From Asterochloris sp. CNOR1 (taxonomy: Eukaryota > Chlorophyta > Trebouxiophyceae > Trebouxiales > Trebouxiaceae): a stretch of DNA of 64,000 nt. The notes beneath the pieces are model-generated. The model had not been told where the DNA came from, did not search any database, and saw only the letters and a list, made by a program, of their open reading frames with translations. This document shows positions 1 through 64,000 of the stretch, piece by piece; position 1 is the first letter of the stretch, and the number at the start of each line of letters is the position of its first letter. Both the position numbers and the translations under genes were made by a program. The stretch covers positions 1,488,001 to 1,552,000 of the forward strand of contig OZ017762.1 in assembly GCA_963969365.1 (NCBI GenBank). Direction: 5' to 3'.

Positions 1-50
1 CAGACAGTAACCCGTGCTGAAACTTCACGGTGCTGCTCCATGCCTCACAG

Positions 51-3000
51 GGGTTGAAGCCGGGCGAGTCGCCGTTCAGTCAGTTTGCAGGGCTGCTGCC
101 AGAGATAATCACGCCCTCCCACCCAGGGCTGGTGCCGCTCATGTCCTGCCCAGGGCTTGTCAGGCGCCACAGCAGCCAGGCACTCACCCCTGGCACGCAC
201 AAGTTTGGGTAAATGCCTGCACTGCAGCCTGTCAGTGTATCGAAGGTGTTGGCCTGACCTGGGCAAGTGGCTGCTCCATCGCAGCAGAAGCTTGTGCGGT
301 CCACCAGCTGCTGCAACTTGACCAATAACCCCCGCCCTGCAGGACTGGCAGGAGCAGGCAGCTCTCCCTGGGCAGCACTGCTGCCGCTAGGCAGCTGCTG
401 CTGGGTGACCATCAGGTTGCAAAACCGGCGCTGGATCCTGACAGCAGCGACACCACAACCCCTGTGGGGAGCACTGCAATGTCCAGCACTGGCCTGATGC
501 CTGCGCAGAACGAGCTGCAGGCGTTTGGCTCTACCGCTGCTGAGCTGAGTGCTGGCCCAGCACATCAGGTAAGAGTGCTGCAGCAATGCAGTGCCTGGCA
601 GCCAGGCATCCTGGAAGCCGCCATCTACACTTTGTGAGGGGTTAGCGCACCAAGCCTAAGGCATTGGTCTCGTACAGCGATTGTCTGGCCCTGCTTTGCA
701 CTAATGCTGGATCCTATAAGATATTCCACAACAAATCCTGCTCTGCACATGAAAGAGAGGCTGGCAACAATTCCCTTGGCCTGTGTGCACACCTTGTCAT
801 ACTGTATATTTGTGTGTGTTGACCTCATCTGACACCAGCCCTAGATTATGCTGCAGGATCAGGCGCCTCCAGAGCTGCGGCAGTGGCGGCCCACGTGGTA
901 TGGGGCAGCACCCAGCTATGCTGGACCTGCTGAGAGCCTGGAGGTCACAAATCATCATGGGGAGGGTGCAGGCACTACCAGGGTCAAAGTAGAGCCTGGG
1001 GAGGGGCACCCAGCAGCCCCTTCATGGCATGGTACAGCTGGGGGGCACAGTATGGCCCTGCCCAGCTTGCCCCCACTCAGCACAGACCCACCAGAGCTCT
1101 TTGCGCCCCAGCAGCTCATGAGAAATATGGTACGGCAGTGGAGTGCCCCTCAACAGCAGCAGCACTCATGGGGCTGGGAGCCTGATCCCACCCCAGACAC
1201 TGCCGCAGCTGGCTTCGGTGGGTCTGCCATTACTGGCCATTTGGAAGATCAGCTGGGCCAGAGCAGTGTGCTGCCCTTGAAGTGCAGCGAGCCTGTCTCT
1301 GATGAGACACATGCTGCTGTGCCAGGCGTGGCTGCTGGCCACAGGGCAGAGCCACTGGCGGCTGTTGAGCCTGGCGGCAGTGCGCAGGAGCCCAGTGCAG
1401 ATCAAGAGGAGCTGCCAGCCTTTGCAGCTGCCAGGGTGGCCACCCAAGGCACGAGCAGCAGCTCTGAAGCCCAGTTGAAACCGGAGCACCAAGCAGCAGT
1501 GCAGGCCGCCAGGCTCATGCCCACCAGGAGAGGGACACCCGCAGGTTGGATGCTCCTTGAGCTGCAGCGGCAGACTGCTGCTGCTACATATTGATGCCCA
1601 CTGTGAATATCATTTGCGCAAAAAGCATAGGAGGTTGTGGGAACAGTCGTGGCAATCGTCCTCGATTAGTGTACTGGCTGGCAAAGAGGCCCAGAGAGTT
1701 GGTTGGGGCAGTATTGCTGGCAGCTCCAAAAGAAACCAATGCTGACTGGCCACGGTGACTGCGCAACAGCCTGACCATTTTTGATGGGCATGAACGCAGG
1801 GCCTGACCCCAGCAGTGCCATGCACCCTGTAACACCTGAGGACAGCTGGATGCCGTCAGACAATAATGTGCCAGAGATGTCAGGACATGCCGAGCATTCA
1901 GGGTGAGTCGACACCTGCCATCTGAGCATATGGGTGTACTCAGAATGCTGGTTCTCAACCCTCTGGACAGCTCACAGTTGTTGTCTCTTACTCCTTGAGC
2001 AAGCTAAGCTAGCCAAAGCTGAGACTGACCCTTCTGCACACCTTGTGTGCACCTGCATGACTGCTGTGATTCTCTGCCACAGCAGCACTGACCGACATCC
2101 CTCTGGTGCCCCACAGGGCCAGAAAGCGGTGCCACTGCAAGAAGTCACGGTGTCTCAAGCTGTACTGCGACTGCTTTGCGGCCGGCCTGCTGTGCGACGG
2201 CTGCAGCTGCTCGTGCTGCAGCAACACAGCTCAGAACAGGTGAGGGTCCAGCTGCATGCTAGGCTTGACATGAGCAGTCAGTATGCACCATAAGGCCCAG
2301 GCGTGCATCTCTGCAGCAGCACCACCTGAGGCTGCTTCAGGTACTACCGGGGGCTGGCTGCCAAGCGTGGCTGTGTCAGCTTTTACGACAGCTCTGTAGA
2401 TTCTAGCTGGCAATAACATGCTGTGTTGCAGGCCTGAGGTTGACAAAGTCAGGGAGCAGGTTTTGCAGCGCAATCCTCAGGTCAGGCTGCTGTTGACAGC
2501 GGCCAGATATGACATCTTGCAGAACCACACAGCATCTGCATCCAATTTTATCCTTGCTTGGTGCCTATCTCTGGTGCTGGCTGATGGCAGGTACCACAGA
2601 GAATGGGCACGCAAACCATGTCAGGAATGCTGCAGGCATTTGAGCAGAAGATTGCCAAGACTTCAGGTGCCAGCACTGCCCATGTCCGCGGCTGCAACTG
2701 CAAGAAGTCACACTGCTGCAAGAAGTACTGCGAGTGCTTCCAGGTGAGATCTGCCCAGCATAACAGCCTTGCTGCTGATGCTGACATCCGCTTCAGACCG
2801 GAAACAGCTGCACATTGAAGGGTCGCTCAAGGAAGGCGGCCAATGTGTGCTCGCTGAAATGTTATAGCTGGTGTTGGGTGTCCCCTGCTTAGTGGCGCCT
2901 CCTTACTTCTGCATACATGGCCTGCTTGGTACGTCAGGCTGTTATCAGTGTGACATGTTGCTGAACCCTGCTTGATGGCGCAGGCTGGTGTGCCATGTGG

Positions 3001-6000
3001 GCCTCAGTGCAAGTGTGAGGGGTGCCACAACGCTGCTACCTCAGCTGCACTGGCCAGGCCTGCCCGCCGCTCTCGGTCTGGGGCCGGTAGGCGGAGGGCT
3101 ATGCAGCGACAGGACAGGGTGCTGCAAGAGGAGGCGCAAGGGCTGGCAGGGGAGGAGCCGCCTGCCACACCTGCGAATGAGTGAGCGCTCGGTATCCCTG
3201 TGTCAGTCAGACTGATAGGTTTGCATGGGGACCACCATGCTTGCTGTCTGCCCTGAGCACCAGCCTCTGGCTTGTGCAGGCCATTTGCTAGACTATGGTG
3301 GGAACCTGCCTGGCATATGGTCCCAAACGTCGTGCTCATGCCCTGACATCTGGCATGACTCTGCAGCACACAAGCCATATCATCTGCATGCATCGCCAGC
3401 CCACATGTTATAGTACTTGCCAGCTGGGCTGCTTGAGCTGCTTGCCGGCTGCATCGCCTGCCTGTCAAGCAGCAACTTGCTAGACCAAGGGTTTCCCATC
3501 AGCCCATCCACTGTGGTCTCTGCAGCTCCAGACAGGCTGTGTCCCCCTTGCGCAGCTGCAACTTCTGAGACACTAAGCTGGACTGCCTGCAGTCTGCTCC
3601 CTTACCTGAACATCAGCTCTTGCACTATGCGGCGACACAAACATCAGCCAGCAAAACCTACTGCTGGCCAGTCAGTGAGCTGCATTGCTCTGCACAACAG
3701 GCAGACTGTACAATCTTGCTGATCTGAAAGATTCACAAATGCTTCTGGCACTTGCAGTGTCAGCCAGCCAGCCCCCGCGCTGGCCAGCTGGCGAGTGCGT
3801 AGGCCACGAGCTGCTGCGGCTGCAGCAGCGGCCTCGCTGTCAGCCTATGCAGATGCTGAGGACGATGAGGAACCAGTGGGGCAAGGTACAACTGCCAGCC
3901 CATCAGCAGAGGGGTCTCAGCAGCAGCCCAAGCAGGCACAGCATGGCAGTGTGCCTGTTGCTGAGGCTGTGGCAGCAGGCCCTGTTGACTGCTTGACTTC
4001 TGCTCAAGTCAAGCAGCAGCCAGATGACCTGGCAGCTGGGCAGCTGGGTGACAGCGGGGAGGAGCCATCTGGCATGGACCTCGAGGCATCTGACGGGAGA
4101 CGAGTCCTGCACTGGGCTGAGCTGGCAGAGGCTGAGCTAGCTGCCATGGCAACGTCCCATCAGGTTTGCCTGCCTTGCAGAAGGAGTGACTTTTGCTGGT
4201 GATGCATGTTTGATGAACTCCCGATGGCTGGCTGACAGTTGGCTTCATGCTGTCTGCATCTGCAGGCAGCCCTGAGCGGGCTGCAGCCTGTTGAGCTCAA
4301 TATCTCGCCTTTGGGTTTGTGTACTTATGTTGGAGCTGCCCAGGAACTTCAGGTAGTCATCATGTCTGTTAGAAAACATCCAGCAAGTGCTTTGACATTG
4401 AAGCCATGTACAGCAGCTGAGCGCCAAGAGCAGCAGGCAGTCCGATTCCATGGTGTGCGCAGGCGTCTTCAGTGCAGAATGCTGACAAGCCTGATGGTGG
4501 CCAGGCACGCTGCACCATGCCTGTGCACACGCCTGGTGAGCCCTTGGGTGGCAGCCTCATCCTTGCAGAACTGTCCGTCCATGCACACTATGAGATGCTT
4601 GATTGGATCTTGCATATTCTGCTGCAGGAAGTTTGAATCCTATGCACCTGTTCTTACCACTGCATCAGATGTTTCCCCCACAGCAGATGATGCACGCGGG
4701 AGAGGTGAGCCTGTTCACAAATGTAATCCACAGCACCGTTCATGTATGCGCTGGTATAGCCTCATGTCTGAGCATATTCAGAGAGGCAGGAGCCCTGAAG
4801 CATGTGCTGCTTGGCTGTCCAATTTCCAGAGTTGCCTGCTGATGCCTGCAATCTTCCTGCAGGAGATGTTGGCTGGACACATGGGACTGCATGCAGGGCT
4901 ACAACCACTGAGACCCCTGAATGTGCCAGCAGGGCTGCAGGCTTCTGCAGGGTTGCAAGGTGCCACGCCCTGCACTGTGTCCAACCCACAAGCTTGGCCT
5001 GAATGTGCAAATGCCTGTCAATTCACATAAACTGCACGACGCAATGAAGGGGTCATGCCATCCTGCGCTAGCTGCTGTTACAGGCCAAGACCCCATTGAA
5101 TTGTTCTGCCACTCTTACTGGAGACAAGTCTGCAATTGTGGCCATGCTGCAGGTGGGCCTGCAGGCATGCAGGAAGTTTCCGAAGCTGATGTAGATTCCC
5201 TCATACGAGGTGGACCTGATGAGCTGGAGCTGGCAGCCCATCGGATGAGCACAGACCTCTTTGGCTTGAGCGCCATTCCTCAGGTATTATCGAGACTCAC
5301 TGTGGCCCTCTGCAGTGTCCTGACAAACCAGGAACCAAGTGACCCTGCAGGGCTCTCAAGTGCCTGAGGGATGTCCCCTGCTGCCGTGTACAGATGTGCC
5401 CACCTCATCAGGGCCTACTCGCTCATGAACACATTCAACTTGCAGGGCGGTCCAGATCTTTGTGAGCCACTGGCTTCGCCTTATAAGCAGGAGCTGCTGC
5501 AAGCTGCTCAGGATGGCCTCTCTGGCAGCGCGCTTGCAGGCGTCAGCCAGCAGAATCTGATGCAGGCCGCCCAGTCTGGTGGCTACCCTGGCAGCAGCGG
5601 GGCGCTGCTGGGGCCAGAGACAGGCATCAGCTGCCCAGAGGCCTTTGTTGGGAGGCATGGTGTTGCACTGGAGGGGCCCTGGCCAGCGCAGTACGAGCCT
5701 GGCAGGGAACCACACCTGTCAGCTTTCGAGCTGCTGCGTGGGGCTCTGTGCAAGGTGGAGCAGACTAGCAGCTCTGAGGCGCATGGCCAGGCAGCTCAGG
5801 CAGCTCAGGCCCAGCATCACCTTGAGCAGGCTCAGGACTGCCACGAGGCTTTCAGACTGCCACAGCGCCAGCAGCAGCCTGGCTTTGAGCTGTGCAGCGG
5901 GTCTCAGAAGGCGCCCCAGGCCATGCAGATGCGTGGCAACTTACAGACAGCGCATGCTGAGGGCACGCATGCTGCTGAGCTGCGCTCCCCCAGCAAACCA

Positions 6001-6693
6001 CCCAGCGCCAAGGTAAAGCCGTTTTCGGACACTGTCTCCTTTCTAACATTGCAAAATGCTATGAGGGCCATTTACTGCACAGCAGCTGAGTGGCAAATGC
6101 AGCTTGCCACTGGATGATGGACCTTTGGTTCCTGCACTGCATTACCCATCCCAGAGGTGAGCTAGGGTAATGAGTTTCAAGACCTCAATTGCAGATCCAA
6201 CGCAGCAGAATGGACCATGCCAGCCCAGGCAGCTTGATCGCCGCTCCTCATGTGACCAAGGACAGCCTGGCAACAAGCCCTACCCGCCAGCCGCAGCAGA
6301 TGCTCATGGCCAGTGGGTGCGACAGTCCTGGAACTACAGGCGCTGCAACGTGCTCTCCTGTGTGCACACACAGCCCGCCCAAGCAACTCCCTCAGGTGAA
6401 ACTTTGACTGCAGTACTCAGTGGCACATGCCTGGCCTTCACAGCAGGCTGGTCATCACCGTGTGAGGAGTTGGGAAGTACAAATGGTATGCTGCTGCCCC
6501 TGACAGGATGTGACCTGCCTGGGGATCAACCGTCTACGGACGGCAGAGTGGCATCTGAGTTGATGCTGTGACAATGACCAGGCAGCCGCGCCCTTGACAT
6601 AACGCTGCACTGCAGGCTATGTATCCGTCTGGTCCTGGCTTCAGACGCCTTGGCACTGGCACTATCATCTTCTCTCCAGGCAGCACCCAATGA
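51..6693 (+). CDS. CPP/TSO1-like (LIN54-type) tandem CXC-domain DNA-binding protein, 5' partial
   Basis: Seventeen phase-consistent exons: 51-208, 343-568, 857-1544, 1800-1902, 2117-2239, 2432-2480, 2636-2743, 2984-3180, 3758-4163, 4266-4352, 4478-4535, 4628-4704, 4863-4959, 5084-5283, 5446-6012, 6195-6395, 6616-6693 (stop TGA). They give about 1140 residues in the window; the start lies upstream. The CRC domain is clear. CXC1 (about residues 393-432) begins [19 protein letters not shown]. The spacer (about 440-455) contains the family signature [14 protein letters not shown]2 (about 470-501) contains [17 protein letters not shown] and then [13 protein letters not shown]. Known family role: the cysteines bind zinc and the domain contacts TTYGAA-type promoter elements, in plants (TSO1/TCX) and in the DREAM/MuvB complex (LIN54). 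An upstream exon has [12 protein letters not shown], resembling the SP-x-FNYIN-x-LSPI motif of the family (inference). The rest is Ala/Gln/Ser-rich and probably disordered. All introns in this gene are GT-AG. The protein is longer than many plant CPP proteins. Family identity is certain; the least certain parts are the exons at 4478-4959. Confidence 0.92.
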
Positions 6694-7044
6694 CCACATC
6701 ATGAGTGCCCATGTGCACACAGTCAAGCTTGTCTCCAAGTTTTGACTGTGGGGTTTCCTCCCTTTCTTTTACCTTCCTTGTTGCGCTGCTTCCGTTGCAT
6801 TTCATCATGCTATCAGCTCCCTCAATGAACGAAGTGCTTTCTCCTGTTCACGTCCGCCACGACAGCCTCGACACAGCTCGATGTCAAGATGGTGAAGGAA
6901 CTGTGCCATCATTGCTGCATGTATCTGCTAAGAGCAGCACACATCAACGCTATTAGTCGGCAAATGGGACGCCGACAGTTCTCAATGTCGATATCCTCCG
7001 GCAAGGAGAAGTGCCACAGCAGACCTATTTTGACTTGCCCACCC
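6694..7044. other. Intergenic spacer between CPP gene and DDX49
   Basis: About 350 bp between the CPP stop and the DDX49 start. It must hold the 3' end of the first gene and the promoter and 5' UTR of the second. A pyrimidine-rich stretch lies at about 6755-6800. The DDX49 reading frame stays open upstream to an ATG at 6889, so a longer N-terminus of 52 residues is possible. The ATG at 7045 is preferred because it starts directly into a lysine/arginine-rich helicase N-terminus. No canonical TGTAA signal was seen here. Confidence 0.5.
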
Positions 7045-10000
7045 ATGGACGACATCAAGCTGTTCTCCAAGAAACGCAAGCGCGATTCCGCAGCAAAGAG
7101 GGATCAAGCAACAGTTCAGCCCGTTGGTGGGGACAAGGTGGCTGAGCAGCCTGCCAAGCTTCAAAGGCTCACAGCAGCATTCCCTGACCGGCGGCCAAGT
7201 GACAGGCCGGACACAGAGGCTTCTGAGCTGTGTAATTTCCGCGATTTGGGTGTCTCAGAATGGCTGGAGCTTGTCTGCAGCTCCCTGGGCATGAAGCAGC
7301 CCACTCAGGTAGGCCTGTGGCTCACAGAACATGCAGTAGACCTCCTGCAGCCTGGCTGAGCTGCTCCTGTGCCACTAGACATGTTGTGTGCCATGCTTGC
7401 AGCAGTGGCTGGCTGTAGGCAAGCAGGCACAGCTGTGGACCCCATGATTTGCACTAGAGCTCCTGGGCAGCTGTCTGCGGCCCTTGTACATCATCCTGTG
7501 ACATCCTGTGGCAGCATGCAAATGCAGCTGTGCAGTGACCAGTCTCTCTTCACATCCCTGCAGGTGCAGCAGGGGTGCATACCGGCCGTCCTGGCAGGCA
7601 GGGACGTCATTGGCACCGCTCACACCGGCAGTGGCAAGACTGCCGCGTTCGCGCTGCCTATCCTGCAGAAGCTGGCCGCAGACCCCTTTGGTGTCTTTGC
7701 ACTGGTACTCACGCCCACCAGGCAAGCTGCAGCTAGCTGCCGATGGGAGAGCAGGTCGGCGTTGCACCTGGGCATCGGACGCCAGTGATACTGCTGGTGC
7801 CAGCACCAGCTGGGCAGCCTGCATAGCTGCTGGCACCAGCAGTATCACTGGCGTCTTCGAGCCGAACTCCACTCCTCAGTTGCTAGACCATCAGCTTTGC
7901 CCTGCAGGGAGCTGGCAATGCAGCTGGCGGACCAGTTCCGTGCCCTGGGCGCAGGCATGTCACTCAAGGTGAGTAGCTTGCTGCAGGTTGCTGTTGAGGG
8001 ACACAAGACAGTTGCGCCGTTCTTGCCAATGTAGCTGGGCACCACCGGTTGGCATGCTTGACAGGCCTGCTTGAGACTGGGCGACCCATCGGATCAAGTG
8101 TCTGCTGATGTGCCGTCTGCAGTATTGCTACTCTGTAGCCCTGCTCAGACTGCAGCACTGCACCACCACATGTTAGGCACGCCAGCCCCTCGCTGACTCT
8201 TTTGCAAATCTGAGCTGCAGCACAGCTAGGGAGAGCTCTGCACAGCTGCAATGCAACAAAGCCAGAACGTTGGCTTCCTTTTCATAAGAACTGCATGCAC
8301 ATTTCGTTTTGCAACGGCGTCCACAACAGGCAGGTCTAGTGACAGGCACCACCAATGATGCAAGCAACATCACGAGCTGATGCTCTTGTCAGCTTAGATC
8401 ATGGATGGCCCCATTGGGCTTCAGCAGCTCCCATTCACCTCAAAGAGGGCGCTGAGACACAACTGTGCATGTGCCAAGGCCCGCACTCGTGCCAGCCACC
8501 CACTGGGTCACATCAGCAAGGATTGCTGCAGCAATCCTGCAATCGACAGCATTGGGTGCCCGGGCTGCAGGAGTGCGTAGTCATTGGAGGGCTGGACATG
8601 CAGCAACAGGCGAGGGCACTGGCACGCCGCCCCCATGTTGTCATCGCAACCCCAGGCAGGCTCAAGGTGAGCTGCACCTCATGTCGGCTGCCCGAGGTCT
8701 GGAGAAGCAATGTGGCGTTCATGTGCTGTCATTGCTGCTGTTGACAAATCAAAGGTAATTTGCAGCACAGCGGTAGTCTTTTGCCTGTGGCGGCTGAGTG
8801 CTGTCCTCACGCAGCTCAGGTATGAATTATTTGCCCACTAAGCATGGCTGCAAGATGCAACATGATTGCAGCAGGCAGCCAATGACAGCAGGCAGCCCTG
8901 GTGGCAGCTTCCAGGGCTGCCAATGTGGCTGTCAGATTGCCCACCAGTGTGGAGTGTGCAACATGTGGTTGTGTTGTTGGCGCGGTCCCTGCCAAATTTA
9001 TGGACCCAGCCGTTTAGAGCATGGTCTCAGCTGACCACCTGCATGCACCAGGGAAGCCTAAGCTGCACAGCTGCCTGCTCAGTAGACATGCGCCCCAAGT
9101 TGACGGAGGCTCTGCCAGCATGCGTGGTTGACCTATCAGGAGTTCAAAACCCACAGTGCTTCCGCAGGACTGGTGAGCGGCCAACTAGAGCAGGCTGTTC
9201 ACGCTGCCAGTCACTGCTGCTGTACAGGGCCCAGAAACAAACTGCCTGTACCACCTGCATGCCAATCTCCATCTCCCCGTAGAAAGCAGTGACCCCGGCC
9301 AGGCAGCCGGCGCTGTTCTGCTGCCAGTTCTTGGTGCTTTTGGACACTCAGAAGATGACCACTTGCACACCCTGCCTGCAGGACCTGGTGGGCAGTCACC
9401 CAGATCTGGCAGCCGGCTTTGCGCGCTGCCAGTTCCTGGTGCTGGATGAGGCTGATAGGCTTCTGGAGTCTTCCTTCGAGGCAGAGCTGCGGATCATCCT
9501 TCAGTTCCTGCCACCTCGCAGGCAGACCCTCCTGTTCAGTGCCACCATGACCAGAAGCCTGGTAGGTCGGTGCTGGCTTTCCTTTCTTTTCTTTTTCTTT
9601 CATTTTCGGCACAGAAACTGCGCAGAACACAGTACCAAGGGCAGGCAGCAGTCTCAGGGCCCAGGTGGGCTCACGCAGCCAATGCTCCCTCACACTGACC
9701 TGTGTTGAGGACCGTGACTACAGCCTGTCAAGCCTGTCAGCCGGTGCTGCTGCTCGAAGAACAGTCTCGTTGGCCATTGCATTGGGAGTCGACGGGCGCG
9801 TCTCGGCAGGGACGTGGCCACTGCTGCCATCCCTAGACGCATGCTGTCCAACAGCAGTGTCCTGCTGTGCCCAGAGCAGATGGCTTCGCAGAAGGCTGCC
9901 CTGCACCAGGCCATCTACATTCCTGCCTGCCATGGCCTGTCATGGCCTGCCATGGCCTGCAGACAGCTCGCTGTGGTGTCTGCTGGCGGGCATGAGTGTT

Positions 10001-12329
10001 CTTGACAAACTGAAGCCGAGCCTGATTTTTGTTTTCGGTTCTGTTTCTGCAGGTGGCACTTCAGCAGGCTGCCCTGCGCGATGCCTTCCACTTCTCTGCT
10101 TACGAGGGACTGCAGACAGCCAAGCGTCTGAAGGAGCAGTACTTGCTTATCCCTGCCAAGACTAAAGAGGTCTATCTGGCCCACCTTCTGAGCCCTGAGC
10201 AGGTCAGCCCTTGTTGGTGCCGGCCAGTGCAGGCTGGGGAGGAGCAAGGGCAGACCTGGCTTGAAGCCCTCTGCACTTGAGGCAGGGGCAAGCACTGCAT
10301 GGGGCCAACACCTGTGGTCGGCTGCCTGTGTCAGCTCTTTTTCACAAACAGCCCCACCAAGAGGTTGACTTGGTAGTACCCTTAGCCCTGAGCAGGTGAG
10401 GCCCCGCGTGCACAGGCATAGGCTGCGAGAGTGAGGTCGCAGAATTTCCTCCAGAAAGGATGCCCCCAGACAGGTTGCCTGCTGCACACCCTCATAGTGG
10501 AGCTTGTCATGGCTCCCATGCTTCTGGGCTGCAGCTGCAAGCGCACAGCATGTGCTTGTGAGCAGTCCTCCTTTGTATGTTTGCCTGCAAGGCTTGCAGC
10601 CAGCCCTCCCTACAGATGCCATGCTGTGCCCTGCAGCTAGAGGCAGGCTGTATACGATTGTGCATGATCTTGTGGGCACCTGCAGGACTGTCCTGCGCCC
10701 TGCACACCAACATACGACCCCTCCCCTGCTCCCTGCAGCTGGAAGCTCACAGAGTTCGCTCGTGCATGATCTTCGTGGGCACGTGCAAGGCCTGCACCCT
10801 CTTGGCAGCGCTGCTGGAGGAGCTGGGGATCTCAGCCACTGCCCTGCACTCCAAGCTGAGCCAGCGGCGACGCTTTGCAGGTGGGGCTTGCTGCTGCCTG
10901 TCTGCATAAATGCAAGGGTATCTGTCAGAGACGGACTCTCAGCCCTGCCGCACAGGTTGTGCTGCAGCTCAAGCCGCCGCACGTTTGAATCAGCTGCCTG
11001 CTCAGCTGGCCTGGCTGTCCATAGTGAGGATCCAGATCTTGTACACATCGCTGCTGTAGCCCTGGTCTGCTTCAAGGTCAGTTGCTGTGCTGCTCTGCTG
11101 GCACCCAATGGGGCCCTTTCTTTGTCCAGCCAGGTGAACCTGCTGCCGCAGCCCTGGACTGATCTGCCAAAGTGAGCGGTGTGTTGCTCTCTTGACCACT
11201 GGCTCAGGCACCCTGTTGGCTGCTGGCTAAGGGCTTTGCTTTCCCTCCGGCTGCAGCCCTGGACCGTTTCAAGTCGGGGGCAGTGCCAATCCTGCTGGCA
11301 ACCGATGTGGCTGCCCGTGGCCTGGACATCCCCACAGTGGACCTGGTGGTCAACTTTGACCTGCCTGTGGCGGCTCGCGACTATGTCCACCGCGTGGGGC
11401 GCACTGCCCGCGCTGGACGCCCAGGGTGGTCCCTCAGCATTGTCTCACAGGTGCAAACCTGTCCTGGGTTCTGCTTGAGGTGACAAGAAGTAGCACAAGA
11501 CTCCGCTCCTGGACCGCATGCAGGTGCAATTTCATACTTGAGACAAGCTCTGCAGTGGAAGTCTTGTCCTGCCCAGAATGTGTGCCTCAAAGAGACCTGC
11601 ACAGACCTCCAGCAAACTGTAGGTCCTGGCAGCCTCGGCAGCATTCAGCTGGCTGTGCTGGGAAGGGGAAGGCGAAGGTGCATCATAGCTGACAGTGGCA
11701 CTTGAGCAATGTGCTGCCAGTGGACAGGGTGCTGCAGCTGCAGTCATTGAATGATGCCGCCCCTGCTGCAGTATGACGTGGAGCTGGTGAAGGGCATTGA
11801 GAAGTTGATTGGGCACCAGGTCGGTTCATTGCTGTGATCCAGCGCCATGCCTGGTCTACCAGAGCTGCCTGCACGTGTGCCTGGCTCAGCCTAGCCCCAT
11901 GTAGGGCTCTGCTACTGCCATACCTAGCACTGCCCTGCCGCCATACCTCGTTTGCCAGAGCCGCCTACAACATGTCAGGCCCAGCATGCAGCTGCCAAGC
12001 CAGATGCTTGCGTGGCACACTCCACCTGCCTGCAATCTTGCAGGGCCCCACAGGGCCTGGCTCTGTGCCCCGCATGTACCTTGCGCTAATACAAAAAAGG
12101 CTTTGTCAGCATGATGACTTGACTCTGTTGATTTGTCAAGTATGATGTCAACTGACAAATTCTGTGCTGTTTGCACCAGATGGAGGCCTTTGACATGGAC
12201 GAACGTGAAGTGCTCAAGGGCATCACAAAGGTGTACTCTGCACGGCGGGCAGCGGCCATGCACGTGGCTGAGGAGGCTGCCCGCAAGGGTGACGACAAGT
12301 CACTGCAGCGGCGTACCATGCCCTTCTAG
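7045..12329 (+). CDS. DDX49: DEAD-box ATP-dependent RNA helicase DDX49/Dbp8
   Basis: Ten exons: 7045-7308, 7564-7721, 7908-7968, 8571-8666, 9382-9561, 10053-10202, 10739-10880, 11257-11450, 11772-11819, 12180-12329 (stop TAG). They encode 480 residues, close to human DDX49. Motifs in order: Q-motif region with [13 protein letters not shown] (about 84-95), Walker A TGSGKT (109-114), PTRELA across an intron, GG at IGGLD, TPGRL, DEAD (215-218), SAT (246-248), ARGLD (370-374) and [10 protein letters not shown] (395-404). The subfamily call rests on [15 protein letters not shown] and VVIATPGRL, which match DDX49/Dbp8 rather than other DEAD proteins. The family acts in the nucleolus in 18S rRNA maturation and uses ATP to remodel pre-rRNA. 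The N-terminus has a nuclear-localisation-like KKRKR at about residues 9-13. The second intron starts with GC (CCAG, then gcaagc at 7722) and rejoins at 7908 to complete an Arg codon. Introns contain decayed copies of exon ends, listed separately. Confidence 0.97.
7778..7855. repeat. Perfect 28-bp inverted repeat (hairpin) inside DDX49 intron 2
   Basis: Left arm 7778-7805 and right arm 7828-7855 are perfect reverse complements over 28 bp, separated by a 22-bp loop. The arm core is CGCCAGTGATACTGCTGGTG. The hairpin sits wholly inside the DDX49 intron with the GC donor (7722-7907) and makes up over 40 percent of it. It could be a tiny foldback transposon remnant or an RNA structure that brings the splice sites together; the sequence cannot decide. 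Confidence 0.95.
9196..9345 (+). repeat. Two decayed copies of the DDX49 exon-5 DEAD segment in the preceding intron
   Basis: The functional exon (from 9382) contains GCTGCCAGTTCCTGGTGCTGG encoding [10 protein letters not shown]. The upstream intron carries related stretches at about 9309-9345 (GCTGCCAGTTCTTGGTGCTT) and more weakly at about 9196-9225. Neither is an open continuation of the gene. They look like fossil duplications of the exon start. Confidence 0.6.
10376..10400 (+). repeat. Copy of DDX49 exon-6 3' end with its own donor, inside the next intron
   Basis: Exon 6 ends with AGCCCTGAGCAG followed by the gtcagc donor at 10203. About 190 bp downstream, near 10395, the same AGCCCTGAGCAG is followed by gtgagg, a better donor. 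Using it would need a new acceptor upstream. It is most simply a duplicate of the exon-intron junction. Confidence 0.6.
10625..10690 (+). repeat. Decayed copy of DDX49 exon-7 5' end in the preceding intron
   Basis: The functional exon starts at 10739 after CCCTGCAG and encodes [19 protein letters not shown]. About 107 bp upstream a second CCCTGCAG is followed by a diverged copy that reads approximately [12 protein letters not shown] before losing frame. The copy includes the acceptor site, so it duplicates an intron-exon junction. Confidence 0.7.
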
Positions 12330-12990
12330 CAGGTTTTTGAGCGCCATTGAGAGCCAAGCTCTGCCTAGTGGCAGTTGCCATGCACTTTGCAGAGTAAGGT
12401 GCTTGCCAGGGGTGCCAAGTTGCCCCTCATACCACCGATGGGCTAGTTTCATGGCAGACCCACCAGTAGCTTTGGGTCATGCAGCATGGCAGTCCCGAGG
12501 TGACCTGCTAAACATTTGACAATATGTCTTGCCCCTCTAGCAGTGTGGGCCATGGTCTGACCACTTCCTCAACCTTACCAATTGAACATTTTATCGAGTG
12601 AAGGTCATGCAATCTCGTTAAAGCATGTAGATGTGATGTTATTTAGACTGAGTTCCCTTCATAGGTATCAAATAGAAGCAGGGATGAGTGTCACATCTGC
12701 ACTGAAAAGGGTGGAGCAAGGCCTAGAAAGCCATGATTCATTTGAATGGAACCCAAGACATGACTAAGCAGCCCTCAGGTGCATATTCCCTCTCACGCAG
12801 TTGCCAGCAGCACAATGGCATGTGGCACTCCAGAGTCACAGTGTCCAGGGCTGCGGGAGAGGCTAGTTTGACTGCACCATAAAACTTTGCATTGCAGCAC
12901 TGTATAGTGTGCCTGGCCACCAGAGCGAAGTCAAATGCTGGAGACTCAGGCGCCCATGTGAGGCTGCATTTGCACAACTGTACAGGTATG
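12330..12990. other. Convergent intergenic region, DDX49 and DNAAF1-like tail
   Basis: About 660 bp between the DDX49 stop (12329, + strand) and the inferred stop of the minus-strand gene (12991). No convincing coding exon and no clear TGTAA signal was seen. It presumably holds both 3' UTRs. Confidence 0.45.
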
Positions 12991-15900
12991 CTACCTCTCC
13001 TCAATGGCTGAATCGTCGCTGCGGGGCGTGAGGGCAGCAGCAGGGTCCAGCTCGGCAGAGGCGCTGCTCTGCGGGCAGTGGAGGCCTGGTGATGAGGCGC
13101 TGCTTCTGTGTTACCTCCAACAAGTGTGCACATACTTTGGATTAATGCACTCGCCAAGGCAGTCGGGACTCAGCATCAGGCCCAGGAATGGAGCTGCAAT
13201 TGCTAGAAGCGCAGCAAGCTTGATTTTTGGCAGGGCATGCTGAGCAAGCAGTGAATCCAGGTGATTGTGCGCCTACAAAGGGCCTTGCATGCCCAGCAAA
13301 GCTGGCTTGAGCAGCAGCGCTCATGCAGCAGCTTGTACAGCCAGCTCCTCACAGCAAGTACCTGGTTGAAATAAACGCTGAGCAAGTGCTGAGCCTTCCT
13401 GACATCATGATCGGACTGCCACAACACATCTCATGGTCTCGTAGCATACAAGCACACAGTACACCTTCCTAGCCTGCAGACTTGGCACTGTGGATGCCCT
13501 TGCAAGACAGCATTCCAAGGATGCCCATAAATCCACATCGCTGAGCAGATGCAGGGCCTGCCAGGAAGCACAGTGGGATACCCAAAGTAAATCCAGCGCT
13601 TGTGGCTTGCTTGTGGCTCGCACTGACCCCTGCAGACCTGCCTGGCCAGCTCCCTGCACGACTCTGGCAGTGAATGTTTGCAGACACACACATGTACACA
13701 CATGCACACACGCACAGCACACCTGCAGGGCCTGCCTGGCCAGCACAATTGGCTCCAGGGGCGAGTCTCGCCGCAGGCTCTCAGCTCGCCTGATGCTTTT
13801 ATCAGCGGGCGGCGGCTTGCCAGACAAATCGCTGCTGGGACCCTCGCTGTCAGCCAGGGACTGCATCACTGTCCTGCATCACAGGCGGGCAACCCTTGAA
13901 ATTCCAGCTGCACCACAGTACAGCAGGCTTGGTCCCCCAACTGGTCCCTTGCAAATTGCCTGCACAACAGCGCTGCCAGCAGAGCCCAGCAGACAGGCCT
14001 TCATGGGTTGCAGTCCTGGAGGGTCACCCAGGCAGGCACACCATGCCTGCATCGCAGTCCTGCAGCCCAGGCACAGACACACATGAGGTGGCCAGACGAG
14101 TGCCATGCATGCTGCACAGCCACGGCTGGCCAGGCAGCCTAGCGCTGCCAGCCAGGGACCCGCCCTGCAACACAGCCAGGCACCTCGTGTGACCTCAGCT
14201 GCACCACAGTCCCAGTGGCCTGGCCTGATGCCTGCCCAGTGGTGCTGTCAGCCAGACACATGGGTTCCACAGTCAGGCACTCAGATCTTGTTCAATATGT
14301 ACAGCACGGGCTTGAGTCATCCTCAGTGAACGCGTTTTCACAGCTCGCTGCAGGCTACGGCCTCTAAGACCCAATGTAAAGAGACTGCCATAGCCAGCTA
14401 GAGCGAGTCCTGGCTGGCATTCTGTTGGAAAGGGTGGAGCGCTCGTGCATTTGCCTGGCCCGATCAGCAAGCCTCCAGCAGAGGTTGTGGCGGCCAAGAA
14501 GCGATCCAGTCAGGACAGCGCAGCCGTGTAGAAGCAAGCCCAGAAAGGCATGCACCGTAAAGGGTGCATGGCCCCACCTGCGTGCTTCAAGAAGTGGGTG
14601 CTGCGCAGAGTCGCGCTCCAGGCACCCAGGGTTGCGCCGCGTCGGTTCCGCTACGCCCTCCTCCCCCTGCCACTGCTGTGGCCCCATCACCAGGCGCCGT
14701 GCCTCCTCCAGAGTGCGGGACATGCCACGCACCAGCGTCGGACTGGGAGGCTGCAGCCACCAACGGTGCAAGGGTGGTGATATGTCACCTGCTGGGCCTC
14801 CGCCAGTATGTGGAACATTCCCGCACCAGGCCTGGACCGGGCCTCTGTACAGATGTCCAACCATGTCTCCACTGACGGGCCTGGCAGTGTGGGTGCAGCA
14901 TGGCCGCAGGCAACCAGCTCAGAATCTAGCTGCAGGGCAGTGCTCAGATATACATGACGTCTTGATTATTGTAACACCACCGTTTGTAGCAGCACTTGCA
15001 GGGCTGCAATCAGTTGCAGAGCTGCAGGTTTGAGAGTCTCCATATCATCAGCATGGAGGCCTCTGGCACATCCCTGGCAGGCCTGCAACAAGTTTATTCA
15101 TGCAGAGTCCCAGTGCTCTTAGCGTGCTGGCAGCCTGGCACATGAGCTGTTGGCAGTGCAGCAAGCTCGAAGCCGCTGTCATGTTGCCCGCTGGCGCACC
15201 TGTTGCGGCACTGCAACGCCACTGGTGCCGCTGCTGCTGGGCGCTGCCGCCACCAGACGCCGCGCCTCCTCCAGTGTGCGCGAGGGTAGTGAATGCAGCT
15301 GCAGCCAAAGCAGAGCTTCTGTCAATGTGTGATGGCGACACAGCGACAGAGCAGAGCCCCCTCTTCCACTAGACTGGGAGCTGCCCCCTACAGTGTGTGT
15401 GAGGGTCTTGAGCGCAGCTGCAGCCCAAAACAAAGCTGTTTAGAGTGCTGAGCGAGCTGCAGACAAGCTGAGCTCTGTCGTGCACCAGACTGGCAGCTGC
15501 TACCTTCAACAGTGCAGAGGGCAGTGAGCAAGGCTCCACCACATGCAGCTAGCACAGCTGCTTTCCCACAACTAGTGCAATTGCAGTGAGGGCACCTGCG
15601 GCTATCTCAAGCTGTGCTGCATGTCATGGCCCAAGGTCTTCAGGGTCCATGACAGGCTGTTAGTCTGCAAGATGTGAAATGCAGGCTGCCTCCCAGAGGG
15701 TATGTCCCCTGACTGAGGTCAAACAAGTACTGCCTGCAGACTGCTTCCTGGGGGATGGGTGGCCCAGACAGCAAGGGCTCACCTGAGGAGGTGCCTCAGG
15801 CGACGAGCTTTGAGCCAGAGAGCTGGAGCCTCCTGCCCCGGTCTCTGCCACACCGCCTGCCAGCACTGCTCTTCGTGCCTCAGACAAAGTGTCCAGCGCA

Positions 15901-18900
15901 GAGTCCTGCCCACATTGAGGCAGACTCAGACATACGCGAGGGACAAACGCGCACATGGCGTGCTGCCCCACCATGGCCAGCAACATACATTAGTGTCAAG
16001 GCATGCCATGATGACAGAGAAAGTCATTTGAAGGTGAAAGGAGTGCAGGGTGCCGATGGTCTCAGGCAGAGTCGGGCTGAAGGCCCATGTAAGCGCATGC
16101 AGGCTAGAAAGTGAACTGATCAACCACCTGTCGCGGAGCCATCTGATCTGGGGAGGAAGCAGTGGATATGGTAGACACAGAACCCCTGGCTGGACTGGTG
16201 GAGAGCACAGCCCGTCGTGCTGCAGACAGCGTGTCAAGCGCCGAGTCTGCGGCGCAGACAAGAAGGAAGGCATGCGGCATGGGGCAAGACAAGCTGGGTT
16301 CCCAGTGTCAGGGATGGGCCTGCCATCTGCTCTGATGGTGCTGGGCTGTGCAAGTCTGCAGTCTCAGGCGCTGCATCTTCTGCCTTGAGCCGATACATCT
16401 CTCAAATTGTCATGGCAGAATGCCAAGCAGCCATGGGTGCTGCACTGAGGTGCTGCTGCATCTCTGACAGCTGAAACCACCAGCATGACCAAACAGACCT
16501 CCAATTCCAAAGCCGCAGAGAAAGACTGTCCTGCAATGTTGTGGCTTGCAGGACAACTCTCACCAGCACGGCCAGCCATCTCTGTCGAGGGCTCAGCTCG
16601 CAGCTCATCTCCTGGAGACTCCCTGGTGGCTGCCAGGTCCTGAAGCACCATGCGCCTGCAGCACAGAGTCACCAATTTGATTGCTTGCTGGCTACCAATT
16701 GACACACACTCCAGCCTTGGCTGGCAGCCACATCTTGCAGCATCAGCACAGGACAGGATTGTGGTATGTGTGGCTACCAGGTGACTTAGTTGCCCTTCAT
16801 GTGCCGACTGCAGCTTTGGCAGCCTGCCAGCACTGCTGCCGGGATTCACGTGTTGCTCAAATGGCTCCCCTGCCCCAGCGACTATGTCCACTGCCATCTG
16901 CAATGCAAAGCTGGCGGCCATCATTGACTTCAGGGCAATGTCATGTCACGCCTGGGTTTCTACAGCTGAAGACAAACTCCACTTCTCAAGGCAGAGCAAT
17001 GCCCTGCTGACACTGAGCCTCAGTTCCTTAGCCTCCTCCCCCTCAAGGAACCCAATGGCCACACTCAGCAAGGTGACCAGCAGGCACTCCTTCCGTGAGG
17101 CCCTCAACGACCCCAATAGCCCTACTCAACAGGGTGCTCACCTGGCAATACCTCAATGGAGAATTGCGCAACAAGATGCCCACCTGGCCCCTGTCAGCGA
17201 GTCCAGGGCACTGTCATGCCGCGGCTGCACCTCCCCAAGCATGTCAGCTGTGACCCCGCTGCTGCTGCTGGCCCCCACATTCAGTGCAGGGGCCCCCAAG
17301 GGGCTGCCCTGCAGGGCACATGTCGTTCATGAAGGTGGCTGCCTGGCCAAGCAGCTCTCACATGATGCCCAAGCAGCTCACTCAGGATGAGCTGGCCAGC
17401 CAAATACCTTGCCAGGCAGTCATCATAACATTTGTCCTACAGGGTGCTGGGCCCAGCAGCGGCGCAGACCTGCTGTGCTGCCAGATGCCCTGCCTAGCAG
17501 CTCAGATGTGCTGGCTGCTTGTGTAAGCTTTCCATGAAGGCGCATGCAGTCAGCTGGTGGGAAAGCATCTGACAGCTGCCTGGGCCAAAACATGAAAAGC
17601 ATTCAGGGGCATGTTTGAGCATGCACTTGTCTACTGGACAGGCTGAGCTTGATCACAGTGACGGTTTGCAGTGACACCCTCGTGGCAGAAGGCACAAAGA
17701 TCATCAGAGATCATGCAGCCACCTGATTGCTTTTTGTGTCCTTCTAAGGGGGGATTTGGTTTTTACTTGAACATTGTGCTTGGGGTGCTCTTGTCTGAAC
17801 ACCCAGCTGACCCAGCAAGTTGTTTGCAGTCAGTGCAAGCTGCAGGCATGCCCTCGTGACTGACCTGCATCGCTGCCTCAGCGCACCGGCCTAACAATAT
17901 GGTTTACCTTGGGGGTGCTCATGCACCCACACAGGCCCACTGTCACCTGCAAGTGCGCCCCTGATCACTGCTGTTTGCCATTGCCGGAGGACTTGGACTG
18001 GAGCACTGTTCACAAACCATGACTTAGCCCTACCCCACCTGCAGGGCACTGCTCCTCTGCCTGCTGCTGTTGGCCATTGCCTGTGCACTGAGACAGAGCT
18101 CAGCCTCACCTGCAGGGCGCTGCCTCTCTGCCCGCTGCTGTTGGCCATCGCCTGGCGAGCCAGGGTGAGGGACTCCACAGCCGAGTCCCGACGCTCCCTC
18201 GTCCTCCGGGGACTCCTGTCCTGCTGCTGCTGGAGGGGCTGCTGGGCAGACAGCCTGCACAGTGGGGCTGCCCTGACTGGTGCATTGCTCAGCTGGAGAC
18301 TGAATGCTCATTCAGCTCTCAGGGGCTCTTTGCTGCTGCTGGGCACAGAACCTGCATAGCGCGGCTGCCTTCCTCAGTCTAAGAACCAAAGACAACTGGA
18401 CAGCAATTGCTCATGAGTAGCATGAGGCCTCTTTTATAGCTGAAGTAGCTACTGTGTGGACGGCCTGCGCAGCAACACTGCCCTGTTCAGTTCACTGACC
18501 AGGGCCAATAGGAGGAAGTGCCCAATAGATAGGTTGGACCTGTTTGCTGCTGCGGGGTCGGCTGCTGGGCAGACAAGCTGAACAGTGAGTGCCACTGCTC
18601 AAGGCAGATTGAATGATTTCGTTGGTGAGCTGGAGGGGCTTCTGTCGTGCTGCTGTTGCTGCTGATGCTGCTGCTGCTGCTGCCGGTGTCTTAGATGGCC
18701 TACGCATTCAGAGTGCACCAAGAGCTCCTGCCAGGGCAGTCGCCAGCTACACAGGGTCCAAAGCGACAACTACCCTGAAAGAAGGCGCATTGCTGGGTGC
18801 TACAGCATGCAACTCCACCGCTCAGCAACCCTCCACAAGGGTTGGAGGGTGCAGCATGCACATCTGATCCAGCGGCATACGTCACTCACGATGCCCTTTC

Positions 18901-21900
18901 AGAGGTAGGGACCCAGGGAGGTGGGTACAGGTCGCTGGCTGAGGCCGCATGGTGGTGATGACCTGGCCCGGAGGCTTGACTGAGATTGGAGGCTGGCAGG
19001 GGACCTGCAGGCAGCAGAGGTGTTGGGCAGACACGTCTGTCATCTTTTGACATGACAGCAACCATGAATGGGTTGGCGATGCTTTGGGCTTGAGTTTCCA
19101 TAGAGATGGCAGGCCGGCAGGTGGTCAACAGGCAGCAGCTGTGGTGAGCATGCATTCAAAGACAGACAGCAGACAGGGATCCAGTGTGCCCGATACACGC
19201 AGCACACATCACGTATGTGCATGTTGTGCACAGGCTCACTCACAGTCATTTGCCAGCCAGGCAAGCAGCCCTGTGACTTTGCAACAATGCCTGGGCAGAA
19301 CTAACAGCAAATGGCAGACTGGCCTGCCCTTGCATGCGAGCACAGTGCTGCCCAGAATAGAAGTGTACAACCTTTTGTCTTAAGATTCAGGGCAGGCTTT
19401 CTCCTTGAACAAGCATGTCCTTCTCGATGCAGCAGCGGATTGATGCTGCAGCACTCCTCATGTGCAGCAGCAGGGGCCAGGACACAGCGTGAGCACAGTG
19501 TCCTCAGGCATCATAAAGCTGGGTTTATTGACCTGAAAATTCTGCCACCTCCCCTCGAGAGCGCCTCATCGCAGTGGGGCTGCCTTGCTGCCCAAAGCCA
19601 GCCTGCAGGCAAATGATGCAGTACTGAGCCACAACTGATTGAAGACAATTCTTCAGGGTACGGCCCCAGCAGCAGACCAGGATGCTGGATCAACACTGCC
19701 GCGCTGCCCAAAGGCAGCCTGGAGGCGCAAATACGAGAACCCAATGAAGCCTTGATGGCGCAAAGTCATATGTTCTTGCAGCAGCAGAATAGCATGCTGG
19801 CATCAAGGCTGCCCTGCTGGATCAGGTCAGCCTCCATTCAGCCACCAGATGAGGAGTCGCACCCCGCCTGCTGAGGACCCTTGGCAGCAGCCAGGGCATG
19901 CTTGTCTTGATATGACCTGTGCACTGTCACAGTGCTGGCACTCATGCTGCCATGCTGCTTGTGTCAAGCTGCAGGGGCATGGCAAGAATTTAATGACTAT
20001 GGTTGGTCAAGCTGGCAGTGGAATCAAGCTGTGAGCAGAATTGTTGCCGAGAGGAACAGTGCCTGCGGCTTGGCCAACCAGTGTTTGTATTAACTCTTCC
20101 AGGGTTTGCCAGCGTGCATGCAATTGCTGATGTGAGATGTGCAGATTGCATGTGCAAGATGTAGCTGGCCACCACTGCATGCTGTGTGCAGAGTGCTGGC
20201 GGGGTGTCCCAGCTGTCTGGTAGACAGTTGGCAGACAACGTGTGCACCTCTCATCACATTGGCATACTGCTTGTGCAGGGCCCCGCATCTGGCATCACCT
20301 GCATGTCGTGTGCAGAGTCGTGCCGATCCACGGCTGATGCATCAGCAGGGTCCATGGCTCCATACCGCCGCTGATTTGCACTGTCATCACGTGCAAAGCC
20401 CTGCAGTGCAGCAGCAAAGACGTCGCTGCTATGCCACTGTGAAATCAAATCACTGCAGTGCCGAGCTCACAAATTCACTTTTTGTCATTCTGCAGTCTGC
20501 TGGCCACTTCCCAATTGAACTGCTATGCACTGCGCAAAGCCTGCAGCGCAGTGGCCAAGACGTTGCTGCTACTGGTCAAGTGCATTGCTTTCGCAAAAAA
20601 TGCAAGACTTGCACACAGCTGCCAGTAAGCAGCTTTCCACTGTCAAGATGCTGCCGTCTTGCTTACGGCCAGAGCACACAGGGCCTAACCACATGCTATG
20701 TGGCTCTAGTGTACACCAGCCTGACCCTGCTGAGCAATACCTGCTGCGCGAGCCCACATGCTCAGGCATACCTGATGGACCCCTGTGCATGTGACCCTTG
20801 CTTTGTGCTGTCAGTGCACCCTCCCGCACTATATCAGCCACCATGATGCTCCTCTGGCCACAGCCCTGCGCATGTGCACCTGCCAAGTGTCTAGGTATGT
20901 AAATAAGGACGCTCACCCTTCCCTGCTGATCAAAGTTTGCAGCTGCAGCGCTGCTCTCCATGTGCCCCCTGTGTGCACTATCCTCCCTCTCTACTGCCAG
21001 CCTGCAGCAGTGCCAGGAGACATATCACAAGGCTGCAGACATCAACGCACCTGAGAGCACCGGACAGCACAATGTCCTGGTGCACCTGTAGGAGTCAGAT
21101 GCGAGCCTCCCTCTGAGGGGCTGCATAGCAAGATGGCTGAGGCAGCTGGGGCCGACAAGGGGCCTGCGTGACGTGCAGGGCACATCTATGGGGCCCAATG
21201 CCAACTATCAAATCACAGAGGGGCAGCAAGGGGTCTGGCCCAGGGTTCATGCCTGATGTGGCATCTGAGTGCAAACAACTCAGATCTGATGTGTGGAGCC
21301 TCATTGAGACATACCTGAGAGGGGCTGCAGCACCAGCAACCCTGGTGACAGAGTGGCGCTCCAAAGGGTCTGCTCCAGGGTCACCATAGTCTGACAGGGA
21401 GCTGGCATCAGACTCAGCCGCACTGTCGTTGCCTACAAGCCGTCAGGGCAGCGCAGTCAGCAGCTTGTCACAAGCCGTTAGGGGGCCGGTTTCGGCTGCA
21501 GCGTTGATGCTCAAGGCAGCCACCTCAAGGGCCCTGCTGCCCTGTATCTGCTAACACAAACCCCATGGTGCCTGGCAAACCTGCCATGCTGCCTGCACCA
21601 CTTGCTGCTTGGCCAGCAGTCTAATTCCTCACTGCAAGATTGTGTTTGCCTGTGCATGTGTGGCCACATCCGCTGCTGCACGGAGCTGCCCAGTAAAACC
21701 TTATCCTATGTCCTGTTGAACAGTCCAGGTTTCCATGCCCAAGGGACTTGAGGTGTGCCCGGGGCATCAGCTTCTCAGCGCTGCAGCCTCATCCCTGCAC
21801 CCCGTCGCGCGGTTCGTGCCTACTACCCTTGTGCACCCCCTGGCCATGCCGGTGGCCTGAGATTGTCAGTGCTGTCCGTGAAATGCTGCCCCAGTCCGCA

Positions 21901-24900
21901 CACCGCAGGGCCATACATGCCTGGAGTCATCAGCACTGCAGGCACATTGGTCTGCATGCCTTCATGCAGCCCCTGGCTGTGCCAGAGGCCTCTGTGATGG
22001 GGCCACCCCACACTCACCTCCTCGTATCCTGTGGCCTGCTGCGCTGTCCAGGTCTGCAGCGTCTGGTCGCGTTAGCGGCCTGAGATCATCAGCGCTGTCT
22101 AGGAGCCTGCTGCTGGCGCGCCGCTCCAGGCCACCCTCACCGATTGTGTCACCTGCCATGCCGTGCGATGCTGGTATCAAGTCAGCTCGATCAGCTGCCT
22201 CCTGATCTGCACAGGTAGGTCAGCACATCAGCAGGTCTGCTTGGCTGCCTGCTGATTTGCGCAGCGCAGCACCCCCGGGTTTTTGGGTGCAGGGGTATCG
22301 TTCATGAGGCCCCTCACCTGCACAGCCTAGCTATTTCACAGCAGAATTTCTAGTTCATTCAGAGAATGCACACACGTATCAACAGCAAGTGTTATGCAGG
22401 TATGCATTGCCAGCCTGCTCAGGGGCTGAACACAGTTCATGGCGTTGAGCTGCTTTCTGGTCTGCACAGCCCAGCAGCATGTCAGCAGGGCTGCTTCTGT
22501 GCACTCCTGCAACTGGAAATTACCTTCCTCTCTGACTTGGACATGGAAGGTCAGACATCGCGCAGTACAAGCTTACACAATATACAGGGCCACGGGACTG
22601 CTACCTATGCTCTTGCCCTGTTGTCAGCCAGATGTGAGGCTAGGCTTGTGAGGAGCTGAGCACACTTGTTGTCATGCAGTCAGCACGCCACAAGCCAGCG
22701 TTTCAATGGCAATGCCATGCAGAACTGGTGAGTTGGCGCTGCACAAACTTTCTGTGCTCTTTCACACCAAGATTTTCTTGGTGGGACGCACCTTGCTGCT
22801 GCTGCTGCTGCTCCCCAACAGCCATTGCCATTTGCCACAGGCTGCTGTACTGTGGCGTCCCCCAGACCACTGGACTTGCGCCAGTTGCAGCAGGCTGCTG
22901 CTGCTGCCGCTCGGCAGACCCCTGCTGCCGCTCGGCAGACCCCTGCTGCGACTCTGCGCGTGCAGCTGCCCTAGCCAATGCCCGTTGCCGAAGCTCCTGA
23001 ACAGAAGGGAAGACGGCAATTGCTGAGGTGCAACAGCAGCAACAGTGGGGCTCTTGTGCAATGCGAAGTGAGCTGGCACACAGTCTAAGGTCAGCATGTC
23101 TCAGCAAGCCGTGGTACTTACTTGTATGTGGCGCGCACCTCAATTGCAGATCAAATCCACCATCTTCAGACCAGGCCTGCCTGGGTTGGCGACGCTGGCA
23201 ATGCATGTCGGCAGCTAGCAGCAGCCAATCAACATGCTCGTGACAGGGACAGAGGGGTGTGTTTGGCTGAACTTTCATGAACGAACCACTCTGGCAATTT
23301 TCTTCTCAGCCAGAAAGTCTCAGGCTGCCACAGGAACAGTCCCACTCACCTGCTGGAAAGCGCTCTCCCTGGTGGCCGCCTCCTGCTGCCCAGCAGGCCT
23401 CTGCTGGGCCTCCAGGCCGGGCTGAGCAGCTGGGTCCACTCCAGCTGAGGCGATGGCAGCCTGTTGGCACTCTTCTGGTGCGGTGGCAGCAGTAGGCTGC
23501 TGGAGCTCCACTGGTGAGGCCCCGGCAGCCTGCTGAGCACCCACCGGCTGCCGCACCGCAGCTGTGAGCGCAGCACCTCCATTGGCGCCCCTTGACTGCT
23601 CCTGAGCCTCTGCCAGCTGGACATCACCTCCAGGGTGGTCACCGGACCCTGGCTGATGCTGTGCCTGACGCTGGACTGCGGGGTGCAGGGCCTTGCTGCT
23701 GGCAGTGGCTGCCATGTTCACTGCTGCGGTGGCTGTTGCCACCATGCTGGCAGGCGGAGACGGCCTCCCACTTGGCTCTCCCAACTGCTCAATATCAGGT
23801 CCTGCCTGGGGCCCATTACGGACAGCATCTGCCTCCATCCCCGCCTGCCGGGATGGGGCAGATGCTAGCTGGCCTGGTGTCTCCTGATCTGCCCCGGAGG
23901 GCGCTGCAGCCTGGTCAGCAGCTGGCAGAACAGGCGGCAGAGGCGTGGCCTTCCTGCGGGCGGGCGCCTGCTGCCTGAGAGCCGTGATCTCATCATCACT
24001 CTCACTCTCCCCTGCAGACAGCGTGATTCATTGTCTAGAAGGTGCGGCCTGAAGCTGTACTCACTTCTGACAGCCACAGAAAAATGCTGAAGCATGTTAG
24101 ACTGATTGTTGTATGCACACCAAAATGGCCACCGCCCTGAAGCTCACACATTACAGACAAGATAGTAGGTATTCCGCTATACCGCAAAAGTGCAGGTTAC
24201 TTTGCCCAACTTGCCTGGGGGAAGCGCCCTGAAGCGCATGGGGTCAAATGGCGGCGGAGGATTCTCTGCTGCTGCTGCTCGTGCAATTGCAACCATGTCG
24301 TTGAAGGCCTGCCTATGCCTCTCACGCTCAGCTTCTTCCTCGGCAAAGATGGCTACTCGTTCCGCCTGCTCAGCCTGCAGGGCAGGCAGCCAGAGACACT
24401 GCCTCAGTGTGCTTGCTTGCTTGCTCTGCAGCACAGGCAATTGTCACTGGAGGTCTGCCTGCTGGCCCCATGCTTAGCAGCCTCCTGTGCAACGTGCCTG
24501 CTGCGCGTGCTCAGCCTGTCAGATAGATTGCAGTGCAGGCAATCAGTGCAGGCTCAGTCCATGAAGGTCCTGCAGCGCCTTGCTACAGGCAATGACTGCT
24601 TTGAGGGCTCCAGCAATGCAAGACCGACTGCCTGCTGAGCCTGCAGCCAGCAGAAGCAACTCATAGACTTACTGAAGGTCCCAGCAGTGTAAGATGCGTG
24701 AATGCTCTGCTCATTCTTCCCAATAGGCTGCAGGCGGGCATTGGCTGACAGCAGGAGCCCTGCTGCATTGCTGGCCTGCTGCATGCCATAGCAAGCAACT
24801 GGCAACTTGAGTCGTCAACGGTGTTGCTGTGCAGTCACCTGCTGCCCACCCTCCATAAACGCAGGCCAGCAATGCAGCAGGGCACCTTGAGTCGTCAACG

Positions 24901-26842
24901 GTGTTGCTGTGCAGTCACCTGCTGCCCACCCTCCATAAACGCTGCAGCCAGTCTGCGCTCCCGTTGGTCCACTGGCATCTCATCCAGGTGATTCAGAGAG
25001 GGCAGGCGAGTCACCAGGCGCTTACGGTAGGCCCTGCTGGCAATCAGAGCTTGCTTTCTGTCAGTAGACCAATGATGATAGATACAGGCCACCAAAAGTC
25101 AGCATGCCGCATGCATATCTCTGCATGGCAGCAACTGGGGACGAATGGCGCAGATGGCTGTTCAGTCCTTGAGACACGGAATGCAGCGCCACAGCCACAG
25201 AGCAAAGGATCTGACAGAGCAATCATTCACCAGCGGGTTGCCATTCAGCTTCAGCGAAGCATGCTGGCTCAATTGGAGGCACCTCACAGCCATACACATA
25301 CCCACAGCTGGCAGCCGACACCACTGCCACCGCGCATGTTGGCTTCTACCCACAGCATGCTGAAGACTGCTAACACCGGTCAGGGTTGCAAGCTGCAAGA
25401 CATGGCCTTGGCACGCACCTCGGCGAGTCCAGGCAAAAGCTGCTGTGCCGACCAGAAGCAGCCTGTCAGCTGGACCAAAGGAGTCAGAACCCCACCCCGT
25501 CCTGTATCCCCCACTCACCACATGCTTGACCCCAGTGACTTGCTTGTCACCTTCAGGACACTAATTGCAACCTGTCATAGCCCAACAGTAGGCAGACAAT
25601 ACCACTACCACAGCACCTCATTGCCTGAACCTACCGCATGCTGGAGACTACTGGGTTGCCAGTCAGCTTCAGCAGTGCAAGCTGCAAACTGAACAGTGGC
25701 TCCAGCGCCTCTTCCTCTTCCAAGGCATTTGAGCCGAGGTCTAGAGAGATGAGGCTGGGGCAGTGCTGCAGCTCCATCAAGTCGCCTGACGTCCGCAGCT
25801 TGTTGCCTGCAGCCGGCTGCTGGTGCTGATTGTGAAGTTGAATCTGAGCAACAATTGAAAGAATGGGTCAGCCAATGACAGCCCCTATTTGCTTCAGCCC
25901 TGACTGCTGCGGAGCAAATGCAGGCATTGAAACATCCACCAGGCACAGCAGCACCCCACAGCTAATGCAGACAACACTCAGCACTAGATCTGACATGCTG
26001 GGAGGCCACGGCTAGCATCACCCTCATGCAGCCAGTTGCAAGCAGCAGCCCTGTCTCTGCTGGCAAACATGCACTCCTCACCTGCCAGGGTCACAACAGG
26101 TGCCTGAGCTGTGGCAGTATATTCATCATGTTCTGAGACAGCCTGGGCCAGCACCAGCACCTTGACCTGCCATGATGGGAGTCTTTGCTGCAGAGTTCCG
26201 GAATTCTGCTGAGAGCACTCGTCTACCTATTCCTGCCAGGCGCAGTGACTCTCACCTGCCAGGGCAAGAGTTTTCAGTTGCGGCAGGTGACGTAGCCCTG
26301 ACAGCGTCTCTATCCTGTTCTCAGATAGGTCCAGGGTTTCCAGCTGGAGCAGGGACTCCAGCCCTTCAACCTCTGAAATCATATTTTTCCCCAGGTAGAG
26401 GCAGCGCAGATTGATCAGGAGGTTCAGCCCCTCAATCCTGTCCAGTGCATTGCACTCCAGGTACAGCGTCTTGAGGCCGGTGTATGCCTGCAGGAGAGTG
26501 CCCAGCCAGTGATCTGCAGGGTGATCAAAAGGGCATTGGCAGATATGCAGATGACTGGCAATCAAGCATGTGCACCAAGGGCAGCGGCCCAGCATCGGAT
26601 AGCATTGACAGGGTACACAGCCCATATATGGGCACCTACATCCAAATTTTCCAATTTAGTGATGCCCTTGTGCTGAAGGTGGAGCACATCATTCAGTTCT
26701 GGAACGCTGGAGTACCTGCAAAGCAGAGGACTCTGACGATTGGGCACCCACCGATCCCAGTCTCGCGGGCCACATCATAGCATGACACTTACAGGTTCAA
26801 TTCTTTGCATAGCTGTTTCAAGCTGGCGGGTGTGAGCTCCAT
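12991..26842 (-). CDS. DNAAF1: DNAAF1/ODA7-like leucine-rich dynein arm assembly factor with long repetitive tail
   Basis: Core exons, in phase: 26842-26793, 26715-26640, 26487-26256, 25806-25635, 25036-24919, 24374-24215, 24011-23350, 22996-22792, 22152-22018, 21935-21827, then about 21432-21315, 21163-21086 and further small exons to a stop at 12993-12991. The N-terminus reads MELTPASLKQLCKELNL then YSSVPELNDVLHLQHKG, matching DNAAF1 ([23 protein letters not shown]). LRRs follow (YTGLKTLYLECNALDRIEGL and on), with the LRR cap GNPVVSSMRRAYRKRLVTRL and LNHLDEMPV, and a charged helix AEQAERVAIFAEEEAERERH. The known family acts in the cytoplasm to pre-assemble outer dynein arms for motile cilia (Chlamydomonas ODA7). 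The intron after 24215 uses a GC donor (CCAG, gcaagt); the nearby GT choice breaks the acidic exon GESESDDEITALRQQ. The tail is Gln/Ala/Ser-rich. One gene to 12991 is inference from phase; a second gene beginning below about 21 kb remains possible. Confidence 0.88.
13545..13723 (-). repeat. Three-step copy ladder of exon end LARQALQ
   Basis: The exon ending at 13723 finishes CTGGCCAGGCAGGCCCTGCAG before gtgtgc. Related stretches follow downstream on the minus strand near 13645-13620 (GCTGGCCAGGCAGGTCTGCAG) and near 13570-13545 (CTTCCTGGCAGGCCCTGCA). The spacing is roughly 80 bp. Confidence 0.6.
17941..18153 (-). repeat. Three-copy ladder of an exon end plus GT donor
   Basis: On the minus strand the exon end encoding QAMANSSGQRGSALQ (18153-18110, donor gtgagg at 18109) is followed by two further diverged copies of the same 45 or so bases. 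Their junctions are at 18038 (CCCTGCAG, gtgggg) and 17945 (CTTGCAG, gtgaca). The step sizes are 71 and 93 nt. Each copy keeps the coding end and the GT, so alternative donors are possible. Confidence 0.85.
22895..22955 (-). repeat. In-frame 21-bp tandem repeat (QQGSAER)n
   Basis: Inside the exon 22996-22792 a 21-bp unit occurs two and a part times on the minus strand. It encodes QQGSAER-QQGSAER and then QQQQ. It is in frame and lies in a disordered part of the DNAAF1-like tail. Confidence 0.9.
24801..24942 (-). repeat. 62-bp direct repeat (80-bp period) spanning DNAAF1 exon end and donor
   Basis: 24881-24942 and 24801-24862 are identical apart from one base over 62 bp. The first contains the end of exon 25036-24919 (AAFMEGGQQ) and its gtgact donor. 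The second, inside the intron, repeats FMEGGQQ and the same donor. With one mismatch this is the youngest duplication of its kind in the window. Confidence 0.97.
25230..25420 (-). repeat. Decayed copy of DNAAF1 exon-4 end in the following intron
   Basis: The functional exon ends with LLKLTGNPVVSSMR (ends 25635). About 300 bp downstream the intron has a stretch reading SLKLNGNPLVNDCS near 25250, and just before it (25310-25400) a diverged copy of the exon-end and intron-start bases (GCTTGCA... AGCATGC... GTAG). The similarity covers coding and intronic bases. Confidence 0.55.
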
Positions 26843-27036
26843 GATCGCACCCCCTCCTGGACTGCTTTAGAATCACATGTCGACTTCATCTTCTTATGTT
26901 GTGAAGCAGGCCAGAAGATGGAGCTGTCTTCACCTGTTCTGCAGTCGTGGACAGATCAGCTCCCTCCAAGTCCGTCAGATCCCTTGAGTTGCTGCATCAC
27001 TCTGGTGTCACCTTGAGCTCAGTAAGGTAACTGCAG

Positions 27037-27703
27037 GCATCAAGAGACAGCACAAATGCGCTAAGAGGCCACGGATGCGCGTGAACCCCAGCAAGAATGC
27101 GGTGCGGCGCAGGATGGACTTTGCCATAGCTCCGAAGCCTGTTGCGGCCAGGGAGTCTGCAGGATCAACACCATCATCCTTGCCAGGTGAGGAGCTAGCC
27201 TGCTGCTGCCTACTGCACGATGGACAGCGCAGCATGGCCAGCCTAGGCCTAGGCAGCGGGAGGCAGGCTGCGATGGAGTGTAGGAGGGTGCAGCAATGCT
27301 GATTGCAGCAGACCAGCCTTGAAATCACCTGCAGATGAGAACAGCAGCAGGAGGGACAGCAACATGCAGCAGCAGCAGTGCTCGCAGCATGCCACAAACA
27401 AGTATGAGCAGCCTGGGCTTAGCAGCAGGCATATCCTCTCACCCTGCGCTGGTGGCACCCAGGTCAGGGTGTCTCCATCTATTGTCTGCTGCAGAAGCAA
27501 GGCTGGAGCAGTATGGCACCAACACCACAGACAGGAGCAGCTCAAGCAGCAGCCCAAGGAAGCGCCGGCGCCTGAGCAAGAATGCTCCCGGCTACTCACC
27601 AGAAGCAGGCAGCAAGGGGTGCTCCTCAGCATCAGGCAGCAAGCAAGCAAGCAGCAAGCCAGAGGCCAGCAGGAAGCAACCTGACATGCGTTTGGAGGAG
27701 TAG
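27037..27703 (+). CDS. Small basic, Ser/Arg-rich protein of unknown function
   Basis: Supported exons: 27037-27186 (IKRQHKCAKRPRMRVNPSK... ending STPSSLP), about 27335-27451 (DENSSRRDSNMQQQQ), and about 27492-27703 (ARLEQYGTNTTDRSSSSSSP, then PRKRRRLSKN, stop TAG). Exon 1 and its ATG are not resolved. An in-frame ATG at 27877 minus 1000, that is 26877, is followed by a stop, so an intron must lie between. The end of the second exon has two candidate donors, at 27451 and 27462. Only the first joins in phase to the PRKRRRLSKN exon. Basic clusters suggest a nuclear protein. No family was recognised. It lies between two minus-strand genes and ends 258 bp from the RAD16 stop. Confidence 0.55.
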
Positions 27704-27760
27704 CTAGAGCTTGTGCAGTTTGTGGCCCAAAAGAGATGACACTTGAACGCTTGACATGCT

Positions 27761-27765
27761 TGTAA
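27761..27765 (+). terminator. TGTAA poly(A) signal for the small + strand gene
   Basis: TGTAA lies 58 bp after the TAG stop at 27703. TGTAA is the established poly(A) signal of chlorophyte nuclear genes. Confidence 0.6.
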
Positions 27766-27783
27766 ACAATCTACACGTGCTTA

Positions 27784-27788
27784 TTACA
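27784..27788 (-). terminator. TGTAA poly(A) signal for RAD16
   Basis: TTACA on the plus strand is TGTAA on the minus strand, about 174 bp beyond the RAD16 stop at 27962. It lies past the opposing signal at 27761, so the two convergent 3' UTRs should nearly touch or overlap. Confidence 0.55.
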
Positions 27789-27961
27789 GCCAACGAGGTC
27801 AAAGCTTGTGAGTTCCTTGCAATTGAGTTGGAATTGAATGCACATGCAGCAAGTGTCTGACTTCTGAATGGGTCATGTGACAGAGAATGGGCTGCAGCAA
27901 AGTAGATTCTCTACAAATGATCCTGTGTGCAAGATAATACTATGACAAGCCAGAGGCCAGG

Positions 27962-30900
27962 TCAGCCAAAGAGGAAGCGCAAGTCGTCTTCTGTCAACTT
28001 GCCCAATGCCTCAGCGTCCTTGCCAACTGTGCCCTCAAAGATAAGCTGCTTCTTCTCCTGAAGGCACAGTGAGAGGTTCTCTCAGCCAAAGTCTGCGGCA
28101 CAGCAGCACAGCTGCTGGCTACAGAGTGACAGTACACAGTCAGGCCTCCCAGTCCACAGCAATGTCCAGCGCCATGGAAACCGCATATACTGGCCACTGG
28201 CATACCTGGAGCTTCAGAATGCGCTCCTCAATGCTGCCGCCAATGATGAAGCGGGTCACATGAATAGGTTTATGCTGGCCCAGCCGGTGAATCCTGTCAG
28301 CCGCCTGGTTCTCCACTGCAGCAGGTGGTGGGAGCATATCAGCTTTTAGGAGTCACAGCTAGTGCTTGGTACTGTGAGCGGCTGACAGAGACAGGCTTTT
28401 GCCTTTGGCCATGTGCATGCTGTCAGCTGCCCTCTTTACTCAAGCAGATGACAAGTGCTTTGACATGGTGAGACTTATGAGACCTTTTCTCGGTCAGCCA
28501 GCTCTCTCGATCACAGGCTTTGGTCAGCTTCTGACCTTCGGGTTCCAGCTCTGCCCGCAGCAGAACAATTGGTATGCACTCATGCAGCCTTGGCAGGTGT
28601 AAGCTCAACCGCTGGGTCCACGAGGGGCTCATCATGATGTCGTGGCTGGCAGCAGATGTCAGGTGCCATATGCTAAGCTATGCACTGTGATAGGTCAGGC
28701 AGCTGGCAGCAGTGAGGCTGCTGGGGTTCCACCAAGGACTCATAGACAACACAGCAGGCACCAGAGCTGGCCATGATGGCATCAGAGCCCAGCTCCACTA
28801 GGATCAAACATGCCTGTATGCTGAGGATTGCCCTCAGGCTGCAACCTCACCTGCTGGGGTTCATCAGGGACTCATCTGCATGACTGTGGCTGGCAACAGG
28901 GCCCACTTGTTCCAGGGTCCATGGCTTGCAACTATTGGACCACTACAAGGTGTCCAGGAGGCATGCCGCAGTGGGACCTATCGGCTCACCTGCTGGGTTC
29001 CACCAGGGGCTCATCAGAAAGACGTGGCTGGCAGCTGTCAGGTTGAGGGCTACCCCACCAGCCTTGAGGCTCATCAGAAAGACAGTGACGTCTGGGTCAT
29101 GAGTGAAGGCGTCTATCATCGTGTCCCGCTGCTGAATGCTCATGCTGCCTGTCAGGCGCACTGACCTGATGCCCACCTGCAAGTACATGTATCCTGCTGA
29201 GTGCAGTGAGAGAAACAGACATGACATCCTGCATGGCGTGCAGAACAGTGTTGTCAAATTTGTGCATCACTGCCGGAGACACCAAAAGCCCACCAGCGAG
29301 TGCACATATCCTGCTAAGCAGAGCAGGGGAAGGCTACACATGGCGAGGCCCCGCATGGCTACCAGGATGGCTGTCGCCAGGTCATGTCCCAATGCTGTAT
29401 TCTCATGCTGCCTGTCACGTGCACAGACCTGGTGCTACCCCACGTACACACCACCAACTTATGAACAGGCCCAGGACAGAGCAGAGCAACCCACAGGCCT
29501 GTGTCTGGGTGGCCAGTCAGGACTGAACCTGCTCCTTGCAAGGCGTTCAGTCGCAAAAGTCCCACTACTCCCAAGCGATCCCTCTTTGAACAGCAACCTG
29601 CTCGATTTGTAGGTGATCAGGTCCAGCATGGCTCTTTCAGCTTCCTCTCAAGAGCTCGCCTGCTCAAATCTGTTGGTGATCAGGTCCAGCACGGCTCTTA
29701 CAGGATCCTCTAAAGAACCCACCTGCTCGAATCTGTAGGTGATCAGGTCCAGCATGGATGTGAACTGGCTGAACACGATGGCCTTGGCGCTGGGGTCCCT
29801 CTGGCGCATGGCCCAGATCTCCTCGCGGAGAGCCTCAATCTTGGTGCTGCTCTGGAATTGGTGAGCTCCAATGCGGGACAGAATGGAGGTCTTGCGAGTA
29901 CTGGCCTTGGCCGCAGGAGACTGCAAAGAGGGACTTTATGGTTTGATTCTGGGAGGGGCTGAGGAAGGCGATCAAGTTGACCGGGAGCAGCACGGCTTGC
30001 AGCACAGCACTGGCAGCGACACCAGGTGTGACCGACATGCTTCCAGAGAGGGCATGCAGGGCTGCAGCGACCTGGATCTACACTCCGACCGTGTCCAACA
30101 GCAGCCCACGCGATGAGTGGCGACACGCCTGGGCGTCACAGCTGAAGCAAGAGCTCACCGGTGCAGCGCCACTCATGTCCACAGTCAGTGCTTTCGGGCA
30201 GGAAGGGCAGTTGACTTTGCCAGCAGCTGCGTCCATGTACTCCTGCATGCACACCCTGCAGGCGGAGGCCAGGCAGCAGTAAGATAATAAAGGCGGACAA
30301 GCCAGTTCTGGACAACAGGGAGTCTGATGTCCAAGAATGCCAATTGGTGTCATGCCAGGCAGGCTGGGTAGCAGGGGGCTGCCCTGCTCTGCAGCATGAC
30401 CTTTGATGTATGTGATTCACTTGGGTCTGGCTTGGGGACCTGAGGCTCATCCATGGTGGCAGGCAGGACCTGCTTGCTAACACATATCTGACGCCTCCTA
30501 ACCCCTGTCCCTCACCTGCAGAAGGTGTGCTGACACCCAGTGGTCACAGCATCCTCGACAGGGTCCTTGCACACGCCGCACAGCCCTGTCTCTGAAGCCG
30601 GCTTGACCACTGCAGCTGCAGCCTCTGCCCCAGCACCTGTCCCTGTCGCGGAGTGCACCACAGATAAGGGTGGTCGACTGCCTGCAGAGCCAGAATTGCT
30701 GGTGAATGTGAGCCCAGCCTGTCTGAGCCATTCAGAGCTTACTCGGAGTCTTGAGGCAAAGCGGCAGGCCTAAGTTGCAACTGGGATCCATGAATGCAGT
30801 GCAGCATGGCTTTGAAGGCTGTCAGCTCTTCTTGAGGTGTAAAAGATGCAGAACTGTGCAATAGAAGTACCAGCCTATGCATTGGGACCTGGCTTTCATG

Positions 30901-33900
30901 CTCGCCCCAAGCGTTGCTGTTGCAGCAGACTCTCTGGCAGCAAACCATGTATGGATGTAGCAGGATCTCAGAATAGCAACACAGCCCACCTGGCGCAGCC
31001 TGATGAGCAGGTCAAATATGTGGGCATAATTGTTGAGCAAAGTGCCTGCAGCACAGAGTGCACTGTGTAAGGCGTGCAGCTGCAGCAGTAAGGATGTCAG
31101 CACCATGAGCTTTCTGTGTGGCTACAGCACACATAGGCTGCAGTCAATGGCTGGGGCAGACTCTGGTGGAGTCAGAGCAGCTACCATTGCTCAAAGGCAT
31201 ATGCAAGGCATGCCAGCTGCATGGGTGATGAGCTGAAGCTGAAGCTTCAGGGTGCAACGGCACAGGGAAGGCCAGGTGCGTCTGACAAGCCAGAACAACT
31301 GTCGCCAGCAGTTGTCACTGCAGTTGCAGCACAGGCAGGGGCTTGCCGCTATGCATGTAGCCAGCAAACTGCGCCTGCATGTGCAGGTGCAAACACGCCT
31401 CTGCTCACCAGACAAGCTGCCACCAGCAAGCGTTGCTGCAACCACAGCCCTCACCAAGACCCTTACAGCCAGCCCTGCTGCAGCTAGCAGATTTTATGGC
31501 CTGGTCCAGGCTCACCACTCTGCACATAGCCATCAAACTGCGCCTGCGGTCTGGGTGTACAGAGCCTCATAGAAGTCCGCCTCCCGCTCATCAAATTTGT
31601 CACGCCGCACAGTCACCGTCCTGCAGGACACCAGCAGCTCAGCTATCAGCAGAGAGGTAGTGCTGACTAGCTTAGCTCAGGCTTGCAGCACAATCCCGCC
31701 TAGATCGGGCAGAGATGGCTGAGAAGCATGTCAGCTGCTGCAGATTCATGAACATCCATGTAACAATAAGACCAGCTGGTGCGTTGCATGTGTGCAGCAT
31801 TTGGCAATGAAGCACCTTGGAATCAAAGTGTCACAGGGCCTGCTGCCCTTGTCCAAGCCCCTAAGCTTGGGAGCAGCACCAGTCCTTGATCCCAAGCACA
31901 TGAGCAACATGCGGACACTTGCCAGCCAGCAGCGCCTTCAGGAAGCCTCTGCCAACAAAAGCCAAAACCCTCTCCAGAGACCCTCGCACCTGGGCGGCAG
32001 TGCCAGCACGTCGGCACATTGCACCTTGGTGCGCCGCAGCAGGATCTTATCCAGTATCTCATTCTTCAGGATCCTCATGGCAGCCCGCCCCTTGCCGACG
32101 TAACCATGCTTCTTGATGGGGTTGGCCACATACCGGTTCCACCAGCAGAAGTGCGCCAGCGCGGAGTGCCTGCAGGCAGGGAGGCTGCCCTGTGAGCAAG
32201 GGAGGTGGTTGCAGCAGGGCTCCAACAGCTATCATGTTAGAAAGCAGACTCGTCACAAGAAGCAGCCGCAGCCCCTGCACAGAAGGCCTCAAAGCAGACA
32301 ACACGCTTATTGACAAGCACGCAGCTTTCCATGAAGGAGGAAGTGCAGCAGGAGTAGTCACCTCTGCATTGCAGCTGCAGGCCTTGCACAGCCCGCACAA
32401 GACACGCAGCAGTCCACCAGCACTGGGGGTGTCAGCAGCATTGGTCAAATGACAGACAACTGGCTATGGCACAAAGGGATTTGATGTCAGGGCAGACAAC
32501 TACACAGGGGCAGGGCCGCCTCATTTAATCGCAGTGATGAACAGAACAGGTGCATGTTTTTGGCTTCTTCGCCAACTGCAGAGTGCCTCTCTGGGGAGGA
32601 CAGATGTGGCAAAGACTCACTCGCATTGGCTGCACTTGCGGTGGTTGGTCCTGAAGAGGTAGTCCAAGCTGTGGCAGTCGCACTTGTCTGCCTTTGGGTT
32701 GTCCCGCTTGTTGCAGAAGTAGTAGGCATATGGGTACATGCGCAGAAAGCGAATGAGACTGTACAGCTCCCCCACGCGGTTCTGCAGCAGCATGAAGGTT
32801 GTGAGATCTTTGTGATGCTGCAAGAATGGCAGGCGCACTGGTGGTGGGCAGAAAGCAGATGAGGCTGTACAGCTCTCTCAACCATTCTGCAGCAGCAAGG
32901 TCAATGTGTTCGCATCAGGATGCTGCAAAACTTGCATGCATATCAGAGCTGCACTGAGTGTCCGCATGCGCTGCGCTGGCTGCCCACTTCAGGTGGTTCC
33001 CATTATGTGTTATGACAGGCCACTGCCCTGCCACAGGCAATGCACTTAGTTGACCTGCGTCCACAGTGAAGAGCGCCGCACTATCAGCTCCCACTCGCAG
33101 GGCTAGTGATATTCACTTGTGATGACTGTCTAGCCAGTGAGCTGAGGCCTGTCTCCAAACCACGCAGTGCACAGCCTGCAGAATGCTGCTGAGTGTCGCA
33201 GCGTGACGTGTCCCTGCACCCCACGCGTGCTGGCCGGTGCCAGCGAGCCTAATGACTGCCAGGGCTGGCAGTGTGAGAGTGCGACTGCATGACTAACCTG
33301 CAGGGGCGTCCCACTCAGCGCCCACTTATACTGGCTGTCCAGCGCAAACACTGCCTTGGCCGTGTTGCAGCGGCGGTCCTTGATGCTGTGAGCCTCGTCC
33401 AGCACGATGCGGCGCCAGGGGACCTGCGAGTCGCGCAAGACTGATGATGACTGCACTGCAGCTTTCATGGGTGCCGTGCTTCTAGCCGAAAGGGGTCTGC
33501 CAGAGGATCAAGGATAGCAACGCCGCTGAAAGGCAGAAGCTCAACAGTTGTCAGCACTGAAGCATCAGGGGACCTGCGGTCATGGGCCCAAGTGTTGAAA
33601 AATCTCCTGCTCCATACATTTGTGCAGGGCAGCGCTGAGGGGCGACTTTTGAGTCACTGTATCGCTGTGTCTCGGCATGACGCAGTGCCAGATAGCACCC
33701 TGCACTGAGTAGTATTCCCACGTCTGCTGCCCCGCAGCAGCGTTCCACAGCAAAAGCTGTGTATAATGGAGCATCCGCAGGAGAGCTCTCGCAGCAAAGC
33801 ACAGTCGACAGCAGCACTCTACAGCACACCCCACAACGTGACAGTGCAAGTGCAGCAGCGACCACACCACAACACAGCAGTGCAAGTGCAGCAGCGCTCC

Positions 33901-36900
33901 CTCACATGCTGTCTGCCTTAAACACTGCATTGAGCAGGAAGTCCCAGACAGCTGCATGTGCGCCGTCATGCTTCTGGGACAGTGCTCTATGAGACAGCCC
34001 ACACCTGAGACTCCATGCTTCAGCATGAAGTGCCAGCTGCATTAGCACTGTTCCACACAATGACAGCAGCGGCCTAGACCTCGTGGAAGCACCTAACGGC
34101 CTACATTTTGGTCCACCACCAAACAACCACAGCACTGCCCTGCATTTGATACAAGCATTTGCCAGCCTGCAAATTGTTACAACTGCTACATGACCACAGC
34201 CCCTTTTAAAATATCAATGCCACACCTTGTGCAGCATTGAAAACGGAATGTCAGCTGCGCCCTTCCCCTTCCCCTCAAAGCGCCGGTTGGCAGCCGCCAC
34301 CATTTTGGCTGCTGCCAGGGAGGCTGCATCCTGCTCCCCATCATCATCAAGTGCATTGCTCTGCTTCAGGGCCCTCTTCCAGGCCTTCCAGCCCTCCTGC
34401 ACCAGCAACATGTGAGCACTTTGACGGCAGCCCTGACTGTGTTCCTCTGCATGACTGCCCTGTGCTGCAACGGGCAGCCCTGCCACAGAAGAATATAGCT
34501 TCAGCGCCATCAGCATCAGAAGGATACTGCTTGACTGCCCAACCCACGCCTTTCAGCTATCCTGCAAGTTGTGTGCAAAGCATGATCATGGCAGGCCATT
34601 GGCAAAGCATTGCTCTGTTAAACTGCCCATCCTCATGCATTCCAGCCATCCTGCAGAAAGGCAGTATGGAGCATGAGCACAGCAAGCATCAGGGGCGAAC
34701 AGTGTTCTACCATGCGTTGTCATCATCCTGCAGACCGCAAAGATCGTCAGCACAGGAAGCAGAAAATGCTGGGCTGCCGCCGGCAATGCAGCACCCAGCC
34801 ATGCATTGCTGAGGACACTCAAGTGCCTCCCCAGCCATCCTGCAACCAGCATGGAGCTTCAGCTCAACAAGCCCTGAGCATGTTGCACTCCTTTATTTCC
34901 CTCAACCTGCTGTCTTGGACACGGACAGAGCCCCAACAGGTCTCCCATGTATTCTCTAGCTTGACTGCCCTCTTGCAGGCCGTTGTCAATGTCCAGCTGC
35001 AGCCCCCAGGAAGGTTCAGGTCAGGACCAGGCGGGGTCTACGGGCAACAACGGCTCGCCTAATGCTTCTGGCTGCCCTGTACATCTCAGGAAACAAGAAG
35101 CTGACCCACAGTACTTGGACAAAAAGAACCCTCACCCCATGCCCCACCTGGCGCTTCTTGCGGCTGCCCTTGGCGTCCCAGTTAGCCTTGGCACCTTTGC
35201 CCTTCACAGGCTCAGCTTCCTCCTCCTCCTCCTCTGATTCATCTTCTGATGGCTCATCTGAACCTGTCACCTCCCCCTCTTCAGACTCTGCCTCAGCAGC
35301 CTCCCACTCGCTGTCGCTGTCTGCAGCCACTGCTGCCTGCAAGCCGTGTAAGCGCGTGTCAGCTTTACAGCATGGGGCACACTTGCAGCAGTTCCTGCAT
35401 CTGCGACTGACAAGCAGCTGTAGCACTGGACCACGCACGCCACAAAAATTAAAGGCATTTTGCTGGACAGCAAGCTGCAAACCATCATGCATACTGTACC
35501 CATGCGCATCTGCTCTACACAACTGCCCAACCCTGTCACCAGAGTGGCGCAGTGCCTTTGCCTAGAGAGGAGCTTGCTTGCATGTAGCCCAGCTGCAAGC
35601 GCACCACCTTCTTGGCACCACTGCTACTGTCATGCTGTCTTTCCCCTGGCCCTGAAATGCCTTCACAGCCCTTCACCTTCTTTGAGCCCTTGCCCTTGAG
35701 TGCAGCCTTGCCCACCGCCCTCCCCTTGGCAACAGCCTTGCCCTTGCCCAGCTTTGCCTTCTTGGGGGCAGGGTCCCCATCCTCCTCCTCATCCTCATCT
35801 GCAGCATTGACAAGAAGCTCTTTGCTCTCAGGCTTCACCTATCCTTGACTGGAGTCCACCGCCCTGCTCCACCTCACAAAGGAAGCATCCGTCAGCAGCA
35901 AACTCATGGGAACAACTCTGCCTGCCACCGCTGGCCTCCACACTAAGCAAGGACATGGACGCCTCACCGATGCTTGTGGCACTGCAGATGACTGTTGAGA
36001 TCTAGATGACTCACCACTGGCCTCCACCGTCTTGCCGCCCCCACTGGGACGTTTCTTCTGCTGCTTGGCCAGCGCATGACTCTTCTTGGCATGGGGTCCA
36101 CAGAAAAACCTGCAGGCAGCAGCCTCACCATCAGTGTGACAGCGAATACATGCAGTGCCGGATCCACTCTCAAACAGATGTTGGGCAGCACCGCTGCTAG
36201 CCTTACCTGGCTTGTTGGCAGAGTGGACATCTCAATCTGCAGGGACTACGAGAGATGCTACAGGCCTGCCAGGGCAGGCAGCTGGGCAGACTCAGTGCCA
36301 GCTGCGGTGACAGTCCTCACCTCAGGTGCACCTTCAGGCGGTCAGGGAAGAACTTCTTCCTGCAGTACTCGCACTGCACCTTCTCCGGCGGGGCGTTCTT
36401 GCGGAACTCGTTCTCCACAATGCTGTACGTGGTCAGCACCACGTCTGCCTGCTTTAATGCCTCCATGTCAGTGGCACGCTTGTTACCATGGTAGGTGACA
36501 ACCTGCACCCAAGAACCACTTTAAGGTGAGGCAGCATGCTACTGGGATTGCTTCAACAAAGGGTCTGTGCAAAGCCTCTCCAATGTGCTGCCGCCGGCAT
36601 AAGCCTTCCCCAGAGCTATTTTGCAGGTGCGCTCCTTGCCACCTGCAGCTCTGTGCCACATGCAGCACCCCAGTGCCTTGATTGGACTGCACAACATCTG
36701 GTTGCTACATTTGTTGCCAGTCTGTGGCTCGCTGCTGGCTGTGAAGAGTGACCACCTGCATGCCAGGTTCCCATCAAGCTGAGAGAGTGCTTCAGTGCAG
36801 TGGGAGGGAGCTCCAAGTTGACTGCACGGAATGATTGAAAGCTGCAACACAGCAGGGCAGATGTTCATCCTCCAAGTTTGCGTGTCAAGCAGCTTCATCT

Positions 36901-39900
36901 CACGACCAGCAGGCACAGTGGAACACAGACCTGCCTGCCCCTATAGGCTCACAGGGATGAGGCTGTTGTGCTGCAGGCCCAGGCAAAGAGGTGTGACATG
37001 CACTGCAATGAGATGTGCTATCGATCGACGTAGCATGCCGCACAGCCCAGGGCTGCAGAACACGTCGAAGCAGGCCCACCTTAAGCGCGCCGGGCGCCGT
37101 GAAGCGCGCAATCTCCTGGCGCCACTGGATGACTGCCACCAGCGGGCAGACCACCAATGTGGCGCGACAGTAGACCCCATTTGGGCCCTGGGCTGGCACC
37201 GCCACAGCTGTGGTTTCCCTGCTGGAAGGCCCTGCTGCTGCCCCCAATGCTGATACGGGCAGAGAGTCCCCTGGCGCGCACCCTGCAGAATGTTGCAAAT
37301 TCAGTCCGCAGCAGGCTGAGGGGGTGAGGCACGGTATCTCTGACGCGGCTGATGCTGCAGATCTGCATGGGCCTTGTGCTGTCAGCACGGAGGTGTTGGG
37401 AGAGGGACACGCAGGTATGTGGTGATGCTGCACTGATGCTTACCCTGGATGGTGGCTGCCAGGGCCTTTTGGGGTGCTGGAGGTGCCGGCGTCTGTGCAA
37501 ACAACAGAAGACATGCGTGTATAGCTGTATGCATCATGTCATGGGAATCTGCAGCACTGCTGCCACCCAAGACTCACCAAGTATGCTGGCTGCTGGCCCA
37601 GCTGTGCTGCTGGAAGGTTTGCCGTCTGTGCAGCAGCTCTGTGGGCCTAGCTGCAGCTGACCGACAGCTTCTGAAAGAGGGACTGCTGCAGGTTCCCCTG
37701 CACCAGCGACACTGAGTGTGAAGCAGATTGCAGGTCTGCCAAGACCCCCTGGCTGCAGATTAATCACTACTTCTGGAGCAATGACTGCAGCAGGCTGCCC
37801 TGCACCGGCACCTGCTCTCACACACCAGAAACAGCAAGGGTTCAGCTTGCAGCTGCCTTCTGACAGGCTCACTTTGTGGAGCCCTGGAGGGCGCGCCAGG
37901 CAGTTTCAGCTTGAGCACATCATTTTTGCGCTGGCGCAGGGGCTGCACTCCCTCGGCAGGCGTCAGGCGCGGCAGCTTGGAGTTGTCGTCTGTCCTGTGG
38001 GTGGCGATCAGGGAGATGGCCTGCAGGGTCTTTCCCATGCCCATCCTGCGGCACAACACCATGACAGCAGATATGGGAGTGGCCTCTGGCAGTCACAAAG
38101 AATCTCATAGGTGGCACCAAAGCCCTCTATACATGACGCCCGTCCTGCAGCACAGACAGCTCAGACCACAAAGCACATGTGTGGAAGAGCATGCAAGAAG
38201 TCTGCTTCTCTGCTCCCTGTCCTGCAGACAGGCGCCTCACATGACACGTTTGCAAGAGCACAGTGCCGCTGGGTGGCTATCAGGGCGGTGGCTGCAGGGG
38301 GTTGTGCCCACCGCCCATCCTGCAGCATAGCACCTTATGACATTATAACCATCCACCAACTGTCCTGCATGCTCGCCCTGTTCCGCAGCAGTCACATGAC
38401 CTCAAGCCTGCAAACCAAAGGAGGGTTCCAGAGCAGTTGCCCTTTTGCTGTGCACCACAGACAGGCCTTAGAGGCGGCCAGACGGTCTATTGGCGATACA
38501 GGGGCTTCACACGCAGCTCACAACCAATGCATTGGGACAGGCCACATTGATGCGCAGCACCACAGACCATGCAAATGTGCAAAGCACAGTGATACAGGCT
38601 GTCATGTGCTCGTCAGCATTGGTGGCTCCGCTTGACAGTCCTCCTGGTGCGCGTCACTGCTCTGGCACGACAGCAAGGTGTTGTGACTCACTCATCGGCG
38701 AGGATGCCCCCCTTGACAGTGCCCCTCTCCTGCTGCACTCCCCATGCCAGAAACTCCTTCTGGTACGGCAGCAGTGGCAGCAGAATCTCCGAGGGCGGCT
38801 CCATCTGCACAGCCACCTGCATGGGGGAAACAACAAAGCAGACCAGGCATTGAGAGCGAGCACAGGACAAAATAACCAATTAGTGGAAGCCTGCTGTAGG
38901 CAGTACAAGCAGGATGATGCATGGCAGGGGGATCAGCCGTCAGCACAACTGCCTGCTCAGGGGCACGCTTTTGCTCAAAGGCAGGCAGCAGAGCAGCAGG
39001 ATGAGTGCAGGACCCCCATCGCCTCCAACCAGACGCACCTGCCTTGATTTCAAGCCAAAGATTCCAAGCCTCAAATTTGCATCCACTGCATTGAGTCCAG
39101 ACCAGGCCAACTGGCATGCCACTTTGCTCAGTGCCACATTAAGAACCTCGTCTGGCACGCAGTAGCAGATCTAGCTGCCATTGTCTGGCACCCACCCTGT
39201 TATGCAACAGATGGTGCTACCTGTTGCCACTTCGCCGCAAACAATTAACCTGCTGCCCACCTTGCTGCGAACAAGTGACTCCAAGTCTGGCTCCTCTTCT
39301 TCAGACTCCATGTGGGCGGCCCAGACAGCCTCATCATCAGAGTCCTCTCCCCGAGCACGCTTATCCTTCTTGCCTGAGCCACCACCCCTCTGACGGGCAG
39401 CCCTCAGCTCATTCGCAGCCTCTGAGGCCTGCAGAGGCGCAACAGCTGTTGGTGCAGTGCTTCTACACTGCATGCAGTGCCTTCCTGGCTGAGCAGCTGC
39501 CCCTCCAGCAGGCGCCCTCATCTCACGGGCAGCTTCTAAGGCCTATAGCAGGACATTGAGTTGACGAAAGGTTATTCTCAAGGCTTCCGTTGCACAACGG
39601 GCTTCCCTGCTGCAGGCTTCTCAGAGCTAGTCATCAGCATGGGGGGCCGATGCAGCAGACAGGCATGTTGTACCCTCAGCTTCCTGGCTTTGCACTTGAG
39701 GCTGTAGAACAAGCAGACCAGGTTCCCCTTATCCAGAGCTGAGCAGACTATGCCAGCTCTGCAATGCCTTCAACTAGATGCAACCGACTGTCGGGCAGCT
39801 ATCAAGCTGTATGGTGGGCACAACACAAACGAGTGGCACACCTGCTCAGGATCAGCCTGCTCCAGTGCTGAGCGGACTGCATCAGCTGCTGCCCGTCCAG

Positions 39901-42891
39901 CCCTCTTTCTGGGTCCTGCAGTAACAAGTTAGGCACAGGTCATGTTGGGAAGCCCTGCACAGTGCACCTGGCTTGGTGTTTCCATTGCCCCACCTGCCCC
40001 AAATCAGCAAGTTCTGCCCAGGCTAGCTCGGGGCAGTGCACGAGCAGCCTGCTAAGAGTCACCTGACTGGGTCTCGGACATTGCTTCAATTGCTTTTTGG
40101 ATTTTGTATTCAAAGTAGCCCGGGACAGTGCACAACCTGCAAAGCTCACCACGCTTGGCTTTGCCTGCCGCCCTGGAGCCAGCCCTGTTCAGGGCTGCAA
40201 ATTCATCATCCTCGGATGAGTCAGTCATGTCCGCAATGTCGTCCTCAGGTGCTGCCGAAGCCGCAGCAGCGGCCCTGCCCCTGCCTCGTCCCCTGCCTCT
40301 GCCACCTGCTCTGCCTCGCGTGGCAGCCTGCCGCGCCATCACGTCCTCCAGGGCAGCAGCAGAGGCCCCATTCAGGGCAGCTGCAGCTGCCGCCAGTCTC
40401 TGGCCTCTGCCCCTGCCACGGCCTGTGGCAACTGGTGGCCCCTCTGCTGGTGCTGGGTCAGGAGACCTGAGGCTCAGCAGCCCATTGGCATGCTGGGTGA
40501 CTTCCAGCTCTGCCTCGTCTGCAGCAAAATCATGCCTCATTGCTGGATCAAGACGCGGCCTTGCACCCCAGCGGCAGCAGTCGGCAGAGGTGCAGCAGGC
40601 AGCAAGCAGCGACTACAGCTCTGTGCAACCACTAAATGATTTGCCGGGCATCAGCGATGCATATGGTGACTTGGTCATGCAGCAACTGCACCAGACAGTG
40701 TGCCTTGCTGCCTGCACACAGGCAGTGTTCCACAGCACCCATGCTGCGTGCTCACACACAGCATTCAGCCACAAATGAGCGCACTGCTTCTCTGTCAAGC
40801 ATTGGCAGCTAAACTCTGCTGGCAATGCCACTGAGCGAGCAAGCCACTTGCACCACTGCTGGACACAAGTTTCGTGCTGAAGTAGGCAGAGCTCCCCGCA
40901 CCTTCTAGCTCATCCATAGATGTGTCTGCTGCCGCCACTCCAATGGGAGCAAAGTCGCTGTCCTCACTTCCAGACGACAGGTCAATTGCAATGTCCTCCT
41001 CTGGACCGGCAGCAGTGAGTGTGTCACTGCCACGAACCTGCCTGCGCCCTTGCCGAGCAGCCCCCAAGCCGCCGCTCGACGGCCTCGTTCTAGCAGCGTG
41101 GGCCCCATGCAACACGGCTGCTGCTGCAGCAAGCCCCTGTCCTGGTGCCTGCTGCGCTCCTGACCTGGCCCCATGGGCGCCAGCTGTGCCGCCAGGCAGC
41201 TGCGCTGGCAGCTGCAGGGGGTTGAGCTGTGGCAGCGGGCTGGCGCTGGGGCTAGCCCCTGCGGGGCTGTCCCCGGGAGACGGGGGAGTGACAGCCACAG
41301 CCACAGCCACAGACTGGCGCCGGCGGGCCAGCCTGGCTGCGTGGCCTGCAAGGGTGCTGGCCAAAGAGTCCAGCTGCGCACTGGGTGTGGGGTGCGGGAT
41401 CTGCGGGAGGCCAGGCAAAGGCCGCACCTGTGCCTGTGGCGCTGCAGAGGCTGGCCCTGCCTGCCCTACCCCTGCGTGGAGAAACTGCCCAGTCACAGCC
41501 AGACTTGCAGCAGGAATAGCAGAGGCCGCTCCTGGCTGGCCTTGACCGACTGGCAGAATCATGCTGCTTGCAGAAGAGATGCGTGGCCTGGCTGCAGTCA
41601 CGCTCCAGGCATGTTGCCCAGCACAAGCTGGTCTTGACCGCAGGCCAAACCTGCGCAAAGCTTGAGAGGTGGCCTCTGCTTTCCAAACGCATGTGACACC
41701 AGATGTTTGACAGCGGATTGCACCTGGAGGCGACAGGTCTGTGCTGCAGCGCGACCACAACATGCTGATACTGATACCATGCTGTGCACCAGCTCAACGC
41801 ACGAGTTCGGCTTCACTGCCAAGCTTGCCACTTTGCAACACTTTGCCCTGTTACATTCTTGGCAGCCCACCTGCAGCTGAGCACCAGAGAAGAACACCTG
41901 CAAACAAATTTGCTCCAGGTCACATTGAAAGGGCATTGCTTGCTTAAGCCCACCTGCATGTGTGGGGGCTGCTCCTGCAGGCTGCACTGGTGGCAGCAGC
42001 CTGATGTGTGGCAGACCTGGGTCCACGATGCCCTGCCCCTGCTGCTGGGGCCTGACTTGGCGCTGCCGCACGCCACGAGTGCGCGGCTTGGTCTGCGCCT
42101 GCAACACAGCAACAGGACGTCACTTAGGAGCCCATGAATGTTAGGTTGGCCAGATTGCCATTCCAAGGTTCAACAAGCTGCTGTGATTGATGGGCTGCAC
42201 CCCCGCAATACTGGCATGTCATTGCCTGCCAGTTCCATGGCTGTTTAGGCGCCGTCCACTGGAAGATTGCATGCAGAGTGTAAGACTGCAGCTGATGCTG
42301 GCAGCAGGGCAACACATTTAAGGAGGTGCCTTGCGGAGTAACATGGCATAGGTAGACGCTCACCTTAACCGGCAGCTGCTGGGCAACTGGGGCTGCAGCA
42401 ACCCGCCTGGTGGGCTGTGCCTGCCTGCTGCTGCTGCTGGGCTGTCCAACCTGGGCCCCACCTCCGCACAGCTGAGCAGGCAGCTGCTGTGTGCCTGAGT
42501 TCTCGTCTGTGCTCCCCTCATGTGCCAGAGTGACGGGGGCCAGACCAGCCACAGACTCCACCCTGGCCAGGGTCTGCCTGGCCTGCTGCCCTGCCGGCGG
42601 CTGCTCTCCTGGCACCCCAGCTGCTGCTGCCTCTGCCATTGCAGCTGACCTGGTTCGCCGTGTGGGCTTCTGGGTTGGCTTCTGGTACAGCTCTAGGCTC
42701 TGCCCTGCTGCTGTTGGCGCCTGAATGCCTTCAGACTGAATGCCTTCAGACTGGCCCTGAGCGCCAACCCTTCGCATGGTGCGTTGGACACACCTGTGCA
42801 CGAACAGCATAGCAATGAACACGGGACATCTCAGCCTGTATGGATCAGGCTGCAGAGACTCAGCAACAGTGGCACTGCTGGGGTCTGCCAT
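27962..42891 (-). CDS. RAD16: RAD16-like SWI2/SNF2 DNA helicase with RING finger
   Basis: Exons: 42891-42364, 42098-41954, 41591-40902, 40518-40150, 39915-39842, 39428-39261, 38816-38692, 38045-37873, 37282-37080, 36502-36321, 36109-36015, 35798-35677, 35336-35148, 34396-34226, 33423-33298, 32781-32621, 32169-31990, 31620-31539, 31374-31347, 31045-30990, 30681-30516, 30255-30159, 29920-29723, 29176-28990, 28315-28206, 28057-27962. About 1573 aa. The first 650 residues are Ala/Gly/Arg-rich and acidic. Then come [32 protein letters not shown] (Walker A), [14 protein letters not shown], a C2HC finger [75 protein letters not shown] halves [21 protein letters not shown] and [40 protein letters not shown], and C-terminal [14 protein letters not shown]. 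Known role: chromatin remodelling and ubiquitin ligase in global-genome excision repair. Oddities: one GC donor (31346), a duplicated exon fragment, and a 1-nt deficit in exon 30681-30516. Confidence 0.96.
28605..29045 (-). repeat. Decayed copies of the exon end [13 protein letters not shown] in the following intron
   Basis: The functional exon end (about 29040-28990) encodes [14 protein letters not shown]. Downstream on the minus strand, stretches near 28905-28855, 28770-28720 and 28665-28610 resemble it. The last reads [13 protein letters not shown], clearly derived from the same sequence. Each retains an AG-GT-like or CAG-GTG junction. Confidence 0.75.
29596..29755 (-). repeat. Three tandem copies (62-63 bp period) of exon end [11 protein letters not shown] plus donor
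   Basis: The functional exon end 29755-29723 reads [11 protein letters not shown] before gtgggt. Copy two near 29692-29657 reads [11 protein letters not shown] and is followed by gcgagc. Copy three near 29630-29596 reads MLDLITYK, has lost one base, and is followed by gttgct. The periods are 63 and 62 bp. The copies span coding sequence, junction and intron bases. Confidence 0.93.
31347..31560 (-). repeat. Duplicated RAD16 exon segment AQFxGYxxSG
   Basis: Copy one (about 31555-31516) encodes the family-conserved [16 protein letters not shown] but has one extra base after ACC that breaks the frame; it ends in a normal GT donor (31515). Copy two (31374-31347) reads [10 protein letters not shown] behind a good CAG acceptor and ends in a GC donor (AGCG, gcaagc). 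Either end joins in phase to [15 protein letters not shown] at 31045. Confidence 0.85.
32836..32895 (-). repeat. Decayed copy of exon start [11 protein letters not shown] in the preceding intron
   Basis: On the minus strand the bases at about 32895-32840 read [13 protein letters not shown] in one frame and [11 protein letters not shown] in another. They parallel the functional [12 protein letters not shown] exon start at 32781. The copy sits one step upstream of the exon. Confidence 0.7.
39500..39770 (-). repeat. Copies of two neighbouring RAD16 exons inside one intron
   Basis: Within the intron between exons 39915-39842 and 39428-39261 there is a copy of the first exon's [12 protein letters not shown] segment (about 39765-39715). 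There is also a copy of the second exon's start, [14 protein letters not shown] (about 39550-39505), against the functional [16 protein letters not shown]. Both ends of the intron therefore show the duplication pattern. Confidence 0.55.
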
Positions 42892-43006
42892 TTGTCAAGT
42901 CAATGTGCTGCTGAGCAGTGCCCAACTGAGCAACGTAAGGTGACAATAAACTGGACCGGCGCAGTAACTTTTAAAGCCAGCAGTACGGAGAAACGAACCT
43001 GATGGG
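42892..43006. promoter_or_regulatory. Short divergent promoter region, RAD16 and acylphosphatase
   Basis: Only about 115 bp separates the inferred RAD16 start (42891, minus) from the first candidate ATG of the acylphosphatase gene (43007, plus). A shared promoter is implied by spacing alone. A purine-rich stretch with TTTTAAAG at about 42968 is the only TATA-like element. Confidence 0.4.
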
Positions 43007-43783
43007 ATGGCTTCAATCCCTCGACTGATCCAGATGCACCTGGCCGAGCACAAGAAGTCTTTCTCTGATGTGTGCTACGTCAGGTACTCGAATGCCTGCT
43101 CAAGCTTCCATTCTTGGGCTCTTTGATCTGCGCATGCTGCAGCTGAGTGTTGATTTTCACAACGCAGCACCAACCACCAGGTTGGGGGGTATCAATCACG
43201 CATATAAGCGACATTCGACCTGCATGGCGTATACAGCCTTCTCCTATACAGTGCATGGCAAGGTCCGCTCAGTGCAGTCGCCCGACATTTCTTCTGGCTA
43301 TTGATGCATTGTGAACAGTAAGCTTGCTCAAGCTGTTGCATCCAGCAGGCTGAAATGTGCACGTGATGCCCCTGCAGGTTCAAGGAGTGTTCTTCCGCCA
43401 GCACACCATCGAGACAGCCCAGAAGCTTGGCGTGGTGGGCTGGGTCAAGAACACACCAGGTACATTTGCCGAGCAAGCGACAATGCTGCAAGAGCTGCAG
43501 GTCTTGGTGCCACTTGCTGCTGCAGAAAGCACTGTGACAGGAGAGGCTCAAGGCAAGGAGCCAGCAATTTCAGAATTCAAGGTGACCTAGACTTCCACAG
43601 CAATGAATCATTTGCAGCAGCATGCAGCTGTGTCACTGAAGGAGTGCACCTGACGTGGCTGCCGTGTATCTGCAGAAGTATCTGCAAACCAAAGGCAGCC
43701 CCGCGTCTAAAATTGACAAGACTGATATCAAAGATGAGCATCAGCTGGACAATCTAACCTTCAGCACATTTGATTCTCGCTGA
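43007..43783 (+). CDS. Acylphosphatase
   Basis: Clear exons: 43378-43459, 43526-43581, 43676-43783 (stop TGA). They encode VQGVFFRQHTIETAQKLGVV, GWVKNTPE, STVTGEAQGKEPAISEFK and KYLQTKGSPASKIDKTDI. The catalytic pair of the family is present: the Arg of VFFR binds the acyl phosphate and the Asn of WVKNTP positions water. The enzyme hydrolyses carboxyl-phosphate bonds in the cytosol and is usually about 95-100 aa. The first exon is uncertain. A 43007 ATG opens MASIPRLIQMHLAEHKKSFS, and a join after GAT at 43069 would be in phase but lacks the usual F-x-V-x-GR before VQG. Other first exons upstream are possible. The C-terminus carries about 15 extra residues (LDNLTFSTFDSR). Confidence 0.9.
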
Positions 43784-43784
43784 T

Positions 43785-44620
43785 AACATGCAGCAACAGC
43801 AAGGCCGGGCCTTTCAGCCATCTTCGCATCTGTTTGCAAAACATTTCTCTGCCATGACGCCTGTGCAACAAACTGCTGCATTTAGAATGCAGCGGCTAGA
43901 CAAGAGGAGCAGGTCACGGGAACCAGGTAAGGCGGGGGTCTGGAGAGCAGAAGAAACATTGACATGTCTGACATTGTAGAACTGATTCCAGCAACAGGGA
44001 AGGCCATGTGCAACATTGAGTCCCAGACTTTGGCAGCTGGACAGCATGAAGCACGACGGTGTCTCAAGCGACGCCAGCGGCTGCATTTCCCTTACGAGGG
44101 AGTGCATACTGTCCAAATTGCAGCTACTGTAGACTGCAGCTACTATGATTACCTTGCAGACAAGCGCCCTTAACAGTCTGTTTGGAACATAGAGTGCTTT
44201 GGTGCCCCACCTCACCAGGTGGGGCAGCTGAACCAGAGGACCTGGCCCCTTGGCTACATGCACTGGGTCTTGCATTGACTGCCAATGACAACATGCGCAG
44301 TGCCGGTTGCCAGATACCTGGCTGCCTTCAGGTGCATTACCTCGGGCTCAGCACCAGCTTGCAGCCAGGTGGTCATAAATATGAAAGAATGTTGCTCTAT
44401 CCTAATCTGTCAAAGCCTCAGGCGAAGCTGCAGCAGAGAATAGGGCCAGCGCAGCTTTTTTTAAAAAAAAAGCTTTTTTAAAAAGCTGTTCCCAAAGCTT
44501 GGATTTGCAGGAGCAAGCCTGCCTTGCAATGCCACTGCTTGCAGGAGCAGTTCAGCAACGGCAGCCCTAAGCTTTAGTTGAGCTGCCTCATCGCATCAAA
44601 GCATGCGACATTTGTCCAAG
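43785..44620. mobile_element. Partial copy C of dispersed repeat (right half)
   Basis: Begins two bases after the acylphosphatase stop. It matches 52265-52900 in order. Shared landmarks: ACATGCAGCAACAG then GCCTTTCAGCCATC at the left; CGCCCT-AACAGTCTGT-TGGAACA in the middle; CCAGCTTGCAGCCAGG and CCCAAAGCTTG near the right; and GTTGAGCTGCCTCA at the end. Divergence is substantial with indels. It corresponds to the right half of the long copy A. Confidence 0.75.
44453..44487. repeat. A/T palindrome AGC-T7-A9-GC-T6-A5-GCT
   Basis: Alternating T and A runs flanked by AGCT-type ends form a strong self-complementary tract inside repeat copy C. Copy A lacks the long runs at the matching place, so it arose after the copies separated. 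Confidence 0.9.
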
Positions 44621-44873
44621 AAAGTCAGCACAGCAGGCCAAGCAAAAACCGCAAATTCACTTCAAAAGATTCTTGCTCGAGCTTTTGGGCTTGAAACACA
44701 CATCTCGTGACGGGCATTCGGACGCAATTCAAGCTGTCATGCTGTAAGCCAGGCTAGTTAAAGCTGCCTCAATGTACCATGCTGCCCTTTGCTCCAAACA
44801 GGAAGATCCATTTTGATGGCCTGGCCATGTCTAAGCTCTGCTCGCTTACAAACCATTTTCTTCACCTGCAGAC

Positions 44874-47694
44874 ATGGCAAGCTGGTCGTGCACCCTGCCC
44901 CATTGCTCAAGCTGCAGGACTGGGTGCACCAGTATGCGCAGCACCGTTTCAGTTGCCATGCTGACAGCCTGCAGCTGTACGAGCTGCACGGGGAGGTTTT
45001 CTGGGCCAGCAAGGATGAGTTTGTTCACTTCCTGGAATGGGCACGGGGAAAGGCGCAGGCTGCTGAGCTCCTGGGGCCAAGGGGCAGCCCCAAGGAGCAG
45101 CAGGCACTCTCCTACTTCTCAAGGGGGCTGAAAACAGCCCTGCCAGAGGCGAAGTGGGGCTCTTTGGGAGTGCGCAGCGGCAACGTCAGGGTCTGCCACA
45201 CCATGCCAGCTCAGTGTGCACAGCTCATCAAAGAGCAAGCACAGCCAGAGGGCCACCCAGGCAGCCCATGCAACTGCTTCTCCAAGCATGTGGCCTCAGC
45301 AATGGTCGAAAAGGAGGGGCTTCAGAAGCTGCCCCTGGCAGCCAGCAACCTGAATGTGGCTGGCTTTGAGCTGCTGGATGATGGCAATGTCAAGCTGCTG
45401 TTCTCCAACATCATGCTGACCAACCTGAAGGACCAAGGCAACGACGCTAGAAGCTGTAGTGGGGCAAAGCCCTCGCGTACTTGCATGGGTGCATAAGCAT
45501 GTCCTGGATGGCGGAAGTCGGAGGACTCCAAGAATCTTGATACTGCTTGACCAGCTCCTGAGGTCTGCCTGCCCAGGGCGACATCCCGTGTGACAAACAA
45601 GCAGTGTGGGGCTTGCCTGAGCATGCATTGCAGAGGCATCATTGGCTGCAGCAGCTGTACGAATTGGCGGCTGCAGGTTGCCCCAAAGAGGCCTTGCGTG
45701 CAGCTGCAGCAAAACCTGGGTACCTTATCAGGGCCCAACTCCATCTCTCACTGGGTATGCATGCTCATGTGGGCTGCTGCAAATATGGCATGAGGCGCCT
45801 GTGTGCCCTATGGCGGTGTTTGGCTGTGCACTGCTGCAGCAGGGCGCTGAGGTGGTTCACCTCGTGTGTACTGCAGTGGACTCCTCTGTAGACAAGCTGA
45901 ATTCGACATCGGATGACATCAAGGCAAAGGATGTGGAATGCCGAGGGATGGTGTCTAAAATAGAGGCAAGCCGTTGCAAACCTGTTTGATGCACTCGCTT
46001 CCAACTGGGCTGATCCACTCCATCAGAAGGTGGCCAAAGTCACTGCAAGCCTTTCCCGCATGCCTGCTGCACAGTGATGTACAGTCACCACCTCAAGAAG
46101 TGCGCTCATGAGCATCATGAGCCAGGCTGCAGGAGATGTGGCCCTTGCAGCAGCAGCACCACCCCTGGGTGGCCTGCTAAGCTCGCTGCTGCAATTGGCT
46201 ACATCCTTCACGATTGCAGAAATCCTCATCAAGCCAGGCCACTACCTGCGCCATCATGCGTTTTGCACTGCCGCCATTCAGGCCTCCGTGTGGTTGACGC
46301 ATATGGTGCACTGTAAGAGCTGAGCAAATGAAACAGCAATGAGCAGGGCGCTTGGCTATCTAACGATGCCGTGTGGGTGTCCTCCCAAGCTTTGCGCTGC
46401 CCTGCAGGAGCTGATGAACTTGAAGGACAACCAGCAGGCGCGCTTGGCCAGGCTGGATGCTCAAGTTGAATTGGTTGACGGCCGGCTGGCCAGCTTGCAG
46501 GTGGGCAGGTTTGCAATGCTCTTGGCTGAAATCAGCTTGCTCTTCAGAAGAGCAGAGAGTGTGGCTGCCTGCACCTGCCCACTTGAGGATGGGGAGCATT
46601 GCTGCTCCTGTATGCAAGAACTCGCGCGAACCCACCCTTTTGGTCAAATGAGGCACAGAGAGCAGGGCGGGGGCCATGCAACTGTTGAAAGTTTAGTGCT
46701 TCAGTCGCATGGTGCCCGCTAAGCCCAGCTCTGCTGCTGTATGGGGCTGGCTGGTCATTAGTGCTGCTTGTCTGGCATTGGAGTTTAGGGCTGTAGACAT
46801 GCTGTCTGCAGCAGTCCATCTGATTTTGAATTGCCTGTGGCATTTCACTTGCATGCTACACTTGCGCTGGCTACTCATCAGAGGCCGAAAATGCTTCTGC
46901 CTGCTTCACATGTTGGCCATGCGATGGACATGTGCTGCATCACAGCACAATGTCTGAGATAAAGCGCGGCAGACAGGGCACTGCTGGGTCCAACTTGGGT
47001 CACACAGCACACCTGCACGGTATCCAGTGGTGGCAGGCCAGACTTGAGGCACGACCTTTGCTGCAGTGTTGCCAGGGTGTCCCACCATTCTTTCACGCAC
47101 ACTTCGCATACTTCATCTCTGCAGGCACAAACCGAGCAGGAAAGGCTCAGATCTGAGCACTACAAGGAGATGGCAGATGCCTGCCTGGCTGGCAACTGGG
47201 CCATGCAGCTCCAGCCACAGGGGCCACGACAGGGATCTCCTGTTCCAGAGCCATCTTCTGGAGCTGTGGCCAAGGCCAGCAGCAAGCGCAGCAGGAGCCG
47301 GAGCCAGAAAAAGCCCCATGACAGGCGCAGCTTGAAGCATAGAGATGGCAGGGAGCGCAGCAGGAGCAGGCACCGGCTCAATTACCAGGACAGAGCAGCA
47401 CCAAGTATGGAGACAGGAGGGAGCGCAGCAGGAGCAGGCATCAGCAGCGGTCCCAAGACCGGTGCAGCTCAAAGCATGGAGACAGGACAGGGCGCAGCAG
47501 GAGCAGGCACAGGCAAAAGTCCCAAGACAGGTGCAACTCAAAGCATGGAGACAGCAGGGGGCGCAGCAGACACCAGATGCGCCGGCATGTGGCAGAGACA
47601 CACAGCTCTAGGTAAGGGCGCAGCAGGAACAGGAGGCACTCTCACAAAGCCTAAGGCAGGGCTGAATAAGCATGTGGTGGAGGCCACGCCATGA
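44874..47694 (+). CDS. Unrecognised multi-exon protein with C-terminal RS repeats
   Basis: A long exon from 44874 encodes GKLVVHPAPLLKLQDWVHQY, then FWASKDEFVHFLEWARGKAQ, through FSNIMLTNLKD near 45443. Later exons: about 45567-45750 (WGLPEHALQRHHWLQQLYEL), about 45880-45990 (SSVDKLNSTSDDIKAKDVEC), 46409-46500 (ELMNLKDNQQARLARLDAQV, coiled-coil-like), and about 47129 onward (QTEQERLRSEHYKEMADACL). The end has RS-type repeats such as SKRSRSRSQKK and DRRERSRSRH. RS tails are typical of nuclear splicing proteins, but no domain was recognised, so function is open. Start and several junctions are unresolved, and two adjacent genes are possible. The RS region switches frame once (see findings): the open frame ends at 47694 while the RS-encoding frame ends near 47613. 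Confidence 0.55.
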
Positions 47695-48234
47695 ACTCTG
47701 GCTCTCCCTCTGTGTGTGCCCACTTTCAAAAGCCTGGCTGCTATATGCTAAACATCCGTCCATTTACTGTTGATGTATGTTATTACAGAAGATCCTAGGG
47801 TTCTGACATGTGACACAGCCAGCAAGCATGTTTCATGTGGCTTGTGGATTGGTCCATCATCCAGTTCAGACATTAGGTCTGCTCTTGCCACAAAACTTGT
47901 AGTAGATAGTGGCACCTGTCAAAGTACAATTGTCATTAACAGCAATAGAGTTTGTATGCCAATAAACACCAGACATCAGTGGCACAACAGCAGGAATAAT
48001 CAAAGGGGACCTTTGAGTATGACCCCAAACGTTTAGAGCTTCTGTAGTGTGTGCATGCAGCAGCATCGCTGAGCATCTATAGGGCGTGCATGCGGTACTA
48101 GCGAATAGACACACAGCAAGTCGCGGCTTATGCTGGCTCAGACTGTTTGTACACTACATTGCAATGTGATGGGCTACTGCAGAGCAGTGTGGCGTGCAAG
48201 CTTCTCTCAACATATGAATCACATGTTGTGCATC
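47695..48234. other. Gene-poor interval
   Basis: About 540 bp, somewhat AT-richer than its surroundings, between the RS-rich gene and the stop of the minus-strand coiled-coil gene. No exon, RNA gene or clear TGTAA was recognised. Confidence 0.4.
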
Positions 48235-51198
48235 TTAATGCAGCAGCTCGAGCGGGATGTTGGACGTATTGTCAGTGGTGGAGGGGCTCAGGGCTGCCTG
48301 GAGAGGGTTGCAGAAGTAAGGTCTGCCTTGTGGGTGGGGGCAGCCGTCCAAGCCATCTTTGCAGAGTACAGCAGTGCAGGCTGCCTCGCCTGGCCGCGCA
48401 GCAGCTGAAGCTTCCTGGTGGACAAGCCTAGACTGCAGATTACTTTGGCGCTCGTTTGGAGCTGGATGCGCCAATTGGAGCTGGATGCGCCAAGCTGCCT
48501 GACTTCTGCAGCCTTCTCGTCACGGATTGCCGCTCTTTCAGCCAGCGAGTCCCCCGCTAAGCCTCGCGTCACCCTCAGCCTCGCCACCTCCAAGTCCCTG
48601 ACAGCTATCTCTGCATCAAGATCCGTGGTAACCTTCTTCCTTGCATCAACAACCTTCTGGGCTTCCTTCAGTGCCCTACGGGCAATATCCTGCAGGCACA
48701 GAAAGTCAGTATTCACACATGCTCTGGAGGCACCAAGAGCAGCAGTGCAACAGATGCTGAGCAGCAGACACACACCACAGTGCACACTGGCTGCGCAAGT
48801 GCACGACATGCAGCTGGACTTGAGAGGCACAGGAGCAATTGATGTGATTCTGCAGACACAACAACAACAATTTCAATGGTGACGCCCAGGTTGGACCCTT
48901 TACCGTTTCCCCTCTTCAGAGACTCAGGGCTCAACCTGATGTTAGCAGGTAGTAAACACCATCTGCACCCCGAAACAAGGAGAAACATTTGTACAACCGA
49001 GGCCGTACCAGTGAAAACCCAGCACGATTGATCACGTCAAACCCCACAAGGAACTCAGCATGTGGAAGCCAATATGGAACTGATATGCATTCACGGCAAA
49101 GAAGAGCTGAGAGCAATGAATGTCATGACTGACCAGGGCTGATGGCTGCTTCTTGGCTCTCTTCCTGGAAGCACTGCTGCTGCCACCAGCGCTTTTGCCT
49201 GTGCGCTTGACCCCCCTCCCCTTTGCCATCTTGGTTGAGTCAGTGACAGGCACTCCGATGCTCATCAACCCACTTGCCGCTTCCTGCACACAGTCAGGTT
49301 GCAGCATGGGGGAACCCTTCTGCAGCTTGCAGCAGGGCCAGGGTACCTGATGCTTGCTGACACAGCCAAAGAGCTACAGCCGTGTCCTGCAGGCAGCTTC
49401 AAGCAGCCTGGAAAAGCGTCCTCAGCACTTTGCAGCAGGGTACAGGGTCACACATGCATGCCGGCACTGCCAAAGGTGGTGGTAGCATGCAACAGATGTC
49501 AGGCTCATCCATGCCACAGCTCAGCTCAGCAAGAGGCCTGCAGCATGTGGTCCAGTAACAGTTTGCAGACACCCGACGCATCCTACCTGCACGGCTGTGT
49601 TGCTTGCTGTGTCCCCTGACCTCCCTGCAGAAACTGGCTGCTTGCCCCTGGCAACCTGTGCCCTGTGGGCAGCCACAGCAGCAACTCCCGAGCCGGATGG
49701 CCCAGCAGCCACTGCAGGTGTTGGCGGCCCAGCTGCAGCTTGTCCCTCCAACCGCCCTGCAGCAGCATGAGGAGGCATCAGCATGCATGGCACCACATGA
49801 TGATGGCAGTGCAACAGCCAAGCAACTCCAATAGGTGAGGGCAAACATGGAAGCAATGGGGCCGCTGGTCCAGTAAAAGTATGCAACACCCCGACGCAGC
49901 CTACCTGCACGACTGCAACCTCATTGCTTGCTGTGTCCGGGGAACAGGCTGCTTGCCCCTGGCGATCTTGGCCCTGTGGGCAGCCACAGCAGCAGCTCCT
50001 GAGCCAGATGGCCCAGCAGCCACTGCAAGTGTTGGCAGCTCAGCTGCAGCTTGCCCCTCACCACCACCCTGCAGCAGCATGAGGAGGCATCAGCATGCCT
50101 GGCGCCACATAGGCGCAGGAAGTGGAAGAACTGCAACTTGCGGGGGCACATTTGCAAATAACCTGGTTGCCGTGTCAGGGCGGGCCGTGAACAGTCCTCA
50201 ACATAGCAGGTAGGACATGGCCCACTAGTTGTGCAGGCATCAGTCGTGGCTGGCATCACAGAGCAGCAGGCAGTCCTAGAGCTGTATGTTGCCCTGGGTG
50301 CACAATGGACGCATGCTCCCGGGCTCTGCAGATCCCATCCCGTCTGCTCAAGCCTCTCTTTCATGCCTTTAAAAAGTGCCAGCCAGGCACACTCAGGCTT
50401 GTACTAATGTGTCCCCCAAGACAAGCTAGACGTACAGCCCTTGGCGCATGAAACTCCCAAGCTCACGTCTGTGTACAAACCTTGGCACAAATAATCACCA
50501 ATCTCATGCCTCTCCTTTGAGACGTGGGACATTGCCGTACAAGCACATGCAGGCTGGTGCAGGTGCTCCCCACAGACTTGCTGCGCGTACAGCCCCTCTC
50601 ACTTCAACCCAAGATCAATGTTGACCTGCATAGGTCTCCCATCTCCCATGTAGATTTGTCACTCCATACCGCATCTCCCTCTCCTTGATCAGCTCGAGGT
50701 GCTGCATGCAACAAAGAGGCACAACATCAAAACGCAGAATAACATGGCAATGCCCTTGCACAAGTCCTCAGCAGTCTGTCTGGCAGCATGAGGGATACGC
50801 AGGCAGCTGCTGCTATATGTCCTGTGGAAGAAGGTGTGCGAGGCATGCCATGGCTGCATAGATCACAGGCAAGCAGGCAACCATGGTCCAGCTGCAAGCC
50901 ATGCACAGCAGGCAGATCATCTTCAGCAGCACACAACAAGCGCGAGCCTCCACTGCAGCAGTATAGCACTCACAAGGGGGTTTCGCTTCCATATTTTGAG
51001 GTAAGCCTCAAATTCTGGGTAGCTGTCTCTGTTCGGACTGCATGCGACGTAGATGTCGAAGAGACACAGAAGGTAAGCGTTGCCTGCCCCGGCTGCAAGC
51101 CTTATGGGAGACACTTCCGAAAGCCCCTTGCATCTGAACTCCAACTGGCCAACCGCATTGAGGCTGAGAAAAACGGCATCTTCTGAGACATCTAACAT
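48235..51198 (-). CDS. Unrecognised protein with coiled coil and basic linker
   Basis: Phase-clean exons: 51198-50974 (MLDVSEDAVFLSLNAVGQLE... AYLKIWKRNPL), 50701-50663 (HLELIKEREMRYG), 49283-49134 (with GRGVKRTGKSAGGSSSASRK), 48689-48444 (DIARRALKEAQKVVDARKKV and a heptad-rich helix), and terminal 48414-48235 ending IPLELLH, stop TAA. Middle exons lie in the 320-bp tandem repeat (Ala/Pro-rich, VAAGPSGSGVAAVAAHRAQV). The first exon vaguely recalls tRNA-splicing endonuclease subunit N-domains (EDAVFL... LEF), but this is weak and I do not assign it. The basic KR cluster suggests nuclear location. The start lies 27 bp from the left end of repeat copy A. Confidence 0.6.
49551..50140. repeat. Tandem duplication, about 320-bp unit, containing an exon
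   Basis: 49551-49800 and 49871-50120 align throughout. Both start GTCCAGTAA and include GCCCTGTGGGCAGCCACAGC, GATGGCCCAGCAGCCACTGCA and GCATGAGGAGGCATCAGCATG. On the minus strand both copies keep an open frame reading VAAGPSGSG, then AVAAHRA, then ARGKQPV. So this is an exon duplication with both copies potentially used. Divergence is about 10-15 percent by eye. Confidence 0.9.
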
Positions 51199-51224
51199 TG
51201 TTGCAGCCTGATTCCTTCAAGATC

Positions 51225-52900
51225 AATGGTCGTCACTTGCCTTCTAGCGCCCAAGTCCAAGTTGTCACCATGGAGAGCAAGAGGTCGTGATGGGGTACAC
51301 TTACCCCACCCCTGGCATGACGACAGGTGGCTATCAACTGCTCCTTGCCTTCATCTACCTGACAAGGTTTCAGCCAGTGCAAGAGTTTCGCACATGACTT
51401 CAATGGTCAGGGGGCGGTGATCTCATGGGCAATGGTGCTGCAGGATTTGAATGCAGTATGGGCTGCAGCAGGCATTGGCTTGCCAGCTTTGGGACACACT
51501 GAAGCAGGAGGCTCCTCCTTTGACAGCATTGTGCTGTCTGCCAAGGCACGAGCTGGTTAGGTGCGTCAAGCAGCAGAGACGCATGCAATCCAGGCCTGCA
51601 CAAAAACTATAAGGAGCCATTCTCAAGCTGTTGCATGCATTGCATGCAGTGCAACATAAGCCCTTACAAGCTTTTGGTGTGATGCATAGCACCCCAACAA
51701 AGCCAGCTCAACATCCAGTTGTGCAGCATCAGCTGGCCTGCTGACAGTCAAATGATGCAGTGCAACTCACCAGGTTGGGCGCCTGCAATACAGGTGAGGC
51801 TGGAGCAGGAACCTCATTTCTGCAGCCTGCCAGAAGACATGAAATGGGGCCTGGCAGCCTTCCAGCGGCTTTGCTGGGGGTTTGCAGGTAGCCACAGGCG
51901 CACCCTGGCGAGTGCTAACATGTGTCCTTTGGAAGCCTGTCATGTTGCAGAGACAGCAGTCAATCGCCAAGCTGACATAGGAGCCTGTAATGAGTGACAT
52001 AGCTGTGCTCTGTTGGGCTGAGTGGGTGGGCAGCCTCCACAATTGTACAGCCGGCATCACTAGATGTCAGGCCAGATGACATCCAGACCAGCACTCGGGT
52101 ACAAGCCTGGGTGAGCCATGCCCATCTCTGGAAAAGCCAGGGCTCAACCTGATCTTGATGGGGGTTTGGAGCCACCCTGGACCTAGTGGTTTATATACCT
52201 TCACAGTGCTGCAGCCGTGATAGCGGGACCACAGCCATAAAGTGCCTCCACAATTTTGAATCTTGTTGATGACATGCAGCAACAGGAAGGCAGGGCCTTT
52301 CAGCCATCTTTTTGGAATCACACCAGCGTGTTGGGTAATGCATTCAGCAAAGAGGGGAGGCCATGTGTTGCATCGATTTACAGACTCTGGCAGCTGGAGA
52401 GGATGAAGCAGGACGGTGCTTAATGCCACACCACCGGCTAGATTTGCCTCATGAGCGAGTGCATACCGTATTGGTAGTACTGTCAGAAATTGCAGCAGTA
52501 AATGTGAATCTTTGACTGCCTTGCAAATAAGCGCCCTCAACAGTCTGTCTGGAACAAATGGAGTGCTTCTATGCCCCATGTCACCTGGTGACAGACAATT
52601 GCAGTCAGAGGAGATGCCTGGCGCCTGCAGGCTTCAACTCTGACACAGCACCAGCTTGCAGCCAGGAGGTCACACATACAAAAGAGTGTTGCCCTGCCCC
52701 TTAAGGGCACAGGCTTGTGTCACAGCCTCAGGCTGAGCTGCAGTGTGAAATGAGGGCCAGCGTGCAGCAATTGGCAAAACGGACTCTGCTTCCCAAAGCT
52801 TGTAGTTGCAGTGGCAAGCCTGCCTTGCAAAGCCAATGCTGGCACGAGCATGTCAGCAGCCATAAGCCTTGGTTGAGCTGCCTCAGTTCATTATAGCAAT
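51225..52900. mobile_element. Long copy A of a dispersed repeat (about 1.7 kb)
   Basis: Its left part (51225-52260) matches 61430-62500 and its right part (52265-52900) matches 43785-44620. Landmarks shared with copy B: CCCCTGGCAT-ACGACAGGTGGCT, CAGTATGGGCTGCAGCAGGC, GGCTCCTCCTTT, GCAGCATCAGCTGGCCTGCT and GGGCCTGGCAGCCTTCCAGC. Some stretches keep protein-like conservation in the plus frame (VWAAAGIG and EPHFCSLP), so it may derive from a coding element or captured gene. No terminal repeats, transposase or target-site duplication was recognised. Confidence 0.75.
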
Positions 52901-53128
52901 GCAATTGGCCATTGTGGCTAAATTCGAAAACCAATACCAGGCCAAGCAAGAAAGATGAAATTCAGGTCACAAGAAATGCTGAAGAACTTGCCTTGAGCGC
53001 CCGAACCTGCTCATCGCTTGCACTATCGACGGTTTAGCCGGATCAGGCAACTGCCGCGTCCAGCCGACCGTTTCCCCGCAGATCACCAGAATATTGTCCA
53101 GGAGGTCCAAGTGGTGCACCACACAAAA

Positions 53129-56100
53129 TGCCCAGTCCATTGTCGCTCAGCCGCCTGTGGCTTCTCCTTGCGGTCGGCAGCTCTAATGGTGCCCTCTTGG
53201 TGAGTGTGGCATCTTTGATAAGCTGATGCTTTCAGCCAGGACCATTTTGCTGCGGAGCTCTCATATGGATCAATGCGTGAACGCCATGCATTGCCTGTAG
53301 CCCACTACAACCAAGCCACCTCTCTCCTCCACCACTCTCCTCATGCAAAACCCCTACACAACTCCATTCAATGAGACCCTCAAGGCGGGCTTTGCTGACC
53401 TGCGCAATGCCCCTCGAACGCAAAATCTCCCTTTGAATCAGCCGCCTCTGTCAAAGCAGGTGATCTCAGTTTTTCCCTCCGGTCAACTCCGGCAACAGCA
53501 GCAGTGTCCAGCCTCAGATTGCATCACCTTGGGCACGGTTGATGATGCAGCTGCAAGATCAAAGTGGCTACCTGCTGCAGGTAGCCACCTTACATCCTGA
53601 TCAAATTTCGCTGACCTACATTGCTCAGGGTGTCATGGTCGCCACCTGGGCAACGGGTGAGCTGATGTTGACATCAACCTTGTGTGTGCCATGATGACGT
53701 CAAAACCAGTCACAAGCAGCTGCCAATGTGTACCAGTCACAACACGTGGTAGGCTGATGCATGCGTACCCGCTACATGCATGTACAGGTATGTATCATGC
53801 ATGCTTGAATCACAATGTCACTGCAGCTCTTCTTTGCAGGGGACTACGTTATGGGCAAGAGCCCCTTGCCTAGGGCAAACTCCAATGTGGCATCAAATGT
53901 GATCTATGGCACACGCAGCGGCCAGCTGACTCAGATGGCAAACGGGACATCCCTCTTCTATGAGCAGGTGTGGCGCAGACCTAGCATGCTGCTGTGCCCG
54001 AACAAACCACTGCTGTGCCCCAACACAGGCGGCAAGCGCTTGCTCAAACAGCAGATGCATCACAATGCTTTCATGGGGCGCATCTGCTGATGCCTGACAT
54101 CTCCCTGTGCAGAATTACAACACCACAGGGGCACAAAACTACACCTCCCCTCTGCTGCACCATGTCCCCATCACAGGCCTGCAGCCCTCGGCTACCTACT
54201 TTTACAGTGAGTGCACGCTGAGCGCATGGCACCATGCATGCTGCAGGCCAGGCAGCCTGCCTGCAGGTGATTGAAAGATGCTAAGCATAAGCAGCTGGCA
54301 GCACTGCCATCAGCAGCTGCTGATCACAGACCACATGTAGACATTGGCTGTCACGTGCAGAGGTGGGCGATGCTAGCCTCAAAAATGAGTTCAACATCAG
54401 CTATCTCAGCCCTGAACTTAATTTTACCACGCCTCCCGCAGTGGGGTCAGCTTCTTCATACCCCCAGGTGAGACGCCTCAGGGAGGTCAGCAGCACAGCA
54501 TCATGCCACATGTTTATACAGAGAGGAGGGGCGCCCGCGGGCCCTTGCAATTGGATCATCCCCTGTTGTACTCAGCTGAGGCCTGTCAAGCCCACCGCAA
54601 CATGTAACTCTGGGTGTGGTAGGAAGTGGCCCAACACGCTGCTTAAGCAAGGACAATGCAGTGATCACTCATGAGCACCCCTCAACTTGATGAGTGCATG
54701 TGCACCAAGCGGCACGCAGTGCCCTTGTCAAACCTCCTCTACTGAATCAAACTCTTGCCTATGCATACAGCGCCTGGCTATTGTGGCAGACCTAGGCATC
54801 ACTTATGACAGTGCCACTACTCTTCAGCACTTGATGGCCAGCAATGCCTCCATGGCTGTGTTGGTTGGAGACCTGACATGTGAGGCCAATGCCTGCTCTC
54901 TGCTGGTGCTCCTACTGAATTGTTATGGCTGCATCTGCCTCAGCACCCCCTCACAGCCTATCTGCCTGCCTGCAGATGCTGATAACGGCAAGTTTGGAGA
55001 CCATGCCCAAATTCTGGAGCTTTCTCTGCTGCTTCCACTCTTGCATGGCCCGTGCCTCTCTACATCATATTCCTGCTCAACCGTCTTTAGCCCCTGCTGC
55101 AAGTGCCTGGTCATGTTGCATGGCACGACCGCTCCGCAACCCTTTTGTTGGCAGGCTGCCACTGTTGGCTGCCACATGGCCATGGCCCAGCTCTACCACA
55201 GAACATCTTGCTGGAGAGGCGCCACTGCACTGCCCACCAATAGTCTGTTCATTCCGCCCTAGCTTGTCACCACTGCTTCAGGCATCACAAATGGGAGCGT
55301 GTCTGGCAGTTATAGTGCAGCCTTCCCCAACATTACGGAGGAGACTTACCAGCCAATATGGGACGCTTTTGGCCGCTTCATTCAGCCCTCAGCTTCTCTG
55401 ATCCCCTGGCAGATGCTCAATGGAAATCATGGAGAGTCGAGGGGCTGTCTGTGGGGTTGCCATCTTGACTTGGGGCTTGCACAACTCATGCAGAGTGTGC
55501 CTCATCTGTATGCACTGCTGCTGCATGGGTGGCACTATCTGTGCTCTGCCGTACTGTCAGCATTGTGGTGCTGGGTAACTGCTGAGTCAAGGTTGTTCAA
55601 GACTATGTGCCCACCTGCACACTGACGAGGCCGCTTGAAGTGCCGTCTTTCTGCTAGATGTGCAGTGTATGACATTATGCTGTCCCTGCCTGTAGAGGTT
55701 GAGGAGCAGGCTGGCAACCTTAGGGTGAGTCCTTGAGCTCATAACTGTGTGCGGCTGTTCATGAAAACACTCCTGTCTCAAGCAACGCTATCTTGTACTA
55801 GGCGCCAAGGGGTTGCTGCTATGCTGTACATGTGGAAGTATGCGGCCTGCGCTTCAAGAGTCAAAGCCTCCTACACATTTCCTGCCAACAGTCACTCACT
55901 GAAACTGCTTCCCACATGTTGTGCAGTTTGCATCATACAGTGCGCGCTGGGGCCTGCCCTACGCCAGCACCAGCTCGAACAGTACCCTCTACTACAGCTT
56001 TGAGGTGAGCCATGGCAGAAATGGTGTGGCTGCTGATGGAGTCCCTGCATAGCAACTAGGTGCAAACACACCCTTGAGGTGCATGCACCCGCCGGGGAGC

Positions 56101-59100
56101 AGCTGAGTTCGAGCTGCATCCCGCAAACTTGAGTCACAGTTTTGCAGCCTCAAGGTGGACAAGCTCTGTACAGCACTGTAGCCATGGTGGCCTGCCCGCA
56201 CAGCCGCTTGGAAGTGGCTGCTGCTCAGGAGACTGTGGGTGCCTGATGTCAGCGGCCTGTTTGGCAGAGGCTTCACACTGCTCATGGTAGTCGATGTCAA
56301 AGACCTCATTGCACCAGGCCTCAGACGCAGCTTACCTCAGACAACGATATTGATCTTGAGATTATTTGGTGCTTTGAAGGGAGCAGCATGCAGCCAGGTT
56401 GTCACGCGTGTGCACTGGCAACGCCTCGGGCGGCATTGTGACAGCCTGCACAGCCAAATCACACACCAGACACAGCTGTGCTGTCCCCCGCAGGTTGGGG
56501 CAGTGCACTTCATTACCCTGTCTGCGTATGTGGGGGAGACATCCGCCAGCGACCAGGAGGGGCTCATCGATGGCACTGGCCTTGACAGTGAGCAGTACAA
56601 CTGGCTCCTTGAGGACCTTGCCACGTAAGTCAGGCCTCTGTCACAAAGCGTGTGTGGTGTGAAACGGTACCACCCTGGAGGGCAAGCAGCCTGTATGGCT
56701 CATGGCCAATCCCCATACAGTGGCAGCTTTGATTGATGTCATTCTGCACAATGGCTCTTGCAGAGCAAGGCGCGCTGTACAACAGTTGTCTCCACTTGCT
56801 GTGACAGCCACCAAAATGCAACAGTGGCTGCAGTATGCACAAGCAGTGCAACGCTAGACTTTGCCCAGCTTGCTGTCTCTGTTGCTCGGCTTGCCACCAG
56901 ACGATGCCCTGCCCCGCCACGGCTTGCCTGCTGCTCAGAGGTCTCTGCTCTGCAGAGTGAACCGCACCAAGACGCCCTGGGTCATTGTGGGAGAGCATGC
57001 GCCCTGGTACCACTCCTACACTACCCACTGGTGCGCCCCTTGCAGATCTGATTGAGAGGACTGCATGACGTACTTACAGGCTGCCTTCAGGTGCATGCTC
57101 AGCACAGTTGTGCTGTTGGGCTGCTAGTCAGAGCCCAGCAAGCTGGTGTATTCCACATAACCAGGAAACATGTGGGGGTGGGCGCCCGGAACGGCCTTAG
57201 CACTGGTTCAGCCAAGGCCACTTGCAGCCAACTGCAGTGCTGTGATGCTGCAGGAAGGAGGTTGAGTGCATGCGGAAAGCCATGGAGCAATTGCTGTATG
57301 ACAACGGGGTGGACATCTTCTTCTCAGGCCACATCCATGCATATGAGGTCGGAGTGTTTGGTTCAGCAGCCCATACAGATTTGGAAGCTGTGCCGTTGCA
57401 GTGGCTTTGAGCGGCGCTCAGCAAAGGCTGCACCCTGCTCAGCTGGCACTGACCTCATCTCACAACTTGGCTCTCTTGCTGCAGCGCACCAACCGCGTCT
57501 TCAATTACACCCTGGACCCGTGCGGCATTGCTCACATCATGGTGAGGGAGCGCAGACAGCACCTATGCTTCCTAGCAGATCTGCAGCATCAGCACCTCTG
57601 AAGCGGTCGCTGCTGAGCAGACACCTTTTCAGCATGCGCGGCTGGCCCGCGAGCTTTGCGCCAAGACCTGCAATGCGCTGCCGTCTGACTGCCAAATCAG
57701 TCATCTGGTTGATGATCACTTATGCTTGCATGACATGCTTGTATGACATGCTTGCACGCCTGCCAAAGTCGCGGCAGCAAAATCATTGATGCAGTCAGCT
57801 TGTGCTGCACGCCAAGCCCTGCTGGCCAAACCTGCAAACAGTATCAGTTCCTCATGCTGCTGCAGGTTGGCGACGGTGGCGACGTTGAGGGACTCTCCGT
57901 AGGCCGGTGCTGCACCACCCCAAACGTGACCGACTACGGGCAGGCGTCGTACTCTGACTTGCCAGGTAGGGTTGTAACACCCTGGGCGGGCATGCGCCGC
58001 TGCAGAGCTGGCCTGTATGTTGCCTGGCTGAGAGCATGTCTGTTGGCCCCATGCGCAGAACTGCCCATGCCTTGTTGAATGGCAGGTGCAACTCGGCGTT
58101 TGTCACCCCAGGGTACTTTTGGCCAGAGCGGAGAATGTAGCCAGATAATGCAGGCTTTGCACAGACCAGCTACACTGTGCTCCGCCACAAGGCGACTCTT
58201 GCAGGGCTGTTTTTGAACAACAGGCAGCAGTGAGGACTCGTACCTGACCATGTGCTGTCTGCCAATCCATGCAGGCAACTGTCCAAAGCCCATCGCAGGC
58301 AGCTGCGCCACCAACTTCACCGATGGCACCTTCTGCGGCGCCAACAACCTGCAATACGAGTGGAGTGCCTTCCGTGAAATTAGCTATGGTTACGGTGGGT
58401 GCTGACCATCAGGTTTTAGCGGGCTGCATTCCTTGGTCTGCGTCAGCATCACACAGTTTAAGCGCTGTCCACCAGATGTCCTGGGTCGGATTCTGCGTAT
58501 TGGGTGCCTATGGAGCACAATGCGAAGTATGGTTGATGTGTGTAGCCACCCGCTGTTGGCTCCCTGGGATGATCAGCATGGCTTGGCAACCTCTGCTGCC
58601 GCCTCCCGTGAAGCCGGGCAGACTCACCAGGAATGCATTTCACTGGATGGGTTGTGTTGTGTGTGCTTTCACGGCAATACAACCAGCTGAGAGCTGCAGC
58701 CGTGAGTGTGCCCTTCTGCAGTAACCAAGCAGGCGTACATGTAGAGAGCTCTGGTCATGTGACACTCACCATGTATATCTTGGCGCATCGGCCTCAATGG
58801 TCGCCAAGCTTGGCACCTGGTCTGCAGGCACTCTGGACATCATCAACTCCACTGTGGCAGTCTGGCAATGGCATCGTAACCAGGCAAGTGTGGATCTGCT
58901 GGTCTGGCGTAACCAAATCTGTCATGTCTGAAAGCGCTCCATCTTGCAGCCACCTCTCAGTGCTGGAGCCCCTGCAGCTGCACTGGCTGTGTCTGGAGCA
59001 AATCACTCAGGAGGGTCCTCTGCTGCTGCAGGACGCCGTGGACACAATTGGAGATGAGTTGACCATTGTCAGGACCCCCCAGAGCTGCCCCAACCAGGCT

Positions 59101-59151
59101 GGAGGACACGTCAGCGCTCCCTCGGCATTGCCAGCAGCTGCTGGCAAGTAG
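53129..59151 (+). CDS. Plant-type purple acid phosphatase, secreted
   Basis: Exons: 53129-53199, about 53301-53459, 53581-53656, 53840-53967, 54113-54206, 54361-54467, 54771-54879, 54976-54987, 55282-55431, 55696-55724, 55927-56004, 56494-56624, 56956-57030, 57254-57347, 57485-57541, 57866-57965, 58275-58394, 58828-58883, 59032-59151 (stop TAG). The start gives a signal peptide, MPSPLSLSRLWLLLAVGSS. The five metal-binding blocks of the family are present in order: VADLG, GDLTYADN, GNHE, VGEH and GHIHAYE. Further family marks are FYSEQV-type junctions, YNNGVD-like YDNGVDIFFSGH, GDGGDVEGL and WQWHRNQ. N-glycosylation sites are frequent. The enzyme uses a di-metal centre (Fe with Zn or Mn) to release phosphate from esters outside the cell or in the vacuole, and homologues are usually phosphate-starvation induced. 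Introns at 54988 and 58884 start GC, the intron at 55432 starts GA, and one exon is 12 nt. Only the 53199/53301 junction is uncertain. Confidence 0.96.
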
Positions 59152-59689
59152 ACAGAGACTTGATTTGGCTCTGCTTTTGCACCTTTTTTGACAAAGCCAT
59201 TTGCTTAGCTAGCTACAGCAGTAAGCCACGTTCCCCTGACAAACTAGGGGTCTTTTGACAGGGCAAGAGCCACATCCACCCCGGCGTACAGCTCATAATC
59301 TCAGGTCCAGAAATGAAACTTATATGAAGAAGTCTGCCATGCCTATCATGAAGAGCACCAGCATGTGGTGCCCTTGTACAGTGCTTGAAATGCGAGCATC
59401 CAGCATAAAGTTTTCGTATGGCCTCTAGGTTTCAAGGCCAGCTATGATCATGACTGAGCTGTTTACAGTGCGAAGGCAGATTTGGGATCTGGATTGCCAC
59501 ATCAATAATCAGTGACATGCTGCATTGAATACTGATAACAAGCCTGTGCTCGAGAAGCTCGAGGCAAACACGAGGGGTCATGTCAGGTGTTTCAGCTGTG
59601 TTTCCCAACTCAACGACATGCTCAAACAAGAGATCATTACCTGCTTACCTGGACAATATTGCTAGTGTGCATGCCCCCCCTGCAGAGGT
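59152..59689. other. Intergenic after purple acid phosphatase
   Basis: About 540 bp with no recognised exon, RNA or repeat. It presumably holds the 3' UTR of the phosphatase gene; no canonical TGTAA was seen. Confidence 0.4.
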
Positions 59690-60950
59690 TGGCGTGAAGC
59701 CCTGGACCCCTGGCACACATTGTACACATCGTCCAAAGTTTGTTCAGCGTCGTCCATGTCATCAAGCTGAGCAGGGCTGGCTGCAGCCGCGGGCGGAGCC
59801 TGCAGCTCTTTCAATTTACTACTAGCTCTGAAGCCATAGAATGCAGCCGGTCCTGCTCTGAAGAGCTCATCAGGGTCGACACCGTGCCTGCACAGCGCGG
59901 TGCCTGCTCACATCACATGCACCTCAGGGTCTTTTTGGCAATAGCGATCAACTGCAGGACCTCACCTGGGTGCTTGAACCACTGTCAGCCCTTGCAGATC
60001 CAGACCAAAGGCACCATCCAGAATTGCCCTGCACATGCATGCCGACAGTAACCCTGCACCCCGCAACCCCAGCCCAACAACTGCCAGTCTGGGTGCGAGT
60101 AAATAGGCAGCTCACAGGTACATACCTGGGCATGGGGCCCTGTCATGTGTCCCTGTGTGCAAGCTATGCCTGAGCATTCACAGGCAGCATGTAGCGTCCG
60201 GTGTTGCCACATGGGCTTAACCTAACACGAGCCAGGGGCTTGGGGCAAGTGAACAGCAAGCAATGCAAGGCCAGACCTCAGATGGGTTGTGGGCTGGTAG
60301 AGGTGCAGCGCTGGCTGGAGCGCTGGCTGGTAGCTGTGCTGTACTGGCTGTATCGCTGAGAGCTTGAGAGAGATGGAAAGATGATGGAGGACCTGGTGAG
60401 AGGTGGATGTCGGAAGTTCTGGGTAGTCCCAGAGCAAGCTTGAACACATTGAGTTGAGCAAAAGGGATGGACATGACCACATGATCCCCCTTCCTCTGAA
60501 TTTTGATGATGTGGTGATGCTCAGACACTCAGGCTCCGTCTGCTTAAGCACAGACCTGACTTTGATATATCTCGAGAGCTCACCTGCCCAAGCAGGGCAG
60601 AGCTCCCTGCCTGCCAGTGTGCAACTCCTCACAGACCTGCTCAGGAATGACGACCACTACACTGCCATACCATTTGACACTTGCCAAAGCTGGTGAACAC
60701 ACCATGGATTCCAGAAGCAGGGAGCCTGTACTCGCCTCTCCCCAGCCCAATGTTGCCCACTTACAAGAGGACAGCCCGCGTAACAAATCACATCCTCTGC
60801 TCACCTCGATGTTCTTAAAGCAAATGCGTGATGGCTTTGACACAGCTGCTGATGCCTGAGCACTCGGCTTGGCCTGGGCCTCCTACTCCCACTTCATCTG
60901 CAGGGCAATGGAGAGATGTGGCCTGCAGGAGCCAAGGCCCTTGGTGAGCA
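59690..60950 (-). CDS. Possible small minus-strand gene, unrecognised
   Basis: Open minus-strand segments with plausible splice borders: about 60860-60803 (QASAAVSKPSRICFKNIE, donor gtgagc), about 60530-60380 (HHHIIKIQRKGDHVVMS, then PFAQLNVFKLALGLPRT), and about 59887-59700 (GVDPDELFRAGPAAFYGFRA, then LDDMDDAEQTLDDVYNVC). Phases between them could not be fixed, so the model is loose. The last segment is acidic. No family was recognised. The plus-strand frames here look less protein-like. Confidence 0.35.
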
Positions 60951-61164
60951 TGAATGCCACTCACACACCTTTTGCACCTCTCCTGCAGCCAGTGCTTCCT
61001 TATATTCTTGCTTCATGATGCAATTGCTGTCTGGGTCAGTTTCAGCGTCTGTAAGAGGTCCCCCCCTTGCAGTTTTGTTTGCGCAGCTTCGGGTGTGCCA
61101 CGAAGTGTGGCTGCTGCTGCCTGAAGTGCTGGCAGGCAGGGCAGCAGTATGGCATGGTGGTCAG

Positions 61165-61425
61165 CTGAACATGGGGGTGCCGGTCAGGAGAGAAGCTCAT
61201 ACAACGTGGAATACTCTTCATTGGGGTTTGCCCCCTTTTGCCTTGGGGAGTATGCTAACATGATTGTAAAAAGTAGCCTTTCTGCCCTTTTCTTTTTAGG
61301 TGGTTGGTTGCCTCCTATCAACTTCTACCTTACCCTTTGAATCCCAGGCGTGTTTGGTTTGGGCTAAAGATTGTGTTCTTCCTTGACTTTTTCCATGAAG
61401 TATTCAGGGCGTCACATAGCTTCTT
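61165..61425 (+). pseudogene. nad1: NUMT: fragment of mitochondrial nad1 (NADH dehydrogenase subunit 1)
   Basis: The plus frame reads [20 protein letters not shown], then [20 protein letters not shown], which is the conserved nad1 segment [22 protein letters not shown], then FLGGWLPP. After LTL a stop and then a one-base loss appear (IPGVFGLG, stop). Shifting frame recovers WFGLKIVFFL. The stretch is AT-richer than its flanks, starts mid-gene and has no start codon, so it is a nuclear insertion of mitochondrial DNA. Its right end abuts repeat copy B. Confidence 0.88.
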
Positions 61426-61429
61426 ATAG

Positions 61430-62500
61430 GTCAGCCACTTGCCTTCTGTAGCCCAGCAAAGTCCTGACAATGGAGCATGCAAAAGATCTCAAAGGGGGGC
61501 ACTTACCCAACCCCTGGCATCACGACAGGTGGCTGTCAGCTGTGCTTTACGTCCACCTTGAGCTGACATTGAATGTTATGCATTCATGTATTGTTTGGGG
61601 GACTGTGATCTCATGGACAATGATGCTGCAGGACTTGGACACAGTATGGGCTGCAGCAGGCATTGGCTGGCCACCTCTGGGACACACTGAAGCAGACACC
61701 AGGAGGCTCCTCCTTTAGCAGCATAATGCTGGCTGCCAAAGCACAAGCTGATCAGGTGCGTCAAGGAGCAGCAATCATGCATGTCGGACCTGCACAGACA
61801 CTTGAAGAACCTTACAGCTGTTAGGAAGCAGTGCAATGCAGACCTTAGGAGCCTACACAGCCACTTATCTGTGGTGTGACGCACATCATCCCAGCACAAT
61901 CAGCTCACATTGCAACTGTGCAGCATCAGCTGGCCTGCTGACAGTCCATCGATTCAGAGCAACTCACCAGGTTGGGCCGCTTGCACTACAGGTGAGGCAG
62001 GTGCTACAGCAGGAGCCTCACTTCTGCAGCCTGCCAGGGGATAAGTGGGGCCTGGCAGCCTTCCAGCCGCTGCGTTGGGGGTTTGCAGGTAAGCACAAGC
62101 GTGAAGTGGCTAGCGCTGATATGTGTTCTTGTTGAGCCTGCCAATTGGCAGCGACAGCAGTTAGTTTCCAGGCTGAAGCAGGAGCATGTTATAAGTACTG
62201 TAGCTGTGCTCAGTCTGGCACAGTGGCTGGGCAGGCGTGTCTGCAGAGCGCTGCGGCTGGGCTGCCTCCACAATGGTACAGCTGGCATCACTAGTAGACA
62301 GGCGTGGTCACATCCTGACCTGCACTCAGGTACCACCCTGGCTAGGCCATGCCCATCACGGGGAAAGTCAGGGCTCAAGCTGATCTTGATGGGTGGTTGC
62401 AGTCACCCTGGATCTGGTCGCAAGTGCCTTCACAGGGCTGCAGCCAGAGTGCCGACACAGCAGTGACCACAGCTGGTAGAGTGGCTCCACAGTGGTGATG
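61430..62500. mobile_element. Partial copy B of dispersed repeat (left part)
   Basis: Aligns with 51225-52260 through CCACTTGCCTTCT at the left, the CAGTATGGGCTGCAGCAGGC block, the GAGGCTCCTCCTTT block, and CATGCCCATC, then GATCTTGATGGG at the right. The right half found in copies A and C is missing. It lies between the nad1 fragment and the dehydrogenase gene and may interrupt that gene's first intron or promoter. Confidence 0.75.
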
Positions 62501-62654
62501 TGCTGTGCAGGTGCACTGTCTCTGGCATCCTGGCCAGCCTGCAGAAAACTCCCATGCTGTCTGACATGCAGGGACTGCAACAGAGAGGTGCCAGAGTGCG
62601 CACAGCTGTTGCAACATGCCCGTCCTCATGCATGAGTGCGCTGTGACTGTGCAG

Positions 62655-64000
62655 GCACTGGCTTGATCGCAGAGGACTTCATTGAGGCACTGTCCCTGGT
62701 GCCTGGGGCCCAGCTGGCAGCGGTTGCAGCAAGAAATCCGGAGCGTGTGTCAGCTGCACAAAAATTTGCAGACATGCACGGTGAGCGACCCTCTCACTGC
62801 TGATCAGGGTGTTCTGTATGCACAAGCACGACCATCAAAAACTTGCAGAACCCATGCTCTGCAGACCTGCCTAATGAGAAGCTATCATGTCACTGTACGG
62901 GCAGGCCGTATACTGGACCAGCCTGCATGAATTCAGCAGTGTTTGCAAAACGGTCGTCAGGCAGCAGGGTCAGGCTCTCGTGGATCTAAGGGTGCTGCCA
63001 GGTTGATCCACATTGCGTTAGGCTTTGAGCTATGCAGGCAGAAGTGCTGACCGTGTTGCTAAGTCCTGCTGTGCCTGGCTCAGGGGCAACAATCATGCTT
63101 CATTGTACTTCACCTCCCCCCCAGCGCTTCAGTGTAGACTCCCCTGTGGGGAGCACATGCAGCCATGATGCTAGCCAGGCGCCTTTCATCTCCTACCCTG
63201 CAGGCACAAGCAAAGCTATGCAGCCATGTGCACTGAAAGTAGGGCTGCTGGTGCTGCTATGGAGAGCATGGCTCTGCCCTTTACTCAACGGTACTCAACC
63301 TGTGTTCTGCAGGCGTGAAGCAAGTTCTGGGCAGCTACGAGGAGCTAGCTCAGAGCCCGGCAGTGGACGTCGTGTACGTCAGCAACATCCACACCCTGCA
63401 CAAGGAGACAGTGCTGCTCATGCTGCGGCACGGCAAGCATGTGCTGTGCGAGAAGCCTCTGGCGGTGCGCTGCTGCAGACAAGTCTGCTGGCGAGGGTGT
63501 CACACTACCACAAGGAATGTGCTGCGTGTTTGAAGCACAGGAAGCATGTGCTGTGCGAGAAAGCTCTGGCTGTGAATTGTGTCAACAGGGCATCTGTGTT
63601 GAACAGAGCAATTACGATGGAATTGGACGGCCAAGATGAGTGCAGCACCCTGTGCAAGGATGCTGTGCTGCTCAGGCTGCAGCAGGGGAAGCAAATGCAC
63701 TGCAGATCAGTCTGCTGGCCCTGGTGTCTGTGCAGCATTACACTGCTTGTGCTGCGGCTGCAAGAAGGCTGTGGCAGTGAGCTTTCATGCAGCAGCGGTG
63801 GAGAGTGGCAGCTGGTCGCACTGCCAGTCCACAGCCGGTGGTCGCCTTGGCTAGAGGTCTGCTGGCTTGGCCTGCACGGTGTGAATGGCATGCTGGGTGA
63901 GGTTGACCTGTGGCCTGAGTCGTAGAGTGGCCTGGGCCATGCAGGTCAACGCTGCAGACACCCAAAGCATGGTGGACGCGGCTGCTCAGAGCGGCCTTTT
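62655..64000 (+). CDS. Gfo/Idh/MocA oxidoreductase (dihydrodiol/xylose dehydrogenase-like), partial
   Basis: Exons: 62655-62780, 63313-63464 and 63945 to the window end. They join in phase to read [96 protein letters not shown]. This is the NAD(P)-binding Rossmann half of the family; EKPLA is its catalytic-lysine motif (Lys of EKP). The subfamily with GSYEEL, VDVVY and HxxH resembles trans-1,2-dihydrobenzene-1,2-diol dehydrogenase and D-xylose dehydrogenase. The first exon with the GxGxxG start is not found and should lie upstream, perhaps beyond repeat copy B. The C-terminal substrate domain is past the window. The second intron holds decayed copies of the EKPLA exon end. Confidence 0.9.
63395..63790 (+). 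repeat. Ladder of decayed exon-end copies ([11 protein letters not shown]) in one intron
   Basis: The functional end (63400-63464) encodes [18 protein letters not shown] before gtgcgc. Downstream in the same intron, 63525-63570 reads [11 protein letters not shown] before gtgaat. About 63658-63705 reads [14 protein letters not shown]. About 63745-63775 is a shorter remnant before gtgagc. The true next exon begins at 63945 (VNAADTQS). All copies share the orientation and the GTG at the junction. Confidence 0.88.

What the first reader, a model, noticed from the sequence alone, without database searches (positions are those of the whole stretch)
9196..63790. Introns across the window contain decayed tandem copies of the adjoining exon end, often with the splice site
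In at least four unrelated genes (DDX49, DNAAF1-like, RAD16-like, Gfo/Idh/MocA) introns carry one to three diverged copies of about 40-90 bp from the flanking exon edge, same strand, including the AG/GT junction. Clear cases: 18153-17941, 24942-24801, 25635 to 25250, 29755-29596, 29040-28610, 31555-31347, 10625-10690, 63400-63790. Copies range from one mismatch in 62 bp to barely recognisable, so the process is continuing. Tandem duplication of an AGGT-bearing segment is a proposed route of intron gain. Here it looks frequent enough to be a main source of intron length, donor choice and perhaps new introns.
Basis: partly seen in the sequence, partly recalled or inferred. Interest (0 to 1): 0.9.

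Follow-up and report, generated by a model that had tools for sequence, protein, structure and literature searches.

The report
Introns grown by copying exon ends
In this alga-like genome, short stretches of DNA are often duplicated side by side, and when a duplication straddles an exon-intron border the spare copy ends up inside the intron and decays, so introns lengthen without changing the protein; the test made here gave no sign that new introns are made this way.

Summary
With a gene finder trained on 244 kb of this genome, 65 of 608 exon edges have a same-strand copy in their own intron (score >=20), against 0 of 608 for the reverse complement and 0.14-0.18% for swapped introns. In 80 kb held out: 9 of 158 edges, 0 of 158 reverse complement, 11 of 7,642 swapped. 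Introns with a copy: 22 of 79 in the window, 45 of 304 outside. 59 of 64 aligned copies span the splice junction.

The intron-gain reading is not supported: the AGGT-duplication signature (similarity at a lag equal to intron length) appears in 0 of 304 introns.

Exon edges need no special mechanism. Local direct duplication, 62 of 117 at 60-150 bp, also occurs inside introns and outside predicted genes. Exon-intron pairs exceed intron-intron pairs about 1.95-fold; one-sided decay predicts 1.8-2.0-fold.

Best reading: genome-wide short tandem duplication; copies that straddle a splice junction are hidden by splicing and decay as non-coding DNA. Introns with copies are longer (median 536 v 313 bp). 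Which donor is used needs RNA.

The parts
9250..9338 (+). copy of the acceptor-side exon edge 9358-9443 (DDX49-like gene), inside intron 8667-9381
   Evidence: score 31, identity 0.69
9876..9972 (+). copy of acceptor-side edge 10049-10147, inside intron 9562-10052
   Evidence: score 31, identity 0.69; D8
10624..10690 (+). copy of acceptor-side edge 10726-10794, inside intron 10203-10738; a further copy near 10529-10560 (lag 204)
   Evidence: score 33, identity 0.75; D16
10381..10405 (+). short copy of the donor-side edge 10188-10208 in the same intron
   Evidence: read directly; not scored on its own and not in the list
11053..11145 (+). copy of acceptor-side edge 11250-11348, inside intron 10881-11256
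   Evidence: score 30, identity 0.68
15366..15455 (-). copy of acceptor-side edge 15250-15338, inside intron 15299-15782
   Evidence: score 36, identity 0.72; D15
17922..18069 (-). copy of donor-side edge 18084-18232, inside intron 17309-18109; best ungapped part 18021-18083 v 18092-18154, 83%
   Evidence: D6
24801..24862 (-). 62-bp copy of 24881-24942 with one mismatch; both carry the same donor CAG|GTGACTGC (at 24918 and 24838)
   Evidence: (D5)
24863..24880 (-). 18-nt filler between the two copies, exact reverse complement of 24760-24777 (templated filler, inferred)
24418..24558 (-). copy of acceptor-side edge 24273-24408 of the same intron
   Evidence: score 34, identity 0.66
25320..25421 (-). 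copy of donor-side edge 25601-25711, inside intron 25034-25634; a further copy at 25229-25268 (lag 418)
28581..28664 (-). copy of donor-side edge 28962-29043, inside intron 28316-28989; a further copy at 28843-28884 (lag 139)
   Evidence: D18, D19
29382..29448 (-). copy of acceptor-side edge 29119-29187, inside intron 29177-29722
   Evidence: score 39, identity 0.80; D10
29596..29682 (-). tandem copies (63-bp unit) of donor-side edge 29683-29745
31340..31381 (-). copy of the edge at 31509-31550 (RAD16-like gene), lag 169
   Evidence: D20; exon frame here ambiguous
32823..32926 (-). copy of acceptor-side edge 32715-32821, inside intron 32782-33297
   Evidence: score 37, identity 0.70
38213..38342 (-). 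copy of acceptor-side edge 37948-38066, inside intron 38046-38691
   Evidence: score 40, identity 0.70
39480..39552 (-). copy of acceptor-side edge 39365-39437, inside intron 39429-39841
   Evidence: score 32, identity 0.73
49988..50108 (-). copy of acceptor-side edge 49677-49796, inside intron 49757-50973, lag about 311
   Evidence: score 96, identity 0.90
63528..63580 (+). copy of the donor-side edge 63421-63473 (Gfo/Idh/MocA gene), lag 107; a further copy at 63643-63699 (lag 254)

Best explanation
The genome undergoes frequent short tandem duplication (unit sizes mostly 60-150 bp) at positions not chosen for splice sites. A duplication inside an exon breaks the gene unless it is in frame. 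One inside an intron or outside genes is neutral. One that straddles an exon-intron border is also nearly neutral, because splicing from the outermost donor to the outermost acceptor removes the extra copy with the intron. Such copies persist, decay as ordinary non-coding DNA and lengthen the intron. They stay recognisable longer than other copies because their exon original is held more constant by selection. Shown here: the copies, their excess, their junction-spanning geometry, their decay without coding constraint, their lags and the absence of an intron-birth signature. Inferred: that repair of DNA breaks makes them, that the longer introns are longer because of them, and that the outermost splice sites are the ones used.
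For: Edge copies 65 of 608 (control 0.14-0.18% of 9,037 swaps per edge type; 0 of 608 reverse complement), repeated in held-out sequence 9 of 158 (11 of 7,642 swaps; 0 of 158). 59 of 64 alignments span the junction. Direct repeats peak at lag 60-150 bp, inverted ones hardly occur; 62 of 117 classified hits have lags of 60-150. Rates per million window pairs: exon-intron 1.25 (45 hits), intron-intron 0.64 (33), outside predicted genes 0.54 (8, five of them one array), exon-exon 0.43 (5); four of the five exon-exon lags divide by 3. Simulated detectability of exon-intron pairs is 1.8-2.0 times that of intron-intron pairs over six unit lengths. Mismatches are spread over codon positions (0.212, 0.197, 0.231), so copies decay as non-coding. 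Copied GT kept 15 of 24 and AG 24 of 35, close to what about 78% identity predicts. Introns with copies are longer, median 536 v 313 bp in 383 (p about 1e-11 in the first 304). 38 of 74 positive edges hold two or more copies (extra copies at score >=18, without a swap control). Some units abut as tandem copies should: L009 118 aligned of lag 119, 68-bp units in L014, 63-bp units at 29.6 kb.
Against: Of 18 less-decayed pairs listed, 4 abut or overlap, 8 leave gaps of 11-67 bp and 6 leave 96-350 bp, so a clean tandem origin is not proven for most. One-sided decay predicts lower identity on the intron side of junction-spanning copies; the identities are equal (about 0.77-0.83 on both sides), although the alignments reach the intron side less often, as local alignment drops dissimilar parts. 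The junction-spanning share is helped by the queries being centred on the edge. The exon-intron to intron-intron ratio has a rough 95% interval of 1.3-3.1 (my arithmetic), and strict geometry would lower the neutral expectation to between 1 and 2, so a modest exon-edge preference is not excluded. Held-out acceptor edges are weak: 2 of 79 at score >=20, and 4 own against 5 reverse complement at >=18. Copies are uneven: 9 of 26 stretches outside the window have none, L019 0 of 24 introns. Counts rise with divergence, so a steady present-day rate is not shown. Exons come from my own gene finder, without RNA.
Confidence: 0.82

Rival explanations
1. Intron gain: tandem duplication of an AGGT-bearing exon segment creates a new intron whose length equals the duplicated unit (Rogers model).
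For: Copies carry the splice site (59 of 64 span the junction); the model is described in PMC4974935 and PMC2891723 (passages read).
Against: Its signature, in-register similarity around both splice sites at a lag equal to intron length, is absent: 0 of 304 introns reach 16 of 24 identities, control 0.25%. Copies lie inside longer introns.
Confidence: 0.05
2. Exon edges are a preferred target, for example because transcription or splicing (R-loops) nicks DNA at splice junctions.
For: Exon-intron pairs are about twice as frequent as intron-intron pairs; the interval reaches about 3.
Against: The 2-fold excess is what one-sided decay predicts (1.8-2.0), and similar repeats occur within introns and outside predicted genes.
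Confidence: 0.14
3. The copies are functional: alternative or decoy splice sites, or mutually exclusive exons kept by selection.
For: 15 of 24 donor copies and 24 of 35 acceptor copies keep the splice dinucleotide; L013 6.2-6.6 kb carries an in-frame exon duplicate.
Against: Retention matches the neutral expectation; mismatches are nearly even over codon positions; use of 33 of 36 copied donors would break the frame or meet a stop.
Confidence: 0.1
4. Dispersed intron-invading elements (introners) or microsatellites.
For: Several introns hold more than one copy.
Against: Four copy pairs searched against the 56.4 Mb genome match only their own place, plus one 27-bp inverted neighbour (that search scores only the best candidates). 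Swapped introns give none at score >=25 in the first set and 1 of 7,642 in the second. 62 of 117 lags are 60-150 bp and only 4 are below 60.
Confidence: 0.02

Closest known systems
[quoted passage not shown] ATP2A1, potato RdRp; PMC4974935)
   Same: Same mutation: local tandem duplication that carries splice sites. The potato paper also reports an 83-bp duplication within an existing intron that left gene structure unchanged (passage read).
   Different: Here the duplication straddles existing splice junctions and enlarges existing introns; no birth signature in 304 introns.
Small tandem duplications from repair of breaks with protruding ends (PMC5730883, PMC8355091; Vaughn and Bennetzen 2014 in rice and Schiml 2016, known only as cited there)
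   Same: Direct, adjacent duplications; one young pair has an 18-nt filler copied in inverted orientation from nearby, similar to the templated inserts described for polymerase theta (passages).
   Different: The repair pathway is not shown here; how these lags compare with published size spectra was not established.
Novel intron positions in Drosophila by sliding or tandem duplication (PMC2891723)
   Same: Exonic duplication with proto-splice sites followed by removal of one copy as intron (passages).
   Different: Those are new intron positions inferred by comparing species; here copies decorate existing introns and no species comparison was possible.
Introner elements (recalled; a paper on ILEs appears in the listing)
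   Same: A recurrent source of intron sequence.
   Different: Introners are families spread across genes; the four copy pairs searched are unique to their locus.

Membership tests
Intron gain by AGGT tandem duplication | Similarity in register around both splice sites at a lag equal to intron length | tested here: not met
   0 of 304 introns at >=16 of 24; control 0.25%
Intron gain by AGGT tandem duplication | Orthologous gene in a relative lacks the intron | not testable with these tools
   No relatives of this genome held; protein search switched off
Short tandem duplication | Direct orientation, short range, far above distant or inverted pairs | tested here: met
   about 4.1-4.2 per million at lag 60-150 v 0.00-0.02 beyond 2 kb; inverted 0.08-0.21
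Short tandem duplication | Copies abut (aligned length close to lag) | tested here: inconclusive
   4 of 18 listed pairs abut or overlap; 8 have gaps of 11-67 bp, 6 of 96-350 bp
Break-repair (end-joining) duplications | Microhomology or templated filler at the breakpoint | tested here: inconclusive
   One clear inverted filler (24863-24880); microhomology at other breakpoints was not scored
Introner elements | Same sequence family in many introns | tested here: not met
   Four pairs match their own place only; swapped-intron controls
Alternative or mutually exclusive exons | Copies under coding constraint | tested here: not met
   Mismatch by codon position 0.212, 0.197, 0.231
Alternative splice sites | Use of copy donors or acceptors in mRNA | not testable with these tools
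   No RNA data held

The most novel reading that the evidence does not exclude
In this lineage, tandem duplication across splice junctions is a leading long-term source of intron DNA: introns are built largely from successive, decayed copies of their own exon ends, with the spliceosome's choice of the outermost sites acting as the valve that turns coding sequence into intron sequence without cost.
Probability: 0.25. Interest if true: 0.75.

Novelty: new variant of a known kind. Interest (0 to 1): 0.5.

Why it matters
It gives a measured route by which introns can get longer: about one intron in seven outside the window keeps a recognisable piece of its own exon border (45 of 304). It separates intron growth from intron birth, which are often argued from the same mutation. 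It also offers natural experiments on splice-site choice: at 24.9 kb two identical donors stand 80 bp apart, and only the first avoids an in-frame stop (read).

Tried and rejected
Considered and rejected: intron birth, introners and dispersed repeats, coding or alternative-exon copies, selection for or against decoy splice sites (retention as neutral), assembly artefact (range of identities and spread over stretches).

The pair 2128-2170 / lag 563 was counted as exon-intron (1 of 45 hits); it is probably the two CXC repeats of a tesmin/TSO1-like protein (Pfam TCR found on one; the two-repeat layout is recalled), with one exon missed by the gene finder. It was left in the count.

A RuBisCO small-subunit gene in three exon-like matches (two over the cut-off) on a 4.5 Mb contig fits a green alga or plant; size and GC made me think of a trebouxiophyte alga, which is a guess. 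I obtained no other eukaryotic genome as a benchmark, so whether this rate is unusual is untested. The rise in copy number with divergence was not corrected for detection bias.

Rows dropped: of 475 predicted introns, 304 were used, requiring flanking exons of at least 40 bp with coding score at least 4, transcripts scoring at least 30, and intron length 60-1500; exons failing this were absorbed, so 241 of the 304 are free of such pieces, and 38 of those 241 hold a copy. The held-out set has 79 introns by the same rule. Of 65 positive edges, 64 gave an alignment. The 6.9% of intron bases may count some bases twice where copies of both edges overlap.

The notebook's words that the gene finder recovers the DDX49 model exactly overstate: it was seeded with those exons and adds short pieces.
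Full report
Setting. The window is C17:1488001-1552000 of a 56.4 Mb assembly in 21 contigs with no relatives held; GC of the window is about 57%. A RuBisCO small-subunit gene in three matches, two over the family cut-off, lies on contig C1, which has 4.5 Mb; I infer a nuclear gene and hence a green alga or plant. Alignment of the joined DDX49 exons to solved DEAD-box helicases runs through most of the predicted junctions (the last exon lies beyond the matched part).

Gene models. I trained a small hidden Markov gene finder, starting from seven hand-read DDX49 exons and iterating on the window plus 18 stretches of 10 kb, 244 kb in all. It predicts 475 introns with a CAG|GTGAG donor and CTGCAG|G acceptor, mean exon 127 bp and mean intron 290 bp. 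It keeps the splice sites of the DDX49 exons it was seeded with (not an independent test) and adds three short pieces (9140-9172, 11060-11076, 11130-11133) that are probably spurious. It makes other spurious tiny exons, so the tests used only 304 introns flanked by exons of at least 40 bp.

The observation. For each intron I aligned the last 60 bp of the upstream exon plus 12 bp of intron, and 12 bp of intron plus the first 60 bp of the downstream exon, to the intron body. At score >=20 the donor edge has a copy in 29 of 304 introns and the acceptor edge in 36 of 304. The reverse complement gives 0 and 0. Other introns of similar length give 0.14% and 0.18% of 9,037 comparisons each. Eight further stretches (80 kb), not used in training, give 7 and 2 of 79, reverse complement 0 and 0, and 11 of 7,642 swapped comparisons; at the looser score of 18 the held-out acceptor edges show no excess over the reverse complement, 4 against 5. 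In all, 67 of 383 introns hold a copy: 22 of 79 in the window and 45 of 304 outside, bootstrap interval 9-21%.

Not exon-specific. A model-free scan of 240 kb shows direct repeats at 60-150 bp lag about two hundred times or more above the level beyond 2 kb, with few inverted ones. Classified by region, rates per million window pairs are exon-intron 1.25, intron-intron 0.64, outside predicted genes 0.54 and exon-exon 0.43 (45, 33, 8 and 5 of 117 hits; the other 26 are 2 intron-outside pairs and boundary, mixed or uncertain windows; exon-outside pairs gave 0). If copies arise evenly, an exon-intron pair should stay visible about twice as long as an intron-intron pair, because only one side decays; the simulation gives 1.8-2.0. 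The observed ratio is about 1.95. No preference for exon edges is needed, though a modest one is not excluded. Four of five exon-exon repeats have lags divisible by three (54, 99, 387, 531, 563), as expected if frame-breaking ones are removed, but five is few.

Geometry and decay. 59 of 64 aligned copies span the junction (24 of 28 donor, 35 of 36 acceptor), and with repeated masking 121 of 137. The queries were centred on the edge, which helps this share. Copies that run on into intron sequence are what duplication of DNA across the border gives, and not what a copy of spliced RNA would give. Some units abut: 68-bp units in L014, 63-bp units at 29.6 kb, 118 of 119 bp in L009; most of the 18 pairs listed do not, with gaps of 11-67 bp in 8 and 96-350 bp in 6. 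The 24.8 kb pair has an 18-nt filler that is the exact reverse complement of 24760-24777, which resembles templated repair. Mismatches between exon and copy are almost even over codon positions (0.212, 0.197, 0.231 of 1,452-1,465 sites each). The copied GT is kept in 15 of 24 and AG in 24 of 35, near the neutral value for about 78% identity. Copies thus decay as non-coding DNA and their splice sites are neither clearly purged nor kept. One result does not fit neatly: identity is no lower on the intron side of the junction than on the exon side (0.777 and 0.831 v 0.768 and 0.794 for donors; 0.775 and 0.788 v 0.779 and 0.786 for acceptors), although the intron original should decay too. Fewer alignments reach the intron side (301 v 457 aligned bases in 19-bp zones for donors, 472 v 661 for acceptors), so local alignment probably trims the decayed parts, but this was not modelled.

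Intron birth. Under the AGGT model the duplicated unit equals the intron, so the sequence around the donor should resemble that around the acceptor in register. Best 24-bp windows at a lag equal to intron length (+-3, splice consensus masked) reach 16 identities in 0 of 304 introns against 0.25% of control pairs. A share above about 1% of recently born introns is unlikely in this sample (rule of three, my arithmetic). A birth too old to recognise, or a new intron that the gene finder reads as exon, would be missed.

Effect on introns. Introns with a copy have median length 536 bp, those without 313 bp. Recognisable copies make up 6.9% of intron bases (10,654 of 154,630; some may be counted twice). 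Of 36 donor copies that keep GT, the use of 33 would shift the frame or meet a stop, and 24 of 36 score lower than the original donor. So the gene models require the outer site to be used; RNA would have to confirm that.

Literature. The library was searched (listings seen). Passages were read in PMC8355091, PMC2891723, PMC4974935, PMC5730883 and PMC3488318. These describe intron gain by tandem duplication and small tandem duplications from break repair. In the listings and passages I saw no report of a genome-wide excess of decayed exon-edge copies in existing introns; most subscription papers are not in the library, and Vaughn and Bennetzen 2014 was not held.

Verdict. The best explanation is growth of existing introns by tandem duplications that straddle splice junctions, as one visible part of a general short-duplication process. 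The intron-gain reading fails its test here. Whether the rate is exceptional among eukaryotes could not be measured.

Noticed in passing
24863-24880: The 18-nt spacer of the youngest window duplication is the exact reverse complement of 24760-24777, a likely templated filler from break repair.
   Followed up: partly
2128-2170 and 2691-2733: Direct repeat at lag 563 is probably the two CXC repeats of a tesmin/TSO1-like protein rather than an intron copy.
   Followed up: partly
about 12991-21100 (- strand): Successive predicted exons of two neighbouring models encode related 'DSA...ARR'-like motifs (read by eye), suggesting that tandem duplication has also multiplied exons here.
   Followed up: no
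L013:6198-6608: An exon with its flanking intron parts is duplicated at lag 387-403; both copies are predicted as exons and the exon lag of 387 is a multiple of three.
   Followed up: partly
31540-31560 (- strand): The RAD16-like reading frame shows an apparent one-base shift just before the donor, so the exon end is ambiguous.
   Followed up: no
47277-47599: Array of about four copies with a 69-bp period, outside predicted genes.
   Followed up: no
53343-59151: Purple acid phosphatase-like gene with many introns; its model shows one in-frame stop, and no edge copy of score >=20 from it is listed.
   Followed up: no
L014:537-663: Tandem 68-bp units carry successive, nearly identical donor sites: a natural test of donor choice.
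   Followed up: partly
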